This document shows, in pieces, positions 1-64,000 of a stretch of DNA of 64,000 nt. The stretch lies in NCBI RefSeq assembly GCF_000231405.2, contig NZ_CP007032.1:558001-622000 (forward strand), read 5' to 3'. Below the pieces are notes generated by a model. The model did not search any database. It had not been told where the DNA came from and saw only the letters and a list, made by a program, of their open reading frames with translations. This stretch comes from Desulfitobacterium metallireducens DSM 15288. GTDB taxonomy: Bacteria > Bacillota > Desulfitobacteriia > Desulfitobacteriales > Desulfitobacteriaceae. The first letter of the stretch is position 1, and every line of letters begins with the position of its first letter. The translations under genes and the position numbers were made by a program.

Positions 1-726
1 ACTCGAGGTTGCCACTGAGCCGTTATTAAGGGCGAGAAGTCCAATATCCTGACTGGGTTGCCACGGATTTTCGATTCCGATTAACCAGGGCTCTCCGCTA
101 TCAGAGGAACTCCCCCAGACGGTGAGATCCCCCCCAGCGTTAACGAAACCTCTTTCAATTTTTAGCAGGTGTTGGTATTCATGAACTAAGCGCTTGACTG
201 CCCAACTCTTAACAATTCCGCCTAAATCGATCTCAGCTCCTACAGGGAGTTGGATTGTCCTCGTTTCAGAATCCAGAATTAAGGATAAGGAGAACATTTC
301 AGAGCTCAATTCATCCGTAAATTTACCGTAAGTTTGTTTCCTGGAGTTAATGGAGGAATCGAGAAACTGATCTTTAAGTTTCTCGAAGGAATCGTTATAG
401 CCTGCCTTCTTTAAGGCGAATAGAATGAGCGGGTTAAAGACTCCTTCGGTAATTTTAGAATAGTTTTGGGCTAATTGCAGAACTTCAAGCATCAGGGGTG
501 AAATCAATGTGGGTTTTCCGGCAGAGCTGTTTAATTGAGTCAGTTCGCTATCCTCTCGGAAACGGCTAAATTGCTTTTCCACGGTTTGGAACCAAATCCG
601 GGCGAGTTGTGCTAGACCCGGAAATTCTTCGCGTTTGGACCATAGCATAAAATCGATATCGGTATTCATGGCTCGCAGTATGTCGGATTGAAGGGCTGCA
701 GAATTGCAGTTTACTTGATCAAGCAT
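1..726 (-). CDS. apbE: ApbE-like FAD:protein FMN transferase, C-terminus off window
   Basis: ApbE enzymes move FMN from FAD onto Thr/Ser of extracytoplasmic redox proteins. Reading the minus strand from the ATG at 724-726 gives an open frame to the window edge, about 242 residues. Family landmarks appear in order: AMNTDIDFML near residue 21, QFSRFREDSELTQLNS near 50, EGVFNPLILFALKKAGY near 92, EIDLGGIVKSWAVKRL near 170, then VNAGGDLTVWG and a VATSS-like end. The start overlaps the stop of the upstream small gene by one base, suggesting coupled translation in an htrA-small protein-apbE operon. No signal peptide is evident at this start. The C-terminal part lies beyond base 1. The family call is firm; the flavinylated partner is not visible. 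Confidence 0.85.
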   Translation of the reverse strand, partial: MLDQVNCNSAALQSDILRAMNTDIDFMLWSKREEFPGLAQLARIWFQTVEKQFSRFREDSELTQLNSSAGKPTLISPLMLEVLQLAQNYSKITEGVFNPLILFALKKAGYNDSFEKLKDQFLDSSINSRKQTYGKFTDELSSEMFSLSLILDSETRTIQLPVGAEIDLGGIVKSWAVKRLVHEYQHLLKIERGFVNAGGDLTVWGSSSDSGEPWLIGIENPWQPSQDIGLLALNNGSVATSS

Positions 727-1049
727 CAGGATCGCCTACTTCGCGTATTAGGAACCCTACTTTGGGATTGATTAGGCGATCGCTTAGGTGATTGACTAAA
801 CGAATTTCCGGAATTGGAATTGCTGCTATTAAATTGTGAATTAGAACTATTTGAACTCCCTTGATTTGTGCTGAATGGATCCTTAGCACTGGATTGCTTA
901 GAAGTTTGGGATTGAGTTTGTGGGGAAGCAGAAGCGGCGAGCACGGCTTGATCAAAAGAACGGCTTGCTTTAATGTCATTGAAGCCAATAACGATTGCCA
1001 AAGCAACGACAAGGCCTAATCCCCATTGGGTTGATTTTGAATTTATCAC
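726..1049 (-). CDS. Small Ser/Asn/Gln-rich secreted or membrane-anchored protein
   Basis: A 107-residue protein starting at GTG 1049, eight bases behind a GGAGGT box. Residues 7-23 (QWGLGLVVALAIVIGFN) form a hydrophobic export or anchor segment. The rest is low complexity, rich in Ser, Asn and Gln, with a basic end (RVPNTRSRRS). I recognise no domain. It lies 20 bases after htrA and overlaps apbE by one base, so all three are probably one envelope-stress transcript. It might carry the Thr/Ser acceptor used by the ApbE neighbour, but no classical flavinylation motif is seen. The gene is likely real because of its ribosome binding site and tight spacing; the function is unknown. Confidence 0.65.
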   Translation of the reverse strand: MINSKSTQWGLGLVVALAIVIGFNDIKASRSFDQAVLAASASPQTQSQTSKQSSAKDPFSTNQGSSNSSNSQFNSSNSNSGNSFSQSPKRSPNQSQSRVPNTRSRRS

Positions 1050-1068
1050 GGGTACCTCCAGTTTTGAA

Positions 1069-2358
1069 CTACTTCGAAGCTATTTCGCCGAGCGTGGCTT
1101 GAACAACTTGGGTATTGCCATCACGAATGAAAGTAATATTGATCTTATCTCCAACTTTGTATCGATATAGCTCGCGAACTAGATCACCTGAACTTTGCAC
1201 TGTCGCATCGTTAATCTTGGTGATGACATCACCTTGCTTGATTCCGGCTTTTTCAGCAGGACCCCCAGCAGAGGCTTCGGCAACATAGGCGCCCTTAGGC
1301 AAATTATTACTCTGAGCATAAGCATTGTATTGATCGTTCACTGAAACGTAGAGAGCAGGATGGGTTGCAGAACCTGTTTGGATGATTTGTTCAAGGGTAG
1401 GCAAAGCGTCTGAGATCGGGATAGAAAAACCCATCCCTTCGAACCCTGTCTGTGCATATTTGGCAGAGTTAATCCCAATCACTTTTCCTTGGTAATCCAC
1501 AAGGGGGCCACCACTATTGCCAGGGTTGATGGCGGCATCTGTCTGGATGAGACCAAAGCTGGACTCGCCTTGAATATCTAGAGTACGATTAAGAGCTGAA
1601 ATAACTCCGGTAGTTACAGAACGAGCGAAATCATTACCACCAGGATTACCGATAGCTACAACAGAGGCACCTACTTCTAAACTTGAGGAATCACCTAAAG
1701 CAACTGCGGTAAGGTTAGAAGTATCTGAAATCTGTAAAACCGCTAGGTCTGTGCGGGCGTCAGCGCCAACAAGCTTAGCTTCCAGGTTGCGGCCGTCACT
1801 TAAACTGACCGTTATTTTTTGTGCGCCGTCGATTACATGATTATTGGTGACAATATATCCTTTGGCAGCATCAATGATAAAACCAGACCCACTTCCCGCT
1901 TCTTGGAGCCCTGAAGCGGAGCTGTTATTATTGGACCGAAAATAACCGGAATTAGACTGACGAGTTGATTGGAAATTAGAAACACCAACGACTGCAGGAC
2001 CGACATTTTTGGCAATTTCAGCAACTGGAAATTGAACGGAATTAGTACTTATTGGAGTAGCGGATAGGGTAGGAGTCGTTGCTGAGGTAGGGATAGAAGT
2101 TGTTTGGGCTGCGAACACATTAGGGTAGATTTGAGGCAGAGCGGTAACTGTTGTCAGTCCCCCAATGAAAGCGCTGGCTAAACAAAGGGTAGCGATAGCC
2201 GCTATACGTCTTTTGGGTTTAGGAGTAGAGGGGGAAGCGTTCGAGAACGTGTTATCAGATGAAGTAGAAAAGTTTGGATCAGTTTTTCTTTCCAAAATTA
2301 CAGCATCGATTTCAGTTTGATTCTCGTTTTTCTTTGAGTTAAAGATATCGTTATCCAT
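1069..2358 (-). CDS. htrA: HtrA/DegP-family membrane-anchored serine protease
   Basis: About 429 residues from ATG 2358, which has AGGAGG nine bases upstream; a longer upstream frame lacks such a site. An acidic cytoplasmic tail is followed by one membrane segment (RIAAIATLCLASAFIGGL, about residues 51-68), a Thr/Ser-rich linker, a trypsin-like domain and a C-terminal PDZ domain. The catalytic triad is visible: His in VTNNHVIDGA, Asp in RTDLAVLQI, Ser in INPGNSGGPL. HtrA degrades or refolds misfolded exported proteins. It is transcribed away from an OmpR-type two-component system, as for genes controlled by CssRS in Bacillus. CTGAA repeats spaced 11 bp lie just upstream (2423-2460), consistent with control by that regulator. 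Two downstream genes probably share the transcript. Confidence 0.93.
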   Translation of the reverse strand: MDNDIFNSKKNENQTEIDAVILERKTDPNFSTSSDNTFSNASPSTPKPKRRIAAIATLCLASAFIGGLTTVTALPQIYPNVFAAQTTSIPTSATTPTLSATPISTNSVQFPVAEIAKNVGPAVVGVSNFQSTRQSNSGYFRSNNNSSASGLQEAGSGSGFIIDAAKGYIVTNNHVIDGAQKITVSLSDGRNLEAKLVGADARTDLAVLQISDTSNLTAVALGDSSSLEVGASVVAIGNPGGNDFARSVTTGVISALNRTLDIQGESSFGLIQTDAAINPGNSGGPLVDYQGKVIGINSAKYAQTGFEGMGFSIPISDALPTLEQIIQTGSATHPALYVSVNDQYNAYAQSNNLPKGAYVAEASAGGPAEKAGIKQGDVITKINDATVQSSGDLVRELYRYKVGDKINITFIRDGNTQVVQATLGEIASK

Positions 2359-2422
2359 AGTGGGTAACCTCCTTATAATACGCTGAGCGTTTTGTTTGTT
2401 ATTGATAGTATAGAACTCCAAT

Positions 2423-2460
2423 CTGAGCAAAAAATGATCATTGGCTGAAAATTTACTGAA
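2423..2460 (-). promoter_or_regulatory. Candidate response-regulator boxes upstream of htrA
   Basis: On the plus strand CTGAA occurs at 2445 and 2456, exactly 11 bp apart, with a related CTGAG at 2423, which is 22 bp from the first. Read on the minus strand these are TTCAG-type direct repeats pointing at htrA. A TATACT-like -10 on the minus strand lies at about 2408-2413. OmpR/PhoB-type regulators bind direct repeats with this helical period. The match to the repeats at 2531-2568 in front of the regulator operon suggests the same protein binds both. Confidence 0.6.
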
Positions 2461-2530
2461 ATTTTTGTGATGAAGTTGTGTCTTGCCCAATTTCCTTAGA
2501 GAAAATTAGGAGAAATTCGGTTACAATGAA

Positions 2531-2574
2531 TTCAGCTAATGTTCAGGTTTTTTTCAGCGTTATTTCAGTAGAAT
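2531..2574 (+). promoter_or_regulatory. Four TTCAG direct repeats at 11-bp period plus -10 box
   Basis: TTCAG starts at 2531, 2542, 2553 and 2564, a perfect 11-bp spacing. A TAGAAT hexamer at about 2569-2574 directly after the last copy could serve as the -10, leaving the repeats in the -35 position as in PhoB-type activated promoters. The nearest gene downstream is the response regulator at 2659, so autoregulation is the simplest reading. Confidence 0.7.
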
Positions 2575-2658
2575 AAATGATAATTAAAATAGATATTTAG
2601 CTATTTAGAATGGAAGAGAATTTTTTAAGTTTTTTAAAAGGTCTAGAGGAGGCTGCTT

Positions 2659-3339
2659 ATGCAAAAATTAAAAGGAATTAAGATATTACTCGTCGATGAT
2701 GAACCCACTATTTTAGAATTTTTAGAAATGGGACTCAGTAACGAAGGGTTCGAGGTTCAGACGGCCCCAGATGGAATGACCGCGGTAACTCTGGCCAGCC
2801 AATTTGAGCCCCATATTGTAGTCCTGGATGTTATGATGCCAGGCATGGATGGTTTTGAGGTATGCAGGATGCTGAAAAAACAGGGAAATGTAGCAGTTAT
2901 CATGCTCACGGCTAAGGATGAAGTGGAGGATCGGGTCAAAGGACTTAATCTGGGAGCAGACGACTATATGGTGAAACCGTTTAGTTTTGAAGAATTACTC
3001 GCGCGGATTCAAGCCCGTATTCGTAACCAATTCCCGAATTTGCTGGGGGAAGTTATAAGTGGACCTTTTCGGGTAGATGATCGACGACGGGAGATTATTT
3101 ATAAGGATCAAGTTCTGGAGCTTTCTCCCACAGAATACGAACTTCTTAAATTTATGATTCTCAATCAAGGTCTGGTCTTAAGTAAAACGATGATTCTGGA
3201 TAAGGTATGGGGCTACGATTTTGTAGGAGATGAAAATATCGTGGAGGTGTATATTCGTTCCTTACGTGATAAATTAAAGGATAAGGATCATCAATTGATC
3301 CGAACATTACGCGGTGCTGGATATAGAATGGATCTTTAA
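2659..3339 (+). CDS. OmpR/PhoB-family response regulator (CssR-like)
   Basis: 226 residues. The receiver domain (about 7-120) has the acidic pair DDE near residue 17, the phosphoacceptor Asp in VVLDVMMPG near 59, Thr in IMLTAKD and Lys in DYMVKPFS. The C-terminal winged helix (about 130-225) contains ELSPTEYELLKFM and ends in RTLRGAGYRMD, typical of OmpR/PhoB DNA-binding domains. The ATG follows an AGAGGAGG box. The stop is one base before the kinase ATG, so the pair is translationally coupled. The divergent htrA gene and 11-bp direct repeats on both sides of the intergenic region suggest a cell-envelope or secretion stress system. Target assignment is inference; the family is clear. Confidence 0.93.
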   Translation: MQKLKGIKILLVDDEPTILEFLEMGLSNEGFEVQTAPDGMTAVTLASQFEPHIVVLDVMMPGMDGFEVCRMLKKQGNVAVIMLTAKDEVEDRVKGLNLGADDYMVKPFSFEELLARIQARIRNQFPNLLGEVISGPFRVDDRRREIIYKDQVLELSPTEYELLKFMILNQGLVLSKTMILDKVWGYDFVGDENIVEVYIRSLRDKLKDKDHQLIRTLRGAGYRMDL

Positions 3340-3340
3340 T

Positions 3341-4828
3341 ATGAAAATAAAAAACTTAAAATTAAAGTTCAAAGAGTTTGTTGTCCCCAACTCGCTTCGT
3401 TTTCAACTGCTCTCCCGTACTTTAGCGATCATGGCCATTTTGCTTGCCGTTATCGGTGTTTTCCAATATGTTTTTATGGAGAAATTTATCTATTTCAATA
3501 ATGCCTCAAGCCTTCAAAAACAGATATTAGCCATTTCACCAGAGGCTTGGGAGCAAATATCGGTTGGAAATTTATATGCGGATAATCTAAATCATCTATC
3601 TTTCAACTTATTACCGGATTCGACAGTAGCGGTTATTGATATGGAGGGGAGATTTACAGTACTTACCAATTCCTCCTCGTTAAATGGGGGAGATGCACCT
3701 CAACTGGATGTTAATGATTATGTCGGTGCTCTGCAAGACAAGCGGACCTTAAATTTTCGGATAGTGCGCACTGACGAAGGGAAGGAGCAATTGGTTGTCC
3801 TTCAAGGCGTAGAAAACCGAGATCATTGGCACGGGGTTGTTCAAGTTAGCGTAGGTACGAAGTCTCTAACGGAGATGCTGATGAGACAACTTTTAATCTT
3901 TATGCTCCTTGCCCTGCTCGCTTTAATTGTGGGGTTACTTGCATTTATCCCTGTACTCCGAAAAATTCTTGTTCCTTTATCCAATATGGTAGATAAAGTG
4001 GAAAACATTCACGCTGGAAATCTCGAAGAACGTTTGCCCGTTGAGCAGGGACAGGTTGAGATTAACCGCTTAGCTGTATCCTTTAATGGAATGTTGGAGC
4101 GCTTAGAAACCTCGTTCAAGGCTGAACAAGAAGCGAAAGAACAGATGCGTCGTTTTGTAGCGGATGCGTCTCATGAGCTTCGTACGCCCTTAACTTCGAT
4201 TCACGGGTTTACAGAGGTCCTGCTTCGAGGGGCAATGAATCAGCCGGAGAAGCTTTATCGGTCTTTAAAGAGTATGTATACTGAATCGGAGCGGATGAAA
4301 AAGCTGATTGAAGACCTGCTTTTACTGGCGAAGCTGGATCGTTCGCCTAATCTACAGCGTGCTGAACTCGATTTAGATGAGTTGGTTCTCGAGATGGAGA
4401 CCCAGCTTCGGTTGCTCGCTGGGAATCGAAAGGTGAGTTTTAGCCTTAATTCACCTGCAAAAGGTTGGCTTAATGAGGATAAAATGAAGCAGATTATCCT
4501 GAATCTTTTTAATAATGCAGTGCAGCATACAGATCCGGAAAGTGGGAAAATCAAACTTTCTGTGAATCCTGTGGAGGGAGGAATTGAACTGACAGTAAAG
4601 GATAATGGGCAAGGGATATCCGAAGAACATCTTTCCCATCTGTTTGAGCGCTTTTATCGGGTTGACTCCTCGCGTACTCGTAAATATGGTGGCGCAGGTC
4701 TTGGCTTAGCGATCACTCAATTCCTTGTGGAACTTCATGACGGGAAGATTCGCGTTGAAAGCACCCTTGGGGAGGGAAGCACATTTTATGTATGGCTTCC
4801 TAATAATCAATTAAAAATTGAGAGCTAA
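3341..4828 (+). CDS. Membrane sensor histidine kinase (HAMP, HisKA, HATPase)
   Basis: About 495 residues from ATG 3341, one base after the regulator stop; an upstream in-frame start inside the regulator gene is less likely. TM1 is near residues 25-50 (TLAIMAILLAVIGVFQYVF), followed by an extracytoplasmic sensor of about 130 residues, TM2 near 187-210 (LLIFMLLALLALIVGLLAF) and a HAMP region. The phosphorylated His lies in DASHELRTPLTSIHGF. N, G1 and G2 boxes of the ATPase domain are NLFNNAVQHT, DNGQGISEEH and GGAGLGLAITQFL. It forms a pair with the preceding regulator. The signal is not deducible, but divergent htrA points to misfolded envelope proteins. Confidence 0.93.
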   Translation: MKIKNLKLKFKEFVVPNSLRFQLLSRTLAIMAILLAVIGVFQYVFMEKFIYFNNASSLQKQILAISPEAWEQISVGNLYADNLNHLSFNLLPDSTVAVIDMEGRFTVLTNSSSLNGGDAPQLDVNDYVGALQDKRTLNFRIVRTDEGKEQLVVLQGVENRDHWHGVVQVSVGTKSLTEMLMRQLLIFMLLALLALIVGLLAFIPVLRKILVPLSNMVDKVENIHAGNLEERLPVEQGQVEINRLAVSFNGMLERLETSFKAEQEAKEQMRRFVADASHELRTPLTSIHGFTEVLLRGAMNQPEKLYRSLKSMYTESERMKKLIEDLLLLAKLDRSPNLQRAELDLDELVLEMETQLRLLAGNRKVSFSLNSPAKGWLNEDKMKQIILNLFNNAVQHTDPESGKIKLSVNPVEGGIELTVKDNGQGISEEHLSHLFERFYRVDSSRTRKYGGAGLGLAITQFLVELHDGKIRVESTLGEGSTFYVWLPNNQLKIES

Positions 4829-4844
4829 GAAGGAGACGATTCTT

Positions 4845-5474
4845 TTGGAGATAAAAAACATTTACTGTGTTGGACGAAACTATCGGTTACATGCCCAGGA
4901 ATTAAATAACGCAATACCCACGTCCCCTTTTTTGTTTAGTAAGCCTACCCATGCCTTCGTCGAGGCGAAGGGGCAAACTATTCAGCTTCCTGGGGACCAA
5001 GGAGCAGTGCATTACGAAACAGAACTCGTTTTTCATATGGCGAGAAATTATGAACCGAATCTTCCTATAGAAGCCCTTATTGATCAAATGACTATCGGCC
5101 TTGATTTGACGCTTCGAGATGTTCAGGATGAATTAAAAAAGAAAGCCTATCCCTGGTTATTAGCGAAAGGGTTTCCTAATTCAGCCGTGCTCGCTTCCTG
5201 GCTGCCTTTTGAAGGGCTGCAAGACATGACTCATCATGACTTTACGTTAGAGAAAAATGGCCAAGAAGTGCAACGGGGTAATATTAAAGATATGATTTTT
5301 GATTTACCGACGCTCCTTGAGTTTTCGGCTAAGCATTTCGGGTTAGAGGCAGGAGATATTATTTTTACGGGAACGCCTGCGGGTGTTGGAGCCCTCGCTG
5401 ATGAAGATGCTTTAGTGCTCAAATGGAAAGAAAGAATGATCGGCGACTGTAAGATTAGCATAGCTGCAAAGTGA
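4845..5474 (+). CDS. Fumarylacetoacetate hydrolase (FAH) family protein
   Basis: About 209 residues. TTG 4845 is chosen because AAGGAGA lies nine bases before it; the open frame extends further up but without a site. The sequence has the short-chain FAH fold signature: GRNYRLHAQEL near the start, metal ligands in HYETELVFHM (two Glu) and GLDLTLRDVQ (Asp), and the late FTGTPAGVGAL motif. Such enzymes cleave or decarboxylate beta-diketo acids, or decarboxylate oxaloacetate-type substrates, with Mg or Mn. It starts 16 bases after the kinase gene and precedes the aconitase-like gene, which has its own promoter. The substrate cannot be told from sequence. Confidence 0.85.
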   Translation: MEIKNIYCVGRNYRLHAQELNNAIPTSPFLFSKPTHAFVEAKGQTIQLPGDQGAVHYETELVFHMARNYEPNLPIEALIDQMTIGLDLTLRDVQDELKKKAYPWLLAKGFPNSAVLASWLPFEGLQDMTHHDFTLEKNGQEVQRGNIKDMIFDLPTLLEFSAKHFGLEAGDIIFTGTPAGVGALADEDALVLKWKERMIGDCKISIAAK

Positions 5475-5481
5475 TTTTACT

Positions 5482-5510
5482 TTGCACAAATATTGTATAC
5501 ATGGTATAAA
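5482..5510 (+). promoter_or_regulatory. Sigma-A-type promoter before the hydratase gene
   Basis: TTGCAC at 5482-5487, a 17-base spacer and TATAAA at 5505-5510 form a near-consensus housekeeping promoter. It lies about 85 bases before the ATG at 5595. The spacer includes the palindrome GTATAC, a possible operator. Confidence 0.6.
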
Positions 5511-5594
5511 ATAGTTGCTAGAATCCCGAATTATAGGTACATTTAAAGCATGTTATGATCTGGAGAAGAATGTTTACAGTATGGAGGGAATTAA

Positions 5595-7907
5595 ATGGTT
5601 CGCCTGATCAAGAATGGTGTATATCTTATCAAAGGGCAAACAGTCCTCGAAGCGAAGGACCCGAATACTCTTTGTGAATTAAACGGTTCCGTTGTAGAAA
5701 AGCATAATGCTCGTCAGGAAACGATGGCTTATCGAATCCTAAATCAGCATAATACGTCTGGGAATCCCGACCAATTAAAGATTCGCTTCGATGCGATGGC
5801 TTCACACGACATCACTTATGTTGGGATTACGCAAACTGCACGTGCCAGCGGATTGAAAGAGTTTCCAATACCCTATGTGCTAACTAATTGCCATAATAGC
5901 CTTAACGCGGTCGGCGGAACGATCAATGAAGATGATCACGTCTTTGGACTTTCTGCCGCTCAAAAATATGGTGGAATTTATGTTCCAGCCCATCAAGCGG
6001 TCATTCATCAGTATATGCGCGAGATGATGTCAGGCTGTGGAAAGATGATTCTCGGTTCAGATAGTCATACACGCTATGGTGCATTAGGAACGATGGCTGT
6101 TGGGGAAGGCGGTCCAGAGTTGGTTAAACAGCTTTTGAACAAAACCTATGATATTCAATATCCTGACGTCATTGCTGTCTATCTTGAAGGTAAACCGCAG
6201 GTTGGAGTGGGTCCTCAGGATGTAGCGTTAGCTCTCATTCGTGCTGTTTTTGCCAACGGTTTTGTTAAGAATAAAGTTCTTGAATTTGTGGGTCCTGGAG
6301 TCGCTAATTTATCCGTAGATTACCGCATTGGCATCGATGTGATGACAACAGAGACCACCTGCTTGAGCTCGATTTGGACGACTGATGAGAAAGTCAAGGA
6401 GTACTTCGGTATTCATGGCCGTTCTGAAGCATACGCTCAACTCGCACCGGGTGAAGTCGCTTATTATGATGGAATGGTCGTCATGGATCTGTCAAAGGTT
6501 GTACCGATGATTGCCCTACCTTTCCATCCCAGTAATGTTTATACGATTGAGGAACTGATCCAAAATCCTTATGATATCCTGCATAAAGTGGAAGAAGAAG
6601 GAAAGCAGCAAATTAATAATCCTTTCATCTCCTTTAATTTGACGAACCATATCGTTGACGGCAAGATCAGGGTTGATCAAGCGATTGTTGCCGGTTGTGC
6701 GGGTGGAACCTTTGAAAACATAATGGATGTTGCTGCTATTGTTAAAGGACAATCCGTTGGAAATCAATATCTCTCCTTTAGTGTTTATCCAGCAAGTCAG
6801 CCGATTTATCTTGAATTGATGAGAAATGGAGCGGCGGCTGATTTGATGGCGAGTGGAGCGAATATAAAAACAGCCTTCTGCGGACCTTGCTTTGGAGCGG
6901 GAGATGTTCCAGCAAATGGGCAATTCAGCATCCGTCATACGACGCGTAACTTCCCGAATCGAGAGGGCTCGAAACCGGGTGAAGGCCAAATCTCTTCTGT
7001 TGCTCTAGTTGATGCAAGATCCGTTGCCGCAACAGTGGCAAATGGGGGATGTTTAACCTCAGCTACAGAGATTGACTATACGGAACCATCGCATCAATAT
7101 TCTTTCGATGGTGTAGTTTATAAAAATCGCGTTTATAATGGTTTTGGAAATCCTAAGCCGGAAAGTGAGTTAAAATTCGGGCCGAATATCGCGGATTGGC
7201 CGGAGATGATCGCTCTGCCAGAAAACATTCTGTTGAAAGTGGCTTCAGTCATCAATGACCCTGTGACAACGACGGATGAGTTGATTCCTTCAGGTGAAAC
7301 CTCCTCCTATCGTTCGAATCCGCTTCGGTTAGCAGAATTCACTCTTTCCAGAAAAGATCCCCAGTATGTGGGACGGGCGAAGCAAGTTCATGCCTTGGAA
7401 AAGGAACGTGAAAGTTTGTTGAAAACATCAGGCTCTCAGCCTTCTGATGCTTTGAAAGAGGCGTTGAAGCAGGTTCTTCAGGTTAAGGCAGCTTTTTCAG
7501 CCGACTTTACCGAGATTATGAATAATACCGGAATTGGAACGGTTATTTATGCAGTAAAACCTGGTGATGGTTCTGCCCGGGAGCAAGCTGCTTCTTGTCA
7601 AAAGGTCTTAGGAGGCTGGGCTAATATTGCTCAAGAGTACGCCACGAAACGCTATCGTAGCAATCTAATCAACTGGGGAATGTTGCCCTTTACCCTCAGT
7701 AGTCCTTTAGAGGTTCCGTTGAGTACCGAGGACTATGTATATGTTCCCGGAATTCGCCAAAGAATTATCAATGGCGAGGAAACGATACCCGCGCAAGTGA
7801 TCGGACCTAACGGAGTACGTGAGCTAATGCTGGAATTAAAGAATTTAACCCAAGATGAAAAAGATATAATCTTAAAAGGATGCTTAATCAATTACTACAG
7901 CATGTAA
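5595..7907 (+). CDS. Aconitase-superfamily hydratase (YbhJ-like)
   Basis: 770 residues, the length of the AcnA-related putative hydratases found in Clostridia and as YbhJ in E. coli. Cluster-type cysteines appear in [11 protein letters not shown] near residue 252 and FCGPCFGAG near 430, the expected three [4Fe-4S] ligands of the aconitase fold. Substrate-loop motifs include [20 protein letters not shown]. The C-terminal swivel domain is present, with [13 protein letters not shown] near the end. The start has a GGAGGG box (ATGGAGGGAATTAA). It likely hydrates or isomerises a tricarboxylate or related acid, but these paralogues differ from true aconitase, so citrate specificity is not claimed. 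The preceding FAH hydrolase may act on related keto acids. A terminator-like hairpin follows. Confidence 0.85.
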
Positions 7908-7934
7908 ATAAGTTATAAAGCATTTTGGAGACAC

Positions 7935-7982
7935 AAAAGGGTCTGCGACTCAGCGGAGAAATCCGGGGGTTGCAGACCTTTT
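7935..7982 (+). terminator. Hairpin terminator between hydratase and aroD
   Basis: AAAAGGGTCTGC pairs with GCAGACCTTTT across a partly self-pairing loop, ending in a short T run. It separates the hydratase gene from aroD, which has its own GGGAGG box just downstream. Confidence 0.6.
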
Positions 7983-8002
7983 GATAAGGGAGGATTCTGT
8001 GG

Positions 8003-8761
8003 ATGAAACGACAACGGATTGGCGAAGGAAATCAGCCGTTGATCTGTACCCCGTTAGTGGGTAAACAAAGGGAGTCGATTCGCTTAGAATTACATCATGT
8101 TCTGGAGAAGCGTCCAGACCTGATTGAGTGGCGGGTCGATTTTTTCGAAGGAATTGCGAATACAGAAAAAGTCTTAGATCTTGCTCAAGAAATTAAAGAG
8201 TCCGCAGGGGATATTCCCCTCATTTTTACTCTTCGTTCAGTTCGTGAGGGGGGGCAGCCCGTATCACTCAATGATCAAGAAGCACTGAAGCTGATCGAAG
8301 CGATTTGCCAAAAGACAGAGGTAGAATACGTTGATTTTGAATTAAGTAATTCAGAGGAAGCGTTCAAGGAACTGCGCCAAGTTTCATTAGAAAGTCAGAC
8401 TCAAATCATTGCTTCCTATCATAACTTTGAGTTCACACCCGAGTCGGAGATTTTGTTAGGGAAAATTGCGGAAGCACAGCGGTTAAGCGCAGATGTAGCT
8501 AAGATTGCTGTCATGTCTCAGAATCTTCACGACGTCTTAACGCTGCTTAAGGTGACCTTGAATGCTAAGGAAACTGTGGATATACCCCTCATTAGTTTAG
8601 CAATGGGGCAGTATGGCACAATAACTCGGATGATGGGCGGAGTTTTTGGCTCTTCCGTTACCTTTGCCGTAGGGGAAAGCAGTTCAGCACCTGGTCAGAT
8701 GCCCATCGAAGATTTACGAAGCGTTCTTGGTATCCTACAGAAATCAATAGGCCAGGTATAA
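8003..8761 (+). CDS. aroD: Type I 3-dehydroquinate dehydratase
   Basis: 252 residues, normal for the class I (Schiff-base) enzyme that converts 3-dehydroquinate to 3-dehydroshikimate in the shikimate pathway. Active-site residues are visible: Glu and Arg in IEWRVDFF, His in IIASYHNFEFTP, and the Schiff-base Lys in DVAKIAVMSQ. The late motifs ISLAMGQYGTITRMMGG and SSAPGQMPIEDL are family hallmarks. The gene stands alone here, bracketed by hairpins, not in an aro operon. Confidence is high. Confidence 0.95.
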   Translation: MKRQRIGEGNQPLICTPLVGKQRESIRLELHHVLEKRPDLIEWRVDFFEGIANTEKVLDLAQEIKESAGDIPLIFTLRSVREGGQPVSLNDQEALKLIEAICQKTEVEYVDFELSNSEEAFKELRQVSLESQTQIIASYHNFEFTPESEILLGKIAEAQRLSADVAKIAVMSQNLHDVLTLLKVTLNAKETVDIPLISLAMGQYGTITRMMGGVFGSSVTFAVGESSSAPGQMPIEDLRSVLGILQKSIGQV

Positions 8762-8787
8762 ATACGTAGATCTTGATTAATATGAAA

Positions 8788-8811
8788 GGGGCTGTTAATT
8801 GCAACAGCCCC
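8788..8811 (+). terminator. Rho-independent terminator after aroD
   Basis: GGGGCTGTT pairs with AACAGCCCC around a six-base loop, 27 bases after the aroD stop. The T-rich stretch is imperfect (GGTATTTCGGTATTTTT). Confidence 0.65.
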
Positions 8812-8890
8812 TGGTATTTCGGTATTTTTAATGAATCGTTACTGTTTAATTCTTGGAAATATTGAAAAGAAGTAATTAGAAAAGAAGTAA

Positions 8891-9277
8891 TTAGAAAAGA
8901 ATGTATGCTCCAGGGCCAGTTAATAAGATGCCAACAGCTACTGCAATGATTGCTAAGTTATATTCATAGCCGCCAGCCGTAATCGCAAAACCATTTTTTC
9001 CTGTAACGGTAAGCATGGCTACGAGCATGGGTCCAACGATAAGAATTGCGGCAACAGGAAGGAAGATACCCGCTGCTAAGAATAGACCTCCAAGTATTTC
9101 ACCTATTGCGGCGAGATAAGCCATAGGTACTCCGGGTTTTATCCCAATGGATTCAAAGAAGCCTGCGGTCCCTTTAATACCATGTCCACCGAACCAACCC
9201 AAAAGCTTCTCTGAACCGTGACGAGCAAAAGTCAAACCAAAAATAAGACGAATAACTAATAAACCAGCATTTAACAT
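8891..9277 (-). CDS. DoxX-family membrane protein (copy 1)
   Basis: 128 residues, four predicted membrane helices: about 1-20 (MLNAGLLVIRLIFGLTFARHG), 50-70, 74-95 and 104-126. The DoxX signature RLIFGLTFARHGSEKLLGWFGG opens the protein. DoxX proteins are linked to membrane redox and thiol stress, some forming complexes with sulfurtransferase or superoxide-related partners. A second copy about 1.5 kb away (10800-11186) is almost the same protein, differing at scattered positions, so the pair is a recent duplication that flanks a DUF1858 gene, a Cys-rich mini-protein and a sigma factor. The exact role is unknown. Confidence 0.88.
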   Translation of the reverse strand: MLNAGLLVIRLIFGLTFARHGSEKLLGWFGGHGIKGTAGFFESIGIKPGVPMAYLAAIGEILGGLFLAAGIFLPVAAILIVGPMLVAMLTVTGKNGFAITAGGYEYNLAIIAVAVGILLTGPGAYILF

Positions 9278-9441
9278 TTCGAAGATCTCCTTTTTTATAA
9301 GTCCATTATTATTTCGCGTTGAAAAATCTCAACATGTAAAGGGTATACCTTATTTAGAAAAATATGAAGTACGCACTTTTAAGTAGCATAGTACCTAAAA
9401 AGGAACTGTGGAGTCTACGTTAAGAGCAAAATAAGCGCGAA

Positions 9442-9475
9442 GAGAGCCATAGTTCGGCGAAGAACTATGGCTCTC
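9442..9475 (-). terminator. Strong hairpin downstream of the DUF1858 gene
   Basis: GAGAGCCATAGTTC is followed by a six-base loop and its perfect complement. It lies 26 bases past the stop of the minus-strand gene at 9501. There is no long T run on that strand, so it may be a terminator or an mRNA-stabilising stem. Confidence 0.55.
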
Positions 9476-9500
9476 AATCATTCTGGGACAATCTCGTTAA

Positions 9501-9701
9501 TTAGTTTTCTTTTTCAGTAACGGCATTTAGGTCCTTGACCAGGCTGGGTACGTTGATACCATGTGCTAAAGCCCCTTGTTCAATATTCTCAAAGTGGGCT
9601 GCCATGCAACCAAAGCAATGCATGCCGTGACTCAGAAAAACTTCAACTGTTTTTGGGTATTTATTGACGACTTCTGTGATCGTTTCTTTTCCTGTAATCA
9701 T
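9501..9701 (-). CDS. DUF1858 domain CxxC protein (hybrid-cluster-associated disulfide type)
   Basis: 66 residues, the usual length of the DUF1858 redox-disulfide family often found near hybrid cluster proteins. It has the helical body ETITEVVNKYPKTVEVFLSHGMHC and a CFGC motif (residues about 29-32) that could be a redox disulfide or metal site. An AGGAGG box precedes the ATG. The upstream palindrome at 9736-9749 resembles one in the DoxX2/HxlR intergenic region, hinting at shared control by the HxlR regulator. Function beyond thiol redox is not established. Confidence 0.85.
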   Translation of the reverse strand: MITGKETITEVVNKYPKTVEVFLSHGMHCFGCMAAHFENIEQGALAHGINVPSLVKDLNAVTEKEN

Positions 9702-9735
9702 TTTTTAAAACCTCCTATAAGATTAAAATTGTAAC

Positions 9736-9749
9736 TTACATTACGTAAC
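9736..9749. promoter_or_regulatory. Candidate HxlR operator (site 1)
   Basis: TTACATTACGTAAC sits just upstream of the DUF1858 gene, with an additional GTAACTTAC overlapping its left side. The complement of 11267-11280 reads TTACATAAAGTAAC, which matches at 12 of 14 positions. The partial dyad TTAC-GTAA suits a winged-helix dimer. Binding is inference. Confidence 0.45.
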
Positions 9750-9853
9750 TAAGTATAATAAAATAACCTTCATTTGTAAACTGTTATTTTTTACGCATCC
9801 ACAAATAAAGATAGCCGGAAGGTTAAGCTTCCGACTACCTTGAAGCATTAAAC

Positions 9854-9991
9854 TTAAGCTTCAGTAGGAATCGCTTTAGTGGCAACTTTAGCTTTGGAGA
9901 GGGGGCACTCATCGGTGTGATTTTCTCCACAGTGGAAGCACATATCTTCCAGGGCATTTACGGCTTTTTGTTTTTTCTCGGCATCAAACAT
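9854..9991 (-). CDS. 45-residue Cys/His-rich mini-protein
   Basis: This small gene has an ATG at 9989-9991, a CCTCCT (minus-strand AGGAGG) at 10000-10005 and a stop at 9854-9856. The product has CFHCGENHTDECPL at residues 18-31, a Cys-x2-Cys-x3-His-x3-Cys arrangement that could bind zinc or iron. An N-terminal charged helix (FDAEKKQKAVNALEDM) precedes it. It lies between the DUF1858 gene and the sigma factor and is followed by a hairpin at about 9812-9836. The strong ribosome binding site and metal-like motif make it credible as a real gene. No named family is recognised. Confidence 0.7.
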   Translation of the reverse strand: MFDAEKKQKAVNALEDMCFHCGENHTDECPLSKAKVATKAIPTEA

Positions 9992-10089
9992 AAATAAAAC
10001 CTCCTAAAATTTATACGTTTTTGTTTACATCTATTTGACGAAGCTTTTAAGATTTTAGATAGCGATTTCTTTAACTTTTTTAAAGGAAA

Positions 10090-10686
10090 TTAATCAATCC
10101 CATGAGGACTGAGTCGAAAAACCCCAATTTTTTGATAAGGCGTGTTACTGCCAAAGGATTTACGGAGAATGGTCCGAGCTTTGTGCAAACGCCATTTGAC
10201 CAATTCAAGTGAGATATTAAGGATTTGAGCGACTTCTTTTGTTGAACATCTGTTGATTTCTCGTAATGTAAAAACTTCACGTTGTTGCTCAGGAAGTTTG
10301 GCAATGGCTTGGAAAAGAATATCTTTCATTGCTTTTACTTGGCAGGAGTGATCAGGATCTTTGGTTTGTTGATCGGAGTAATCTAAAGGTTCAATTTCAT
10401 CGGACACTTTTTCCATGCGAACGCAACTCTTGCGTTGATAATCTAAGGTAACGTTGACCGCAATCCGGTATAACCACGTGGAGAATTTTGATCGCCCATT
10501 AAAGCCGTGTCTGGCTTTGAAAGCCTTAATGAAGGTTTCTTGGGCTAAATCTTGAGAAAGGTGATAGTCCCCAGTCATACCATAGATCAGATTGATGATT
10601 TTTGCTTCATTTTCTGATATAACCTGTTCAAATGATTCGAGATTTTCATCCGAGTTCAGTGCATAAAGATTTTGTGGCATAGGCAT
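10090..10686 (-). CDS. ECF-type RNA polymerase sigma factor
   Basis: 198 residues with region 2 (LIYGMTGDYHLSQDLAQETFIKAFKARHGF, then FSTWLYRIAVNVTLDYQR) and region 4 (LPEQQREVFTLREINRCSTKEVAQILNISLELVKWRLHKAR), the standard layout of a group 4 sigma factor. An aGGAGGat box precedes the ATG. No anti-sigma gene is adjacent: the neighbours are a Cys-rich mini-protein and DoxX genes, so regulation may be by expression or by a thiol sensor such as the mini-protein, which is speculation. The last 20 residues after region 4 form a short basic tail. Confidence 0.92.
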   Translation of the reverse strand: MPMPQNLYALNSDENLESFEQVISENEAKIINLIYGMTGDYHLSQDLAQETFIKAFKARHGFNGRSKFSTWLYRIAVNVTLDYQRKSCVRMEKVSDEIEPLDYSDQQTKDPDHSCQVKAMKDILFQAIAKLPEQQREVFTLREINRCSTKEVAQILNISLELVKWRLHKARTILRKSFGSNTPYQKIGVFRLSPHGID

Positions 10687-10740
10687 CGCGATCCTCCTAA
10701 CAATTACAATTATCTTAAGCTGATCAGATATGCAAAGCGA

Positions 10741-10770
10741 AACCCGGTAGCTTAATAATGCTGCCGGGTT
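10741..10770 (-). terminator. Terminator after DoxX copy 2
   Basis: AACCCGG-AGC pairs with GCT-CCGGGTT, a compact stem between the DoxX2 stop (10800) and the sigma factor start (10686). On the minus strand it ends the DoxX2 transcript. Confidence 0.65.
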
Positions 10771-10799
10771 AAATTGAATAAGGGGTCTTTTAGGACGGT

Positions 10800-11186
10800 T
10801 TAGAAAAGAACATATGCTCCAGGGCCAGTTAACAAGATGCCAATCGCTACAGCGATGATTGCTAAGTTATATTCATAGCCCCCTGCGGTAATAGCAAAAC
10901 CATTCTTACCCGTAGCTTTGGCGATAGCCACAAGCATGGACCCAACGATGAGAACCGCAGCAACAGGAAGTAAGATACCCGCCGCTAAGAATAGACCTCC
11001 AAGTAATTCACCAAGTCCAGCGAGGATAACCATAGGTACGCCAGGTTTTACTCCAATAGATTCAAAATAACCGGCGGTTCCTTTAATTCCATAGCCACCA
11101 AACCAACCGAAGAGTTTCTCTGTACCATGACGAGCAAAGGATAAACCAAAAATAAGACGCATGACCAATAAACCTAGATTTAACAT
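10800..11186 (-). CDS. DoxX-family membrane protein (copy 2)
   Basis: 128 residues with the same helices and RLIFGLSFARHGTEKLFGWFGG start as copy 1 at 8891-9277. The two differ at scattered conservative positions and share the C-terminal ITAGGYEYNLAIIAVA. It is transcribed divergently from an HxlR-type regulator, a common arrangement in which the regulator responds to a reactive electrophile or oxidant and controls the membrane protein. The intergenic region has a TTAC-GTAA palindrome at 11267-11280. Function is likely redox or detoxification related, from family context only. Confidence 0.88.
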   Translation of the reverse strand: MLNLGLLVMRLIFGLSFARHGTEKLFGWFGGYGIKGTAGYFESIGVKPGVPMVILAGLGELLGGLFLAAGILLPVAAVLIVGSMLVAIAKATGKNGFAITAGGYEYNLAIIAVAIGILLTGPGAYVLF

Positions 11187-11266
11187 TTAAAAACATCTCC
11201 TCAAAATATAAGTTCTTTTAGTAACCAATAAAGTAAATTAGTGAATAACTTACTGAAAATGTATTA

Positions 11267-11280
11267 GTTACTTTATGTAA
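11267..11280. promoter_or_regulatory. Candidate HxlR operator (site 2)
   Basis: GTTACTTTATGTAA lies between divergent doxX2 and hxlR, followed by another ATGTAAC at about 11295. It matches, in inverse orientation, the palindrome in front of the DUF1858 gene. Confidence 0.5.
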
Positions 11281-11367
11281 TGATAATACTATATGTAACC
11301 TACTTTCGTCAAGGAAAATAATATGTTAAAATATAAATATTAAAGCAAGAAGAAGGGAGGCTGAGGA

Positions 11368-11682
11368 ATGGAAGATTTCCATCTGTGCCCAAAATTTGAA
11401 TCCGCGAACGAACTCATTGGCAAACGTTGGACGGGCCTCATTGTTCGGGTATTGCTATCGGGACCGAAGCGCTTCAAAGAAATGACTGAAATCATCCCGA
11501 ATGTTAGTAGTAAAGTATTAACAGAGAGGTTGAAAGAACTCGAGTCGGTTGGAATTGTTACTCGTGAAGTCTATCCTGAAATGCCGGTACGGATTGAATA
11601 TCGTTTATCGGAAAAGGGTAAGGAGCTACTCCCCGTTTTTGACGAGCTACAAAGGTGGGCGGATAAGTGGGTTAAGTGTTAA
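11368..11682 (+). CDS. HxlR-family winged-helix regulator
   Basis: 104 residues, typical for HxlR/DUF24 regulators. Hallmarks are CPKFESANELIGKRWTGLIVRVLLSGPKRFKEM, then the recognition-helix region NVSSKVLTERLKELESVGIV and the wing VRIEYRLSEKGKELLPV. The Cys at residue 7 is the conserved N-terminal redox or electrophile-sensing cysteine of many family members. The start follows AAGGGAGGC. It is divergent from doxX2 and likely controls it, and perhaps the DUF1858 gene through the shared palindrome. Confidence 0.92.
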   Translation: MEDFHLCPKFESANELIGKRWTGLIVRVLLSGPKRFKEMTEIIPNVSSKVLTERLKELESVGIVTREVYPEMPVRIEYRLSEKGKELLPVFDELQRWADKWVKC

Positions 11683-11700
11683 GCAAATAGGCAAAGACAA

Positions 11701-11745
11701 GCAAGAGCCAGCATTCAGTTTCTTGAAATGAATGCTGGCTCTTGC
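11701..11745. terminator. Bidirectional terminator between hxlR and DUF2225 gene
   Basis: GCAAGAGCCAGCATTCA and its exact complement form a 17-bp stem between two convergent genes, so it can end both transcripts. Confidence 0.8.
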
Positions 11746-11780
11746 TATAAATAAGGAAATGAGGATAAACTCCATATCAC

Positions 11781-12494
11781 TTAAACTTTAGGATTATCAT
11801 CAGGATGAGAATTGCGATATTGTTCAGTCGCAAGTGCCCATTGTTCCCTGGTTCGGTTGAGGATAAGTCTGTCTTGGTTACGATCGGGATCATTGACGAT
11901 TTTTGTAAAGTAGCTAATCGCCTGTTTGAATTCTCCGACCTGGCGATTGAGTTCTCCAAGGATATATAACATTTTAAGCGCGGACCATGATTTTACAAAG
12001 TCAGAGTAGAGGTAAGAGGCATCGTATTCTTTGATGGCAAGGTTGAGAAAGCGTTGTTCATCGTCAGGTTGGTTTTCCTGCCGGTAGATCCACGATAAGC
12101 GTAGACATAATCCAGCGATGACAAAATGACGTTCTCCTTTTAGGGATGCTGATAAAATAGCGAGCTTATAGGTTTCGATGGCTGTTCTATTGTCTCGGAT
12201 TGAACCCAAGTCTCGGATTTGCCATTTTTCTGCAATGTTTTTTTGAATCGAATTTTTAGCAACGCTGGTAAAGTCTTTTGAGAATTCGCTGTTAAAGGCA
12301 AAACCGCAGGAGGGGCAGACACTGACATGATAATAAAGCGAATTATAAAGATTGTCTTTATAGTGGGGACAAAAGTCAGCATCTGTTTTATACGCTGCTG
12401 AAAATTTGGAACGAATTTTTTTCGTCGTGAAACTTTCTCCGCAGAAAAGGCAAGTTATACTCTTTTCGTAAAAGGGCTGCAAATCATTAATCAT
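11781..12494 (-). CDS. DUF2225 family protein
   Basis: About 237 residues from ATG 12494, which has GAGGAAGG nine bases upstream; a TTG 18 bases earlier is the alternative. Two metal-type Cys pairs are present: CLFCGESF near residue 14 and CPSCGFAF near 54, flanking a region with more Cys and His. The rest is alpha-helical with TPR-like pairs (FVIAGLCLRLSWIYRQEN, MLYILGELNRQVGEFKQAISYFTKIV). This matches DUF2225 proteins common in Firmicutes, whose function is unknown. It is convergent with hxlR across a shared terminator. Confidence 0.8.
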   Translation of the reverse strand: MINDLQPFYEKSITCLFCGESFTTKKIRSKFSAAYKTDADFCPHYKDNLYNSLYYHVSVCPSCGFAFNSEFSKDFTSVAKNSIQKNIAEKWQIRDLGSIRDNRTAIETYKLAILSASLKGERHFVIAGLCLRLSWIYRQENQPDDEQRFLNLAIKEYDASYLYSDFVKSWSALKMLYILGELNRQVGEFKQAISYFTKIVNDPDRNQDRLILNRTREQWALATEQYRNSHPDDNPKV

Positions 12495-12715
12495 ATTTAA
12501 TGCCTTCCTCAATCCAATTATTAATCAAGTTTATCTCCATTATAGCTAGAATTCCTTAGAATAGACAATTAAATTGTATCGATATTTTGTCATTTAAACG
12601 AGGAATTCCAAGAATATGTATATTTAATAAAGGATTTCCATGATTTGAAGAGAAAATATAGATTTAAGGGCTGAAAATGCGGTACTGTTCAAAAGGCTAA
12701 TTGCTGTGAGGGATT

Positions 12716-14440
12716 ATGATGATTTATAGGTTAAAGAAAATAAAACCGCATAAACGGGATGAGCTACTCCAATGGATTCAGGTTTTGAATGCCCGTTCCA
12801 GAGAGCTGGTTCTCCGTACGCCCAACCGGGCGCTGAGATTGGGAAAATATGCGTATCGATTAGCTCAAAAGTCTTGCTGCGAACAGGGAAGAGCATTTAG
12901 CCTGTTAATGATGGGTCATGCCAATAGAGTTCTCTCAAATAATATACAGGTCATTCAAGACGTGCTCATAGCTGAGCAAATTTTTGAAGACTTGGAACAT
13001 CAAGAGGGGAAAATGAGAGCGCTCAATTTATTGGGTATCAGCTATTTTTACTTTGGAAAATACGAGCAAGCCTTGACCTATTTCAGTAAGGGCTTAGTCA
13101 TAGCCCGGAATATCGGTGATCAATTCATTGAAGCTACAATTTTGAATAACATAGGTGAAATTCACCGACAGATGGAGCAATATGGGGAGGCCTTAGCCTA
13201 TTACGAACAAGCGCTTCTCATCAGTGAAAGCTTACATAACTTGACTAATATAGCCGGGATTCTTTTGAACATGGGACATATTTATAATCGCTTAAATCAG
13301 GATGCTAAGGCCTTGAGTACTTACCAAGAGAGCATAGAGTATTCTAGAGAGCTTGATGAGATGATCCTTCTTGGTGAAGCATTAAATAGCATAGGACAAA
13401 TTTATGAAAAATCCCAGGAGGATCAGTCTGCTTTACAGTATTACATGGACAGTCTAAGCGTTCTTAAAGAGTGTGGGAATAAGTTTTATCGGATTGATGT
13501 ATTGGTAAGTATCGGTAAGCTGTTCATTAATCAAAACCAGGACCAGGGATTAGCTTACCTTCACGAAGCGTTGCTTTTTGCGGAGGAGATTTCTGCTGAG
13601 AATGAATGTGCAAAAATTCATTTAGCATTATTCACATATTTCGAAGCCAAGCAAGATTTTGCAAAAGCTTTGGATCATTATAAAAGGGCTAATGCTCTTG
13701 AAAAGAAGTTAAGACATGAAAAATTAGAGGAAAAGTTAAATCTATTAGCGACCGAATTTAGAGTTGATCAGATGAGAAAAGAGGCGGAAATTTCCTGGCT
13801 TAAAAATATTGAGTTAAAGAAAAAGAATGAAGAAATTGAGAACAATTCTCGCCTTCTTACCATAGCCAATCAAGAATTGTTGAAACTCCATAAACAATTG
13901 AAAAAGGCGAACAAGCGGTGGAAACTCCTTTCGACCATTGATGAAGTAACGGGGATCCCTAATCGACGTTGCTTCGATAATAAGCTTAAGAGAGAATGGA
14001 ATCGCTGTTTGCGTGAAGGAAAATCCCTAACTCTGATTCTTTTGGATATCGATAAATTTAAACTCTATAACGATAATTATGGTCATTTGCAGGGTGACAA
14101 CTGTTTAAGAAAAGTTGCTAAAACTTTATCCAGTGTATTGAAGAGATCTTCGGATTTTATCGGAAGATTTGGTGGGGAAGAATTCGGTGTAGTTCTGGCG
14201 AATTCGGATTATGATAATGCCATGGAAGTTGCTGAACAGTTGAGAAAACATATTGAAATGCTTAAGATTACCCATGAACAGTCATCTCCCATTCCCTATA
14301 TTACAATCAGCCTCGGCTCCGCTACAATTACGCCAACCTCGAATACTCGCTTAGAGAAATTAATAAACGCAGCTGATCAAAAGTTGTATCAGGCTAAAGA
14401 CCGGGGGCGTAATCAGGTATGCGCTGTTCGCATGTTTTAA
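12716..14440 (+). CDS. TPR-containing GGDEF diguanylate cyclase
   Basis: 574 residues, probably cytosolic. Residues about 35-340 are tandem tetratricopeptide repeats (for example ALNLLGISYFYFGKYEQALTY, ILNNIGEIHRQMEQYGEALAY), then a coiled coil to about 405 and a GGDEF domain (about 410-572). The catalytic motif is GGEEF within GRFGGEEFGVVL, and an RSSD inhibitory-site motif stands five residues before it, so feedback control by c-di-GMP is likely. No membrane segment is seen; the TPR domain probably senses a protein or peptide partner. Next downstream is an XRE-TPR regulator and then an HD-GYP gene, giving c-di-GMP synthesis and breakdown genes in one neighbourhood. Confidence 0.92.
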   Translation: MMIYRLKKIKPHKRDELLQWIQVLNARSRELVLRTPNRALRLGKYAYRLAQKSCCEQGRAFSLLMMGHANRVLSNNIQVIQDVLIAEQIFEDLEHQEGKMRALNLLGISYFYFGKYEQALTYFSKGLVIARNIGDQFIEATILNNIGEIHRQMEQYGEALAYYEQALLISESLHNLTNIAGILLNMGHIYNRLNQDAKALSTYQESIEYSRELDEMILLGEALNSIGQIYEKSQEDQSALQYYMDSLSVLKECGNKFYRIDVLVSIGKLFINQNQDQGLAYLHEALLFAEEISAENECAKIHLALFTYFEAKQDFAKALDHYKRANALEKKLRHEKLEEKLNLLATEFRVDQMRKEAEISWLKNIELKKKNEEIENNSRLLTIANQELLKLHKQLKKANKRWKLLSTIDEVTGIPNRRCFDNKLKREWNRCLREGKSLTLILLDIDKFKLYNDNYGHLQGDNCLRKVAKTLSSVLKRSSDFIGRFGGEEFGVVLANSDYDNAMEVAEQLRKHIEMLKITHEQSSPIPYITISLGSATITPTSNTRLEKLINAADQKLYQAKDRGRNQVCAVRMF

Positions 14441-14475
14441 AGTGAATAAGGGACGGAAAATAGGAGAGGGACGAT

Positions 14476-15786
14476 TTGGTTAAAAGGAACTGTGACTTTA
14501 TAGGGAAATCCCTTACGGATATATCGGAGGCTACGGGTATTAGCCTGAGTTATTTATCCCTTATACTGAGCGGGAAAAGAACAAATGTGAGTTTAGGAGT
14601 CTTGACAAGAATTGGAGCAGTACTCAATCTTTCGATTGAAGAAGTTCAGTTTCTCATAAGTCAGCAGATCAAACCGGCTATACCTAAAAAAGAAAAAATG
14701 GTTCGCGACAATGCAGAGCAACAAGAAATAATTGAACAAACCTTAATTCTACTTGAACATTTTGATATTGAAAAGCTTAATCTTTTAAAAAGTAAGGTTC
14801 AGGAAAAAAGCTCATCAGATTTTCAACTCAAGGAATATTATTTGCTTTGGATAGATGGAATTGTAGCAACGAGGAATAACCTGTATCAAGAAGCTTTTAA
14901 ATTTCTAGATCGTGCCTGTAATTTTAAAGCGGTAACTTCGAATGAGAAAAGAATGTTAGCCCGGATTTATGGAGGAATAGGGAGTACCTATCTTGCTTTA
15001 AGTGAATATAAATTGGCCCTTAAGATGTTTAAAAAGAGCCTTCATATATGGTACAAGGGTAATGAGGCTGCGCTAGTTTATCTCAATTTAGGAACACTTT
15101 ATAGAAGAACTCGGAAATATTCTAATGCGATCAGGGCGTATACTCTTTCTCTTGATCTGGGAGAGAGCTATTTTAAAACTCTAGCCTATTCAGGTTTAGG
15201 TCAAATTTATATGGATTTAAACGATATGCGATCCGCTAGATCAATTCTCCTTAAAGGGTATGCTTATAGTAAAAAAAACACGGATAAATGGGGTTGCCAG
15301 GATATCCTTTGTAATTTGGGTCAATATTATAAACTTATAGAACAGTTACATAGAGCTGAATTCACGTTAAATAAAGGGCTAAAATATGCCCAAGAATTAA
15401 ACGCTGCCCGATCAAAGGATTTTATACGACTTGAAATCGCTGAGGTCCATTTACTCCAAAATAGGGGAGAAAAGGCTGTTCAGATTTTTAATGAGATGAA
15501 TCGTGAAGTTTCCCAATCGGGGGATTTACTCCTCTTAGGTTCTACTTTTTTATTATGTGCGAAGAAGTATATAACAACATTTCATTACGAGGAAGCTTTA
15601 CAGTACCTCAATAAAAGTTATATGGCCTTGACAGGCATAGGCGCAACGGTAGAGATATTAGAATGCTGCAAATTATTGTTAGAATGTCATTTGCGAAAGC
15701 ATAATAGTGCTGAAGTCCAATTTTACAGGGATGAAATACAAAAAATCAAAAATAAGCTAAAGTTAAAAATAATGTCGATTGAGTAA
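14476..15786 (+). CDS. XRE-type HTH regulator with TPR domain (RNPP-like)
   Basis: 436 residues from TTG 14476, placed behind a GGAGAGGG box. An N-terminal helix-turn-helix (about 5-60: GKSLTDISEATGISLSYLSLILSGKRTNVSLGVL) is followed by about eight TPR-like helical pairs (AYSGLGQIYMDLNDMRSARSI and others). This is the plan of PlcR, NprR, Rgg and related RNPP regulators, whose TPR part binds a short secreted peptide that re-enters the cell. A 32-residue exported peptide is encoded 83 bases downstream, strongly suggesting a cognate signal. The gene end overlaps a terminator hairpin. The neighbouring TPR-GGDEF gene may be a target or partner. Confidence 0.82.
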   Translation: MVKRNCDFIGKSLTDISEATGISLSYLSLILSGKRTNVSLGVLTRIGAVLNLSIEEVQFLISQQIKPAIPKKEKMVRDNAEQQEIIEQTLILLEHFDIEKLNLLKSKVQEKSSSDFQLKEYYLLWIDGIVATRNNLYQEAFKFLDRACNFKAVTSNEKRMLARIYGGIGSTYLALSEYKLALKMFKKSLHIWYKGNEAALVYLNLGTLYRRTRKYSNAIRAYTLSLDLGESYFKTLAYSGLGQIYMDLNDMRSARSILLKGYAYSKKNTDKWGCQDILCNLGQYYKLIEQLHRAEFTLNKGLKYAQELNAARSKDFIRLEIAEVHLLQNRGEKAVQIFNEMNREVSQSGDLLLLGSTFLLCAKKYITTFHYEEALQYLNKSYMALTGIGATVEILECCKLLLECHLRKHNSAEVQFYRDEIQKIKNKLKLKIMSIE

Positions 15787-15810
15787 AGTTACTCATTCGA
15801 CATTATTTTT
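15771..15810 (+). terminator. Terminator overlapping the end of the XRE-TPR gene
   Basis: AATGTCG then TGAGTAA pair with TTACTCA then CGACATT, followed by ATTTTTATT. The stem begins inside the last codons and separates the regulator from the peptide gene. Confidence 0.85.
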
Positions 15811-15869
15811 ATTAATCTTAAAGAGAAGTAATCCTTTTATAATATGGATAAAGAAAGGCGGTGAGTTCA

Positions 15870-15968
15870 TTGAAGAAAAGCATACTTTTCATCTTTGCTT
15901 TGACCTTGTTTATTGGAACTACGATTGTTCCCCTAATTGATCCTATTCAGGCAGCAGTTCTACACTAA
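15870..15968 (+). CDS. 32-residue exported peptide, candidate quorum-sensing signal
   Basis: TTG at 15870 follows AAAGGCGGTGA, and a TATAAT at 15838-15843 could be its own -10. The peptide is KKS, then a hydrophobic core ILFIFALTLFIGTTIVPL, then a short tail ending IDPIQAAVLH. A basic N-end, an export-type core and a short polar tail match precursors such as PapR, NprX or Phr peptides. Its position directly behind a TPR regulator is the usual genetic arrangement. If processed, the signal would be the last five to ten residues. No homologue is recognised by name. It is too short for most gene callers. Confidence 0.6.
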   Translation: MKKSILFIFALTLFIGTTIVPLIDPIQAAVLH

Positions 15969-16388
15969 GTTGAATTATTTGGCCGGCTAGGACTTAATAA
16001 AGAGAGCCGCTTCAATATAAAACCTTGTAGCATTGAATTGACGAATTTTGTGATATGGGTTTTTGCGTTATTGAGGTGGCTCGATACCACTTTAGCAGAC
16101 GTTTACGGTTAATCCTGTTGACCTTTCATGTTACGACTGCGTTCTTACAATAAGATGAGGCTTATTTGTAAGTAGATACTAGCGTCAAGAAAACCAATTG
16201 AACGTAGAGTTAGCTTATCTTGCTTTTCATTGTTCAAGACTCTTGATGAATTTTGATTTAACAATTTTTCTAGTACATTAGTAGAAACGGTCCAAGAATT
16301 AACAAAAAATTGATAGAAATTCTCTCTTAAAATCATCAAATCATCGAGGTTTTGAGAAATAGAAAAGACGTATATAGCAGGAAGGTGC
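15969..16388. other. 420-base intergenic region before HD-GYP gene
   Basis: The plus strand is rich in stops. A 92-codon minus-strand frame (16145-16423) overlaps the start of the HD-GYP gene and has no convincing ribosome binding site. No domain, repeat or terminator stands out. Confidence 0.4.
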
Positions 16389-17051
16389 ATGAGGGTGGCT
16401 CTATTAACATTACATAACTTCAATTCTTATACGATGCTTTTTAACCATGAAGAACTCGCCAAGCCAATAGCGATGGTGAATGACATAATCTTAAAGATCA
16501 TGAAATCCAGAAATTCAGTATTTATCTATAAAAGTTTTTTTCTATTCGATAATGCAACATTTGTTCACTCCGTGAATGTCTCACTCCTAACTCTACTCAT
16601 GGCTCGAGAAATGGGATATAAAGAAAAAAGCTTAAAAGAAATTGCTTGGGGTGCGTTTCTTCATGATTTGGGAAAATTAATGGTGCCTGAGTGCATTTTA
16701 AATAAACCGGGTAAGTTGACGAAAAATGAATATGAATTGATCAAGAAACATCCTGAATATGGTATGAAGTTGATTGAACCTTTAGGCCTTTCAGTTAATA
16801 TATGTATGGCGATTGCTCAGCATCACGAACGCTGGGAAGGTACGGGATATCCGCTGGGTCTCAAGGGGAAAGAAATTCATCCGCTTGCTCAGATTGTTGC
16901 TGTTGCAGATACGTTTGATGCTCTAATTTCAGATCGCCCTTATCGAAAGGGGATGCCAGTTGAGAAAGCGATTGAAATAGTTAGAGCGGGAAAGGGAACA
17001 GATTTCTCACCGAAAGTCGTCGATCAATTACTAAAGTTACTGGCTATGTAA
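16389..17051 (+). CDS. HD-GYP domain c-di-GMP phosphodiesterase-like protein
   Basis: 220 residues. The HD-GYP domain covers about 55-215: the HD pair in GAFLHDLGKLMVPE, HPEYGMKLIEP, and the GYP signature HHERWEGTGYPLGLKG, then AQIVAVADTFDALISDRPYR. Such enzymes hydrolyse c-di-GMP using a two- or three-metal centre. The N-terminal 50 residues carry no recognisable sensor, so it is shorter than many clostridial family members. An AGGAAGG box precedes the ATG. With the GGEEF protein at 12716 it could set local c-di-GMP levels. A terminator follows. Confidence 0.9.
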   Translation: MRVALLTLHNFNSYTMLFNHEELAKPIAMVNDIILKIMKSRNSVFIYKSFFLFDNATFVHSVNVSLLTLLMAREMGYKEKSLKEIAWGAFLHDLGKLMVPECILNKPGKLTKNEYELIKKHPEYGMKLIEPLGLSVNICMAIAQHHERWEGTGYPLGLKGKEIHPLAQIVAVADTFDALISDRPYRKGMPVEKAIEIVRAGKGTDFSPKVVDQLLKLLAM

Positions 17052-17069
17052 ATTTGATCCTTTAACGAG

Positions 17070-17106
17070 AGAAAGACCAGAAGAATGATCGGGTCTTTCT
17101 TTTTAA
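17070..17106 (+). terminator. Terminator after HD-GYP gene
   Basis: AGAAAGACC pairs with GGTCTTTCT and runs into TTTTT. It ends the backbone transcript just before cassette array 1. Confidence 0.85.
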
Positions 17107-17330
17107 GTTTCAGGTATTTTTATGTTTGGCTATCGTCACAAGTTGCTTCATCGCTTGAGTCGTCTAAATGAAAAATAAACAAAATACATTAGTATATCCC
17201 TCTAAAATTGGAGGTTGCACGAATGGAATTATGGAAATCTAGCGTTAGGTGACATTGACGTGAACAAAATATGCAAGGACAAGTAAATGGCGGTAAAATT
17301 TGGACTTTTTGGTAAATTGTTTATGAAAAT

Positions 17331-17340
17331 ATGGTATAAT
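17331..17340 (+). promoter_or_regulatory. Extended -10 promoter in the first cassette
   Basis: TGGTATAAT gives a perfect -10 hexamer with the TG extension, 35 bases before the ATPase ATG. A -35 is not obvious. It may drive the first cassettes. Confidence 0.5.
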
Positions 17341-17374
17341 TTGATGAAACATGGCGGATATGGAGTGAGGAGTT

Positions 17375-18790
17375 ATGAGCGTTTTTTTGTTACCAGATCG
17401 ATTTGAGGCGTTAGAAAATCAGCGATCCAACTATGACATCAGTAAGATTATTGTTCCCGTAGACGATGGATTAGAGAAAATACAGGAACTATATGAAGAA
17501 ATGTCAACTTCTGGCAGGGGTGCATTTTTAATATTAAAGGGAAGATCCGGGTGCGGTAAAACCACATTCCTTAACACGGTAAGTATCTTTATGAAGGACG
17601 TTGAAGTTCTTACGATAGATAATACTTCGGATGTTGTGACTACGCTACAATCCCTTCCTCCTTCACGGAATAAATTAAGAATTGTAGTAATTGAGGGACG
17701 TGAGTCCTTGCTGGATTTCAACGTGAGCTTTATTGATAAAACGATTCACACAGTCAATTCATTTATTCGGTCCAGAGCTGGAAATAATACTTTGGTCGTA
17801 TGGCCTTGTAACAATGAAGATATCCTTGAGGTCCTAGTTGAAACTGCAAATAATATCGGCGGCACTTCGCTTTTAGGAATCGAAGACGCCTATTATGAAT
17901 TTAATGGACCATCTAGATTCCAATATGTTCCTATTGCCAAGCAAACACTGGACTTATTTAACGACGGTAAGACATTGTTGGAATATGGTCTCACTGATGA
18001 GTTCGCGGCCGAGCTATTAGAAAGTGCTCCAACAATCGGAGAATATTTAAAACTTTTAAATAGCAAAATTAGAATAAATTTACGAAATGTGGAAAGACTG
18101 GCCCGGACCGAGTCTAGTAAATTGTGGATAGTCGTGTTAGCAGGAAATGAGCCGTCTAAGGATGTAGCGGCATTAACTAAAGGGGCCCTATCGGCTGCAG
18201 ATATAAATCGTTTAATAGTAGCTACAAATGCAAATATCGTTGAAGAATTGAAACAATACCCTCAAGAATTAGGTATTCTAGCGAATTATTTTGATTGTAG
18301 AATTATATTTATGCCGATACTAACTACTTTGGCTGTAATACGAGATTTTGCTGATACGAGTTTAAAAGAAATATTGAAGAATAATAGCATAAGTACAACT
18401 TCTGATGGAAGAGGAATAGAAAGGTTGCTTAATAGTGAACTTGCAAACATGATTAATTCTGTACCAAATGGTATGGATCGCAAAGGAAAAACTGGCCCTG
18501 AGAGCGTAAAAGCTTTTGAAAAACATGCTGAGATTGCTTCTAAGAACGATAAAATCTTGAATGAAACATTTGGTCACGCTTTGGTTAAATCAGGTTTAAT
18601 TAACGACTTTAGCAAGGAAGCTGACTTTGGCCAGGGGTTAAAAAGAAGGACTGATTTATTGTGCAGAACGAATTTTGGAGATATTAGACTCGAGTTTATG
18701 TGGAGAAAAGAGACCACTAGAGCTGAGATTGCAAATTATACATTGACGAAACTCTATAATTATGGAAAGGCAATCGGAGTCTTAAAATAG
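17375..18790 (+). CDS. P-loop ATPase with C-terminal nuclease-like region (cassette 1)
   Basis: 471 residues. Walker A is GRSGCGKTTF near residue 56; a Walker B-like strand is KLRIVVIEG near 110. The middle part is helical. The last 60 residues (RRTDLLCRTNFGDIRLEFMWRK, then YTLTKLYNYGKAIG) resemble the beta-strand/Glu core of some PD-(D/E)xK-type effector domains, but the canonical Lys is not clearly placed, so this is tentative. The ATG has a GAGTGAGGAG box. It is the first cassette gene, with own ends at 17244 and 18871. An ATPase joined to a nuclease-like tail would fit an antiphage system, as many integron cassettes do. No exact family is recognised. Confidence 0.6.
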   Translation: MSVFLLPDRFEALENQRSNYDISKIIVPVDDGLEKIQELYEEMSTSGRGAFLILKGRSGCGKTTFLNTVSIFMKDVEVLTIDNTSDVVTTLQSLPPSRNKLRIVVIEGRESLLDFNVSFIDKTIHTVNSFIRSRAGNNTLVVWPCNNEDILEVLVETANNIGGTSLLGIEDAYYEFNGPSRFQYVPIAKQTLDLFNDGKTLLEYGLTDEFAAELLESAPTIGEYLKLLNSKIRINLRNVERLARTESSKLWIVVLAGNEPSKDVAALTKGALSAADINRLIVATNANIVEELKQYPQELGILANYFDCRIIFMPILTTLAVIRDFADTSLKEILKNNSISTTSDGRGIERLLNSELANMINSVPNGMDRKGKTGPESVKAFEKHAEIASKNDKILNETFGHALVKSGLINDFSKEADFGQGLKRRTDLLCRTNFGDIRLEFMWRKETTRAEIANYTLTKLYNYGKAIGVLK

Positions 18791-18874
18791 TTATCAAAAA
18801 GGTTTTTATAACTCAGAGGTGTATAAACGGCATCTCTTTTTTTGTAATCTGAAGGGTCGGGGGCAACGTCACCT

Positions 18875-20474
18875 AAACCAGCTAATTGCTGTCAAGTAAA
18901 AGTTTCTCTAAAGTAATTGACAAGAAAAATAGGTATAGCAAAGCTGGCCTACGTGTTGTAAGTTTGTAAAAAGGGTATGTAAATAAAAGGGATATCTAAG
19001 TCTATAGAGAATTGCTAATTAGAGATTGAAAAAGGCTGCTGTGAGGATAAAATCCCATAGATCATCCTGAGCATTTTGTTAGCCGTGGCAATAATAGCTA
19101 CCTTAACCGGTTTACCTTCATTAATTTTCCGAAGGTAAAAGTCTCTAAGAATTGGATTTAAGGGACCGCTAGCCCTGTTACTAATCCCCGCTACAGTGGC
19201 TTGATAAATTGCTTTTCTAAGATAGGGTGACCCTCTCTTAGAGATCTTGTTATTACTCGATTTAAACTTTCCCGATTCAAATACAGATGGATCAATGCCT
19301 GAAAAGGCGACCAACTGTTTTGCACTGGGGAATCTTTTAATATCACCAATTTCAGCAAGAATGGTGGTGGCTGTAGCCTCTCCTACGCCAGGGATAGAAC
19401 GGAGAAGAGGATAATCAGAGGAGAAGTTTGCCCAAAAAACCATTTGAGCCCGTATGTCAGTCAGAATGTTTTGTTGGGATAGGAGGAGTTCAATGTACAT
19501 CCTTAAAACCCGTATATTTGACTGTTGGGCCCGGTTAAAAGGCAAACTTTCCTTAGCAGCCAATATGAGTTCATCGGTCTTTAATTCGTTCCAGTCTCTT
19601 GATTTCTTTGCAGGCTTAAGACACTCGATAATTTGCTCCCGTTCTGCGGATAAAATTGCTTTTGGCGATGGAAAGGTAGAAAGAACTCGTAAAGCAGTAG
19701 GACTACATAAGTGAGCAAATACGGATTCAAACTTAGGAAAAACAAGATCTAAAACGGAGCGAAACTTAAGTTGGGTTTCAGTATAAAGTGTATTAAAGCT
19801 ATCATATTGCCGACAGAGGTTCTGCAATTCCAAGATGTGATCCTCAACAGGTTTGGCTTCAATAAATTCATTCAAATAATAAACCTGAGCAATCCGATTC
19901 GCATCAATGGGGTCAGTCTTAACCTTGCGGACGGATTTCTTTTTTTCAGCATGAGTTTGGAGAGGATTAAGAACGATCACTTTATAACCCGCATCTTGAA
20001 AGTAAGCGGTAATAGGCTTGGAATAGTTACCCGTTGCTTCCATAACTACATGAGGGCGTTTACCAGTTTCACTTTCAAGTTTAATAAGCTTATCTGTTAA
20101 CCTGGACATATCACTCGGAGAATGCAAGAAAGGAAAAGGTTTGGAAACAGACTCTTGATATCCTTTAAACAAAGCAGCTACACTCTTAGACTTAGAAATA
20201 TCAATACTTAACACAGGAACATCAATCATGAAAAACCTCCTCTTTTACCGGGTTCCATCTTTAACAACCACCTTTAGGTTCGCGTTGTGATACGGGCTCA
20301 AGGCCCAACCAGCTCAATCAAAGTATTGGTGCCAAAGAGGGTGTGAACACTTTATGCGACGGGATCTAGGTCCCAACACGGCATACGTTCTTTACCCAGT
20401 TTTTTTTAAGTATAAAGGAAAATAAAAGAAAAATGGTCCATACCCAGATTGAACTGGTTATGAACCTATAATAC
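18875..20474 (-). mobile_element. IS110-family (IS1111-type) element, copy 1, inside an attC site
   Basis: A 1.6-kb element carrying one DEDD transposase on the minus strand; its ends are uncertain by about five bases. The same segment recurs 41,043 bases away at 59918-61517 with no difference noticed by eye. Subterminal inverted repeats are visible: AACCAGCTAATT near the left edge and, on the complement of the right side, AACCAGTTCAAT about 15-20 bases inside the edge. Such displaced inverted repeats are typical of the IS1111 subgroup. Removing it restores ACCTAACACGG, the first box of an attC site. IS1111-attC elements are known to target integron attC sites. Confidence 0.85.
19015..20229 (-). 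CDS. IS110-family DEDD transposase, copy 1
   Basis: 404 residues. The N-terminal DEDD RuvC-like domain shows Asp in LSIDISKSKS, Glu in VVMEATGNYS and two Asp in VKTDPIDANRIA. The C-terminal Transposase_20 region has LRSIPGVGEATATTILAEIGDI and FSGIDPSVFESG, ending near the conserved Ser-type motif SKRGSPYLRKAIY. IS110 enzymes act with an element-encoded bridge RNA. The non-coding stretch 20230-20474 upstream of this gene is the likely place for it. The identical protein is encoded at 60058-61272. Complete and probably active. Confidence 0.95.
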   Translation of the reverse strand: MIDVPVLSIDISKSKSVAALFKGYQESVSKPFPFLHSPSDMSRLTDKLIKLESETGKRPHVVMEATGNYSKPITAYFQDAGYKVIVLNPLQTHAEKKKSVRKVKTDPIDANRIAQVYYLNEFIEAKPVEDHILELQNLCRQYDSFNTLYTETQLKFRSVLDLVFPKFESVFAHLCSPTALRVLSTFPSPKAILSAEREQIIECLKPAKKSRDWNELKTDELILAAKESLPFNRAQQSNIRVLRMYIELLLSQQNILTDIRAQMVFWANFSSDYPLLRSIPGVGEATATTILAEIGDIKRFPSAKQLVAFSGIDPSVFESGKFKSSNNKISKRGSPYLRKAIYQATVAGISNRASGPLNPILRDFYLRKINEGKPVKVAIIATANKMLRMIYGILSSQQPFSISN

Positions 20475-20545
20475 TAACACGGCATTCACGAAACTGGCTA
20501 AGATGAAGGTAGTATGGTGCTTCGTGAATACCCAGAACGTTAAAT
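20475..20545 (+). repeat. attC-like site 1 (split by IS copy 1)
   Basis: The right part begins TAACACGGCATTCACG and ends with GTTAAAT at 20539-20545. The left box piece ACCTAA lies at 18871-18876 across the IS. Rejoined, ACCTAAC matches RYYYAAC fully and GTTAAAT matches GTTRRRY. Inside, GGCATTCACGAA pairs with TTCGTGAATACCC around AAGATGAAGGTAGTATGG. The same site sequence follows IS copy 2. Confidence 0.85.
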
Positions 20546-20562
20546 GAAATTGGTTGCAAAGA

Positions 20563-20581
20563 CCGCACCGTCCTGGCGCGG
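20563..20581 (+). repeat. Cassette 5'-end hairpin
   Basis: CCGCACC, loop GTCCT, GGCGCGG: a GC-rich stem 18 bases after the attC box, at the start of the DUF6236 cassette. Equivalent hairpins occur at 24082, 61606, 63211 and, inverted, 58281. Confidence 0.7.
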
Positions 20582-20638
20582 AAAATAAAAGGGAGTACAC
20601 TGGTAGGGCATGAAGGCTTAAAAATTGGAGGTTTATAG

Positions 20639-21703
20639 ATGAATAAATTATTGTATTTCCCTTATATCTCTATACCAAATTCACAATGGTTAATCCAAAC
20701 GTTATTATATTGGGATGAAGTAGCATCTATAGTGCCATTTGAATATGCACGTAGGACAAACTGCCTTGATTCTCATATGCAATTATTAATTAGAGAAGAA
20801 TTGGTAAAGCAGATCTTTCCTGAACAATATATCTTTAGATTTAATGATTTTACATACAACTTTCTTAAATACGTTGATACTGATCCAGTGATTCGAAGTA
20901 TTTCTGACTTAGGGAAAAGGGGTTTGATTGGTAAAAATAAATTATTAATAAAAACTGAGAAGGTCCATATGGCAAAACTGAGTGATATCGGTTATGAATT
21001 GGTTGAAAGAGGTCTAGCTAAAGATAAAGGTAGATGGTTTGAAATTGAAAGTTATACTGCTAAATCATTTATGACGTATTTAGCATTTCTACTAGGCCAA
21101 GAAACCGGCTTTGTACCATCTACAGATACATATAATGGATTTTCAAATTTATTAACTCATAAAGAAAATAGTAGGAAAGCTACAATATCTAATAGAGTTA
21201 GAGATGAACTAAGAGCGCAAATTCTTAATAAAATCTTGCCTGTGCCAAGATATATTGAGAATTTTGCGGATATTCTAAGATTTAAGCATAAAAATCATGA
21301 TGAGTTAGAAAGATATAGAAATTTTATTGAGTCTTTTATTATTGATATTGATGCAGTCAGCGACGAATTAAAGAAAGAGAGAACCAATAGATTTATAGAA
21401 GAAGCAGAAGATAAGATCAGATATTTGAAAGAACAAATGAGCTTTTTTGGTGGAATAAAAAATTTTGATTTCGTTACTCTATGCTCACTAAGTTCAACCA
21501 TATATCCAATTATATCTGGAATTGAAAATAGAAATACCTTTGAATTAATCGGAGCAGTTCCTGGTTTGCTTGGTGCGATATATTCAACAATACGAAGTAA
21601 TAATATTGATGAACTTAGACGTGAACCATTAGCTTATGCTGCTTTATCAGGTTCAAGAAATACATTTTTCAGAAGAAGAGCTCAGGGCTATGAAGAATTC
21701 TAG
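20639..21703 (+). CDS. DUF6236-like protein (cassette 2)
   Basis: 354 residues. The N-terminus LLYFPYISIPNSQWLIQTLLYWDEVASIVP is the characteristic opening of DUF6236 proteins, as I recall the family; function unknown. A charged helical middle follows (about 215-270), then a hydrophobic patch near 285-325 (FVTLCSLSSTIYPIISGI, LIGAVPGLLGAIYS) that may be membrane-associated. A TTGGAGG box precedes the ATG. It has no operon partner: it is the only gene of its cassette, bounded by GTTAAAT at 20539 and the site at 21749. The stop is followed directly by the cassette 3'-end hairpin. Confidence 0.7.
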   Translation: MNKLLYFPYISIPNSQWLIQTLLYWDEVASIVPFEYARRTNCLDSHMQLLIREELVKQIFPEQYIFRFNDFTYNFLKYVDTDPVIRSISDLGKRGLIGKNKLLIKTEKVHMAKLSDIGYELVERGLAKDKGRWFEIESYTAKSFMTYLAFLLGQETGFVPSTDTYNGFSNLLTHKENSRKATISNRVRDELRAQILNKILPVPRYIENFADILRFKHKNHDELERYRNFIESFIIDIDAVSDELKKERTNRFIEEAEDKIRYLKEQMSFFGGIKNFDFVTLCSLSSTIYPIISGIENRNTFELIGAVPGLLGAIYSTIRSNNIDELRREPLAYAALSGSRNTFFRRRAQGYEEF

Positions 21704-21704
21704 G

Positions 21705-21722
21705 GTCGCCGTCCATGGCGAC
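21705..21722 (+). repeat. Cassette 3'-end hairpin
   Basis: GTCGCC, loop GTCCAT, GGCGAC, two bases after the DUF6236 stop codon. It is followed by TCTGAATATGGGGGCGACC, an element repeated with changes before other attC sites. Confidence 0.75.
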
Positions 21723-21748
21723 TTCTGAATATGGGGGCGACCAACTTC

Positions 21749-21822
21749 ACTAAACAAGGCGTTCCCGTGACTTTGTCAATATGAATGTGATATGACACTA
21801 CGGGAAAGCCCGCACGTTAGAC
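21749..21822 (+). repeat. attC-like site 2
   Basis: ACTAAAC (one change from RYYYAAC) to GTTAGAC (full GTTRRRY match), 74 bp. GGCGTTCCCGT pairs with ACGGGAAAGCC, with CAATATGAATGTGATATG between. The flank before it, GCGACCAACTTCA, is complementary to the start of its own cassette at 20539-20557. Confidence 0.85.
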
Positions 21823-21854
21823 GTAATTAGTAATGAAAGCGATGAAGCGGAATT

Positions 21855-23093
21855 ATGTATAAGAATAATGCACTTTATTATTTATACTCCTTAAAGGAAA
21901 TAGGTTTGATGGACGAGTATTCTGATAAACACTTTATTATACAAGCCATGAATGGTAATTTGGATTTCTTTGAAAGATATCCATATGTGGCTTCTAAGAG
22001 TTTAAATATAACCAATGGACTAGACTTAGCAAATACTTTCTTAATGAATTTCTCCGCTAAGCTATTCAATCTTTCACATAAGTTTTCTAAGAGTGATATC
22101 GATGAGTTCGTAAGAAATCAGCTAGCTGCTGGTAAAGATAAGTATTCTGAGGAGCAATTTTTTAGAGCAGTTTCAGAAGTAAATGTTTTAAGCTATTTGG
22201 TCAATTTTACTGGTAGACTAAGGTCAGCATCTTATGAATATAGACTTACTAAGAATGGTCCAAATCCTGAGGCAAGAATCAACTTGAACGATGATATTAT
22301 TATTGATGTTGAGGTGAAAACTCCAGGATTTGAGAAAAGTCATAGCTATCCAAAATCTAAACTTGGAATGATAAAACCCAATGTGGTTCTGGATGATAAT
22401 GGGAAGAAAAAGGTTGGGCAATATTGTAAGAATGCTTCTCTAGAATTGGTAATGCCGAGGGTGCTTAAATTAAAGGATTTTATTGATAGTGCAGCAGAAA
22501 AATTCGAAAAACCTTCGAGTCCTAAACATTTCAACTTATTATTTATAAACTGGACCTATACAGATTTTCCTGAGTGTGAGCTAAACGAACCAATTAGTTT
22601 ATTAGTTAATCCAATTAGCGGAATTCTTTATAATGACGCTGCGTTAAATTTTGTTAAAACGTTCGATAAAGAAAATAAAATTTATAAAAAACTCGAACGA
22701 AGAAATCTGGATAAAATTTCAGCTATAATCTTATATCGGGATACTATTGATTCAATTTTAAGCGGCGATTTTAGATATCATTTTGGTCATAATTCCTTTA
22801 AATTATTACTTAATGAAAAGAATAATAATGATTTAGACTTTTACTTATTATGTAAAACATTACATATGAACCCTTATAATACGGGGAGCACACTTCAGTG
22901 GGTTCCAGCAGATTATGAAATGAAAAGTAATGTTCCAAGAGAAGTAGCGGAAAATGCAGTAAGATTTGTCGATGATGTTCTATGGCAATCGGATGAATTA
23001 CTATCAGGAGTATTTCCAGATCCTAATCTAATTAGGAAATTAAGAAAGCAAATTTATTTGCAAGAAGATCCGTATTATGTTAAGAAAGTTTAA
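21855..23093 (+). CDS. Candidate PD-(D/E)xK-type nuclease, unknown family (cassette 3)
   Basis: 412 residues. Around residues 130-160 the pattern NPEARINLNDDIIIDVEVKTPG places Asp, then Glu-x-Lys in a beta strand, as in restriction-endonuclease-fold active sites; this is the only functional clue. An N-terminal helical part and a C-terminal alpha-beta part of 250 residues have no recognised domain. The ATG has a weak site (AAGCGGAATT). Only gene of its cassette; the start GTTAGACGTAATTA matches its end AATTAACTGCGTCGAAC by complementarity. A defence role is a reasonable guess given the cassette setting, nothing more. Confidence 0.55.
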   Translation: MYKNNALYYLYSLKEIGLMDEYSDKHFIIQAMNGNLDFFERYPYVASKSLNITNGLDLANTFLMNFSAKLFNLSHKFSKSDIDEFVRNQLAAGKDKYSEEQFFRAVSEVNVLSYLVNFTGRLRSASYEYRLTKNGPNPEARINLNDDIIIDVEVKTPGFEKSHSYPKSKLGMIKPNVVLDDNGKKKVGQYCKNASLELVMPRVLKLKDFIDSAAEKFEKPSSPKHFNLLFINWTYTDFPECELNEPISLLVNPISGILYNDAALNFVKTFDKENKIYKKLERRNLDKISAIILYRDTIDSILSGDFRYHFGHNSFKLLLNEKNNNDLDFYLLCKTLHMNPYNTGSTLQWVPADYEMKSNVPREVAENAVRFVDDVLWQSDELLSGVFPDPNLIRKLRKQIYLQEDPYYVKKV

Positions 23094-23130
23094 AAGATAA
23101 TGTTAGATGAATAGTTTTAGAATTAACTGC

Positions 23131-23206
23131 GTCGAACAGCGTATTCCCGAAATCTGAGTTGATATGATTGTATTAACCAGACTTCGGAATACGTGGGGCG
23201 TTAGCT
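23131..23206 (+). repeat. attC-like site 3
   Basis: GTCGAAC to GTTAGCT, 76 bp, one mismatch in each box. GCGTATTCCCGAA pairs with TTCGGAATACG; the centre holds GATATGATTGTATTAACC, a variant of the shared central block. Confidence 0.75.
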
Positions 23207-23240
23207 GACACGCAAAGAATTCTTTATAGGAGGGCATTTT

Positions 23241-23963
23241 GTGAAAAAGTTAGCGGATAGTTCAATTGTAGAAATTGAAGAAAGATCTGAGGGGATTGTC
23301 TTACCTGTTTCGGTAGATACCGTTTGTCCGTACTGTTTAAAGCAGGTGAATTTTAGTATAAAATGGCCCAACTACATAGATACAGAAGTCGCATACGCTC
23401 GCTCTAGGTGTTCGGGATGTGGCGAAAATCCAAAATTTATGCTTTTCGATCTACCTATGAGAGACGGGAATGATGATGAAATTGGCGATTTATATATTTC
23501 ACCAGCTCCAGATATTAAGGATGTTAATAAAGATATTTCCCGTATTGAAGAGTTTTCAGTAGGATTAAAAAAAGCATATTCATCAGCAATTAACGTTTTT
23601 AATATAGGCGAGTGGACAGCTACAACAGTTTTATGCAGAAGATTATTAGAAGGGATTATGAAAAAATTACTTCCTGATGAGGAGCAGAATAAATCACTAG
23701 CAAAACAACTGGAAATCCTCCCGAAATATGTTGAGTTGCAAAAGCCGATAATTTTGCTTGGAGATGCAATCAGAAAAGGGGGTAACTTAGGAGCGCATTT
23801 TGACTTGGAAAAAGAACCTGATAAGTTGACCGCAACTTTAATGTTAGAGTTATTAGACGACTTAATTGACTATTTATTTATTCTTCCGCAGAGAATTAAT
23901 GAATTAAGACAACAGATTGAAAAAATGCCTAATAGCGAGCAAGCTGATTCTCATTTAGCTTAA
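23241..23963 (+). CDS. DUF4145 domain protein with zinc ribbon (cassette 4)
   Basis: 240 residues from GTG 23241 behind an AGGAGGG box. Two Cys pairs (VCPYCLKQ near residue 29, CSGCGENP near 58) form a zinc-ribbon-like N-terminus. The C-terminal 110 residues carry the DUF4145 pattern: TATTVLCRRLLEGIMKKLLPD, then LGDAIRKGGNLGAHFDLEKEPD and LELLDDLIDYLFILP. DUF4145 domains are found fused to or next to restriction and defence proteins; their biochemical role is not known. Single gene in its cassette. Confidence 0.78.
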   Translation: MKKLADSSIVEIEERSEGIVLPVSVDTVCPYCLKQVNFSIKWPNYIDTEVAYARSRCSGCGENPKFMLFDLPMRDGNDDEIGDLYISPAPDIKDVNKDISRIEEFSVGLKKAYSSAINVFNIGEWTATTVLCRRLLEGIMKKLLPDEEQNKSLAKQLEILPKYVELQKPIILLGDAIRKGGNLGAHFDLEKEPDKLTATLMLELLDDLIDYLFILPQRINELRQQIEKMPNSEQADSHLA

Positions 23964-24064
23964 ATAAGCCACACAAGATTTGCAATTTAAAGTCGGTTTT
24001 TGGAGAGGCAAGTCTTGTGCCAGCCCTGAAGGGATGAACACGACGGAAATCCAAAACGTTAAAT
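23960..24064 (+). repeat. attC-like site 4, atypical or rearranged
   Basis: The right box GTTAAAT at 24058-24064 and the bases after it match site 1 closely. The left side is unusual: ACACAAGATTTG pairs with CAAGTCTTGTG, and a second small palindrome GGAT...ATCC follows. The first box is unclear (GCTTAAA at the gene stop is one option). Probably two sites fused by deletion. Confidence 0.5.
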
Positions 24065-24081
24065 AAAATTGGTCGTAAGGG

Positions 24082-24100
24082 CCGCGCCGTTCTGGCGCGG
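24082..24100 (+). repeat. Cassette 5'-end hairpin
   Basis: CCGCGCC, loop GTTCT, GGCGCGG, a perfect 7-bp stem 17 bases after the right box of site 4. Same position and loop type as at 20563. Confidence 0.75.
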
Positions 24101-24139
24101 ATTGTGCATGCTGTATTTGAAAAAAATTACATAAGTTAA

Positions 24140-24454
24140 AGTCGACTAGTCAATTTACAATTTGGCAAATTTAAATCAAATAAGAAAGATGGTGCTTTTT
24201 CTGTGGAAGGAAAAGATTTTGCTAAAAAATTAGTAAAAAACTTAGTGAAGGGGACTCTACCTACTTCAATTTCCGCGATTTTAGAAGCTATTGAGTAATG
24301 TGAATCGGATGAAGAACTTAAACAGAAGTTTGATCAATTAAAAAAATATGCTGAAGAGTATGCAAGTGGGTTGCAGAAAGCTTTACCCCTGATTCCAATA
24401 TCTGTAGAAACTGAATATGCTACTATCGTAGTTCTCAATTTTCTTTTAAACTAA
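24140..24454 (+). pseudogene. Broken hypothetical gene (cassette 5)
   Basis: A frame with coding character (FSVEGKDFAKKLVKNLVKGT, ISAILEAIE) runs into TAA at 24296-24298 and then continues in the same frame (SDEELKQKFDQLKKYAEEYA, ending at TAA 24452). There is no start codon with a binding site; the frame opens after a stop at 24137. It reads like a small helical protein with an internal nonsense codon and a lost start. Two very short genes is the alternative. The 71-residue frame after it may be a companion. Confidence 0.5.
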
Positions 24455-24468
24455 AGTATATAAATTTT

Positions 24469-24684
24469 TTGTCAAATCCAGAACAATTGAAAACAGAACT
24501 GGGAGAATTAATAGAGGAATCAGAAATTATGGGAGAATATGAAGTCTATTCTGATTGTATTATATTACAATCTCCAGATGATGAAATATCTAAACAAGAA
24601 TGGCAAGAAAACGACATAAAATTATTTAGAGATATCTTATATTCAGAATATGAGATAAAAATAAAATCAATTCTGTATATATAG
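24469..24684 (+). CDS. 71-residue acidic hypothetical protein
   Basis: TTG 24469 start with no convincing ribosome binding site. Acidic, with KTELGELIEESEIMGEYEVY near the front and EWQENDIKLFRDILYSEYE later. No family recognised. It begins 15 bases after the broken gene and shares its cassette, so it could be an antitoxin-like or immunity partner, or the tail of the same decayed gene after a frameshift. Low confidence in its being translated as drawn. Confidence 0.4.
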   Translation: MSNPEQLKTELGELIEESEIMGEYEVYSDCIILQSPDDEISKQEWQENDIKLFRDILYSEYEIKIKSILYI

Positions 24685-24712
24685 TGGTAGTAAACAGCAT
24701 TAAATCATTTCA

Positions 24713-24736
24713 GGAGTCGCCGTTCATGGCGACTCC
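24713..24736 (+). repeat. Cassette 3'-end hairpin
   Basis: GGAGTCGCC, loop GTTCAT, GGCGACTCC, followed by AAATATGGGGGCGACC, nearly the same as at 21705-21740. Confidence 0.75.
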
Positions 24737-24760
24737 TAAATATGGGGGCGACCAACTTCA

Positions 24761-24836
24761 TTTAAACAGAGTATTCCCGAGACTTAGCATAGATCCAAGT
24801 GGTTAGGACGTATTGGGAATCCCCGAAATGTTATAC
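24761..24836 (+). repeat. attC-like site 5
   Basis: TTTAAAC to GTTATAC, 76 bp. GTATTCCC pairs with GGGAAT-C; the centre is CTTAGCATAGATCCAAGTGG. The flank CGACCAACTTCATTTAAAC is complementary to its own cassette start GTTAAATAAAATTGGTCG at 24058. Confidence 0.8.
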
Positions 24837-25028
24837 GCCATGCCCCAGCTAGGGCTAAAAATACAAGCCACTATTGCCAAAGTAGATAGGCTTCGGATTT
24901 GGGAAGTTTCTTGTAACAACACATAAAGATCTATGTATAACGTTACCCCTTTATGCAAGGAGGGACGAGGTTGTCCCGAATCATTTTGGATTTAATTCGA
25001 AAACTTGCTTGCCTTGAGGTGCATTGGA

Positions 25029-25547
25029 ATGAAAGAAGATAGGTCTATATTAAGCATAAGAGAAATCGAAATAACAGATGCAAAGGAGTTATTAGAACTA
25101 TGCTTAAAGCTTGATAAAGAGACCCAATTTATGATGTTAGAAGAAGGCGAAAGACAACAAGCTGTTGACAAACAACAAGATCAAATTAATCGAGTATTGT
25201 CTACTCATAATCAAATAATTTTCATTGCTACGAATGGTGACCAAATTGTTGGTTATCTAGGAGCATACGGTGGAGAATATAGACGGAACGCGCATAGTGC
25301 ATATATTGTTATCGGAATTCTTAAAGATTATATTGGGCAAGGAATTGGAACCAGGTTATTCCAGACGTTGGAACAATGGGCGTATAAATGTGGAATCCAT
25401 CGTTTAGAGTTGACCGTAATGGCTCACAATCTACAGGCTTTTGCGTTATACAAGAAAGTCGGTTTTACGATTGAGGGGATAAAAAAACATTCGATTCATA
25501 TTGATGGTAGTTATGTAGATGAGTATTATATGGTAAAACTGTTGTAG
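25029..25547 (+). CDS. GNAT N-acetyltransferase (cassette 6)
   Basis: About 172 residues from ATG 25029, with GAGGTG seven bases before; a TTG 24 bases earlier is possible. The acetyl-CoA pocket motif GQGIGTRLFQTLEQWA follows the strand SAYIVIGILKDYI, and the tail has the usual AHNLQAFALYKKVGFTIEG. This is the RimI/PhnO-like acetyltransferase fold, often with small-molecule or antibiotic substrates. Only gene of its cassette. Acetyltransferases are common integron cargo. The substrate is unknown. Confidence 0.88.
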   Translation: MKEDRSILSIREIEITDAKELLELCLKLDKETQFMMLEEGERQQAVDKQQDQINRVLSTHNQIIFIATNGDQIVGYLGAYGGEYRRNAHSAYIVIGILKDYIGQGIGTRLFQTLEQWAYKCGIHRLELTVMAHNLQAFALYKKVGFTIEGIKKHSIHIDGSYVDEYYMVKLL

Positions 25548-25590
25548 TTAAAAAGGGCTGATTAAGTCTAAATGCAAGCTGGGGGACGGT

Positions 25591-25665
25591 GTCTAACAAG
25601 GTGTTTTCGTAACGTTACCGATATGAATGTAGTATGGCACTACGGGACCCCCCGGGACGTTATAC
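25591..25665 (+). repeat. attC-like site 6
   Basis: GTCTAAC (full RYYYAAC match) to GTTATAC, 75 bp. Between them are CGATATGAATGTAGTATGGC and a short inverted pair TCGTAAC/CTACGGG. The flank AGCTGGGGGACGGT before it is complementary to AGCTAGGG/CGCCATGCCCC at its own cassette start (24830-24854). Confidence 0.85.
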
Positions 25666-25703
25666 GCCATCGCACTAGGAGTCTAGAGAAATGGGGGATT
25701 CAA

Positions 25704-26336
25704 TTGGATAAAACGGAGAGGACCATTGAAACATACAACTTGCATGCTGATTCTTATGAAAAGAAGTTTATGGATTTCGCTAGTTATGCAAAGAGAATAA
25801 AGGCTTTTGGCGATATTTTACCGCCGGGGGCAAGTGTACTCGATGTAGGGTGTGGCCCAGGGAATGTTGCCAAGCAATTACTTGAATCTAATCAAGAATT
25901 TAAGATTTTAGGAATTGATCTTTCTAGTGAGATGATTAATCACGCAAGAGCAAATGTCGTTTCCCCTCAAGTAGAGTTTAGAGTAGCAGATATTAGGAAT
26001 ATGGGATTGGAGGGAAATACATACGACGCAGTAATTGCGTCGTTTTGTTTACCACACCTAACAAACGAGGAAGCTGAGAAATTAATTCAAGATATCAGTA
26101 AAGTATTACATGAAGGTGGACTATTGTATTTAAGTTGCATGGAAGGCACTAAATCGGGCTTTGAAACGACTAGTTTCAGTTCGAATGATTCTATATTCTT
26201 TAATTATTATTCGGAAGAGTTTATACAGAAGGTATTACGTAAGAATGGTTTAAAGATTACAGAACTTCAACGTGATGTATACCTTGAAAGTGATGGAAGT
26301 AAAACTATCGATATTTTCTTTATCGCTAAGAAGTAG
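25704..26336 (+). CDS. Class I SAM-dependent methyltransferase (cassette 7)
   Basis: About 210 residues from TTG 25704, behind GGGGGA; the frame is open further up but that part overlaps attC site 6. The SAM-binding motif VLDVGCGPGNVAKQLL lies near residue 49, motif II-like ILGIDLSSEMINHAR near 74, FRVADIRNMGL near 100 and YDAVIASFCLPHLTNEEA near 118. This is a UbiE/COQ5-type small-molecule methyltransferase. Single gene of its cassette; the last complete cassette of array 1. Substrate unknown. Confidence 0.87.
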   Translation: MDKTERTIETYNLHADSYEKKFMDFASYAKRIKAFGDILPPGASVLDVGCGPGNVAKQLLESNQEFKILGIDLSSEMINHARANVVSPQVEFRVADIRNMGLEGNTYDAVIASFCLPHLTNEEAEKLIQDISKVLHEGGLLYLSCMEGTKSGFETTSFSSNDSIFFNYYSEEFIQKVLRKNGLKITELQRDVYLESDGSKTIDIFFIAKK

Positions 26337-26354
26337 TTCAGAGTAGGCAACGGT

Positions 26355-26373
26355 GTATAATAAAATGTTCCCG
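26355..26373 (+). repeat. attC-like half-site 7
   Basis: GTATAAT then AAAATGTTCCCG resembles the left arm of sites 2, 6 and 12. The preceding GGCAACGGT is complementary to the start of this cassette. The right arm is missing: a GTGCG sequence begins at 26374. Confidence 0.6.
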
Positions 26374-26555
26374 GTGCGTCCTAGCAGGTCACACTTTCTA
26401 GCGGGGGAAGATCCAGCCAGGGTAAGGTCTAGCCAACCGCCCTGTATCGGGTCTTGGAAGTATTGTAGTACTGGAATGATTTAAGCGTAGACAGAAAATC
26501 AGCAAGGTAGAATTGACGGGATGGAAGCCAGCAGTGAATGTATATTGAGCCTAGC
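26374..26555 (+). mobile_element. Probable remnant of a group II intron 5' end
   Basis: The sequence starts GTGCGTCC, the standard group II 5' end, and continues with stretches such as GGGTAAGGTCTAGCCAACCG and AAGCGTAGACAGAAAATC that look like domain I of class C introns. No reverse transcriptase or domain V follows, so it is truncated; the end point is approximate. It cuts attC half-site 7 in the left arm. Class C introns are known to use attC sites as targets. The assignment is by eye and memory only. Confidence 0.5.
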
Positions 26556-26573
26556 CTAAGCGCTAATAAATTA

Positions 26574-26607
26574 GCCCTCCTTTTGCTGATTCCAACGAAA
26601 GGAGGGC
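26574..26607. terminator. Hairpin at the right edge of array 1
   Basis: GCCCTCCTTT pairs with AAAGGAGGGC, a perfect 10-bp stem with a 14-base loop. It lacks a strong T run on the plus strand. It may insulate the array from the coiled-coil gene. Confidence 0.55.
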
Positions 26608-26790
26608 GTTGTGTTGTGTTTGAGATAGCGATTTATTTACGGCAATCAATCATGTTGCATCACCTTATTTAGTTGTGAAATGATCTAAAGGTAATTATTG
26701 AGAATTGTAGAATAGGATATAGAGTAAGTATCGATTATTGCCATCTTTAATATTTAAGTTTAGCAATTTTGATTGGTAGGTGAGTAAAAA

Positions 26791-27729
26791 ATGCATTCGG
26801 AAATAAACGAGAAAATAGAGCAAACCCAACGAGGCATAGTCCGCCTACATAAACTTGATTCCATTCTGAAACAGTTGGAATTGGAACAGGAGAATCTTAG
26901 GCAAAAAGAGAGTGAGTTAAAGGGTATTCTGGAAAAGGAAAGTTATGACGTTGAGAAGCTTGAACATATGAGTATTGCTTCAGTTTTTTATTCAATATTG
27001 GGTAATCTGGATGAACATGTGGATAAGGAGCGTAGAGAAGCTCTTGCCGCAAAGCTGAGATATGATCAGGTCGTAAAAGATTTGGAGGATGGTAAATACC
27101 AGATTTCAAAACTGATCTTGGAACGCTTGAACTATGTTGATTGCCAAAAAGAATATGATCGCCTTTGTACTCAAAAGAAAGAAGAACTGTTACAAGAAAA
27201 CGGAGAAACAGCAAAACGGATATTTGAACTGACCGACAAACTAAATCTCTCAAAATTCAATCTTGAAGAAATAAGAGAAGCAACATCTGCAGGCAATGAA
27301 GTGCTTGACAGTCTGAACATTGTTCTAAGCAGTCTTGCTAGTGCCGAAGGATGGGGGACTTGGGATCTCTTGGGAGGAGGGTTTATTTCTGATCTGGCAA
27401 AACATTCGCATATTGATGATGCCAAGGCAGAGGTAGAGGATACACAGCGGTTAATTCGTAAATTTAAGACAGAGCTGACAGATATAAGAATTAGTTCAGA
27501 GATTGTCATGGAAATAGATGGTTTTGCAAAATTTGCGGACTTTTTCTTTGATGGGTTAATCGCCGATTGGTTTATGCAGTCACAAATCAATGAATCTCAG
27601 AGAAACGTTGAGAGTGTGAAAAGTCAGGTAGTGAGCATTGTTTCTAAGTTCGAACATATGAAAGATCATGAACTAGCTAATATAGAAAGGCTTGAAGCAG
27701 AAATCAATGAGCTTATTGTCAAAGCGTAA
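26791..27729 (+). CDS. Coiled-coil protein of unknown function
   Basis: 312 residues, largely heptad-like helices: about 1-60 (KIEQTQRGIVRLHKLDSILK), 75-165 and 205-305. A Gly/Trp-rich break near 178-195 (SAEGWGTWDLLGGGFISDL) and a second aromatic patch FAKFADFFFDGLIADWFM near 240 interrupt the coils. There is no signal peptide or TM. It resembles uncharacterised Firmicute coiled-coil proteins. The start is supported by GTAGGTGAG. It is backbone, not a cassette gene, because no attC follows. Confidence 0.6.
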   Translation: MHSEINEKIEQTQRGIVRLHKLDSILKQLELEQENLRQKESELKGILEKESYDVEKLEHMSIASVFYSILGNLDEHVDKERREALAAKLRYDQVVKDLEDGKYQISKLILERLNYVDCQKEYDRLCTQKKEELLQENGETAKRIFELTDKLNLSKFNLEEIREATSAGNEVLDSLNIVLSSLASAEGWGTWDLLGGGFISDLAKHSHIDDAKAEVEDTQRLIRKFKTELTDIRISSEIVMEIDGFAKFADFFFDGLIADWFMQSQINESQRNVESVKSQVVSIVSKFEHMKDHELANIERLEAEINELIVKA

Positions 27730-27777
27730 ATAAGGAGTTACTCAATATAAGAATAATAGTCGGGGGAATGAGACTTA

Positions 27778-28431
27778 ATGAAACAAGTGTATGCACCTGG
27801 CTGTGTGCTCTTGATCTATAAGCCGCAGCTTGCTAGAAAAGTATTAGAGTTTTTAAATCAGAATTTAGGGGATATTCCTGAACACCTGATTTGTTGTAGA
27901 CATGAACCTCATCTTGAAAATGGCACCCAAGTCATTAACACTTGTGCAGGCTGTGATAATCGATATAGGGAGCTTTATGACGGTATTTCTACCCTATCCC
28001 TGTGGGAGATTTTAGCTGAAAGCGAAACATTTCCATTCCCTGATTATAAGGGCATGGAAATGTCGATACACGATGCCTGTCCTACACGTACGGAGGAAAG
28101 GGTTCATTCCGCAATAAGAAAACTTCTGGAAAGAATGAATATTAAAATTGCTGAACCTAAGCATACTCGTACCCATGCAATCTGTTGTGGGGATAGTTTT
28201 TATGGCTCTTTGCCTATAGAAAAGGTTAAGGAGCAGATGAAAAAACGCTCCGATGAAATGCCTTGTGATAACGTCGTGGTTTACTGTGTCTCCTGCATTA
28301 AATCTATGTATATAGGGGGCAAGAAGCCACGCTATATGATTGATCTTTTGTTTGGAGAAGATACTGAAATCGGTGCCTTTGAACCTGATGAATGGCATAA
28401 TGAATTACAAGAATTTATAGATGAGCATTAA
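27778..28431 (+). CDS. CCG-domain (HdrB/GlpC-type) cysteine-rich protein
   Basis: 217 residues with two CCG-type cysteine clusters: PGCVLL near residue 7, LICCRHEP near 39, TCAGC near 58; then HDACPTRTEE near 99, ICCGDSF near 139 and YCVSCIKS near 178. CCG domains bind a noncubane [4Fe-4S] cluster or zinc in heterodisulfide reductase subunit B, GlpC and LutA-type proteins. Two copies in a stand-alone protein suggest a soluble electron-transfer or thiol role, common in sulfate reducers and relatives. No partner Hdr genes are adjacent. Confidence 0.8.
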   Translation: MKQVYAPGCVLLIYKPQLARKVLEFLNQNLGDIPEHLICCRHEPHLENGTQVINTCAGCDNRYRELYDGISTLSLWEILAESETFPFPDYKGMEMSIHDACPTRTEERVHSAIRKLLERMNIKIAEPKHTRTHAICCGDSFYGSLPIEKVKEQMKKRSDEMPCDNVVVYCVSCIKSMYIGGKKPRYMIDLLFGEDTEIGAFEPDEWHNELQEFIDEH

Positions 28432-28483
28432 CAGGGAGAAATAGAAGAAAGATTGGAACGCTCTGAGAAGATGGATAATGATA

Positions 28484-29263
28484 TTAATGCGTCTTAAGTG
28501 CTTGACTAATTCGCTCAGAAATCGCCTGATAACCTAAAGAACTCGGATGTAAACTATCTTTGGAGATGTATCGAGTCGAATTATATTTCATGAGATCATA
28601 GGTTGGAATATAAAGGGCATTGCCATCGCTTTCGATCATTTGCCGGCTCTGATCGTTCAACTCATTCAAAAGGTGTTGATTTTCGGCACTTATTAATATT
28701 TCGTAGGGATTATAAAGCCCGAGCAGGATAATTGCTGAATTCGGGTTGGTCGTCCGCAAAAGCTTAAGGGATTGTTTTAAATTATCAAGATAACTGGCGA
28801 ATTGTTTTTGGAAGCTGTCTTCTTGCCCCAGCAAATTTGAGGGAAGAGACTTCAGAAGGTCGTTACCCCCGATTGAGATCAGAATAATATCAGCATCGGT
28901 TATCTCTGAATTGAGGCGTTTGCTTTGAAGGTGTTCGAGAAGGCCTGTGCTCGTTAATCCATCAATTCCTTCGTTTTTAACGATAATGTCTTTTGAGGTG
29001 CTCTGTTTAAGTTCTTCAGATAAATAGCCTGAAAACCCTTTACCCTGCTCGTCACCGGTGCCCTTAGCAATTGAATCTCCTAGAATAAGGACTTTCAAGG
29101 GGCTGCCCTTCTCGGATAATTTTTGGGCTAGTTCAAAGGCAGACTGCGAACTCTTAGGTGATGTCACACGAGTTGTTTCAAATATCCTGATTCCCAAGAT
29201 AATTAGGGTAATGCAAGCGAGTATAAGCAAGGTGTAAGTTATTAGCTTTTTGATCAAGGTCAT
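28484..29263 (-). CDS. Secreted SGNH/GDSL esterase or lipase
   Basis: 259 residues. An N-terminal hydrophobic segment (TYTLLILACITLIILGIRIF, about 8-27) anchors or exports it. The GDSL block is VLILGDSIAKGTGDEQGKG near 58, block III ISIGGNDLL near 130, and the C-terminal Asp-His pair DSLHPSSLGYQAI near 236. Such enzymes act on lipids or acylated glycans of the envelope. The start has AAGGAGTA. It is divergent from the spore-type genes starting at 29460. Substrate not deducible. Confidence 0.88.
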   Translation of the reverse strand: MTLIKKLITYTLLILACITLIILGIRIFETTRVTSPKSSQSAFELAQKLSEKGSPLKVLILGDSIAKGTGDEQGKGFSGYLSEELKQSTSKDIIVKNEGIDGLTSTGLLEHLQSKRLNSEITDADIILISIGGNDLLKSLPSNLLGQEDSFQKQFASYLDNLKQSLKLLRTTNPNSAIILLGLYNPYEILISAENQHLLNELNDQSRQMIESDGNALYIPTYDLMKYNSTRYISKDSLHPSSLGYQAISERISQALKTH

Positions 29264-29340
29264 TACTCCTTAGGCAAAGTTATGTTTGAGCTACTTTTTA
29301 ATTCGCTAATACCTCCTCTTTTCCTCTTAAACAAAGTTTT

Positions 29341-29370
29341 AAGCCCTCGCTTCACACATTGCGAGGGCTT
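29341..29370. terminator. Hairpin between SGNH gene and spore block
   Basis: AAGCCCTCGC and GCGAGGGCTT pair perfectly around a 10-base loop in the divergent intergenic region. Its role (leader or terminator) is unclear. Confidence 0.5.
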
Positions 29371-29459
29371 ATATAATTTGAGTGTTAAGTTATACCGTTT
29401 GTTATAAATGTAAATACTTTGGCATATTTTTTTAGGTAAGAAGTCTAGGAGGTGAGGAA

Positions 29460-30071
29460 TTGAGCACAAACAAGATTCTTGTGAAAGAAGTGTGCCATAA
29501 AACATCCATCTTAAGTCAATTTGATGGAACAATAACGCCCTGTGTGCCCATACAGGAGATCTATGAGATTCGGCATGAAATCAATACTCCACGAGTCCTC
29601 ATCGGAGAGAAAATGATTGCATTGCTAGGGAACTTAACGGTCAAAGCATACTGTGTAAAGAAAGAGAATAAAGAGATGTTTTTAGTCGAGAAATCTTTTA
29701 CATATCGCAACTATATTCCAGGAAACTATAATTTCCATCATCTTAAACCTTGTACTTCGTTAAGGTCTAAAGTTCAAGATATTATTATTGAATCTGTAAA
29801 AGATGATGAGATTCGTCTTTCAGGGATTATCCTGACTGACCTTGTTTTTTCCCTTGAGAAAGAATATGAGACAGCGTTACTAGTGGGGCATAAGGAGGAT
29901 AGACCGGAATATCCTGTTGAGACTAAGGAGTCAAGTTATCAAAGAGTTCAATCAGAAGAAGATTCACCCTCGAGCGAATATAAACTTCCAGAAGAAGAGA
30001 CTGAAGAAGAGGAAGTTTATGCCGAAGTGATTCAAGGATCAAACCAAGATTTAACAATTATTTTAGAGTAA
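29460..30071 (+). CDS. SPOCS-like (DUF3794) protein with acidic tail
   Basis: 203 residues from TTG 29460 behind AGGAGGTGA. Residues about 8-135 follow the SPOCS pattern loosely: VPIQEIYEIRHEINTPRVLIGEKMIALLGNLTVKAYC, then a charged strand region and DDEIRLSGIILTDLVF. The final 60 residues are acidic (EDSPSSEYKLPEEETEEEEV). SPOCS domains occur in SipL and other spore-coat assembly factors. This gene starts a plus-strand group facing the minus-strand SPOCS operon. The domain call is moderate; the tail has no known function. Confidence 0.6.
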   Translation: MSTNKILVKEVCHKTSILSQFDGTITPCVPIQEIYEIRHEINTPRVLIGEKMIALLGNLTVKAYCVKKENKEMFLVEKSFTYRNYIPGNYNFHHLKPCTSLRSKVQDIIIESVKDDEIRLSGIILTDLVFSLEKEYETALLVGHKEDRPEYPVETKESSYQRVQSEEDSPSSEYKLPEEETEEEEVYAEVIQGSNQDLTIILE

Positions 30072-30117
30072 TATCACACCGAACTCCTTGTGGAAATAAA
30101 CTAATATATAGAATGGA
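30072..30117 (+). repeat. Upstream segment duplicated at 30617-30662
   Basis: Both copies read CACACC-AACT, then TATGG/TGTGG, AATAAA and TATAGA-TGG, and both lie ahead of a carboxypeptidase-regulatory-like gene with a GAAAGGAGTT box. The promoter was probably duplicated with the gene, so both copies share control. Confidence 0.6.
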
Positions 30118-30148
30118 TTGACTTTCCACGACTGAAAGGAGTTTTAAT

Positions 30149-30562
30149 ATGGACGACAACAGTTCTAAAGTTACGCTTAGCAGCCGGGATTCAGGGGTGT
30201 ATTATGGGACAACTAAAAAAGATTGTACTGTTTCTAATGAATGTCACCATGACGATCATCACTGCCATCCCAAATGTTCCCCATGCGGAAATCAAGAGTA
30301 TATCTTATCTGATAGTATTAACGTTCATTTAGAGCCGGGTAAGGAAGTTAATAAGGACATCGTTCTAGCCCCGAATCGGGCTAAAGATTGCGGTACGATT
30401 AGCGGTTTTGTAAAAGACAAAGATGGACACCCCATCGAAAATGCTTTAGTTAAGATTTTTGATGGTAACCATCATCCTGTAGCCCATGTTTTTACAAACC
30501 ATGAAGGCCAGTTCCTTATTTGCCTTGCCCCAGGGAATTATATTGTTAAAGCCGTTCGGTAA
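30149..30562 (+). CDS. Carboxypeptidase-regulatory-like (Cna B-type) domain protein, copy 1
   Basis: 137 residues. The N-terminal 50 residues are polar and His/Cys-rich (NECHHDDHHCHPKCSPCGNQE), a possible metal-binding part. Residues about 85-137 form one beta-sandwich repeat: CGTISGFVKDKDGHPIENALVKI, then VAHVFTNHEGQFLICLAPGNYIVKAVR. Such domains are structural stalk modules. No signal peptide or sortase motif is present, which fits a protein packed on the spore surface from the mother cell rather than secreted. A paralogue follows at 30708. Confidence 0.75.
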   Translation: MDDNSSKVTLSSRDSGVYYGTTKKDCTVSNECHHDDHHCHPKCSPCGNQEYILSDSINVHLEPGKEVNKDIVLAPNRAKDCGTISGFVKDKDGHPIENALVKIFDGNHHPVAHVFTNHEGQFLICLAPGNYIVKAVR

Positions 30563-30584
30563 ACTAAAAACCATTATTCGTTTG

Positions 30585-30609
30585 AGGGGTGATTAAGCCC
30601 CTTTTTTTT
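30585..30609 (+). terminator. Terminator between the two Cna B-like genes
   Basis: AGGGG, eight-base loop, CCCCT followed by TTTTTTT. Confidence 0.85.
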
Positions 30610-30707
30610 ATTTTAAATTGATACACACCAAACTTTTTATGGAATAAAATGGAGTATAGAGTGGTACAAGTAAGGGGTACCCTACGAGCCGAAAGGAGTT
30701 TGGGCTT

Positions 30708-31067
30708 ATGACAGTGTTAGGTTATCTTTTCCGGAAACTCATGCACTACTTTTACAAGATAGATAATTGCGACCTTCCGGTAAGAGATGCAGATTCGCAA
30801 GACACGGCGGGATGTGAACTTCAAGGTTTTCATTTAGGAACTGGGGAAGAAATCCATCGTGATTTCCAATTCACTCATTACCCCGATAAAAATTGGGGTA
30901 CGTTAAGTGGGATAGTAAAAAACGAAGAAGGTTTCCCCGTTAAAAATGCGCTTGTTCAAGTCTTTGATTCTGGGGATGAACCTGTAACACATGGTTTCAC
31001 AAATGATGACGGGCAATACCGGTTTTATCTTGAGCATGGAAACTATATTTTAAAGGCGGTTCGTTGA
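30708..31067 (+). CDS. Carboxypeptidase-regulatory-like domain protein, copy 2
   Basis: 119 residues. The C-terminal half (WGTLSGIVKNEEGFPVKNALVQVF, HGFTNDDGQYRFYLEHGNYILKAVR) is homologous to that of copy 1; the N-terminus differs and lacks the His/Cys-rich stretch. AAAGGAGTT precedes the ATG. Also without signal peptide. Probably a spore-surface structural protein sharing the duplicated upstream segment with copy 1. Confidence 0.72.
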   Translation: MTVLGYLFRKLMHYFYKIDNCDLPVRDADSQDTAGCELQGFHLGTGEEIHRDFQFTHYPDKNWGTLSGIVKNEEGFPVKNALVQVFDSGDEPVTHGFTNDDGQYRFYLEHGNYILKAVR

Positions 31068-31162
31068 ATAGAACAGCCTTTTTCTAACGTTAAAACGGAA
31101 ACTAATGCATATCTTTAATTAAATACGTTAGGGGGCAGATCCATCCATTAGGGGGCTAGTTT

Positions 31163-31555
31163 ATGAATGATAAATCAGACCAGGAAATTATCTATTCATC
31201 GGGAGTTCTGGTTATACCGAGCTTTATGCCGGAATGTTTTAGGATTCTCGAAACAATTTCAATACCCACTCTTCATCGTTATTTGCTCAAGAAAGAGGGA
31301 ATTGTTATTCAGGGGTTAACGCAGAATACAATAGAATATAGTTATCTTTGCCCCATTGATAACATTGAGGAAAGCAAAAAATTGAAATGTGAAATCCATT
31401 TTGCACGATTTATTGAAAACAAAAATCCTAATGCCTATTCAAAAATTAAGTTTAGAGCAGATTTGGACTGGAAAGAATTTTCTTTAATAGATTCAAGACA
31501 TATTCGTTTTCAACAGATCATCTGTGTAAATTCAATCTTTACGCTTAAAGCATAG
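31163..31555 (+). CDS. Short SPOCS-like protein
   Basis: 130 residues. The strands GVLVIPSFMPECFRILETISIPTLHRYLLKKEGIVIQGLTQNTIEYSYL and the end RHIRFQQIICVNSIFTLKA follow the layout of the SPOCS proteins nearby, although the identity is low. It ends two bases before the stop of the convergent minus-strand SPOCS gene, with no terminator between. Function by association: spore-coat assembly. Confidence 0.55.
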   Translation: MNDKSDQEIIYSSGVLVIPSFMPECFRILETISIPTLHRYLLKKEGIVIQGLTQNTIEYSYLCPIDNIEESKKLKCEIHFARFIENKNPNAYSKIKFRADLDWKEFSLIDSRHIRFQQIICVNSIFTLKA

Positions 31556-31557
31556 CA

Positions 31558-32469
31558 CTAGTGCTGGCGGAAGATATCGAGGCGAAGGAGCAATACGCAG
31601 AAGAGTTGGTTGGATTCAAGGCAATCAATTTGAAAGTGTTCGGGAACTACCTCTATACAAATGGAACTATAAATGGGAGGTCCGCCAACCCATTCAGCCA
31701 AAACACAGAGTGGCAAATTAGAGATAAAGGCATGAATATCTTGGCTTGGGGAGAAGGTTTCGAATTTTACAAGGATCTCGATATTTCCTTTTATCACCAC
31801 TTTTCGAATCGGTACTTTACAACAAGGGCTGCAAAGCGGGGTTGAACGGATCTCTGCTTTGTGAATATCAACTGAAAACATGTGATCAAGGATTTGAGAG
31901 ATTTTGGAATGCTGGGTGGGCAAGGCTAAAGTTTTGTTTATTGTAATGTGCTTAGACGTAAAGCGCGTTGAGTGTTCAGAAAGGGAACAATTTAATGGTT
32001 CGCTGCCTTGAGTTCGATAGGGAATTTCTCTTTTTACCCAAAAAAAGAGAGAAATTGTAGTCTCCAAAAGACGAGAACAAATTTTCTCTGTCCAAATCGG
32101 TTCTACTATGACTTGAAGGGATAACTGATGTGGGTTGCATTCTTGTTCTTGAGTAATAAGCGTATCGAAGGGAATGTTACTATGTACGATGTGAATCGTT
32201 TGCTCGGGCAATTCCGAAGAATACTCGATACTTAAGAATAAAAGACCTCGAATCAGCAACTTCTGGCCTTTAATGGGGTCATGGGTGGTTCTAACGGGAA
32301 TTGGAGTTATATTTTCAATTTTGACTTCGTGTTTAAGCTGGACAATTTGGTTCACATCGGGCTTTGGTTCGGGGATTGACACTTCAGCACAGACCAATAT
32401 TTCGTTTGAGCATTCCACTTCTTCAGAGGAAAGAGGGGAGCACTCCGATAATGTAAATGGGAAATTCAT
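31558..32469 (-). CDS. Tandem double SPOCS (DUF3794) protein
   Basis: 303 residues with two SPOCS copies: about 20-150 (ILVCAEVSIPEPKPDVNQIVQLKHEVKIENITPIPVRT, KLLIRGLLFLSIEYSS) and about 165-303 (ITINKTLALPTQHSKISQILD, KVVIKGNIEILVKFET, ending VLLLRLDIFRQH). The motif P-E/Q-x-K-P-D before the second strand is shared by most family members in this window. GAGGAGGG precedes the ATG. It is the last gene of the minus-strand SPOCS operon (34730 to 31558). Confidence 0.8.
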   Translation of the reverse strand: MNFPFTLSECSPLSSEEVECSNEILVCAEVSIPEPKPDVNQIVQLKHEVKIENITPIPVRTTHDPIKGQKLLIRGLLFLSIEYSSELPEQTIHIVHSNIPFDTLITQEQECNPHQLSLQVIVEPIWTEKICSRLLETTISLFFWVKREIPYRTQGSEPLNCSLSEHSTRFTSKHITINKTLALPTQHSKISQILDHMFSVDIHKAEIRSTPLCSPCCKVPIRKVVIKGNIEILVKFETFSPSQDIHAFISNLPLCVLAEWVGGPPIYSSICIEVVPEHFQIDCLESNQLFCVLLLRLDIFRQH

Positions 32470-32487
32470 TTCAGTCTCAACCCTCCT

Positions 32488-33054
32488 CTATTTGTCCATG
32501 ATATCTCGATCGGTAAGAGAGTGGTTAGAGTCAATCTTCTGAAGCCAAATTCTTAAGGCTATCAATGTATCGAAGATGGTTTCCGTCTTACAGGAAATTT
32601 CTAGATATTCCGTATAAGTGTAGACCATGTATTCGTTTAAGTTAAAGTCACAGGGAAAGAGTTGATCATTATCACACCAGGATTGCGGCAATACTGCATC
32701 AAACGGCTGTTCCCAATTATAACAATAGATTTTCTGTAATGGATCATTAGGAGTTATGTACTCTAAATTAAGATGGACGAGCCCAGTAATGATTAACTTT
32801 TTGCCTTTTTTTTGTTTGCCGTCGATGATTTCAATCGAATCAATCTTTTTTGCACATTGAATTTTAAGGGTATGGACGTATAATACAACTTTCTGACATG
32901 GCGGGGTTTGGTCAGGAAGAGATATTGAATTTACTAATGTAATTTGGGTTGAACAATACACTGAATCAGATGGATTGGGATGGTGTTCATATCCACTCTT
33001 GGGTTGAGTACAAAAGACAAATTTGCCATTCTGTTCATACATTTTTTTACTCAT
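32488..33054 (-). CDS. SPOCS (DUF3794)-like protein
   Basis: 188 residues. The PDQTPPCQKVVLYVHTLKIQCAKKIDSIEIIDG stretch and KLIITGLVHLNLEYITPNDPLQKIYCYNWEQPFDAVLP follow the SPOCS order, ending LIALRIWLQKID. The P-x-K-P-D motif of its neighbours is changed to PDQTPP, so this copy is divergent. It lies 18 bases upstream of the double-SPOCS gene, in the same operon. The N-terminal 40 residues are polar. Confidence 0.7.
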   Translation of the reverse strand: MSKKMYEQNGKFVFCTQPKSGYEHHPNPSDSVYCSTQITLVNSISLPDQTPPCQKVVLYVHTLKIQCAKKIDSIEIIDGKQKKGKKLIITGLVHLNLEYITPNDPLQKIYCYNWEQPFDAVLPQSWCDNDQLFPCDFNLNEYMVYTYTEYLEISCKTETIFDTLIALRIWLQKIDSNHSLTDRDIMDK

Positions 33055-33190
33055 CTCTGCCCACCTTTAATATTGAGTAACGGTTCTCAGGATAATTCTA
33101 TGCGTACAAGTTACAATAAATGAGAAAGGGGAAATAATCTTAATTCAAGACTCCTTTGAAGTAAGTTACTTCCCCTGAAAATAGCAAAGG

Positions 33191-33613
33191 TTAGGCAGCA
33201 GTATAGATATCGAGGCGCACAACAATGATCTTTGAAACTCGGCGATCATCTTCAAGACAGAAGACAGATTTTTCGACGACGGGTTCAACACAAATGTTTG
33301 TACCCTGCGTCGGTCCATCAGGCATCTCGACGAGTGCATTAAAAGGAACATCAAAATGGGCTCCATGGACTTGTTGGTCAGGAACAGCCGCAGCGTACTT
33401 AACAATAATATGAGCGATCCCCACAACAAGTGCTTTTCTTAAGAGAACCCCGGTGATTTCCGGTGATTCCAACGGGGTATCGAAAACAACGGCTTTCGTA
33501 ATTTCAAAATCAATGACACTATCTAATAAACACTCAGCAGGTGGCTTATGATCGGGAATTACTAAGTTATGGTCAATGACAATCTCAGTAAAAAAATTGG
33601 TGAAAGTTGGCAT
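33191..33613 (-). CDS. Single-domain SPOCS protein
   Basis: 140 residues, almost entirely one SPOCS domain: VIDHNLVIPDHKPPAECLLDSVIDFEITKAVVFDTPL, then ALVVGIAHIIVKYAAAVPDQQVHGAHFDVPFNALVEMPD and a terminal IIVVRLDIYTAA. The box DQQVHGAHFDVPF is nearly shared with the SPOCS proteins at 33646, 41135 (C-terminus) and 48326. AGGGAAAACGAG before the ATG contains the ribosome binding site. Operon member. Confidence 0.8.
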   Translation of the reverse strand: MPTFTNFFTEIVIDHNLVIPDHKPPAECLLDSVIDFEITKAVVFDTPLESPEITGVLLRKALVVGIAHIIVKYAAAVPDQQVHGAHFDVPFNALVEMPDGPTQGTNICVEPVVEKSVFCLEDDRRVSKIIVVRLDIYTAA

Positions 33614-33645
33614 TCTCGTTTTCCCTCCAGTCCTCTAAAATCAAT

Positions 33646-34179
33646 TTAAGGTTGTTTCGGTTCGAGCCAAATGAGGACGACCAGCACTTTACTCAATTCG
33701 CGTGGGTTAACAACGTGATATTGCTCATGTTCGACACAAATATGAATGTTATAGTCATTAATATTGAAATTAGGAGGAAGCAATCCGCGGTTTGTTGTTG
33801 TACAAGGACGTTGCTTAATCATCACTTTAAAAGGAACGCAAAAATGAGCAAAATGGAGTTCCTGAGAGGGAACAGCGGCTGAATATTCAACACCAAGGAA
33901 TAAAGTACCGGCGATAATGACCTTACGCCCTTGAACTTGACCGAGGGGGACAGCTCCTAAGTTAACATCGAGAACTTCTACATCCTCGATTTTGAAATTT
34001 TTGGTGACATTCGTAATGTGTTCTACATCCGGCTTCGGTTCCGGAAGGATTAAGTTGTCGTTAATAACAATTTCTGCGAACGTATATACTCTGGAACCCG
34101 GTCCTACCGTAGAAAATTGAGGAGGGCACTCATTGCCGGGGTTAACGGGGGTGTTGCATGTTGGGCAGTTGCAGCTCAT
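33646..34179 (-). CDS. SPOCS protein with Cys-rich N-terminus
   Basis: 177 residues. The first 17 residues (SCNCPTCNTPVNPGNEC) hold four Cys that could bind metal or cross-link. The SPOCS domain follows: IVINDNLILPEPKPDVEHITNVTKNFKIEDVEVLDV, KVIIAGTLFLGVEYSAAVPSQELHFAHFCVPF and VLVVLIWLEPKQP. AAGGAGGATTAAAGG precedes the ATG. Spore-coat proteins often have Cys-rich ends used for cross-linking; that role is inferred. Confidence 0.8.
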   Translation of the reverse strand: MSCNCPTCNTPVNPGNECPPQFSTVGPGSRVYTFAEIVINDNLILPEPKPDVEHITNVTKNFKIEDVEVLDVNLGAVPLGQVQGRKVIIAGTLFLGVEYSAAVPSQELHFAHFCVPFKVMIKQRPCTTTNRGLLPPNFNINDYNIHICVEHEQYHVVNPRELSKVLVVLIWLEPKQP

Positions 34180-34202
34180 CCTTTAATCCTCCTTTGATAC
34201 GA

Positions 34203-34730
34203 TTAGGGTTGTTTTTGTTCAACCCAAAGCATTAATACAATTTCCTTGCTCAGAGTTCTGCTGTCGATTTGCGTGATCCGTAATTTTTCTACGCAAACAT
34301 GGGCAACGAAATTATCCGGAAGAATAGGATCGCCTGGTGGAATCAAAAAGACGCTTGTATTTAAGGCACAGTCGCGCATTATGAGCCCATTGAACGGAAG
34401 TTCGTAATGCACAACATGGACTTTTTGATCCGGAACGTCTGCAACATATTGGATATAGAGTGTTAGGGTACCGGATACAACAATCTTGAACCCGGCAGGT
34501 GTAGTTGATCCTGGAAGTATGACAGGGAGAACTTCAACATCTCGCAGGGCGACTTGATGAGTAACTTTGACAATATGGCTTTTGGGAGGCTTCTGAGGGG
34601 GAATTACAAGGTTCCCATTCACAATGATTTGCGTGAAATACCTCGCCGGATTTTCAGGGGATGGGCAAAATTCGGTTACTCCACCATTCAGAGAACCGGT
34701 ACCTGTGGTGCCACTTGGACAGAAGATCAT
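34203..34730 (-). CDS. SPOCS protein, first of the minus-strand operon
   Basis: 175 residues. After a Gly/Thr-rich start (SGTTGTGSLNGGVTEFCP), the SPOCS domain is VNGNLVIPPQKPPKSHIVKVTHQVALRDVEVLPV, then KIVVSGTLTLYIQYVADVPDQKVHVVHYELPFNGL and EIVLMLWVEQKQP. The ending is close to that of the next gene (WLEPKQP), showing recent duplication. AAAGGAGTG precedes the ATG. Four downstream SPOCS genes are spaced by 19 to 136 bases. Confidence 0.8.
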   Translation of the reverse strand: MIFCPSGTTGTGSLNGGVTEFCPSPENPARYFTQIIVNGNLVIPPQKPPKSHIVKVTHQVALRDVEVLPVILPGSTTPAGFKIVVSGTLTLYIQYVADVPDQKVHVVHYELPFNGLIMRDCALNTSVFLIPPGDPILPDNFVAHVCVEKLRITQIDSRTLSKEIVLMLWVEQKQP

Positions 34731-35049
34731 GCGTTGTTCACTCCTTTATCATTTTTGTGAACATTGGGTTTGGTGTTTTGGTAAAAAATCACCATTCCAA
34801 ATTACCCTGCTTTAAGTTTATGACTAAAAAGGAAGTACTGTTCAATGTATTTCTATGGTAAATAGTGGTTTTTATTTGGGCAAAATTACTCCGTTTTTGT
34901 GAGCATAATATTGCGTACATTGCAAAAAGGCCCGAAAGCGTAGTTTCTCCCCTTCGAGGATAAGTCGACTAAGCCTTGAGTTTCGTTCTTCAACTCAAAG
35001 CTAGTCTCCTATAGCCCCTAGAAGTGAACGATTTGTGGAGGGACAATCA
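34731..35049. other. Intergenic region between SPOCS operon and YheC/D gene
   Basis: 319 bases, AT-rich. It must hold the promoter of the SPOCS operon (minus strand) but no clear housekeeping -35/-10 pair is evident, as expected if a sporulation sigma factor is used. No gene is seen. Confidence 0.4.
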
Positions 35050-37785
35050 TCAGAGTGTTAAATTGTTATACATGCGGATAATCATGTGCTTTGCGTAATC
35101 TAAGGGTAAACCATGGACTTGGGAAAGAACTTCTTCAGTTGTTACTTGATTATATCCTATGGTGTTTGGTTTACTGTTTGCTTCTAATAACCAGAGTTTG
35201 CCATCTTCATCCAAAGCGACATCAAGCCCAACTTCTCCTAAAGTACCAAAGGTTGCTTCTAGAGCAAGTAACATATCGTAAGAAAAATCCCTGATCTTTT
35301 GCCAGCTTAATAACGGATGAGGCAGTTCGTCTTCAGGAGCAACGACAATCTCATGGGCTCCGGCCGCAAAATTCGTTACAACGGCACCTTCGGGGGCAAT
35401 TCTAAAATTGATCGTCGAAATCTCCCACTTGCCATAAAGATTCTTTTGAGCTAAAACTCGCATATCAAAAATCAGATTGTTGAGCTTATTAAGATTTACA
35501 CCTTTTTGGATAACACAATTATCCCCAAGTTGTTCTGTTAAAAAGGAATAGAGAGAATCTTCATTATCAAAAGACCACGTTTCAACGTTTTCCCCGCCCG
35601 TACTACAGCTAAATTGTTCATCTTTCTTTTCCACCCGAAAAACTTCTTTGCCATAACTGCCAAAATTACTTTTTACAAAACAAAATTCATATTGGGTTAG
35701 AAAGTTTTTCAAAGTAAGTGGATCAAATTGCTCTGTAAAGGGAACACAATTTTTTCCTTGATCAAAGAAAGTTACGGCGGTATAGGTTTCCCATTTTCCA
35801 AAATATCTTTTGGCATTAATCGGTTGTAGATCAGGAATGAGTCGTAATAATTTATTGGCTTCCTTGGCCATCTGTCTCTTCTCAAGGTCAAAAGGATAAG
35901 TTGCCATATCATATAAAACTTCCGGGAAGGGTAAAGGTTTACTTTCCCAGGCATTGCTCTGGGGATTAAAGTAAAAGGCTTCAACGCTCTGATTATCCCA
36001 GTCAATACGATCTAAGCGGAAACAATAGAAGAAAACACCTTTTTCTAGCGCTAACTGAGCCAACTTTTGCATTTCATACAATTCATTGATGCGCGTAATT
36101 GTGTTATCGGACACACTCATACCGACCATTGGACCGAGAACGAGGTTAGTGGGAGAAGTGAAAAGCAAACATAAAGATTCTCCGTGATAATGAGTCAAAT
36201 CGTTGAAGGCTTTATTGGATAAATACATCGTATTAGAGTTTGAATCGAAGGTTTGTTTCCTAACTTCTACGGAGAATTGTGATGGACCTACCTTCAAGAA
36301 GAATCGATGACCCGGATGGACTTTAAACGCTTTTAATTGTTGATCATTTAAATAAATCAATTTCTCATCATTCGAATCTAAAAACGCCTTCAACATATAG
36401 TTTTTAGGGGGAAAAGGGGTAACATCTTGATCGAAGGATATGTGAAACCAATCTTGTGCCATACCAAAAAGAATGGGACTGAGATTGATAACCTTGTCGA
36501 TGACTTTATCTTGCATTTTGAAAAAGCTTACCTTTAAGGGTTTTCCGTTAACCTCAATTAGCCATACTCTACCGCTCTGATCAATCCCAAGGTCCACCCC
36601 TAGCTCGCCGAGAGTACCAAATTTATCCTCCATTTTATAACCGACGGTTTTCGAAAAGGAAATGATTTGATGGATAATTTCGTTTTCTCGACCAGGGAAA
36701 CATTTCGCGAGAACCTCACGAATCCGTAAGACTTTCCCTCCACTGCGTGGACTCGTAATGACACTGCCAACTGGGGCAATGCGAGCATTAATTCCAGTGA
36801 CCTCCCAGGTAGAGTTCGGTATTTTCTGCAACATCACGCGAACATCAAAGCGGTTACCTAAAAACTTCGCAAGATCGATCTCATTTTGAATCACATAGTT
36901 CTGGTCTTCTTTAAAAAGGGTGTTGAGAAAATTAACCGTGCTATCAAAATCTTCGAAAGAGAAAACGTTGTTATTCTCCGGGTCTCGATGCTCGATCACA
37001 TACTTTTCAACATCTTTGGTGACGCGAAGCACTCCTTCTCCTTTATAAAGTTTATCCGGTTTCAAATAAAGAGAGCCCGTTTGCTCAAAACACCCTCTTA
37101 AATTTGGAGGGTTGAAGTTATAAAAGGATGGAATCTGATTCTTAATTTCCTTGTATTTTTTCAAATGGTTATAGGTTTCGTATTTTCCTATTTTGACGAC
37201 GTTGTTGTAGACTTTTATACCGGAATCTTTAACGAGTTCCCGCAATTTGTAAGCAGCCGCTCTTCCTTCTAACCCAAAACATCGATCATAAATGATTTGC
37301 GGCAGGGGATAGAATTCTTCTTCCCATTGTCTATCCGACGTCCAGCGATAGCCTTTAACTTTGGCTTCATACCAATCGATATCTTCGAGGGTGAAGAAAT
37401 AAACGACCCCACCAAGAGAGGATGCCCAATTTTGAAAACGCCAGTAAACGCTATCCCAACCTCCGTCTTTTAGATTTTCTACTTTATTCTGGCTAATAAA
37501 AACACCAAGCATTGGTCCTAGGTGAAATTTTCCATTGCTAACTTTTAGATTCGTTTTGATACCGGCCGGTATGAGAAGGTTTTTTTGAGCACGGGTATTT
37601 AGATAAAGGGTTCCTTCATCGGAGGTCCCCCTTCGTATATCAAGTTTATTGAGACTTTTTCTGGTCCCAGCAAAGAACGGATAATTACCTCTTGTTAATG
37701 AAGCTAAAGGTGCATTTTTGGGCAATTCTAAAATACATCTTTCACTCGTAGTTGTCTTAATATTGATTAGGTTATACACATCCAC
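35050..37785 (-). CDS. Tandem YheC/YheD ATP-grasp protein, spore-associated
   Basis: 911 residues made of two homologous halves, each of YheC/D type (single-copy relatives are about 360-450). Half 1 (about 1-450) has HLGPMLGVFISQNKVEN, PQIIYDRCFG, a nucleotide-binding LYLKPDKLYKGEGVLRV and LGELGVDLGIDQSGRVWLIEVNGKP. Half 2 (about 460-911) has LGPMVGMSVSDNT, PEVLYDMATYP, FVKSNFGSYGKEVFRV and LGEVGLDVALDEDGKLWLLEANSKP. The metal-binding E-x-N in both halves suggests both are active ligases. In Bacillus YheC and YheD are mother-cell proteins of the spore coat. Substrate unknown. Confidence 0.85.
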   Translation of the reverse strand: MDVYNLINIKTTTSERCILELPKNAPLASLTRGNYPFFAGTRKSLNKLDIRRGTSDEGTLYLNTRAQKNLLIPAGIKTNLKVSNGKFHLGPMLGVFISQNKVENLKDGGWDSVYWRFQNWASSLGGVVYFFTLEDIDWYEAKVKGYRWTSDRQWEEEFYPLPQIIYDRCFGLEGRAAAYKLRELVKDSGIKVYNNVVKIGKYETYNHLKKYKEIKNQIPSFYNFNPPNLRGCFEQTGSLYLKPDKLYKGEGVLRVTKDVEKYVIEHRDPENNNVFSFEDFDSTVNFLNTLFKEDQNYVIQNEIDLAKFLGNRFDVRVMLQKIPNSTWEVTGINARIAPVGSVITSPRSGGKVLRIREVLAKCFPGRENEIIHQIISFSKTVGYKMEDKFGTLGELGVDLGIDQSGRVWLIEVNGKPLKVSFFKMQDKVIDKVINLSPILFGMAQDWFHISFDQDVTPFPPKNYMLKAFLDSNDEKLIYLNDQQLKAFKVHPGHRFFLKVGPSQFSVEVRKQTFDSNSNTMYLSNKAFNDLTHYHGESLCLLFTSPTNLVLGPMVGMSVSDNTITRINELYEMQKLAQLALEKGVFFYCFRLDRIDWDNQSVEAFYFNPQSNAWESKPLPFPEVLYDMATYPFDLEKRQMAKEANKLLRLIPDLQPINAKRYFGKWETYTAVTFFDQGKNCVPFTEQFDPLTLKNFLTQYEFCFVKSNFGSYGKEVFRVEKKDEQFSCSTGGENVETWSFDNEDSLYSFLTEQLGDNCVIQKGVNLNKLNNLIFDMRVLAQKNLYGKWEISTINFRIAPEGAVVTNFAAGAHEIVVAPEDELPHPLLSWQKIRDFSYDMLLALEATFGTLGEVGLDVALDEDGKLWLLEANSKPNTIGYNQVTTEEVLSQVHGLPLDYAKHMIIRMYNNLTL

Positions 37786-37845
37786 TCCTAAAACACCTCC
37801 AGGTTTAAGTCTTAAAAAGTCTTGCCAATCCGCATAACTCTCTCC

Positions 37846-39060
37846 CTAATCATGATTAGGGTAGGGAATCGTTTTGCCTTCCCAGTTTGTAAAAAGAAGG
37901 GGATTATCTTCGAAACCGTTGACTAAGACCTGGGGTGCTAAGGCAACCTTTCCTAACCCTCCCGGCAGATTGACGACATAGTGGGGGATTGCTAATCCGG
38001 ACGTTACCCCACGAAGTGATTTAACCAGATTAACACCCTGCTCTACTGGGGTTCGAAAATGTCTTGTGCCGGCAATATCTTTGGCATGAAAGAGATAATA
38101 AGGCTTGATCCCAATTGATAATAAAAGTTGGAAGAGATAACGTAACATCATAGGATTATCGTTGATGTCCTTTAAGAGTACTGTTTGGCTTCCGAGTATA
38201 GCACCGGAAAGGAAGAGTTTCCGGCAAGCTTCTTTCATTTCAGGACTTACTTCAAGAGGATGGTTTACATGGAGGTTGATATAGATCGGGGCATATTTAC
38301 GAAGGATCTTTGTTAGGGCGGGGGTGATTCTCTGGGGAATAACAATGGGCATTCGTGTGCCAATTCGGATCATTTCAACACTAGGGATTTGACGTAACCT
38401 TTGTAAGATCTGATCAAGCTGTCGATCAGATAATGTAAGCGGATCTCCCCCGGTTACGAGAATGTCTCGGATTTCGGGATGCTTTGTAATATAGTCGAAA
38501 GCAGGTTCTAACTGTTCACTAGGGACATGGAGATCTATGCAACCATGTTCTCGACGCCTTTGGCAAAAACGACAGTAAGAACCGCAGATATTGGTCACTT
38601 TAAGAATAACGCGATCAGGATAGCGCTGAGTGACATGGGGTACGGGTGACGTTTTTTCTTCAGCCATCGGGTCCAACTCTCCGAAGTTCTCATTGAGAAT
38701 TTCCAGGGCTGAGGGTAAAAATTGTTTGGATAGGGGAGTACCACAAGAGGCTAACCGTGTGAGTAAAAAAGGAGAGATTGCCATTCGATGATGGTGGATG
38801 CTTTCTTCTATTTCGGCAAGCTCCTCGGTTTTTAAGGGTAAAATTTTGGATAATAAATCTACACTCGTAAAGCGTTTGGATAATTGCCATTTCCAGGAGT
38901 CAAAATCCTGTGGAGATGCGTTTAGAAGCGTGAGGATTTTATTCCGATATTCAAGGAAGGCGGCTGCATTGTCCTGAGCTTTATTTAGATGTTCTTTTTC
39001 TTTCATAAAAGGTTGAATATATTGAAGGAGTTCCGCCGAACGTTGTAAAGACTCATCCAT
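37846..39060 (-). CDS. KamA/lysine 2,3-aminomutase-family radical SAM enzyme
   Basis: 404 residues. The radical SAM cluster is CGSYCRFCQRRREHGC near residue 168, then the family motif ILVTGGDPLTLSDRQL near 205 and MIRIGTRMPIVIPQRITP near 235. The C-terminal part includes YYLFHAKDIAGTRHFRTP and AIPHYVVNLPGGLGKV, the region that carries the PLP-binding Lys in this family. Likely a mutase for lysine or glutamate; specificity is not provable by eye. B. subtilis KamA is a sporulation-stage gene and the location beside YheC/D and SPOCS genes supports a spore role. AAGGAGGATA precedes the ATG. Confidence 0.88.
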   Translation of the reverse strand: MDESLQRSAELLQYIQPFMKEKEHLNKAQDNAAAFLEYRNKILTLLNASPQDFDSWKWQLSKRFTSVDLLSKILPLKTEELAEIEESIHHHRMAISPFLLTRLASCGTPLSKQFLPSALEILNENFGELDPMAEEKTSPVPHVTQRYPDRVILKVTNICGSYCRFCQRRREHGCIDLHVPSEQLEPAFDYITKHPEIRDILVTGGDPLTLSDRQLDQILQRLRQIPSVEMIRIGTRMPIVIPQRITPALTKILRKYAPIYINLHVNHPLEVSPEMKEACRKLFLSGAILGSQTVLLKDINDNPMMLRYLFQLLLSIGIKPYYLFHAKDIAGTRHFRTPVEQGVNLVKSLRGVTSGLAIPHYVVNLPGGLGKVALAPQVLVNGFEDNPLLFTNWEGKTIPYPNHD

Positions 39061-39190
39061 TATTCCCTATCCTCCTTATATTTCTCCTCACATAAAATAT
39101 GTTTTTTCCTGGCACATCGTGAGTCATTTTATCCATCGTTTACGGTTTCTTTAATCATATATAAGGAGCTGTGTAGTTTCGCACTATAGA

Positions 39191-39223
39191 AAACGGGGGC
39201 TGTTTTGCGACAGCCCCGTTTTT
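39191..39223. terminator. Terminator shared by kamA side and DUF11 gene
   Basis: AAACGGGG-CTGT pairs with ACAGCCCCGTTT, followed by TTT. It was probably the terminator of the minus-strand DUF11 gene before the intron inserted between them. Confidence 0.8.
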
Positions 39224-39228
39224 AAATG

Positions 39229-41131
39229 GTGCGCCACGCATGGCGATTAACTAGACGGTGAAAGTCCGTTATGGGGGTATGTAGCGACCAACCATTAGCT
39301 TAAGGCAAGGGTGTCCATCGTGAGGTGGAATCTGAAGGAAGCCGGCGGCAAAGCTCCGACCCGAGGAACACGAACAGTATCAGGCGCAAAACGTGGGGTA
39401 AGGCTGCCATTCAAGCTGAAGCCCAAAAGCTACACGGATACGTTAGCGTAAATGCTGCGGGTACATGGAACGAAAGTGAATCGTCTTACCGTGGGAGGCC
39501 TCACGGACAGGTGGAAACAGAGTAAGAAACCTGGTTGAAACAAGATTTATCGTGAGGAGTCAGCTGAAGCCATAGTACAGAGGTGGTCTAGACACCGACG
39601 GAAGGGTTGAACCAAAGGAGGTGTGGGTCAATGAAAGTTACTGAAAGTGGTAATTCAAAACACAGACAACTTCGATTCGAAGACTATCTGCAAAGGGTAT
39701 CTGCGGAACAGAGAGAGTATGCGGAAGTGTGCGCGCCACCTAAGATGACTGAAACCGACAACACCAACACGAACAAGCAGACAGAAGGCTTGCTTAAGCA
39801 AATTCTTAGCGTCGAAAACCTAAACCGAGCTTACAAACAGGTGAAGAGAAATAAAGGCGCAGGTGGAATCGATGGTATGCAGGTGGATGAACTTCTACCC
39901 TTCCTGAAAGAGCACAAGAATGAACTTTTGCAATCCCTCTGGGACGGTAAATACCGTCCAAAACCCGTACGGAGGGTAGAGATACCCAAAGAGAACGGAA
40001 AGACTAGAAAACTGGGAATACCAACAGTCGTAGACCGGTTAATCCAACAAGCGATTACTCAAGTCCTGAGCCCCATCTTTGAAGAGCAGTTCTCAAACAA
40101 CAGTTTTGGATTCCGACCGAACCGCAGTGCTCATGATGCACTGTTGAAATGCCAGGGTCATATTACAGAAGGATACAAATATGTAGTAGACATGGACTTA
40201 GAGAAATACTTTGATACGGTCAACCAGAGCAAACTGATTCAAATTCTGTCTGAGACAATAAAAGACGGGCGAGTCATCTCACTCATCCACAAATTCCTAA
40301 GAGCAGGAGTTATGGTGGATGGTTTGTTTGAGGAAAGCCCCGAGGGCGTACCGCAAGGCGGACCCCTTAGTCCCTTACTTGGAAACATTATGCTCAATGA
40401 ATGTGACCACGAGTTGGAAAAGCGAGGGCATAGATTTGTGCGTTATGCAGACGATATGATGATTTTTTGCAAAAGCAAGAAAGCAGCAAAGCGTGCGCTT
40501 GACCATATACTTCCGTTCATCGAAGGGAAGTTATTTCTCAAGGTAAACAGGGAGAAAACTAAGATCTCGCACGTAAACTATGTAAAGTATTTGGGATATA
40601 GCTTTTACATCTACAGAGGATTTGGGCGACTGAGAATCCATCCTAAAAGCATCCAGAAACTCAAAGATAAAATCCGAGAAGTGACTGGACGGAGCAACGG
40701 GATGGGAATCGAAGAACGGAGAACAAAACTCAACCAGATAGTGCGAGGCTGGACGAACTACTTTAAACTGGCCGACGCTAGAAATCTACTTAAGACACTG
40801 GATGAGTGGCTAAGAAGTCGCATACGGATGGTTACCTGGAAGCGATGGAAGAGAACCCGAACGCGATTTGAAAACCTCAAGAAAGTAGGTATACAAGAGG
40901 AACAAGCGTGGATGTGGGCAAACACAAGAAAAGGCTATTGGCGTACTGCCCATAGCCCGATTTTGACAAAAGCCTTATCCAATAAGCGTTTCGAACGGAT
41001 TGGATATCTCAGTTTTAGTGAATGTTATTCTGCGAAGTAACGCGTAAACTTTGGAAGCGCCGTATACCGAACGGTACGTACGGTGCTGTGGGAGGTCGGC
41101 TGACCAAATAATGGTCAGCCTCCTACCCGAT
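39229..41131 (+). mobile_element. Complete group II intron
   Basis: A 1.9-kb ribozyme-type retroelement. The 5' end is GTGCGCCACG at 39229, followed by conserved domain I features (GTGAAAGTCCG, AAGGGTGTCC, GTGAGGTGGAATCTGAAGG). One maturase gene lies in domain IV. Domain V is at about 41056-41088, with the AGC triad, CCGTAT and ACGTACGG. Domain VI follows, and the intron ends CCTACCCGAT at 41131. It sits five bases after the T tract of a terminator hairpin and three bases before the stop codon of the DUF11 gene on the other strand, so it damages no gene. Insertion next to terminators is a habit of class C introns; I do not fix the class. Confidence 0.92.
39631..41040 (+). CDS. ltrA: Group II intron reverse transcriptase/maturase
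   Basis: About 469 residues from ATG 39631, which has AAAGGAGG nine bases before; an upstream TTG is in frame but unsupported. RT blocks: IDGMQVDEL, YRPKPVRRVEIPKENGKTRKLGIPTV, the FGFRPNRSAHDAL block, GVPQGGPLSPLLGNIML, and the catalytic YADD in FVRYADDMMIFCKS. The maturase (X) domain follows, with GWTNYFKLADARNLLKTLDEWLRSRIRM. There is no HNH endonuclease at the C-terminus, so it uses an endonuclease-free target route. Intact, so the intron is probably mobile. Confidence 0.95.
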   Translation: MKVTESGNSKHRQLRFEDYLQRVSAEQREYAEVCAPPKMTETDNTNTNKQTEGLLKQILSVENLNRAYKQVKRNKGAGGIDGMQVDELLPFLKEHKNELLQSLWDGKYRPKPVRRVEIPKENGKTRKLGIPTVVDRLIQQAITQVLSPIFEEQFSNNSFGFRPNRSAHDALLKCQGHITEGYKYVVDMDLEKYFDTVNQSKLIQILSETIKDGRVISLIHKFLRAGVMVDGLFEESPEGVPQGGPLSPLLGNIMLNECDHELEKRGHRFVRYADDMMIFCKSKKAAKRALDHILPFIEGKLFLKVNREKTKISHVNYVKYLGYSFYIYRGFGRLRIHPKSIQKLKDKIREVTGRSNGMGIEERRTKLNQIVRGWTNYFKLADARNLLKTLDEWLRSRIRMVTWKRWKRTRTRFENLKKVGIQEEQAWMWANTRKGYWRTAHSPILTKALSNKRFERIGYLSFSECYSAK

Positions 41132-41134
41132 TGC

Positions 41135-44100
41135 TTAACAATCGCAGTTCAGGATACCTTCAATTCTTAAGGTTACATTTTTGAAAATCGTCCTCGGGTC
41201 GACGACTTGGCTGAAGACATCTTCAATAATGCCTATAACCCTTATATGCTGGCACGTGTTGAAATCTGGGGGGAGTACCAAGAAGGTGCTGAAGGGGACT
41301 TCAAAATGCGCCGCATGCACTGACTGTCGTTCATTATCGGCAATATACGTGATTTTTTGGATGAGCTTGCCTTCAACGATCAGTTTCCAACCCGTAAGCT
41401 GTTGTCCTTCGTAGGAAGTGACAACCGGGGTTTTTGTAATCGTTGTCGAGGTGATTTCAACATCCACCATGACGCTAAGCAGTGTTTCAATATCCGGTTT
41501 TTGCGGCGGAATGGTGAGGTTTTCATCCACGCTAAGCTGTTTAAAGGGTCGTAATCCAACATCAGTTAATACTTCATTGCTCGTAATGCTTCCGGTCACT
41601 ACCGGACTAGTCGGTTCAAGCCTATAGTTAAAGGGGATAACCGCACTATTGATTAGTTCAGGCGGGCAAGGCATTGAGTCTATTTTTACACAGAATTTTA
41701 CGGTAAGGGTTTGTTCCGGCTGAATCGTGCCGATGGAAAAACCAACAGCTGGATTTGCTCCGGGCTTTGGCACACCATTGACCGTTACGCTGTTAGCTAC
41801 CAGTGTTGTTCCCGCGGGGATCTGGTCTTTGAAAATAACGTTTTCAACGGGGACGGTACCCGTATTGGTTACGGCAACGGTATAGCAGAGGGTATCCCCA
41901 ACTTGAACTGCAGATTTGTCCGCTGTTTTGACCGCAGTTAGCTCGACACGCTCGATTCGAGTAACAACCGGTTCGCTTTCTTGGGTTCTATGACTGATTG
42001 GTCCACCAGGGATAATCTGAACATCAAAGTCGATAACGGCCACGTTGACGACTTCAGGGGGTTCAGGGCGTTCTTCAACGACGACGCTGAAGACTACTGT
42101 TGCAAATCCTCCAGGGGGAATATCACCGATCGGAATACCTGCTTCAGGGTTTGCACCCGGTTGAGCGACTCCATTGACGAGGACACTGTTTGCCACGAAG
42201 GAGGTGCCATTCGGGATCTCATCGGTGAACACAACGTTCATCGCGGTGACCGTTCCCGTGTTGGCAATACTTACGGTATAGGTGAGGGTATCACCGACGA
42301 CGGCTACAGTTTTGTCAACATCTTTAATCACTTGCAGCTGAACCAGTTCGACATTCGTGGTTACTGGATTACTCGGTTTGGTTCTCGTTTGGGTTGGCCC
42401 AGCCGGATTGATTCTAAACTCAAACTGAACATTAGCCGTGTTTGTGATCTGTCCTCCAGGTGGGAGAACATCGACGGTCACTCTGAAGCTAACTGTTTTT
42501 GAGCCTCCGGGTGGAATGCTTCCTATATTAACGCCTGCACTTGGATTGGCTCCGGGTTGAACCACGCCATTAACTCTTAAGCTATTTGGGATAAACGTAG
42601 TGCCAACCGGTGGGGTATCGGTAAAGATGACATTGTCAACCGTTACCGTGCCTGTATTGGTGACGACGACGGTATAGGTGACTGTATCTCCAACCTCTAC
42701 GAACTCTTTATCTGCGGTTTTTACGACGTTAATATCTGCAACCTCAACCGTAGTTTCAACAGGGTTGGTTGGCGTTTCTCTGGGAAGGAGTGGACCATTT
42801 GGATCAATTCTGACGTCAAATTGAACTAAACCAGTGTTGGTTATGATTTGGTTCGGTGGGAGACTGTCTACCGTTACTACAAAGCTGACCGTCTTGGAGC
42901 CTCCCGGGAGGATATTTCCTAAACTTACCCCTGTGAGAGGGTTAGCCCCTGGTTGGGGTACTCCATCGACCAATACACTACCCGGAACAAAGGTGGTCTC
43001 CGGTGGAATGGTATCGATAAAGTTAACATTTTGTGCGGTAACAGTCCCCGTATTGGTGACGACGACGGTGTAGGTGACCGTATCCCCAACTTCAATAAAT
43101 TGTTTATTTGCTGTTTTGACTGCGGTGACTTCGGCGACTTCAACCTGAAACTGTACATTGTTGCTTTCAAAGTTTTTGATCACTGGTGGAAGACCTGGGT
43201 TAACCGGGAAAGCTGCCACAAGCGTTGCCATATTATTGGTTGGGTTAGGCACAGGCAGGGAAGTGACTTGAACCTGGAAGGTCACCGTGGTAAACCCGCC
43301 TACAGGGATCGTGCCTACAGGGATACCTACTGCAGGATTGCTGCCGCTTGGAACACCATTAATGGTCACACTGCCCGGGACAAAGGTAGTTCCGTTGGGC
43401 ACGACATCGGTAAGCAAGGCATTGTTGGCTGGGACGGTGCCGGTATTTGTCATGATGACGGTATAGGTGACAATGTCCCCGACCTCAACAAAGGGCTTAT
43501 CGACACTCTTGGCAACATCTACCGCCGCAGTTTCCACCTTAATGTCTACGGGGTTACTAACAAAGTTTCTTAAAACCGGGGGCTGACCTGGCTCGATTTG
43601 GAAACGAGCATCCACAGTGGATAGATTGGTAGCCGGGTTCGGAACAGGGATAAAGGTTACAGTGGCATCAAAGGTTACCGTTACGGATCCACCTACCGGG
43701 ATATCCGGAACTGGAACGCCTACTGCCGGGTTTCCTCCACTCGGAGCGCCGTTGATTGTTACGCTTCCTGGAACAAAGGCGAAGCCGTTTGGCACAATAT
43801 CGTTAAACACTACATTCGTTGCAGGAACTGTTCCTGTATTAGAGATAACGGACGTGAAAGTTACAGTATCTCCGACCTCGACGAATTGTGGGTTAGCACT
43901 CTTTTGGATATTAAGGGCTGCAATGACGACCTGTGTCGGGGCAGGATTACTTTCGGTGGTTTTCGGTGTCGGGCTCTGAGGATTGACAGGGTACAAAGCC
44001 TGGATCACTGAAACATTCTCTGCCGGATTCGGAACCGGAATTGCATCAACGGTTGCCTGGAAGGTTACGGTGGTGCTTCCGCCAACCGGGATATCTGCAA

Positions 44101-47100
44101 GCGGTATGCCTGCTGCGGGGTTACCGGCCGTTGGGAAACCATTCACTGTGACCGTTCCTGGTACGAAGTTAATGCCGTTTGGTGTAACATCAGTGAACAC
44201 GACATTGGTTGCAGGGACGGTACCGGGGTTTGTGATGGTTGTGATATAGGTTAAAACGTCCCCGATCTCTGCAACTGCTCTATTCACCGTTTTTACAACA
44301 TTCACTCCAGCGGTCTCTACCTGAGTGGTCACTGGGTTGCTGGGGAATTCTTTGGTGATAGGGCTCTGAGGGTTAACAGGGTACTGGGCAGTTAGAGTTC
44401 CTATATTAACGGCAGGGTTAGGAACCGGTGTGCTTGTCACTTGAGCCTGGAAAGTTACCGTTACTGTTCCGCCAACCGGGATCGTGCCTACGGGTACCCC
44501 GACAGCAGGGTTTGCACCGCTTGGAACACCATTAATGGTAACCGTGCCTGGTACGAAGGTTGTTCCATTCGGTACGATGTCGGTAAGCACCGCGTTGTTA
44601 GCCGGAACCGTACCCACGTTGGTCATGGTCAGCGTATAGGTCAATATATCTCCCACTTCGGCAAAGGCATTATCTACGCTCTTAACCACATCGACCTGTG
44701 CGATTTCCGCCCTTGTAGTAACAGGATTGCTTTCGAAGGACAGGTCAATCGGGTTCTGCGGGTTTACAGGATAATCTGCAGCAAACGTGGCAGTGTTTAC
44801 AGCCGGGTTAGGTGTCGGGATCGTGTCTAGAGTGACCTGGAAGGTTACGGTGACAGACCCGCCTGGTGGAATATTGGGAAGCGGGATACCTGCATTTGGG
44901 TTAGCTCCGCTTGGTGCGCCATCAATGGTAACCGTTCCCGGAATGAAGGTGGTTCCGTTTGGCACGACATCCGTAAGCACACCATTGTTTGCAGGGACTG
45001 TACCTGTATTGGTTACGACAACGGTATAGGTTAGGGTTTCCCCAACCTCGGCAAAGGCTTTATCCACACTTTTTATAACTGTTGTTCCGGTCTGCTCAAT
45101 CGTTACATTAACCGGATTGCTTTCAAAGTTGAGCGTTCTCGGAGGTTCCGTAGGCTCTATGACGAAGGAACCACTCGCGGTTGCGGTATTGGTCGTCGGG
45201 TTAGGTGACGGTACGGAAGTTGCAGTAACCTGGAAGGTCACGGTAATGGATGCGCCCGGAGCCATGTTTCCAAGCGGAATACCTACACTTGGGTTGCCCG
45301 GGTTCGGATTACCGTTGACTGTAACGCTTCCCGGTACAAAAGCTGTTCCAGGAGGAGGATTATCGGTGAAAATTACGTTGTTCGCCGTTACATCTCCGCT
45401 GTTCGTTACGACTGCAGTATAGGTGATGACGTCCCCAATATTGGCGAAAGCGATATCCGAACTCTTGACGATTGTGATTTCTGGATTGACAACCTGAGTT
45501 ACGACAGGGTTACTTGTGCCGCTTCCTGGAATGTTTGGCTGATCCGCAGGGTTAACACGCCAGAGAAAGGTCGCATTGGCCGTGTTGGTTAGCGTAGGAG
45601 GAACCGGGATCGAAGTGACTTGAACTTGGAAGCTTACCGTTGTTACATTGGGGGAATCCGGAGTGGATACGGATAAATCTCCAAGAGGTATGCCAGCAAT
45701 CGGGCTAGCTCCGGGCTGGTTCACTCCATTGACAAAAACGGTGCCTGGGATAAAGTTTGTTCCTGCAGGCGGGTTATCAAAGAAGGTGGTATTGAAATCT
45801 ACAGTATTACCGGTATTGGTTACATCGACCGTGTAGGTTATGATATCCCCTACAGCGACAACACTCTTATCCGTGGATTTTACCAGTGTAATCTGACCAA
45901 TTCTTATCACTGTTGTTACAATATTACTTTGGGCAGTGCCACTAAAGGTCGTACCATCCACGGTATACTGGAAGTTAACAAATGCCTGATTGACCACATC
46001 CTGCGGAGTTGCCATCGTATTCACCGTGACCTGGAAGGTGACTACAACCGTACTTCCAGGAGCTGGTGCAGGCGGAATATTAGGCAGTGGGATTCCGACA
46101 CTCGGATCCCCGGGAACCGGGACTGGAAGTCCAGGAGGAACTACGACGGTCACACTGTTCGGTACGAAGGTTGTTCCGGCAGGGATGGGGTCTACGAAAA
46201 CGACATTCGTGGCCGTAATGTTACCGTTATTGGTTATAGTGACTGTATAGGTCAGGGTATCTCCATAGGTTGCAAAGTTTTTGTCCACTTCTTTTACTAC
46301 ATTAAGGATTGGTCTTTCCTGAGTTACTACTGTGGCTTTTACGCATTGGTTATTAAGGTTAAAGTTTTCGTTTTGCTCATCTCCGAAGGAGGTCGAAAAC
46401 GTTGCCAGCTGAACAGTGCCCACTCCTGTCGGTGTATAGTTGGCAGTAAAGGTTAATACCGTTCCCGGAGGCACGTTGCCCAAGGCTGCAGGACTCCAGG
46501 TCAGGGTTTGGCCAACGATACTCGTAGGCGGAATCGTTGCATCATTGTTGTAGGTCATCCCCGGTGCAAGGGTTACTGAGAAACCTGTACTGAGTGCCGG
46601 ACTTGCCCCTTGGTTTACAACTTTAAAGGTGATGGTATTGGGTTGGCCTACAAACAGTTCATTATTGGGGTTAGGTGTTGTAAATTCAAGATACATTAAA
46701 GGTTTTCCAACGGCGAAGAACACATCATCAAGCACAAACCGGGTATACATATTTTCCATGCTACCGGTATAAGGGAGACTATTTGTATACTGATGACCTC
46801 CCTCATAGACAATCTTGCCTGCACCGGCTCCGTTTTTATAGGGTCCTGCCATGATAAAGTCGTACTGTTTTCCTGTCTTTGTCTCAATGAAGTGGGCAAT
46901 AATTTGTGTCTGTGAATTATACACCAGCCCCGGAGTATTGTGATAAACGGTCTGGAAGCTTCCGCCGGGAAGTCCCTGTGGAGCAGTGGTGTTTACAGCC
47001 TGAACCGTTGGGAAGTCAGGTATATCAACCGTAAAGGTGCCAGTATCCCCCTTATTTGTGTCTGTTTCCGGAATACCAGACTGGGTTAAGAAGGGACCTG

Positions 47101-47788
47101 CTTCATTTTCGATGGATGGTATCGATGCACACATGGCATGGAGGAAACCACCCTGGCGCAGCCAGTCATTTAATTCTAATTTGAGTCCCGGGTCATCCCA
47201 TACTCCTGTACCGGTATGAGGGGAGATTAGTATATCATAGGCATTTCTTCTACAGGCAGTCAGGTCAAAGCCAAAGAGTGCTCCGGCGGCAATTTCTGTT
47301 TCGGAAAGAACACCGGGCGAAGCAGCACTCCAGAGGTTACCATTGGAATCCGGTATGCCGGCTGCATTCAAATAGGTCGTTACTATGCCGCTGTTAGCTG
47401 CTTCTACCGCAATTCTTGGAGCCCTTTGCATCGTAGCTGCAATATCTGCGCTGAAGGGGGCAGTGGCAACGTGTACCTTCACATTGGGGTTTGCTACCTG
47501 CCAGGCAGTGATGAAGGGCGCTGCCGCAGCGGCAAAGGCTGAATCGATAATGAAGGGGCCGCCTGAATAGTTATGGCTCGTTATAATCGTTCCCGATTGA
47601 AAGTCTGTTGCTGAGGTTGTAAAGTCGGTGCCGTTAAAGGGCTTTCCGGACTGAATAGCCCATTTGACGGGAATTTCGTTGGAAAGTAATCTGTATACTA
47701 GCCCGTAGGCCCTATACATGCCTAAATTCTGGTAGGCTGTGTCCATGGGAATAATCAGCGTACCAACGCCAAAATTTTCTATAGCCAT
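41135..47788 (-). CDS. 2217-residue protein: unknown head, twelve DUF11 repeats, SPOCS tail
   Basis: The ATG follows AAAGGAGCG. Residues about 1-350 form an alpha-beta region of unknown family (GVGTLIIPMDTAYQNLGMYRAYG, YDILISPHTGTGVWDDPGL), perhaps related to class I glutamine amidotransferase-like folds. A CARDB-like beta domain (about 365-490) precedes twelve DUF11-type repeats (about 490-2075, near 130 residues each), each opening like KSVDKAFAEVGETLTYTVVVTNTGTV and running to G-TFVPGTVTINGVP. The last 135 residues are a SPOCS domain (LTIPPQKPDIETLLSV, SVHAAHFEVPFSTFLVLPPD). No signal peptide and no sortase motif. I infer a long fibrous spore-surface protein attached through the SPOCS end. 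Confidence 0.85.
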   Translation of the reverse strand: MAIENFGVGTLIIPMDTAYQNLGMYRAYGLVYRLLSNEIPVKWAIQSGKPFNGTDFTTSATDFQSGTIITSHNYSGGPFIIDSAFAAAAAPFITAWQVANPNVKVHVATAPFSADIAATMQRAPRIAVEAANSGIVTTYLNAAGIPDSNGNLWSAASPGVLSETEIAAGALFGFDLTACRRNAYDILISPHTGTGVWDDPGLKLELNDWLRQGGFLHAMCASIPSIENEAGPFLTQSGIPETDTNKGDTGTFTVDIPDFPTVQAVNTTAPQGLPGGSFQTVYHNTPGLVYNSQTQIIAHFIETKTGKQYDFIMAGPYKNGAGAGKIVYEGGHQYTNSLPYTGSMENMYTRFVLDDVFFAVGKPLMYLEFTTPNPNNELFVGQPNTITFKVVNQGASPALSTGFSVTLAPGMTYNNDATIPPTSIVGQTLTWSPAALGNVPPGTVLTFTANYTPTGVGTVQLATFSTSFGDEQNENFNLNNQCVKATVVTQERPILNVVKEVDKNFATYGDTLTYTVTITNNGNITATNVVFVDPIPAGTTFVPNSVTVVVPPGLPVPVPGDPSVGIPLPNIPPAPAPGSTVVVTFQVTVNTMATPQDVVNQAFVNFQYTVDGTTFSGTAQSNIVTTVIRIGQITLVKSTDKSVVAVGDIITYTVDVTNTGNTVDFNTTFFDNPPAGTNFIPGTVFVNGVNQPGASPIAGIPLGDLSVSTPDSPNVTTVSFQVQVTSIPVPPTLTNTANATFLWRVNPADQPNIPGSGTSNPVVTQVVNPEITIVKSSDIAFANIGDVITYTAVVTNSGDVTANNVIFTDNPPPGTAFVPGSVTVNGNPNPGNPSVGIPLGNMAPGASITVTFQVTATSVPSPNPTTNTATASGSFVIEPTEPPRTLNFESNPVNVTIEQTGTTVIKSVDKAFAEVGETLTYTVVVTNTGTVPANNGVLTDVVPNGTTFIPGTVTIDGAPSGANPNAGIPLPNIPPGGSVTVTFQVTLDTIPTPNPAVNTATFAADYPVNPQNPIDLSFESNPVTTRAEIAQVDVVKSVDNAFAEVGDILTYTLTMTNVGTVPANNAVLTDIVPNGTTFVPGTVTINGVPSGANPAVGVPVGTIPVGGTVTVTFQAQVTSTPVPNPAVNIGTLTAQYPVNPQSPITKEFPSNPVTTQVETAGVNVVKTVNRAVAEIGDVLTYITTITNPGTVPATNVVFTDVTPNGINFVPGTVTVNGFPTAGNPAAGIPLADIPVGGSTTVTFQATVDAIPVPNPAENVSVIQALYPVNPQSPTPKTTESNPAPTQVVIAALNIQKSANPQFVEVGDTVTFTSVISNTGTVPATNVVFNDIVPNGFAFVPGSVTINGAPSGGNPAVGVPVPDIPVGGSVTVTFDATVTFIPVPNPATNLSTVDARFQIEPGQPPVLRNFVSNPVDIKVETAAVDVAKSVDKPFVEVGDIVTYTVIMTNTGTVPANNALLTDVVPNGTTFVPGSVTINGVPSGSNPAVGIPVGTIPVGGFTTVTFQVQVTSLPVPNPTNNMATLVAAFPVNPGLPPVIKNFESNNVQFQVEVAEVTAVKTANKQFIEVGDTVTYTVVVTNTGTVTAQNVNFIDTIPPETTFVPGSVLVDGVPQPGANPLTGVSLGNILPGGSKTVSFVVTVDSLPPNQIITNTGLVQFDVRIDPNGPLLPRETPTNPVETTVEVADINVVKTADKEFVEVGDTVTYTVVVTNTGTVTVDNVIFTDTPPVGTTFIPNSLRVNGVVQPGANPSAGVNIGSIPPGGSKTVSFRVTVDVLPPGGQITNTANVQFEFRINPAGPTQTRTKPSNPVTTNVELVQLQVIKDVDKTVAVVGDTLTYTVSIANTGTVTAMNVVFTDEIPNGTSFVANSVLVNGVAQPGANPEAGIPIGDIPPGGFATVVFSVVVEERPEPPEVVNVAVIDFDVQIIPGGPISHRTQESEPVVTRIERVELTAVKTADKSAVQVGDTLCYTVAVTNTGTVPVENVIFKDQIPAGTTLVANSVTVNGVPKPGANPAVGFSIGTIQPEQTLTVKFCVKIDSMPCPPELINSAVIPFNYRLEPTSPVVTGSITSNEVLTDVGLRPFKQLSVDENLTIPPQKPDIETLLSVMVDVEITSTTITKTPVVTSYEGQQLTGWKLIVEGKLIQKITYIADNERQSVHAAHFEVPFSTFLVLPPDFNTCQHIRVIGIIEDVFSQVVDPRTIFKNVTLRIEGILNCDC

Positions 47789-47819
47789 TATGACGCTCCT
47801 TTCTATCTAGTTTATTTAA

Positions 47820-48308
47820 TTAACAAAAAGTCACATCAATTAACAGGGTAATATTTTTGAAAACAGTTCTCTCATCCCTCTGCATTGCGAAGATATCTTC
47901 GATATAGGGGGTAACAACCAGTTTCTTTTGCTTTAACAAGTTCTCAACAGGTGTTCCATTTACTTCTTTAGGAACAATGACAAAAACACTCTTTAAAGTT
48001 TTCTCGAAATGGGCTGCATGCGTGCTTTGGCTGGGTTTGTCGGCGACATAGGTTATGATTTCTTTAAGGTTAAGCTCGATAATGAGTTTTTTGCCGCTTA
48101 ATAGCTGCCCTTCGTAGGACTTAATGCAAGGTGTGTCAATCAGGTGAAAGGCAACAATTTCTGGTTTAACTGTCACGGATACCAATTGCTCCATGTCGGG
48201 CTTTTGTTCAGGAATCGTTAATATTTCTGGAATTGAAAATTGGGTGAAATACTGTGGGTTTTCGGGTAATTGTTGAGCTGTGCCGTTCGTTATTACGGTA
48301 CTAGGCAT
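47820..48308 (-). CDS. SPOCS protein upstream of the DUF11 giant
   Basis: 162 residues. The domain LTIPEQKPDMEQLVSVTVKPEIVAFHLIDTP, KLIIELNLKEIITYVADKPSQSTHAAHFEKTLKSVFVIVP and FKNITLLIDVTFC closely parallels the SPOCS tail of the giant protein and the next SPOCS gene. AAGGAGGTGCCC precedes the ATG. It is 31 bases upstream of the giant gene, so the three genes form one operon. Confidence 0.82.
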   Translation of the reverse strand: MPSTVITNGTAQQLPENPQYFTQFSIPEILTIPEQKPDMEQLVSVTVKPEIVAFHLIDTPCIKSYEGQLLSGKKLIIELNLKEIITYVADKPSQSTHAAHFEKTLKSVFVIVPKEVNGTPVENLLKQKKLVVTPYIEDIFAMQRDERTVFKNITLLIDVTFC

Positions 48309-48325
48309 TCTAGGGCACCTCCTTT

Positions 48326-48808
48326 TTAGCTAATTTGGGCGACAAGTAAGAGGGTGATGTTTTTGAAGATTTTCCGTGTGCCGATCTGTTCGGCATAAAT
48401 GTCTTCAATATAGCCCTCTACCGTAAGGCACTGAGTCTCATCAAAATCGGGAGGCAAAACAATAAAGGTACTAAAAGGAACGTTGAAATGAGCGCCATGG
48501 ATACTTTGACATCGTTCGTCGGCAACATACAGGACCACTTGTCGGAGTTCGCCTTCGACAATTAATTTCCAACCGGTTAGGGTTTGATTTTCCAAGGACT
48601 TGCCAATCGGTGTTTTTATCACTTTAGTGCTGAGAATCACCAGTTCTGACTTGACTTTAAGGATTAACTCGATATCTGGTTTAGTAGGTGGGATATCGAC
48701 TATTTCCTCAACATTAAGCTCCTTGAGGGCTGCTAGTGGATCGGAGAATTTTGGTAGTTGCTGAGCCGTCCCCTCATACTCTATTAAGCCTTTTAAGGTG
48801 CTTACCAT
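48326..48808 (-). CDS. SPOCS protein, first gene of the DUF11 operon
   Basis: About 160 residues from ATG 48808, seven bases behind GGGGAGGT; a longer frame starts at 48856 without support. Core: VDIPPTKPDIELILKVKSELVILSTKVIKTPIG, then KLIVEGELRQVVLYVADERCQSIHGAHFNVPFSTFIVLPPDF and FKNITLLLVAQIS. The string PFSTF(L/I)VLPPDF is shared with the giant protein's tail, so the giant probably gained its tail by fusion with a relative of this gene. Confidence 0.82.
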   Translation of the reverse strand: MVSTLKGLIEYEGTAQQLPKFSDPLAALKELNVEEIVDIPPTKPDIELILKVKSELVILSTKVIKTPIGKSLENQTLTGWKLIVEGELRQVVLYVADERCQSIHGAHFNVPFSTFIVLPPDFDETQCLTVEGYIEDIYAEQIGTRKIFKNITLLLVAQIS

Positions 48809-48931
48809 AATAGAGACCTCCCCTCTATATGCTTTATGCTTTGAAAGAATAAACACTTGTACATTTCATCGTATGCTAGAATTCGATTGATGCCACCAAA
48901 ATATGGCAACAAAATATTGGCTAAAAAAAGC

Positions 48932-48969
48932 AGCCCCATTCTCAGACAAGATATGTCGAGAACGGGGCT
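48932..48969 (-). terminator. Terminator upstream of the DUF11 operon
   Basis: AGCCCCATTCTC and GAGAACGGGGCT pair around a 14-base loop. On the minus strand the stem is followed by TTTTTTT. It precedes the SPOCS gene at 48808 and is followed on the other strand by the pncC-like gene. Confidence 0.75.
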
Positions 48970-49061
48970 TGGGGTGTGATGATGGGTTGACCGATTAGAG
49001 AGTAGGGAGTTAAATTGAAACAGGAGAATGTTCACTGAGGACTAAATTAGGAGGCAAAATC

Positions 49062-49568
49062 GTGGAGAGTGCAGAAAGACTTGTAGAGTTACTTAAAAAG
49101 TTATCTTTAACCATAACGACCGTAGAGAGTTGCACCGGAGGATCTATCATTTCCGCAATTACAGATGCTGAAGGGGCATCGGATATCACTCCGGGGGGAT
49201 ATGTTACCTACTCGAATCATCAAAAGCGGGCTATCGGTGTTCCTGAAGAGATTATTGAAGAATACGGCGTTTATAGCAGCGAGTGTGCAGAAGCGATGGC
49301 CAAAGCAGGTGTGAAGAATACAGGGGCAGATTTAAGCATTGGCGTGACGGGTACTTTTTCCAATGTTGATCCCCATAATAACGACAGCGTCCCCGGGGTT
49401 GTCTTTTTTTCAGTCGTATTTCATGCTGAGCAAGCATTAGCGGGTAAAATAAATGTGCCTATTATGGAGAGGCCTCAGCAAAAACAATATGTTGCTGAAA
49501 TCGTACTAAAAAGAGTGCTGGATGTTGTTGAATCCATATATAAGGCTCTTTTAAATCCGCTTAAATAG
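49062..49568 (+). CDS. pncC: CinA C-terminal/PncC-type nicotinamide-nucleotide amidase
   Basis: 168 residues, the length of stand-alone CinA C-terminal proteins. Motifs: TITTVESCTGGSIISAITD with the catalytic Ser-Cys region near residue 24, GGYVTYSNHQKRAIGVPEE near 47, AGVKNTGADLSIGVTGTF near 86. The enzyme deamidates NMN to nicotinic acid mononucleotide in pyridine nucleotide recycling. GTG start behind TTAGGAGG. Convergent with thiE across a terminator. The N-terminal MoaB-like domain of full CinA is absent. Confidence 0.88.
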   Translation: MESAERLVELLKKLSLTITTVESCTGGSIISAITDAEGASDITPGGYVTYSNHQKRAIGVPEEIIEEYGVYSSECAEAMAKAGVKNTGADLSIGVTGTFSNVDPHNNDSVPGVVFFSVVFHAEQALAGKINVPIMERPQQKQYVAEIVLKRVLDVVESIYKALLNPLK

Positions 49569-49572
49569 AGCA

Positions 49573-49594
49573 AAGCCTCCGCATCCGGAGGCTT
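49573..49594. terminator. Bidirectional terminator between pncC and thiE
   Basis: AAGCCTCCG and CGGAGGCTT pair around a short loop between convergent genes. Confidence 0.8.
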
Positions 49595-49601
49595 GCACGT
49601 T

Positions 49602-50228
49602 TTAGCAGATGACTTTTAAGAGTTGTTGAGCTGCGCTTTTGATATCGTCCTGAGCTAAAATAGCGGAGACTACAGAAATTCCGTCAATTCCTGAGGACAT
49701 GGTTTCGCGGGCATTCCATTCGTGGATACCGCCAATAGCCACAACAGGGATATGGACGGATTTTTTGATTTGTTTTAATTCGTCAAAGGTGACGATTTTA
49801 GCTTCTGGTTTAGTGGGGGTTGCCACCATCGCACCCACACCAAGATAATCAGCCCCTTGTTTCTCTGCAAGAAGCGATTCTTCTAGGGTACCAGCAGAGA
49901 CCCCGATGATTTTGTCAGGACCGAATAATTTCCGAGCTAGGGGCATCGGAAGGTCATCCTGGCCGATATGAAGCCCATCAGCATCAATCGCTAAAGCGAT
50001 ATCCAGACGATCATTGATGATCAGGGGAATTCCATGACGGGTTGTGATTCCTTTGACGGCTAGGGCAAGTTCTAGGAATTCCCGAGTGGAAACGGATTTT
50101 TCCCGGAGTTGGACGAGCGTTACTCCGCCAAGAATCGCGTGTTCAATGGATTGGCATAAGTCACGACCTTTTAGAGTTTCACGGTCGGTGACAAGATATA
50201 AACGATAATCGACATCTGATTTATTCAC
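49602..50228 (-). CDS. thiE: Thiamine-phosphate synthase
   Basis: 208 residues, usual length. It couples HMP pyrophosphate and thiazole phosphate to thiamine monophosphate. Motifs: LYLVTDRETLKGRDL, VTLVQLREKSVSTREFL (Gln-Arg-Lys of the pyrophosphate site), INDRLDIALAIDADGLHIGQDDLP, GVSAGTLEESLLAEKQGADYLGVGAM and VVAIGGIHEWNA. The GTG start overlaps the end of thiM by eight bases, so the two are coupled. Last gene of the riboswitch-controlled thiD-thiM-thiE operon. Confidence 0.96.
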   Translation of the reverse strand: MNKSDVDYRLYLVTDRETLKGRDLCQSIEHAILGGVTLVQLREKSVSTREFLELALAVKGITTRHGIPLIINDRLDIALAIDADGLHIGQDDLPMPLARKLFGPDKIIGVSAGTLEESLLAEKQGADYLGVGAMVATPTKPEAKIVTFDELKQIKKSVHIPVVAIGGIHEWNARETMSSGIDGISVVSAILAQDDIKSAAQQLLKVIC

Positions 50229-51033
50229 AGGTCACTTTACACCCTTTCGCTAAACTTTCAGGGGTCAGATTATAGATTTTATCTAAGAGATGGATTTTAA
50301 ACGTACCAATTCCCTCATCTGGGGTAAGCGATTGCTGAGCAAGCTCACCGGCAAGCCCCATGGAGGCGATTCCGGCAACAGTTGCGGTTAGATAATCTTG
50401 ATTTGCACCACAGTAAGAACCGATGAGGGAAGTAGACATACAGCCCGTCCCGGAAACATCGGACAACATGCGGTGGCCGTTGTCGATTCGGCAAACTTGC
50501 TTACCATTGGATACGATATCTGTTTTACCGGTGATCGCAATAATGCAATTCCATTCAGTAGCCAGTTTCTTCGTAATGATTTCAGCATTTTCTTCACTTG
50601 CGACAGAATCAACGCCTTTTGTTTTAACATCAAGACCGGCTAGCACTTTGATTTCTGACATATTACCGCGAATGACGGTGGGTTGTACTTCTTCAATGAT
50701 TCGTTGCGCTGTCTTTGTGCGCAGAGTCGTAGCTCCAACGCCTACAGGATCAAGAATAATGGGGATGCCCAGCGATTTCGCCTTTTTCCCAGCAGCGAGC
50801 ATACTTTCGATCGTTCGGGAATTCAAAGTACCTATATTGAGAACCAAGGCAGAAGCAATGCTCACCATTTCCTCTACTTCAGATAGCTCATCCGCCATAA
50901 CCGGAGAGGCACCAATCGCGATGGTAATGTTAGCGCAGTCATTGACGGTAACATAATTCGTGAGGTGATGGACAAGTGGGCTTTTCTCTTTTACGGCGGA
51001 TAAAGCAGCCGTTAATTTCTCTTGTATGTTCAT
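50221..51033 (-). CDS. thiM: Hydroxyethylthiazole kinase
   Basis: 270 residues. It phosphorylates the thiazole alcohol for salvage. Motifs: PLVHHLTNYVTVNDCANITIAIGASPVMADE, ILDPVGVGATTLRT, IRGNMSEIKVLAG, and the catalytic DVSGTGCMSTSLIG. TTGGAGGTTTATTC precedes the ATG. With thiD and thiE it forms a salvage-only set: no thiazole or HMP synthesis genes are visible here. This alcohol-dependent step matters for the neighbouring luxE-luxC-SDR operon. Confidence 0.96.
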   Translation of the reverse strand: MNIQEKLTAALSAVKEKSPLVHHLTNYVTVNDCANITIAIGASPVMADELSEVEEMVSIASALVLNIGTLNSRTIESMLAAGKKAKSLGIPIILDPVGVGATTLRTKTAQRIIEEVQPTVIRGNMSEIKVLAGLDVKTKGVDSVASEENAEIITKKLATEWNCIIAITGKTDIVSNGKQVCRIDNGHRMLSDVSGTGCMSTSLIGSYCGANQDYLTATVAGIASMGLAGELAQQSLTPDEGIGTFKIHLLDKIYNLTPESLAKGCKVTCE

Positions 51034-51054
51034 GAATAAACCTCCAAGCTAATT

Positions 51055-51861
51055 CTAATCGTTCAAAAGTCCAGCCTTCTGATACAGGCTATAAAAATGA
51101 TGCGTTGGTCCGACGCCTTTGCCGATGGCTAACGAATGCTCAATCGCGATCGTAATATACTCCTTCGCTTGGGCAATCGCTTGCTCGATACTCATTCCGC
51201 GAGCAAGATTTGAGGCGATTGCGGAAGACAAGGTGCACCCTGTTCCATGCGTATTTTTGGTGTTAATTCGGGCAGATGAGAAAGGAATGAATTCTTTTCC
51301 AGTGAAAAGGATATCCGTGGAGTCGTTTTCAAGGTGACCGCCTTTAAGCAAGACGTTTTTAGCACCCATCTGGAAAATCGCTTTTGCAGCATCCTTCATT
51401 TCTTCAAGGGTATGAATGGAACGGTGGGACATTACTTCGGCCTCAGGAATATTCGGGGTAACAACTGTAGCGAGGGGTAATAATTCCTGAATTAAAGTTA
51501 GCTCAGCGTCGGGATTTAAAAGGTGGTAACCACTTTTGGAGACCATGACTGGATCGACGACGAGTTTTTCCGGAGCATACTCTCTTAACTTTTCCGCGAT
51601 GATCTTAATGGTGGGAATTTGAGAAACCATCCCAATTTTAACGGCATCGACAGAGATATCATCAAAGATAGCATCGATTTGTTTAGCGATAATATCAGGA
51701 TCAATATCCTGAACCGCAAACACGCCTTGGGTATTTTGAGCAGTGACAGCAGTGATCACACTCATTCCGAAAACACCATGAGCGGAGAAAGTCTTCAAAT
51801 CAGCCTGAATTCCGGCACCCCCACTACTATCAGAGCCCGCGATGGTTAAAACGTTTTTCAT
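51055..51861 (-). CDS. thiD: HMP/HMP-P kinase
   Basis: About 268 residues from ATG 51861, behind AAGGAGGATTTTG; an upstream frame extension runs into the leader terminator and is not used. Motifs: NVLTIAGSDSSGGAGIQADLKTFSAHGVFGMSVITAVTAQNT at the N-terminus, LVVDPVMVSKSGYHLL, VLLKGGHLE and the kinase signature NTHGTGCTLSSAIASNLA. It phosphorylates hydroxymethylpyrimidine twice. First gene of the operon, directly downstream of a TPP riboswitch. Confidence 0.96.
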   Translation of the reverse strand: MKNVLTIAGSDSSGGAGIQADLKTFSAHGVFGMSVITAVTAQNTQGVFAVQDIDPDIIAKQIDAIFDDISVDAVKIGMVSQIPTIKIIAEKLREYAPEKLVVDPVMVSKSGYHLLNPDAELTLIQELLPLATVVTPNIPEAEVMSHRSIHTLEEMKDAAKAIFQMGAKNVLLKGGHLENDSTDILFTGKEFIPFSSARINTKNTHGTGCTLSSAIASNLARGMSIEQAIAQAKEYITIAIEHSLAIGKGVGPTHHFYSLYQKAGLLND

Positions 51862-51908
51862 GACAAAATCCTCCTTAGGGATAAAAACGAATGATTTAAA
51901 CATATAAA

Positions 51909-51940
51909 AAGAGCACAACTCCAGGTAGGGCTGCGCTCTT
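51909..51940 (-). terminator. Riboswitch expression-platform terminator of thiD operon
   Basis: On the minus strand AAGAGCGCAGCCC pairs with the TTGTGCTCTT region, followed by TTTTAT. It lies between the TPP aptamer and the thiD start, giving ligand-dependent termination. Confidence 0.8.
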
Positions 51941-51949
51941 CTTGTTACA

Positions 51950-52055
51950 GAGTATTGCTCACCTACGCTGGGATTATCCAGATCAGGTTCAAAGGGTCTT
52001 AGACTTCATCAGGTCTAAATCTCAGCCGGCCTTTTCCAGCTCCCCTGCCTAACTA
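51950..52055 (-). promoter_or_regulatory. TPP riboswitch of the thiD-thiM-thiE operon
   Basis: On the minus strand the conserved aptamer parts appear in order: GGGGAGC, GGCTGAGA, GACCCTTTGAACCTGATC, TGGATAATCCCAGCGTAGG. These are the Thi-box signatures that bind the pyrimidine and pyrophosphate of TPP. High TPP should turn the operon off. Confidence 0.96.
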
Positions 52056-52237
52056 TGAGGTTAGATATTGGTTAAAAAATAGCACGTAATCCGTTAAAAG
52101 TCAAGGTAAGGACTGGAAGCTGGAAAGATCGATAACAGGGAAAAAGATAGGGACATTCGGATGAGAACTTGAACGTTTCCTATAATCGTGCTAATCTTTA
52201 CTTATTATGAAGTAGTTCTGTAAGAAGAATGTAACTA

Positions 52238-52332
52238 AATAGAGGGAGCTTAAGGAATTGAGCTGAGAGGGCAGTTGAGACCACTGCCGACCGTGATACC
52301 TGATCTGGATAATGCCAGCGGAGGGACAGTAA
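52238..52332 (+). promoter_or_regulatory. TPP riboswitch of the luxE-luxC-SDR-thiN operon
   Basis: Signatures in order: AGGGAGCTT, TTGAGCTGAGAGG, a variable stem GGCAGT/ACTGCC, GTGATACCTGATCTGGATAA and TGCCAGCGGAGGGACAG. It is a plus-strand aptamer divergent from the first, about 180 bases away, and a terminator follows. Confidence 0.95.
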
Positions 52333-52343
52333 TATTGGAGTAA

Positions 52344-52373
52344 AAAACCGCTCATTTTCTAATGAACGGTTTT
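52344..52373 (+). terminator. Expression-platform terminator of the second TPP riboswitch
   Basis: AAAACCG-TCATT pairs with AATGA-CGGTTTT, then T-rich sequence. It lies 36 bases before the LuxE-like ATG. Confidence 0.85.
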
Positions 52374-52408
52374 TATTATTAATTTTTAACAGAAGGAAGT
52401 AGAATTTG

Positions 52409-53536
52409 ATGAGGGTAGACTCAGAAAAAATGGTTGAAGACATTTTTGACTATATCGAGAAGTTTAAAAATAAAGCGAGTAACTCTCCGGAGATTAGTGA
52501 CGATTTTAATGCTTTAGCTCTCAAACTTTTTCAATTTCAATATCAATGGAATCCCGTCTATAGAAAATATTGTCAGCTTCGTCGCAAGTTACCCCTAACC
52601 GTGAAGAGGTGGCAGGATATTCCCCCGATTTCTTATCAGATGTTCAAGGAGTCTACTTTAGCGTGTGAACCTATCGACGAGACGATTCCTGTTTTCATGA
52701 CGAGTGGCAGTACCAATCCGGAAAAAAAGGGGCGTAATTATCATCCCACTTTTAAGGTCTGGGATGCATCGATGATTTTTCCTTTTAAAAATTATGTTCT
52801 TCCGGATCGGGAGAAAATGAGGATTTTAGTATTGTCCCCGGGCGATGATGTAAATCAAAACTCTTCCTTGTCGCGATATCTATCTCGAGCGTTTAAGGAA
52901 TTGGGCAGTGAGGGAAGTCAGCTTTTCTTCCATCAAGACATCGGGTTTGATATGCCAACCTTAGTTGCTGCGCTTAAACAAAGCGTCGCAGAGCAGGAAC
53001 CCGTTTTACTGCTGGGCGCGACTTTTGCTTATGTTCATTTCATCGATTATTGTCAGGAGCAAGGGGAGAAGTTCCAATTGCCGAAAGGAAGTCGGGTGTT
53101 TGATACAGGCGGCTTAAAAGGGCAAGCACGTGAAGTGATGACGGATGAATTATATGAATGGTTCAAAGCGTTCTTTGACGTTCCACGGGAGCTCTGTATC
53201 AATATGTACGGAATGACGGAGCTCTGTTCACAAATGTATGATCGCACAATTGAAACGTATCTCTCTGGGGGTCAGGTCATTTATGATAAAATCGGGCCAG
53301 CCTGGACCCAAATCCAGGTTTTAGATCCGGACACGCTGGAAGCTGTTCCTGATGGTGAAATAGGTTTGCTGGCTCATTATGACTTAGCCAATTGGAATTC
53401 GTGTTTAGCTGTTTTAACAGAGGATATGGGATACAAAACTCCAGACGGTTTTGTTTTGCTCGGGAGATCGAAGGGGGCTGAGCCCCGCGGGTGTTCGATT
53501 GCGGTTGATCAGTTGATCGCTGAGCAGAGGAAGTGA
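52409..53536 (+). CDS. LuxE-like acyl-protein synthetase (carboxylate-activating)
   Basis: About 375 residues from ATG 52409, nine bases behind AAGGAAG. Sequence order fits the LuxE/ANL-like family: VYRKYCQLRRKLP and IPPISYQMFKEST near the start, the nucleotide-binding PVFMTSGSTNPEKKGRNYHP near residue 90, MYGMTELCSQMYD near 270 and LLGRSKGAEPRGCSIAV at the end. LuxE activates a carboxylic acid as acyl-AMP and passes it to LuxC. Its place directly behind a TPP riboswitch is unexpected, since no luxAB is present, and argues for an acid related to thiamine. The next gene overlaps or abuts it. Confidence 0.85.
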   Translation: MRVDSEKMVEDIFDYIEKFKNKASNSPEISDDFNALALKLFQFQYQWNPVYRKYCQLRRKLPLTVKRWQDIPPISYQMFKESTLACEPIDETIPVFMTSGSTNPEKKGRNYHPTFKVWDASMIFPFKNYVLPDREKMRILVLSPGDDVNQNSSLSRYLSRAFKELGSEGSQLFFHQDIGFDMPTLVAALKQSVAEQEPVLLLGATFAYVHFIDYCQEQGEKFQLPKGSRVFDTGGLKGQAREVMTDELYEWFKAFFDVPRELCINMYGMTELCSQMYDRTIETYLSGGQVIYDKIGPAWTQIQVLDPDTLEAVPDGEIGLLAHYDLANWNSCLAVLTEDMGYKTPDGFVLLGRSKGAEPRGCSIAVDQLIAEQRK

Positions 53537-53541
53537 GGAAT

Positions 53542-54993
53542 ATGGAACACCAGTTAATTCCGGCTTATTTTGTCCCTGAAGGCCTTACATTTGACGCTTA
53601 TCAGGAACGACGGTACGGTGGGTATACGCTTCAATTTCCTGAATTAAATGGAGGAATTGTAGCTGAAGTTTGTGCTGAGGTGATTAAGCATCGTAACGCA
53701 TATTTAGTCAATTTAACGACGGATCAAATTATTGAACGGATTGATCAAGCAGTTCAACTTTGGCTAAACCCAGATTATCCGTTGCGTAAAATTGCTGAAC
53801 ATGTGCTTCCTCCTCTGACAGGGTATGATGGGGAAACAATTCGCTTAGAATTAAAACGCTACATGCGTGGATTTCGAAAAAAGGATATTTATCGTTTTTT
53901 AGATGAAGAGTTCGATAATCCGAGCTTACTGGATGGCTTTCGGCCTCGAAAAACAGGGGGGATGAGCCGGGTATATGGACCAGAGCTGATTTTTCATGTT
54001 TTCTCTGGAAATGTCCCGGGTCTGCCCCTTTGGAGCATAATCATGGGGCTTTTGCTTAAATCCGGAGGGATCGGGAAATCTTCTTCGGCGGAACCTTTGT
54101 TGCCCGTGCTTTTTGCTCAAAGCTTAGCTCAGGTTGATCGGGAATTGGCGAATTGCTTCGCGATTCTTCCGTGGAAAGGGGGCACGGCTGATTTAGAAGA
54201 GCCGGTGCTTAAGTCGGTTGATGCGGTTATTGTTTATGGTTCGAGTGAGACGGTCCAGAAGCTTCGTAAGAAGGTTACTAAGAATATTCCGGTATTGGGT
54301 TACGGACATAAGGTGAGTTTTGCCGCGATCGGTAAGGAGGCGTTAACGGCTGATCGCTACCAAGACACGGTTCACCGGTTAGCTCATGATGTGATGGTTT
54401 ATGATCAGCAAAGCTGTTTATCGCCCCAAGCCGTCTGGGTTGAAGAAGGTGGGGCGATTAGCGTGAGGCAATTTGCTCAGTTACTCGCCGCTGAACTCGA
54501 GAATTACGAAAAGCGCCGACCTCGGGCTAAACTGACGGACGAAGAAGCGATTGCCATCCGTTCAGTTCGCAATCGTTATGAAGCACTATCCTTCCAGGAT
54601 GATGAAATCGAAGTTTATGGAAGTGCAGGAGGAACGGAATGGACGGTGATTTACGAGGGTAAACCTGGGTTTGAGGGATCTCCTCTTAACCGGACCATTC
54701 ATGTTTATGCGTGTCATGAACTCAAGGAGTGTGTAAGCGACTTACGTCCTTACCGTGACTATTTACAAACGGTTGGACTTGCCGTGAGTCCTAACCGTTT
54801 AGAGGATATCTCAGTGCATTTAGCACGCGAAGGGGTAACGCGGATTACGGCTCTCGGTCAAATGACGTTAGGGGTTCCGGGGTGGCATCATGACGGACGC
54901 TTTAATTTGTTAGATTTGGTTCGCTTTGTCGATATTGAACGCAGTGTTGAGCAGTTAGCGGAAATCTATGACCCTGATGTGGAAGCCTACTAA
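53542..54993 (+). CDS. LuxC-like acyl-CoA/acyl-protein reductase
   Basis: About 483 residues from ATG 53542; GTG 53533, overlapping the luxE stop, is the alternative. It is an aldehyde-dehydrogenase-fold reductase of the LuxC type: VFSGNVPGLPLWSIIMGLLLKSGGIGKSSSAEPL near residue 155, AVIVYGSSETVQKL near 228, and the catalytic Cys in VYDQQSCLSPQAVWVE near 288. LuxC reduces the LuxE-bound acyl group to an aldehyde with NADPH. Together the two genes form a carboxylic acid reductase pair. In the thiamine context I infer a small heteroaromatic acid rather than a fatty acid, without proof. Confidence 0.85.
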   Translation: MEHQLIPAYFVPEGLTFDAYQERRYGGYTLQFPELNGGIVAEVCAEVIKHRNAYLVNLTTDQIIERIDQAVQLWLNPDYPLRKIAEHVLPPLTGYDGETIRLELKRYMRGFRKKDIYRFLDEEFDNPSLLDGFRPRKTGGMSRVYGPELIFHVFSGNVPGLPLWSIIMGLLLKSGGIGKSSSAEPLLPVLFAQSLAQVDRELANCFAILPWKGGTADLEEPVLKSVDAVIVYGSSETVQKLRKKVTKNIPVLGYGHKVSFAAIGKEALTADRYQDTVHRLAHDVMVYDQQSCLSPQAVWVEEGGAISVRQFAQLLAAELENYEKRRPRAKLTDEEAIAIRSVRNRYEALSFQDDEIEVYGSAGGTEWTVIYEGKPGFEGSPLNRTIHVYACHELKECVSDLRPYRDYLQTVGLAVSPNRLEDISVHLAREGVTRITALGQMTLGVPGWHHDGRFNLLDLVRFVDIERSVEQLAEIYDPDVEAY

Positions 54994-55021
54994 ATGCTAG
55001 TCAGCAGAGAGAAGGGAAGCT

Positions 55022-55783
55022 ATGCAAGATAGAGTTGTTTTAGTCACTGGAGCAAGCCGTGGAATTGGCAAAGCGATTGCCAAGAATTTCGGGAAAAAGC
55101 AAGCGATGGTGATCGTTAATTACCTAAAAAGTGAAGATTTAGCAGAACAGGTGGTCAAAGAAATTGAAGATGAGGGTGGACATGCCCTAGCCTTGCAGGC
55201 CGATGTGACACAAGCTTCTGAAGTCAACGGTATGGTTAAGGCTATCTTAGATAATTTAGGAACGATTGATGTTGTTGTGAACAATGCGTTGCATCATTAT
55301 ACGTTTAATCCTAAGACGCGCAAGACGGCTTGGGAGTTGGAATGGGAGGATTATCAGGGGCAAATTGACGGTAGCCTTAAAGGAACCTTTAACCTCTGTA
55401 AGGCTGTATTGCCCCAGATGAAGCGTCAAGGGTATGGGCGAATCATTAATATGGTCACAAATCTTATGGATTTTCCGGTCGTGCCGTACCATGATTATAC
55501 GACGGCGAAGGCAGCTGTTTTAGGATATAGCCGTAATTTAGCTAAAGAGCTCGGACCGTTTGGAATTACGGTTAACTGTGTAGCGCCAGGTTTGACTTAT
55601 CCTACGGACTCAAGTCGGGAGACCCAGGAAGATGTCCGGGAAATTTTGATTCGTTTAACGCCGATGGGCCGGTTGGCCTTGCCGGAGGATATTGCCGGTG
55701 CCGTTGCTTTCTTGGCTTCGAAGGAGGCCGGGTTCATTACTGGACAGTGCCTTCGTGTCGATGGCGGACTAACGATGACCTAG
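55022..55783 (+). CDS. Short-chain dehydrogenase/reductase (FabG-like)
   Basis: 253 residues. Cofactor motif VTGASRGIGKAIAK at residue 8 (NADPH type), NNALHHY near 91, catalytic Ser region NMVTNLMDF near 144, Tyr-x3-Lys in HDYTTAKAAVLGYSR near 161, and the C-terminal GFITGQCLRVDGGLTMT. The Ser position is Thr-like in sequence, which should be checked. In this operon it could reduce the LuxC aldehyde to an alcohol, the form used by ThiM or ThiD. AGAAGGGAAGC precedes the ATG. Confidence 0.88.
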   Translation: MQDRVVLVTGASRGIGKAIAKNFGKKQAMVIVNYLKSEDLAEQVVKEIEDEGGHALALQADVTQASEVNGMVKAILDNLGTIDVVVNNALHHYTFNPKTRKTAWELEWEDYQGQIDGSLKGTFNLCKAVLPQMKRQGYGRIINMVTNLMDFPVVPYHDYTTAKAAVLGYSRNLAKELGPFGITVNCVAPGLTYPTDSSRETQEDVREILIRLTPMGRLALPEDIAGAVAFLASKEAGFITGQCLRVDGGLTMT

Positions 55784-55827
55784 ATTGAAAATTTTGATCG
55801 AAGAAAAAACAGAGGAGGTATAAATTG

Positions 55828-57378
55828 ATGAACGGAAAAGTAAATGATGATTTTTTTCAAAAAAGTGTTTTGCCTTTTACGGGTGAATCAAAATCCGAAG
55901 TTATCATTGGACCTCATATGGGGGTAGATGCAGCTATACTTAAAATCGGCGATCAGTATATGGCTGTCGCTGAAGATCCCATCTTTCCCAGCATGACGAT
56001 GTCGGCAGATGATTTCGCCTACGTCACGGTACATATTGGAGCAAGTGATGTTGCTGTCATGGGGATCGAACCCCGATTTATGACGTATTCATTACTTCTC
56101 CCTCCAGAGACTGAAGAAAGTTATGTTGAAGAACTGATTAAAAGCATTAGCAAGTATGCTCATGAATTAGGAATTTCTATCGTGGGTGGACATACGGGTT
56201 ATTATGGTGCTGTTGTGGTCCCTACCATCGGTGGAATTACCGTTTGGGGACTCGCTGATCAGTATATTTCTCCAATGGGGGCTCAAATTGGGGATGATGT
56301 TCTCATCACCAAAGGTGCCGCGATTGAGGCAGGAGCTTTATTGGGTTATGAGCATAAAGATTTTTTGTCTACCGTCGTCGATCCTTTGCTGGTCCAGAAA
56401 GCAGCAGCAAGAATTAAAGAAGTGTCAGTGGTTAAAGATGCGCATATCGCTGCAACTGTAGGTGGGGTTCACGCCATGCATGACGCTACTGAAGGCGGCG
56501 TGAAGAGAGGCTTATGGGAAATTGCTCAAGCTTCGGGTAAAGGGATGCTCATTGATCAGGATAAGATATTTGTACCTGAAGATATTGCTGCTCTTTGTCA
56601 GTATTTGAAGCTTAATCCCTTGGAAATCATCAGTGAAGGGACCTTAGTTTTGACCTGTGCACCGGAGAAAACGGCAGAATTAAGGGCTGCCTTTATGACG
56701 CAAGGAATCGAATCGGCTATAGTCGGTAAAGTGACGACTCCAGAAGAAGGCTGTTACATCCTCGATGAAGGTAATAAATATGAGCTTATCCCGCCTGCTA
56801 TTGATAAATTCTGGGATGTATTCTTTAGTTCACTCTCTGAAGCTCCAACCACGCTGTGCACAGAGCTTGAAACGGCGGTAAACAAACTCTGCCAAGAGAA
56901 TATCTATAGAATGATACCTGAAATTGGGGCCAACATTGCCTATGCATCGCCTGAGAGCCAATCTCTTGACGAAGTAGCTGGAATTCCCGGAAGAATACTC
57001 CGCTATAAAAACACGACTACGACACTCGGCCAGCCTGAACTCGGGGGTTCCGTAAATATGGCTGAAACCTTACTCAGTATTCGTAAATATTTCCCGCTGA
57101 CACGGTGTCTCATCAATATGAGAAATACCCCAGCGATCCTTAAGGCTTGTCGTGAGGGAGGATTAACCGTAGCCGATATGCCAACAGTCGCTGAGTATCG
57201 ACAATGTGACGGCGATTTTATCCGGGATCTAGAAGGAATGCTTCAGAAATTCGATCGACTCCCCGATGTGATTACCATCCCGGATCGTATAAATTTGGAG
57301 ATTCTCATCCTTATTCCCGATGAAACCTTAGATGAATTGATTGAAAAAGTTTTAAAAGTGAATACTTTACTAAAATAA
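55828..57378 (+). CDS. PurM-superfamily/ThiN fusion protein
   Basis: About 516 residues from ATG 55828 behind AGAGGAGGT. Residues 1-330 are a PurM/HypE/ThiL-like ATP-binding fold: GPHMGVDAAILKIGDQYMAVAEDPIF, HIGASDVAVMGIEPRF, IVGGHTGYYGAVVVPTIGG and HDATEGGVKRGLWEIA. Residues about 345-516 resemble ThiN, the archaeal-type thiamine-phosphate synthase domain: IPEIGANIAYASPES, VAGIPGRIL, GGSVNMAETLLSIRKYFPLTRCLINMRN and PDVITIPDRINLEIL. ThiL, the TMP kinase, is in the PurM superfamily, so one chain might make and phosphorylate thiamine phosphate, or sense it. The fusion and TPP control make the thiamine link firm; the activity is open. Confidence 0.75.
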   Translation: MNGKVNDDFFQKSVLPFTGESKSEVIIGPHMGVDAAILKIGDQYMAVAEDPIFPSMTMSADDFAYVTVHIGASDVAVMGIEPRFMTYSLLLPPETEESYVEELIKSISKYAHELGISIVGGHTGYYGAVVVPTIGGITVWGLADQYISPMGAQIGDDVLITKGAAIEAGALLGYEHKDFLSTVVDPLLVQKAAARIKEVSVVKDAHIAATVGGVHAMHDATEGGVKRGLWEIAQASGKGMLIDQDKIFVPEDIAALCQYLKLNPLEIISEGTLVLTCAPEKTAELRAAFMTQGIESAIVGKVTTPEEGCYILDEGNKYELIPPAIDKFWDVFFSSLSEAPTTLCTELETAVNKLCQENIYRMIPEIGANIAYASPESQSLDEVAGIPGRILRYKNTTTTLGQPELGGSVNMAETLLSIRKYFPLTRCLINMRNTPAILKACREGGLTVADMPTVAEYRQCDGDFIRDLEGMLQKFDRLPDVITIPDRINLEILILIPDETLDELIEKVLKVNTLLK

Positions 57379-57444
57379 GAACACAAAAAATCTCAAGTTT
57401 TCAGCACATTACTAGCACTGGAATCCTCAGATTTTTAGAAGAAA

Positions 57445-57488
57445 ATAGCCACGACTTGGCAAGTCATAAAACGCCAAATCGTGGCTAT
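57445..57488. terminator. Terminator after the thiN-fusion operon
   Basis: ATAGCCACGA-TTGGC and GCCAA-TCGTGGCTAT form a long stem between convergent genes. A run of T is seen on the plus strand soon after (CCCATTTT). Confidence 0.75.
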
Positions 57489-57618
57489 CCCATTTTACAG
57501 GTCATTCATACTCTTATGCGCATTATATGAATATTTGTGCATTAAATTTACTGTAGATTATGCTTAATTTCTACGTTCCTTTTGTGTAGGGTATCTTCTT
57601 GAATATGCATAAAGATAT

Positions 57619-58170
57619 TCAGAATCTCATTCTCACCGTGAATAATAAATATAATATAACGGGTAATCCTACGATAGCAGATAGTATTGTGATTGCCGTA
57701 TGTACTTTTTCCTCATCTCGTAATATAAATAATAAAAACTTATACCCTAAAATACCAATCCATCCACCCAAACAATTTAGAATTATATCATCAATGTCTG
57801 ATGCTCCAATGCCTAAAAGTCCCTGAATGATTTCAACAAATAAACTTACTATAAATATAAACAACAGATTGGTTTTTACTCTTTTATCATTTTTGAATAA
57901 TGGCAAATATATACCGAGGGGAATAAAGATAACTATATTGCCAACCACATTACCAAAAGCGAATTTTTTTATAGTGGCAGAGTTGTTAAATATATATTCC
58001 ATTATACTATGAAAAGGAATGAGATTGATTGATCTAACCAAAGTCCTTTGACTATTAAACAACTCAGAAAGTGAAACTCTTGATAAGAACAATATTTTAA
58101 TTAACAAAAGTATATAACAAATAAAAATACCATATAAAAAGACTGTTTTAATTCGCTCTCGTTTATTCAT
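57619..58170 (-). CDS. VanZ-family membrane protein
   Basis: About 183 residues from ATG 58170, eight bases behind GGAGG; an earlier in-frame start at 58188 is less likely. About four membrane helices: FLYGIFICYILLLIKILFL near 10-28, GNVVGNIVIFIPLGIYLPLF near 75-95, LLFIFIVSLFVEIIQGLLG near 104-122 and the last near 160-180. VanZ hallmarks are NLIPFHSI, GN-x2-GNI and the acidic Asp pair in GASDIDDIILNCLGG. VanZ proteins are linked to glycopeptide resistance, but most are of unknown role. It follows attC site 8 on the same strand and may be a cassette gene whose own attC is missing. Confidence 0.85.
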   Translation of the reverse strand: MNKRERIKTVFLYGIFICYILLLIKILFLSRVSLSELFNSQRTLVRSINLIPFHSIMEYIFNNSATIKKFAFGNVVGNIVIFIPLGIYLPLFKNDKRVKTNLLFIFIVSLFVEIIQGLLGIGASDIDDIILNCLGGWIGILGYKFLLFILRDEEKVHTAITILSAIVGLPVILYLLFTVRMRF

Positions 58171-58280
58171 AATACCTCCATTTTTCATTTTATTCCTGCT
58201 TGTTCTCTGACGTTTAGTTTATAAATAATCGGTAGTTCACATTTTTCTACAAGAGCGCACTATCAATCACACACCGTAAT

Positions 58281-58298
58281 CCGCGAATGGACGCGCGG
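58281..58298 (-). repeat. Cassette 5'-end hairpin, minus orientation
   Basis: On the plus strand CCGCG and CGCGG bracket the loop containing AATGGACG (minus GTCCATT). It lies after the GTTATCC box of the inverted site 8, as in the plus-strand cassettes. Confidence 0.65.
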
Positions 58299-58315
58299 TT
58301 CTTGCGTACGGTATC

Positions 58316-58391
58316 GGATAACGTCCCGAAGGTTCCCGCTGCATCTTAACCGCATTCATCTGTTCTAAGTGGCGGGAACGTGTTGTTATCC
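58316..58391 (-). repeat. attC-like site 8, inverted
   Basis: On the minus strand GGATAAC to GTTATCC, 76 bp. The core is GTTCCCGCCACTTAGAACAG, then ATGAATGCGGTTAAG and GCAGCGGGAAC, nearly identical to site 10 on the plus strand. Here both outer flanks are complementary to each other (GTACG-CATCGGATAAC and GTTATCCGATACCGTAC), as expected for a circular cassette or for a site that was never split. Confidence 0.85.
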
Positions 58392-58416
58392 GATGCCGTA
58401 CGTACCCAGACTCAGA

Positions 58417-58436
58417 GGCCGCCATGGACGGCGGCC
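58417..58436 (-). repeat. Cassette 3'-end hairpin, minus orientation
   Basis: GGCCGCC and GGCGGCC around ATGGAC (minus GTCCAT), the same 20 bases as at 62385-62404 in opposite orientation. Confidence 0.8.
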
Positions 58437-58482
58437 CCTTGAGCTTCGTCCCATTTAGTTCGCTATAAAAGAATGATGTGAA

Positions 58483-58953
58483 TTACTTGTAAACCATTTC
58501 GAATTCCTCACACACTACTAACATTTCATCACTAAATTCCACTTTAATCTCTTCTAACTGCCGATTAAAAGCACTTATATGAACCTCTCGCCAAAATTTT
58601 AGTGACTTGTCACCTTCCCCTTCAATTTTAGCAAATTCCTCAGTTACCTCGTTGAACGGCATCAAGTTCACCTTTTGGGTTTCAATAACACACTGGGCAA
58701 TACTTTGCCAATCTGTAATAATACTAAGGTCTCCAGCTTTAGGTAATGTTTCCCCCTCTATTTCATAAAAATAATACAATCCAGTAGTAGCTCTTTTAAT
58801 GCCATTTTTTACTAATTCTGACAAATCATTGGCGCCTTTTTCATTGTCACAAAAATGCCATGAGGTATATTTTTTATCTGTACCAATAATATCCTCGCCA
58901 ATAAAATTTATATAATTTACCCACATTTCTTGTATCGATTTATGTTCTTGCAT
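58483..58953 (-). CDS. ASCH domain protein (inverted cassette)
   Basis: About 156 residues from ATG 58953, behind GGGGAGTC. It has the ASCH layout: YTSWHFCDNEKGANDLSELVKNGIKRATTGLYYFYEIEGETLPKAGDLSIITDWQ, then CVIETQKVNLMPFNEVTEEFAKIEGEGDKSLKFWREVH. ASCH domains are RNA-binding, related to PUA, and some are amidohydrolases for modified cytidine. The gene is on the minus strand, followed by attC site 8 in matching orientation, so it is a cassette lying opposite to the rest of array 2. Its start end is not recognisable. Confidence 0.8.
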   Translation of the reverse strand: MQEHKSIQEMWVNYINFIGEDIIGTDKKYTSWHFCDNEKGANDLSELVKNGIKRATTGLYYFYEIEGETLPKAGDLSIITDWQSIAQCVIETQKVNLMPFNEVTEEFAKIEGEGDKSLKFWREVHISAFNRQLEEIKVEFSDEMLVVCEEFEMVYK

Positions 58954-59254
58954 CACGTTCCGACTCCCCTATATATAGTTTTGGTAGTTCGCTTTATCTT
59001 ACAAATGCGTCTCAGTATAAGAATAACCGGAAGTTTAAAAATTTTTCTCTTATTCGGTTTAGAATACAAATATAGTAACAAATAATGGCTGAAAATCGTG
59101 ATTAGATTATCGGGCAGTTTAACATAGTTAATTATCGGACCCAGAAGGATATTTATCCCAGTAGGACGAAGACATATAAAGTAAAAATTTGCGAACCTTG
59201 TTCGGTAATACCTCCGTATTTGGAGATTATACGAACCTGGTTCATTAATAAAAC
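58954..59254. other. Left flank of the plus-strand part of array 2
   Basis: 300 bases without a gene. Near its right end, GAACC-GTTCG-TAAT and ATTA-CGAAC-GGTTC (about 59196-59241) form an imperfect stem-loop with CTCC/GGAG in the centre, just before the GTTATAT box at 59255. It could be an attI or a diverged attC. Confidence 0.4.
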
Positions 59255-59347
59255 GTTATATGACAGAATATGCAACCTATGAATGTGTAAATAGGGCCTT
59301 AATTTAACTATCATGGAAAATCTTTTTGTCGTTTGGGAGTGTTAAAC

Positions 59348-59887
59348 ATGGCTCAAATAGATTCAATAGAAACACAAAGATTAGTGTTAAGAGAGTTATC
59401 GTCGGAAGATCTTGAATCTGTTCATAGAGTAAAGGCTAATAAGGAAGTGGTGAAGTTTCTCACCTGGGGACCAAACAATCTAGCCGCAACACGAAATTCT
59501 CTCGACAAACAAATTGGAATGCAGGAAGATAACGATAGAAAGATATTTGTGCTGGGCATTGTTCTGAAGGAGTCAAACCAACTCATAGGAAATTGTCTTT
59601 TGACTCAGAACGATTTTAGAACCGCAGAGTTCGGATATTTCATTCACCCGGATTATTGGCAGGTTGGTTACGGGACTGAAACTGCAAAAGCACTCATCGG
59701 ATTCGGGTTTAACACGTTAAAATTACATCGGCTAATCGCTACCTGTGATCCCGAAAACGTAGCTTCTATCAAGGTTCTTAAAAAATCCGGCATGAGGTTG
59801 GAAGGACATTTTATTAAAGCTCAATATGTAAAAGGGTTATGGCGGGATAACATGTTATTTGCGATGTTGGTTGAAGAGTATATTTAA
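59348..59887 (+). CDS. RimJ/RimL-type GNAT acetyltransferase (cassette)
   Basis: About 179 residues from ATG 59348, eight bases behind GGGAG. The opening IETQRLVLRELSSEDLESVHRV and the core AEFGYFIHPDYWQVGYGTETAKALIGFGFNTLKLHRLIATCDPENVASIKVLKKSGMRLEGHF are typical of the RimJ/RimL family, which acetylates protein N-termini or small molecules. The Q-V-G-Y-G-T loop binds acetyl-CoA. Only gene of its cassette. Its attC is split by IS copy 2. Confidence 0.9.
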   Translation: MAQIDSIETQRLVLRELSSEDLESVHRVKANKEVVKFLTWGPNNLAATRNSLDKQIGMQEDNDRKIFVLGIVLKESNQLIGNCLLTQNDFRTAEFGYFIHPDYWQVGYGTETAKALIGFGFNTLKLHRLIATCDPENVASIKVLKKSGMRLEGHFIKAQYVKGLWRDNMLFAMLVEEYI

Positions 59888-59917
59888 GTATGCGTCTGGG
59901 GGCATATTCCATCATAT

Positions 59918-61517
59918 AAACCAGCTAATTGCTGTCAAGTAAAAGTTTCTCTAAAGTAATTGACAAGAAAAATAGGTATAGCAAAGCTGGCCTACGTGTT
60001 GTAAGTTTGTAAAAAGGGTATGTAAATAAAAGGGATATCTAAGTCTATAGAGAATTGCTAATTAGAGATTGAAAAAGGCTGCTGTGAGGATAAAATCCCA
60101 TAGATCATCCTGAGCATTTTGTTAGCCGTGGCAATAATAGCTACCTTAACCGGTTTACCTTCATTAATTTTCCGAAGGTAAAAGTCTCTAAGAATTGGAT
60201 TTAAGGGACCGCTAGCCCTGTTACTAATCCCCGCTACAGTGGCTTGATAAATTGCTTTTCTAAGATAGGGTGACCCTCTCTTAGAGATCTTGTTATTACT
60301 CGATTTAAACTTTCCCGATTCAAATACAGATGGATCAATGCCTGAAAAGGCGACCAACTGTTTTGCACTGGGGAATCTTTTAATATCACCAATTTCAGCA
60401 AGAATGGTGGTGGCTGTAGCCTCTCCTACGCCAGGGATAGAACGGAGAAGAGGATAATCAGAGGAGAAGTTTGCCCAAAAAACCATTTGAGCCCGTATGT
60501 CAGTCAGAATGTTTTGTTGGGATAGGAGGAGTTCAATGTACATCCTTAAAACCCGTATATTTGACTGTTGGGCCCGGTTAAAAGGCAAACTTTCCTTAGC
60601 AGCCAATATGAGTTCATCGGTCTTTAATTCGTTCCAGTCTCTTGATTTCTTTGCAGGCTTAAGACACTCGATAATTTGCTCCCGTTCTGCGGATAAAATT
60701 GCTTTTGGCGATGGAAAGGTAGAAAGAACTCGTAAAGCAGTAGGACTACATAAGTGAGCAAATACGGATTCAAACTTAGGAAAAACAAGATCTAAAACGG
60801 AGCGAAACTTAAGTTGGGTTTCAGTATAAAGTGTATTAAAGCTATCATATTGCCGACAGAGGTTCTGCAATTCCAAGATGTGATCCTCAACAGGTTTGGC
60901 TTCAATAAATTCATTCAAATAATAAACCTGAGCAATCCGATTCGCATCAATGGGGTCAGTCTTAACCTTGCGGACGGATTTCTTTTTTTCAGCATGAGTT
61001 TGGAGAGGATTAAGAACGATCACTTTATAACCCGCATCTTGAAAGTAAGCGGTAATAGGCTTGGAATAGTTACCCGTTGCTTCCATAACTACATGAGGGC
61101 GTTTACCAGTTTCACTTTCAAGTTTAATAAGCTTATCTGTTAACCTGGACATATCACTCGGAGAATGCAAGAAAGGAAAAGGTTTGGAAACAGACTCTTG
61201 ATATCCTTTAAACAAAGCAGCTACACTCTTAGACTTAGAAATATCAATACTTAACACAGGAACATCAATCATGAAAAACCTCCTCTTTTACCGGGTTCCA
61301 TCTTTAACAACCACCTTTAGGTTCGCGTTGTGATACGGGCTCAAGGCCCAACCAGCTCAATCAAAGTATTGGTGCCAAAGAGGGTGTGAACACTTTATGC
61401 GACGGGATCTAGGTCCCAACACGGCATACGTTCTTTACCCAGTTTTTTTTAAGTATAAAGGAAAATAAAAGAAAAATGGTCCATACCCAGATTGAACTGG
61501 TTATGAACCTATAATAC
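59918..61517 (-). mobile_element. IS110-family (IS1111-type) element, copy 2, inside an attC site
   Basis: The same 1.6-kb element as at 18875-20474, exactly 41,043 bases further on, same orientation, no difference noticed by eye. The left flank is CATCATATAA and the right flank AACACGGCATTCACG, so it entered the first box of an attC site just as copy 1 did. Boundaries are uncertain by about five bases. Confidence 0.87.
60058..61272 (-). CDS. IS110-family DEDD transposase, copy 2
   Basis: 404 residues, identical in protein sequence to the product of 19015-20229. Catalytic residues are as described there (SIDISKSKS, VVMEATGNYS, TDPIDANRIA; later GSPYLRKAIYQATVAG). Sequence identity shows recent transposition or gene conversion. 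Direct-repeat copies 41 kb apart could recombine and delete the spore and thiamine block between them. Confidence 0.95.
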   Translation of the reverse strand: MIDVPVLSIDISKSKSVAALFKGYQESVSKPFPFLHSPSDMSRLTDKLIKLESETGKRPHVVMEATGNYSKPITAYFQDAGYKVIVLNPLQTHAEKKKSVRKVKTDPIDANRIAQVYYLNEFIEAKPVEDHILELQNLCRQYDSFNTLYTETQLKFRSVLDLVFPKFESVFAHLCSPTALRVLSTFPSPKAILSAEREQIIECLKPAKKSRDWNELKTDELILAAKESLPFNRAQQSNIRVLRMYIELLLSQQNILTDIRAQMVFWANFSSDYPLLRSIPGVGEATATTILAEIGDIKRFPSAKQLVAFSGIDPSVFESGKFKSSNNKISKRGSPYLRKAIYQATVAGISNRASGPLNPILRDFYLRKINEGKPVKVAIIATANKMLRMIYGILSSQQPFSISN

Positions 61518-61588
61518 GAACACGGCATTCACGAAACTTGTCAAGATGAAAGTAGTATGACGCTTCGTGAATACCCAGAACGTTATAC
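61518..61588 (+). repeat. attC-like site 9 (split by IS copy 2)
   Basis: GAACACGGCATTCACGAAAC, then CAAGATGAAAGTAGTATGAC, then GCTTCGTGAATACCC to GTTATAC at 61582-61588. Nearly the same as site 1. The left box piece ATATAA is at about 59915-59920. Confidence 0.85.
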
Positions 61589-61605
61589 GAAACCGTACGC
61601 GAAGA

Positions 61606-61623
61606 CCGCGCGTCCATGCGCGG
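61606..61623 (+). repeat. Cassette 5'-end hairpin followed by T run
   Basis: CCGCGC, loop GTCCAT, GCGCGG, then ATTTTTT. Besides its place in the cassette pattern it could terminate transcription coming from the previous cassette. Confidence 0.75.
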
Positions 61624-61705
61624 ATTTTTTTGAGCAAGGCGTGTAGTCGTTTGTGTCAGGTTTATATTGCTGTCGAAGGAAGATTAAAGAGGGGTCTTTT
61701 ATATC

Positions 61706-62314
61706 GTGGAGCGGAAGACAGTATTTGTCATTGGCGATAGCGTTTCAATACACTATGGCCCATTTTTAAAGGAAATGATAAAAAGTAAATATAATTTCGG
61801 CCGGACAAGTGAAATAGTTGATGGAGATTTGGATAAACCTGTTGGTGCTAATGCCGGTGATTCTAAGATGGTCCTCGAATATTTAAGAGACGAATATAAC
61901 AAGGGAACAACGTACAACATCTTGCTTTTGAATTGCGGCCTACATGATATAAGAATAGACAGGGTTACAAAACAGATTCAAGTCAAGAAATGGGAATATG
62001 AGAAAAAATTAAATCTAATATCAGACCTTGCTTTAAAGATGTCTGAGCGAGTAATGTGGATTACAACTACACCTGTACTGGATGTTATACATAATCGTAG
62101 AAATGAAGGCTTTTTACGGTATAACGAGGATGTAATTCTCTATAATAGCATAGCAGAGAATATAATGGGCAAGTACCAAATATCATGTGTTGACCTTTAT
62201 ACATTTACAAATAGTTTAGGAGATGATATTTATTCTGATCACGTACATTTTAAAGAATCAGTACGGGCACTACAGGGGGCATTCATTGCAGGACACTTAC
62301 TTTGCAACCGATGA
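61706..62314 (+). CDS. SGNH-fold hydrolase (cassette)
   Basis: 202 residues from GTG 61706. Block I VFVIGDSVSIHYGPFLKEM at residue 6, block III LLLNCGLHDIRID near 70 (Gly/His-Asp instead of Gly-x-Asn), and the terminal DIYSDHVHFKESVRALQG with Asp-x-x-His near 180. No signal peptide, so it acts in the cytoplasm, unlike the secreted SGNH protein at 28484. The cassette ends are complementary: GTTATACGAAACCGTACGC and GCGTACGGCTTCGTATAAT, 17 of 19. Substrate unknown. Confidence 0.8.
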   Translation: MERKTVFVIGDSVSIHYGPFLKEMIKSKYNFGRTSEIVDGDLDKPVGANAGDSKMVLEYLRDEYNKGTTYNILLLNCGLHDIRIDRVTKQIQVKKWEYEKKLNLISDLALKMSERVMWITTTPVLDVIHNRRNEGFLRYNEDVILYNSIAENIMGKYQISCVDLYTFTNSLGDDIYSDHVHFKESVRALQGAFIAGHLLCNR

Positions 62315-62384
62315 TTATTCTTTCTATATTAACTTTTAAGATCTAATTTAAGTACTTAAGGTTTGATGGAGGTACAAGGGAAGG

Positions 62385-62404
62385 GGCCGCCGTCCATGGC
62401 GGCC
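62385..62404 (+). repeat. Cassette 3'-end hairpin
   Basis: GGCCGCC, loop GTCCAT, GGCGGCC. Followed by TCTGGCTTCGCGGGGCGTACGG, leading into attC site 10. Confidence 0.8.
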
Positions 62405-62430
62405 TCTGGCTTCGCGGGGCGTACGGCTTC

Positions 62431-62506
62431 GTATAATAGCCGGTTCCCGCCACTTAGAATAGATGAATGCGGTTAAGGCGCAGCGGGAACCTGCGGGACG
62501 TTATAA
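62431..62506 (+). repeat. attC-like site 10
   Basis: GTATAAT to GTTATAA, 76 bp. GGTTCCCGC pairs with GCGGGAACC; the middle CACTTAGAATAGATGAATGC is shared with inverted site 8. Confidence 0.85.
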
Positions 62507-62562
62507 GAAACCGCTAAGTCTTTTTATTTATTAATTATGCAGGTTTTGTGGGAGGATCAGTT

Positions 62563-63048
62563 TTGGATTTAGTAGCACCATCAATCTCAAACATTAGGCG
62601 TGCTTTACCAGAGGAGGCTGTTTTGCTCACGGAAATTGCATTTCGCTCCAAAGCTCACTGGGGCTATGACTTGTCTTTTATGGAGCAGTGCCGAAATGAC
62701 TTAACAATATTCTCAGACAATATTACTAATAATTTGGTTTTTGTAATTGAGGCAGATGGGGATATTGTGGGTTTCTATGAACTACGTGGAAAGGTTCCTG
62801 AAGCTAACTTGTATTGGCTATTCATGGATCCGAAAGTAATAGGATGTGGATATGGAAAAAGGTTATGGTTACATGCGGCTGAAATCTCCAAAGGCCTCGG
62901 GTTCGAGTACATGTTGATCAAGAGCGATCCATATGCGGAAGGATTTTATTTAAGAATGGGAGCCAAGAGAATAGGAAAACTTCCTTCGACCGCAATACAA
63001 GGACTGATGTTGCCTTTGCTATGTTATCAGTTATTAGTAAAGGGCTAA
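62563..63048 (+). CDS. GNAT acetyltransferase (cassette)
   Basis: About 161 residues from TTG 62563, six bases after GGAGGA; GTG 62548 in frame is less likely because it would put the binding site inside the gene. The GNAT core is NLYWLFMDPKVIGCGYGKRLWLHAAEISKGLGFEYMLIKSDPYAEGFYLRMGAKRIGK, with the acetyl-CoA loop G-C-G-Y-G-K. Only gene of its cassette; ends GTTATAAGAAACCGC and GCGGCTTCTTATAAAC are complementary. Confidence 0.87.
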   Translation: MDLVAPSISNIRRALPEEAVLLTEIAFRSKAHWGYDLSFMEQCRNDLTIFSDNITNNLVFVIEADGDIVGFYELRGKVPEANLYWLFMDPKVIGCGYGKRLWLHAAEISKGLGFEYMLIKSDPYAEGFYLRMGAKRIGKLPSTAIQGLMLPLLCYQLLVKG

Positions 63049-63118
63049 TTGTTTCTAATTTAAGTTGGCAACAGTGTAATGGTTAAGTGTTTGCATGTTG
63101 GTCTTTTCCGCGGCTTCT

Positions 63119-63194
63119 TATAAACAGCGTATTGCCGACACTTAGAAAAGATGCATGTGGTTAGGTCGCATCGGCAATACGCAAGACGTTATAT
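63119..63194 (+). repeat. attC-like site 11
   Basis: TATAAAC to GTTATAT, 76 bp. GCGTATTGCCGA pairs with TCGGCAATACGC; the centre is CACTTAGAAAAGATGCATGT. Confidence 0.85.
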
Positions 63195-63210
63195 AAAATC
63201 GAGCGCAAGG

Positions 63211-63230
63211 CCGCCCCGTCCACGGGGCGG
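63211..63230 (+). repeat. Cassette 5'-end hairpin
   Basis: CCGCCCC and GGGGCGG bracket GTCCAC, 16 bases after the box of site 11. Confidence 0.75.
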
Positions 63231-63293
63231 AAGGTTCGATTATGGCAAACTTTATAGGCAATTTTATTTTATAAGAAGGGTACTAGATAATAC

Positions 63294-63893
63294 ATGAATT
63301 CAAAAGATATAATTAGATTTTTAAATATAGCTGAGAAATTGAAATGTGAATTACGCCATTCTTGGACATCTACGATGCGGCAAGAGAGTGTAGCAGAACA
63401 TAGTTGGAGACTTTGCATTTTTTCTTGGTTGATAAAAGACCAATTACAAGATCAATATGATATGGACAAAGTTATGAAAATGTGTTTGTTTCATGATTTG
63501 GGTGAAGCAATCACAAGTGATATACCAAGTTTTTGTAAAAATGAAGAAGATACCAGAAAAGAAGAGGCTGCAGTAAATCAAATAATCAGTATGCTTGATA
63601 ATGATTTGCGTTCTGAACTAGATAAGTTATTTATTGAAATGAAAGAACAACAGAGTAAGGAAGCTAGATTATTCAAAGCACTTGATAAATTAGAAGCGGT
63701 GATTCAGCATAACGAATCTCCGATTGAAACATGGATACCATTAGAATTCGAATTAAATAAAACATATGCAAATGAGGAAGTAAGAGGTATTGCCTTGTTG
63801 GAAGGCTTACGAGAAGTAGTAAGGCAAGATACCATAAAAAAGTTAGGTGATAAAGAAAAAGAATTAAGGGCCCGACGTCCTGTCGGTCTCTGA
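63294..63893 (+). CDS. HD-domain phosphohydrolase, YfbR/HDDC2-like (cassette)
   Basis: 199 residues. Metal ligands: His in SVAEHSWRLCIFSW near 34, His-Asp in CLFHDLGEAITSDIPS near 65, and a late Asp in FKALDKLEAVIQHNES near 129. The layout matches YfbR/HDDC2 5'-nucleotidases that hydrolyse deoxynucleoside monophosphates; HD dNTP-depleting enzymes are also known in phage defence. The last residues (RARRPVGL) are coded by the cassette 3'-end hairpin, so the gene runs into the recombination region. The ATG has a weak site (AAGAAGGGTAC). Single gene of its cassette. Confidence 0.85.
   Translation: MNSKDIIRFLNIAEKLKCELRHSWTSTMRQESVAEHSWRLCIFSWLIKDQLQDQYDMDKVMKMCLFHDLGEAITSDIPSFCKNEEDTRKEEAAVNQIISMLDNDLRSELDKLFIEMKEQQSKEARLFKALDKLEAVIQHNESPIETWIPLEFELNKTYANEEVRGIALLEGLREVVRQDTIKKLGDKEKELRARRPVGL
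63872..63886 (+). repeat. Cassette 3'-end hairpin inside the HD gene
   Basis: CCGAC, loop GTCCT, GTCGG, overlapping the last codons of the HD gene, followed by TCTGAATCTGGGGGCGCGC, the element also found before sites 2 and 5. Confidence 0.7.
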
Positions 63894-63913
63894 ATCTGGG
63901 GGCGCGCGACTTT

Positions 63914-63988
63914 ACATAACAAGGTGTTCCCGTAACTTTGTCAATATGAATGTAGAATGACGCTACGGGAACACCCAAAACGTTATAA
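63914..63988 (+). repeat. attC-like site 12
   Basis: ACATAAC to GTTATAA, 75 bp. GTGTTCCCGTA pairs with TACGGGAACAC; the centre CAATATGAATGTAGAATGAC is nearly identical to site 2. The flank GCGCGACTTTACATAAC is complementary to this cassette's own start at 63188. Confidence 0.87.
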
Positions 63989-64000
63989 AAAATATTAAAG

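Follow-up and report, generated by a model that had tools for sequence, protein, structure and literature searches.

Introduction

Classical attC sites, as found in class 1 integrons and in the Vibrio repeats (VCR), have AAC/GTT boundaries and an R''-L''-L'-R' palindrome, separate tandem single-ORF cassettes, and are recombined as their bottom strand. The two ends of most classical cassettes also pair with each other, over a length that reaches 9-11 nt (PMC2727003). The origin of integrons is generally ascribed to the acquisition, by a Xer-like recombinase, of the I2 helix, which recognizes extrahelical bases and blocks the second strand exchange; this helix is said to be required for capturing cassettes and to be present in no other protein (PMC7790495). 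In archaeal integrons, attI lies immediately downstream of the integrase gene, and the IntI-specific additional domain is reported to be present in their IntI (Ghaly 2022, PMC9668308). IntegronFinder 2.0 recorded one complete integron in Firmicutes, that of Limnochorda pilosa (PMC9024848).

Here we analyze a 64-kb stretch (558001-622000; hereafter the window) of the 3.18-Mb genome of Desulfitobacterium metallireducens DSM 15288, whose cassette sites, together with the enzyme found beside related arrays, apparently belong to an overlooked kind of integron. Among openly licensed PMC papers, we found none on integrons in Desulfosporosinus or Desulfitobacterium, and none reporting an integron integrase that lacks I2, although earlier reports elsewhere are possible.

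Cassette runs in the window

An earlier note, made from the sequence alone, gave the interval 20539-63988 for the cassettes, but this is not one array. Cassettes lie in two runs, 20539-26361 and 59255-64000, separated by about 31 kb of other genes, and there is a single isolated site on the minus strand at 58322. The features are as follows (coordinates counted from the first letter of the window).

20483-20538, plus strand: attC core to the left of cassette 1; the right end of an IS110-type element stands in place of its R'' side
20539-21755, plus: cassette 1, 354-aa ORF; arms 20539-20557 and 21737-21755, 15/19 paired
21756-21815, plus: attC core of cassette 1
21816-23137, plus: cassette 2, 412-aa ORF; arms 21816-21834 and 23119-23137, 13/19 paired
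23138-23199, plus: attC core of cassette 2
23200-24057, plus: cassette 3, 240-aa ORF; degraded 3' site, own-end pairing unreadable
24058-24767, plus: cassette 4; arms 24058-24076 and 24748-24767, 16/19 paired with one gap
24768-24829, plus: attC core of cassette 4
24830-25597, plus: cassette 5; arms 24830-24848 and 25579-25597, 15/19 paired
25598-25658, plus: attC core of cassette 5
25659-26361, plus: cassette 6, methyltransferase-like by eye; arms 25659-25677 and 26343-26361, 11/19 paired
From about 26390: interruption of the attC core of cassette 6
58303-58408, minus: lone attC with outer arms matching on both sides
59255-59921, plus: cassette 7, GNAT-like according to the earlier note; arms 59255-59273 and 59902-59921, 17/19 paired with one gap
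60058-61272, minus: IS110-type transposase inside the attC of cassette 7
61582-62437, plus: cassette 8, SGNH-like according to the earlier note; arms 61582-61600 and 62419-62437, 17/19 paired
62438-62499, plus: attC core of cassette 8
62500-63125, plus: cassette 9, 166-aa ORF; arms 62500-62518 and 63107-63125, 15/19 paired with one gap
63126-63187, plus: attC core of cassette 9
63188-63920, plus: cassette 10, 199-aa ORF; arms 63188-63206 and 63902-63920, 16/19 paired
63921-63981, plus: attC core of cassette 10; the following cassette starts at 63982

Several features by which integrons are recognized are present: tandem cassettes, mostly with a single ORF and in one orientation, have attC sites between them, and these sites combine AAC/GTT boundaries with folded inverted repeats in the classical R''-L''-L'-R' order.

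Pairing between the two ends of a cassette

It had been proposed that the start of each cassette is complementary to its own end over about 13-20 bp. The end strings quoted in support are exact (located at 61582/62419, 59255/59902, and 24058/24749), and in each of the nine window cassettes whose two ends can be read, the start matches the reverse complement of its own end at 11-17 of 19 positions (15, 13, 16, 15, 11, 17, 17, 15, and 16 in order, three of them requiring a 1-nt gap in an AAAC box). For the cassette at 23200, degradation of the following site leaves no end to read. As a range, the proposed length holds; in detail, the stem comprises 19 positions, one of which is a fixed mismatch.

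To place these cassettes in a larger set, a covariance model (R1) was built from an alignment of 11 linear sites, and it retrieved about 300 sites in loci of the window genome and of relatives belonging to its family and order. For every cassette, the start was matched against three kinds of reverse complement: that of the cassette's own end, those of other ends in its genome, and that of the end next to it in the array. Beyond the R box (positions 8-10 and 12-19; 225 unique cassettes), the own-end match averaged 7.62/11, versus 4.33/11 for non-own ends of the same genome and 4.75/11 for array-abutting ends. When ends were permuted within genomes, the mean was 4.68 ± 0.12 with a maximum of 5.04, and none of 2,000 permutations reached the observed value (z = 24.6). 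Shuffled pairings are therefore far less complementary than own pairings, and the own-end complementarity of these cassettes is confirmed as real.

Given this own-end specificity, the excised circle has the full long stem, whereas array junctions between unlike cassettes mostly lack it. The earlier statement that the stem would exist in the circle and not in the array is accordingly borne out as to own-end specificity, the array stem being mostly, rather than wholly, absent. A further suggestion, that the paired ends mark cassette identity, fares less well: a unique label is unlikely, as many cassettes share stems of the CCGTACGC or TATCGTGC kind.

Anatomy of the outer stem

Outside the core, the stem is paired at positions 1-10, mismatched at 11, and paired and covarying at 12-19, with background values from position 20. 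At position 11, the start carries A in 98% of cassettes and the end carries C in 96%; both are found in 9/9 readable window cassettes. Mutual information between the two arms peaks at 1.2 bits at positions 13-14. Distinct stems account for 109 of 153 good stems. Some stem types, for example CCGTACGC, TATCGTGC, and TTTCCTGC, are found in many cassettes. Addition of 57 more cassettes (221 used) left the profile unchanged, with A.C at position 11 in 94%.

Strand bias and predicted folding

A top-strand A.C mismatch at position 11 corresponds to a T.G wobble on the bottom strand. In the outer stem, a clear wobble bias is confined to positions 6, 10, and 11. The inner stem leans the same way: within its first 13 bp, top-strand A.C (a wobble on the bottom strand) outnumbers G.T by 209 to 34, counts that shared ancestry inflates, and the bias is strongest at inner positions 12-15. 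Extrahelical bases, another feature by which attC sites are recognized, are missing from most inner stems over their first 11 bp: ungapped inner arms match at 9-11 of 11 positions in most of the new cores versus at most 8/11 in Vibrio, as expected from the extrahelical bases there. Classical arrays in Gammaproteobacteria were missed by an ungapped site scan, probably an effect of extrahelical bases interrupting the arms. Profiles of the new sites from that scan, in which the two strands are pooled, did not enter the position-11 analysis.

The bottom strand was folded with DNA parameters in its linear and circular contexts. The predicted energy was -25.7 kcal/mol for the circle versus -17.6 kcal/mol for the array, an advantage of about 8 kcal/mol, and the circle was predicted to be more stable for 87% of 179 sites. 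The bottom strand was predicted to fold better than the top in 92% of circles; in some, including the first worked example, the top-strand energy equals that of the bottom strand. Typically, the bottom strand is predicted to form a single hairpin in which 4 nt bulge out on one side at the crossover. The idea, raised at the outset, that a circle-only stem could favor one direction of recombination is energetically consistent with these predictions.

The integrase and an attI-like sequence

In several relatives, a tyrosine recombinase gene lies just upstream of the array and is co-oriented with it. The best PDB sequence match of this integrase is IntI4 (PDB 2A3V; E = 4e-40, split over both halves); its best NCBIfam family is NF040815, and three array-adjacent proteins score 207-218 bits against TIGR02249, under the curated cut-off of 265. 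From box I to HxLRH, the array-side integrases have 92 residues versus 133 in IntI. The I2 region falls within the 41 missing residues, so that the IntI-specific additional domain is absent; several of the proteins carry an N-terminal extension. Surveys that demand this domain would not call such arrays complete integrons. Between the integrase stop and the first cassette, several relatives share an attI-like conserved stretch, ACCCGCAAC...GCGGGTA...GACGTT, recognized by eye. In the window genome, the integrase directly upstream of the main array is a decayed pseudogene (L037, 11080-11470); the cassettes of the window may therefore have lost their mobility in this genome.

A 37-row tree recovers IntI as a single clade (100/100) embedded among I2-less proteins; a 100/100 branch splits the sampled Xer-like proteins from IntI and the I2-less integrases together. 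Owing to the small sampling, the midpoint root, the long IntI branch, and the weakness of several intervening forks, the order of events in this tree is suggestive only. A likeness to XerA, XerC, and XerD shows in the domain layout without I2 and in NF040815 as the best NCBIfam family; the sampled Xer-like proteins lie beyond that branch, and Xer recombinases are not known to serve cassette arrays.

Comparison with classical sites

The earlier note held that classical attC pairing beyond the hairpin core is limited to the 7-bp R boxes. This underestimates classical cassettes, given the published 9-11 nt cited above and roughly 10-12 in the Vibrio superintegron. In 37 cassettes of the latter, own-end pairing at positions 8-12 was 0.84, 0.76, 0.59, 0.51, and 0.41, reaching background from position 13; the A11 rule was absent, and the predicted circle-array energy difference was -4.1 kcal/mol. 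By eye, the ends of the class 1 cassette aadB pair over 12 nt. Pairing of own ends past the R box is thus shared with classical attC, whereas the present sites differ in pairing to position 19, in the invariant A.C at position 11, in the bottom-strand wobble bias, and in the lack of extrahelical bases from the first 11 inner bp. As far as compared, a comparison that is thin on the classical side (one Vibrio array), own-end pairing appears general; what appears particular to this lineage is the additional 8-bp block at positions 12-19, together with the position-11 wobble and the bias toward bottom-strand wobbles.

Proposed role of the paired ends

We consider it probable that the paired ends form the outer arm of an attC-type single-stranded site in an integron lineage with an I2-less integrase. 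The function that we infer for the outer stem rests on predicted energies and substitution patterns. In the excised circle, the bottom strand would fold into one long hairpin consisting of an outer stem of about 19 bp, a 4-5 nt one-sided bulge at the crossover, and an inner stem of 11-18 bp. One integrase arm would be made up of the first 11 outer pairs and the other of the first 11 inner pairs. T.G wobbles at the distal edge of each arm would distinguish the bottom from the top strand, replacing the extrahelical bases read by I2. Outer pairs 12-19, free in sequence, would add stability, so that the outer stem as a whole would stabilize the circle by the predicted 8 kcal/mol or so. As only the meeting of own ends completes the stem, the circle would favor the hairpin, and integration at attI would in turn be favored over excision. 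Passage through the circle stage would also keep the two ends of a cassette matched. Weighing against this reading, IntI is reported to need I2 for the capture of cassettes (PMC7790495), and the I2-less enzyme might act on double-stranded or cruciform sites instead.

A different role, which we regard as unlikely though worth weighing, is in excision. Here, while the bottom strand of the array is single-stranded, the own ends of a cassette would pair with each other over its 0.5-1.5 kb length, bringing the flanking attC hairpins together in cis before any circle exists and leading to precise excision of a single cassette. Own-end specificity fits this role equally well, and a stem closing the cassette would set both attC sites side by side. 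On the other hand, the stem is contiguous with attC and has the same wobble pattern, so that it behaves as part of the site, and closure of a loop of about 700 nt competes with local hairpins.

The complementarity could also be a functionless relic of cassette birth, inherited from long palindromes or copied end modules. The recurrence of the CCGTACGC, TATCGTGC, and TTTCCTGC stem types suits such an origin, as does one pair of homologous cassettes that differs by a switch of the whole stem at both ends. We nevertheless think a relic rather improbable in view of how the stems have changed. Across 18 homologous cassette pairs with bodies 60-97% identical, 39 stem changes were seen versus about 86 expected at the body rate, indicating that stems diverge less than gene bodies. 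Compensated double changes exceeded one-sided changes by 15 to 9, with six of the 15 constituting the one whole-stem switch; the pairs are non-independent, and only mostly paired stems were admitted, which favors compensated pairs. A relic would also sit poorly with the retention of A/C at position 11 in about 94% of cassettes, and with the lower own-end pairing in two genomes with the integrase decayed or not found (9.6/13, versus 11.9/13 with an intact array-side integrase), a contrast that missed sites may confound.

Pairing of the ends in a transcript, for example as terminators or mRNA protection, is very unlikely. Many cassettes do have a GC-rich hairpin a short way in from each end, and T runs follow some of these; however, pairing in a sense transcript predicts G.U wobbles, and the bias is the opposite, with A.C on the sense strand, while in an array transcript own ends would meet only across the whole gene. 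An artefact of shared end consensus, by which any start would match any end, is refuted by the shuffle test and by mutual information of up to 1.2 bits, even though recurring stem types do give some non-own pairs a full match.

Beyond the outer arm itself, we tentatively propose, as a reading that could easily prove wrong, a working and widespread I2-less lineage from which IntI is derived, with single-stranded capture that dispenses with extrahelical bases, strand choice by T.G wobbles, and a circle-only stem that licenses integration. If so, an I2-less integrase acting with sites free of extrahelical bases would represent a missing intermediate in the accepted origin of integrons, making that origin directly testable.

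Distribution of related arrays

Integrase homologues are present in Peptococcaceae, Acididesulfobacillus, and Paenibacillus, and in metagenome-assembled genomes assigned to Bacteroidota, Neomarinimicrobiota, Micrarchaeota, and others, although some of these assignments may be wrong. Outside the Desulfitobacteria group, a scan blind to position 11 detected cassette-like pairs beside eleven integrase matches (L093, L097, L101, L105, L109, L111, L112, L115, L116, L118, and L125), some of whose integrases were checked for I2. On the integrase strand, A versus C was found at position 11 in 11/11 of these loci. Pairs on the integrase strand in L104 and L106 lack A/C at this position and look like chance matches. 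With archaeal integrons, these systems share an attI-like sequence immediately downstream of the integrase gene and arrays in diverse phyla; the absence of the additional domain sets them apart.

Mobile elements and other features

IS110-type elements encoding a 404-aa transposase occupy attC at the R'' side, both in the window (19015-20229 and 60058-61272) and in L011 (8511-9725 and 15075-16289). Their right end, ATACGAAC/ATACTAAC, resembles R''. In other integrons, IS1111-attC elements are known. IS91-like elements occur at array starts (L011 4788-6796; L078 2542-3381; L081 and L090, downstream of attI), with an end such as GTTGAACAAAACCGCTACGCGGTGG sitting at the attI/attC crossover, and their own I2-less recombinases fall in the array-integrase group of the tree. 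The recombinase at G000:666.8 kb, considered as a candidate integrase, belongs to an IS91-like element with its own transposase and was set aside.

Rfam matches to group II introns were found in the window at 26390-26570, directly abutting the interrupted attC core of cassette 6, and at 39314-41131. The GC-rich hairpins just inside cassette ends have GTCC-type loops and occur at the 5' end in 83 of 224 cassettes, at the 3' end in 65, and at both in 58; window examples are at 20560-20582, 21703-21722, 61605-61625, and 62384-62405. Finally, a pair of TPP riboswitches lies in divergent orientation at 51943-52056 (minus strand) and 52232-52343 (plus strand) of the window, with about 180 bp between them.

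Follow-up and report, generated by a model that had tools for sequence, protein, structure and literature searches.

In integrons of the Treponema denticola type, the integrase gene and the cassettes run in the same direction. The integron integrase IntI joins an attC folded from the bottom strand to a double-stranded attI. Insertion sequences of the IS1111-attC group of IS110 elements insert in attC sites. In Firmicutes, IntegronFinder 2.0 recorded a single complete integron together with a few CALIN (PMC9024848). The I2 helix of the integron integrase has been described as necessary for cassette capture, as present in no other protein, and as the innovation behind integrons (PMC7790495), and the origin of I2 and attC has been stated as a chicken-and-egg problem (PMC4792948).

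The window analyzed here is a stretch of 64,000 nucleotides, positions 558001-622000 of the single 3.18 Mb contig (C1) of the Desulfitobacterium metallireducens genome (G000). attC sites were located with a covariance model trained on 24 attC from this genome. The model gave 57 genome-wide matches, part of which had been recovered by an earlier hand-written scan. Nearly all of the matches lie within a few arrays, in tandem and in one orientation with genes between them, as in integron cassette arrays. In chromosome coordinates these are a main array at 411577-450655 and groups at 578471-583668 (window 20471-25668), 619513-621991 (window 61513-63991), 671965-678610, and 2056611-2062561, to which a few single sites are added. 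In the attC alignment (A1) AAC and ACGTTA are almost invariant, and the arms vary yet pair, as in a structure-conserved hairpin with a GTT/AAC crossover. attC matches were present in 28 of 398 sampled genomes of the phylum.

Ten attC sites lie in the window. Nine of these (20471, 21748, 23130, 24759, 25590, 61513, 62430, 63117, and 63913) are on the + strand. The tenth, site 8 (chromosome 616313-616392), is the sole site on the - strand, confirming the opposite orientation reported in the initial annotation, and it ranks 10th among the 57 matches. It stands between an ASCH-domain gene and a VanZ-like gene. An unfiltered scan of positions 57000-60100 with the full model revealed no second attC near either gene above 11.2 bits, and the idea of a hidden site beside them was dropped. 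The features of the locus are listed in Table 1.

Table 1. Features of the site 8 locus and of the array to its right, in window coordinates
Feature	Position	Strand	Evidence or remark
VanZ-like gene, 189 aa, downstream of site 8	57619-58188	-	PF04892, 2.9e-27
START stem-loop ccgcgcGTCCATtcgcgg (one mismatch), VanZ leader	58278-58300	-	aligned with START hairpins of about ten cassettes
X-class START flank, VanZ cassette (outer stem, right arm)	58304-58322	-	same type as other cassette starts
Site 8 attC	58313-58392	-	covariance model R1, 83.3 bits
Site 8 R' box GTTATCC	58316-58322
Site 8 R'' box GGATAAC	58385-58391
X-class END flank, ASCH cassette (outer stem, left arm)	58385-58409	-	17/19 complementary to VanZ START; X-class matrix
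END stem-loop ggccgccGTCCATggcggcc, ASCH cassette	58413-58440	-	100% copy at 62381-62408; hairpin scan; fold z -4.6
ASCH-domain gene, 157 aa, upstream of site 8	58483-58956	-	PF04266, 1.7e-24
attI-upstream region	59084-59191	+	homologous DNA in G006 (from 59127 on) and at chromosome 666493-666641 (from 59084 on)
attI-like site: a pair of 13-nt palindromes (CGAAC-N3-GTTC) at a distance of 40 nt, followed by the crossover ACGTTAT (59253-59259)	59192-59259	+	67-81% identity to G006, G026, G027, and G028 sites
First cassette after attI (GNAT, PF13302)	59255-59921	+	start GTTATATGACAGAATATGC pairs with end GCATATTCCATCATATAAAC; attC interrupted by IS110
attC, remainder of the GNAT cassette site after IS110	61513-61591	+	covariance model
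attC, SGNH-like cassette, X-class	62430-62509	+	86% inverted copy of site 8
attC, second GNAT cassette	63117-63197	+	covariance model
attC, HD-domain cassette, last in array	63913-63991	+	next chromosome attC only at 671965

Elsewhere in the window, the cassette group at 20471-25668 comprises five + strand attC, the first interrupted by the IS110 copy at 19015-20229. This copy is one of four IS110 copies that abut attC (window 19015-20229 and 60058-61272; L013 10511-11725 and 17075-18289), and every time the right end of the element, gaactggttatgaacctataatacgaac (...tactaac in one copy), precedes the attC remainder. Group II intron regions occur at 26407-26564 and 39314-41131, one of them near the same cassette group. 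A TPP riboswitch (52232-52343, + strand) heads a set of LuxE-like, LuxC-like, short-chain dehydrogenase, and AIRS-ThiN genes (52232-57378) that is unusual for thiamine control. An empty-site comparison via the AIRS-ThiN gene was abandoned, as the sole related genome with the gene (G017) has different neighbors.

Cassette ends were compared by a pairing score, which considers only sequence external to the R'' and R' boxes and measures START-to-END complementarity beyond the invariant core. Across 133 cassettes from ten genomes the START of a cassette was found to pair with its own END, as had been proposed, with a mean score of 8.48 versus 2.60 ± 0.18 in 300 permutations. The mean was still 7.5 in the 63 cassettes whose END resembles no other START. 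In G000 the mean scores were 6.2 for own-end pairs, 2.6 for the two flanks of one site, and 2.25 for all other pairs; in the nine other genomes own-end pairs averaged 9.5 and same-site pairs 3.0. The class 1 and class 2 cassettes read for comparison, a small control of five, showed pairing of about 7-11 nt, and the end pairing in the present arrays is a longer version of this already known property.

The outer flanks of site 8, CGTACGGCATCGGATAAC and GTTATCCGATACCGTACG, are indeed complementary to each other (94% over 18 nt), with 17 of 19 positions paired. Among the 56 sites scored in the genome this is the top same-site match, with a score of 13 where the next are 10, 8, and 8 and the mean is 2.6. 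It had been supposed that such a match occurs elsewhere only between the two ends of one cassette, and that neighbors from different cassettes should not match. Neither statement holds, as neighboring cassettes sometimes match because several share one end class. The same-site score is 10 at chromosome 674414 of G000, and it reaches 13 and 11 in an intact array of genome G030 in which the neighboring cassettes keep their own partners (scores of 14 and 14, and of 11 and 12). The two cassettes at the G030 junction scoring 13 (393749) carry different genes and have their own partners intact, and the step from complementarity to a single cassette therefore fails. Thus, the anatomy of site 8 had been read correctly, but its assignment to one cassette from the flank match cannot be sustained, since X-class neighbors match too.

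Both flanks of site 8 belong to this X class. The VanZ START reaches 14 with three other X-class ENDs (674414, 425767, and 426846), compared with 13 for its ASCH neighbor. X-class pairs that are not partners have a mean score of 8.1, and X-X neighbors recur in G000 with same-site scores of 10 (674414), 8 (676270), and 8 (425767). Conditioned on class, the site 8 score is therefore far less striking. The X class accounts for about 10 of the 55 ENDs, and 4 of these 10 reach 13 with the VanZ START; from this, about 7% of X-class STARTs are estimated to encounter an END matching this well by chance.

The sequences beyond the flanks are also of familiar types. The VanZ START type recurs in the cassette starts after sites 619513, 419380, 425087, 673677, 676270, and others. 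The beginning of the cassette at 419449 shares 76% identity with the VanZ leader over 80 nt, and the ASCH tail matches the cassette that ends at 426846 with 85% identity over 86 nt. Judged by sequence, both are ordinary X-class cassette ends, the VanZ leader a START and the ASCH tail an END. That the same leader might precede VanZ as a normal cassette, a point raised in the initial annotation, was borne out in part; the leader occurs on normal cassettes, but a VanZ cassette with its own END was not found elsewhere. In other genomes no attC of this type was detected near ASCH relatives. Plasmids held relatives of ASCH and VanZ at less than 60% identity only, and viral contigs gave four weak VanZ matches and no ASCH. 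GC-rich stem-loops with a GTCCAT loop are found at the START and END of many cassettes, always directed with the cassette (for example at 61606-61623, 62385-62404, 63212-63231, and 58415-58438).

Beyond the ASCH gene lies the attI-like site, which is most likely the attI of the locus. Its relatives in G006, G026, G027, and G028 stand at the heads of integrases or arrays, and its core, with the palindromes at a spacing of exactly 40 nt ahead of the crossover, is found again at three G026 loci and one G028 locus. The predicted attI adjoins the first cassette here, and relatives adjoin integrase 3' ends, which abut the site in G026 and G027. The integrase gene expected beside attI is missing, and ASCH-attC-VanZ is found there in reverse. 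The DNA at 59084-59259 is homologous to DNA beside integrase genes or array heads in these four genomes, so the foreign DNA on the ASCH side ends before 59084; the junction suggested to lie within 58954-59254 is thereby bounded. A degenerate ASCH cassette start at 59027 (GTTATTCTTATACTGAGACGC) was rejected, as it scores only 2 with the ASCH END. Wrong-strand insertion at attI was also dismissed, given that attI is uninterrupted and ASCH is located outside. In genome G028 (L084:341-2519 and 7186), reversed attC likewise lie beyond an attI-like site, several kb apart, with a transposase-like ORF between.

Site 8 is probably the ordinary ASCH-attC-VanZ junction of two cassettes of the same class, X, that have lost their outer ends and lie inverted beside attI. 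The ASCH END and the VanZ START would pair because cassette flanks are a matched pair and both ends are X-class. The two cassettes would be what remains of a short array, reversed beside an attI-headed one (GNAT, SGNH, GNAT, HD) that has lost its integrase gene; the ASCH cassette would have lost its start and the VanZ cassette its attC end. Both flanks, both stem-loops, the 80-nt leader, and the 86-nt tail match ordinary cassette ends in G000 arrays. The genome-top same-site score, with its chance estimate of only about 7%, counts against an ordinary junction, as does the failure to find a separate ASCH or VanZ cassette in other genomes. Except for the ends of the X-class SGNH cassette, no partner START for the ASCH END and no partner END for the VanZ START was found nearby on either strand, and two losses must therefore be assumed. 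Partner loss is common, with 19 of 50 neighboring site pairs in G000 scoring 3 or less (a count that includes missed sites and IS insertions), yet two losses are needed here. The same absence of partner ends is predicted if one two-gene circle (START-VanZ-ASCH-END-attC) had opened between VanZ and ASCH and joined the chromosome at that break, with attC and its own flanks intact. A flank score of 13 is typical of own-end pairs (22 of 87 reach at least 13), both genes are complete, and there is exactly one hairpin of each kind, START and END, with outer ends absent, as for a single hairpin-bearing cassette. Nevertheless, we regard entry of one circle as unlikely. We are aware of no integron reaction in which a circle opens elsewhere than at attC, a VanZ+ASCH cassette was not found, and the match at site 8 is no better than with other X-class ends. 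Furthermore, the outermost bases are GTAC at the ASCH END and CGCA at the VanZ START, a mismatch where co-evolved partners would match.

A lone ancestral site, the other origin offered in the initial annotation, is not supported by the low same-site scores of lone or isolated attC (2-5 in seven of the eight tested and 8 in one) compared with 13 at site 8. Neighbors can share one START, as at 857393 and 858506 in genome G012 (same-site score 14), and the locus could in principle descend from tandem copies of one VanZ+ASCH cassette, after deletions removed the first copy's start and the second copy's end. This is improbable, as a duplication and two deletions are required and a second copy of either gene is absent nearby. 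Site 8 and 62420-62513 form long inverted repeats (86% over 94 nt), and in Vibrio cholerae inversion of part of an array by an IS and inactivation of the integrase are documented (PMC11023631). However, there is little reason to favor inversion via these X-class repeats or via IS copies, with the flank match as a by-product, because exchange within the two attC cores would reunite partner ends on neither side. Such an inversion would account for the orientation and not for the flanks, and it may coexist with the ordinary junction.

Fold energies computed with DNA parameters were compared for circle attC (own END with own START) and for the same attC in the array. The circle form was on average 5.2 kcal/mol more stable, and it was the more stable form in 28 of 35 cassettes (Wilcoxon p = 7.8e-6). 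Site 8 in place has a computed energy of -26.9 kcal/mol, versus -8.9 kcal/mol for its core, with a continuous, circle-like outer stem. The two ends of a cassette may form an outer stem of 17-20 bp that would be complete only in the free circle. The greater stability of circle attC over array attC would favor capture over excision, and a circle-only outer stem would be a simple way of biasing a recombination system toward capture.

A tyrosine recombinase gene or remnant heads arrays on the cassette strand in G000 (411034-411465), G012, G026, G028, G030, and G328. Frameshifts or stops disrupt several of the copies; G027 has an intact one (418 aa), and the contig end truncates the one in G030. 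On alignment with IntI1 and IntI2 the array-head integrases show a gap of roughly 29 residues at the I2 region, which in IntI is inserted between catalytic-domain motifs. Their TIGR02249 scores are 188-206 bits in two pieces, below the cut-off of 265, versus 507 bits for IntI1 and 410 bits for IntI2, each in one piece. A canonical IntI was rejected as the enzyme, as no match in G000 exceeded the cut-off; at 1e-40 none was found in 41 genomes comprising this genome and relatives. The recombinase at chromosome 666788 was likewise rejected, as an IS91-type transposase ORF follows it. In a small tree, five array integrases lie near each other and separately from both IntI1/IntI2 and the IS91-linked group, some nodes being modestly supported; the frameshifted G012 copy entered this tree as a sequence fused across frames, solely to permit comparison. 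Their position makes the array-head integrases candidates for the enzymes that belong with the attC arrays. At 1534079-1534156 of G000, a 338-aa tyrosine recombinase gene is immediately followed by an isolated weak attC, which lies on the strand opposite to the gene.

We tentatively suggest an integron lineage in this Firmicute order and some other Firmicutes, in which the integrase could act on folded attC without I2 and a long, class-specific, circle-only outer stem might mark or stabilize circles for capture. If so, site 8 would be a natural integrated attC held in a circle-like fold. The broader system, with its proposed circle-only outer stem and candidate I2-less integrases, is of more interest than site 8, for which the one-circle reading is not needed. 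No report of such an I2-less attC-array system was found in the open literature, which is weak evidence of novelty with most subscription journals outside that scope.

The arrays resemble CALIN and sedentary chromosomal integron arrays in the R''/L''/L'/R' organization of attC, the GTT crossover, the one or two genes per cassette, the single orientation per array, the attI at the head, and the presence of IS inside attC. They differ in their Firmicute hosts, in end pairing of up to 17-20 nt versus 7-11 nt in the class 1 cassettes read, and in the GTCCAT-loop stem-loops at both cassette ends. The array integrase runs in the cassette direction, as in the Treponema denticola-type integron, a likeness of layout alone, and the IS110 transposase inserted in attC sites is like the IS1111-attC group by insertion site. 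With IntI (IntI1, IntI2, and VchIntIA) the array integrases share a tyrosine recombinase core, the C-terminal SPLD motif, and a SAM-like N-terminal domain, and the nearest solved structure is VchIntIA (2a3v). In contrast to IntI, they are without the roughly 29-residue I2, match TIGR02249 in two pieces below the cut-off, and carry, in the sole intact copy, an N-terminal extension of roughly 145 aa. attC/attI arrays headed by such an I2-less relative of IntI would represent either a natural intermediate or an independent solution.
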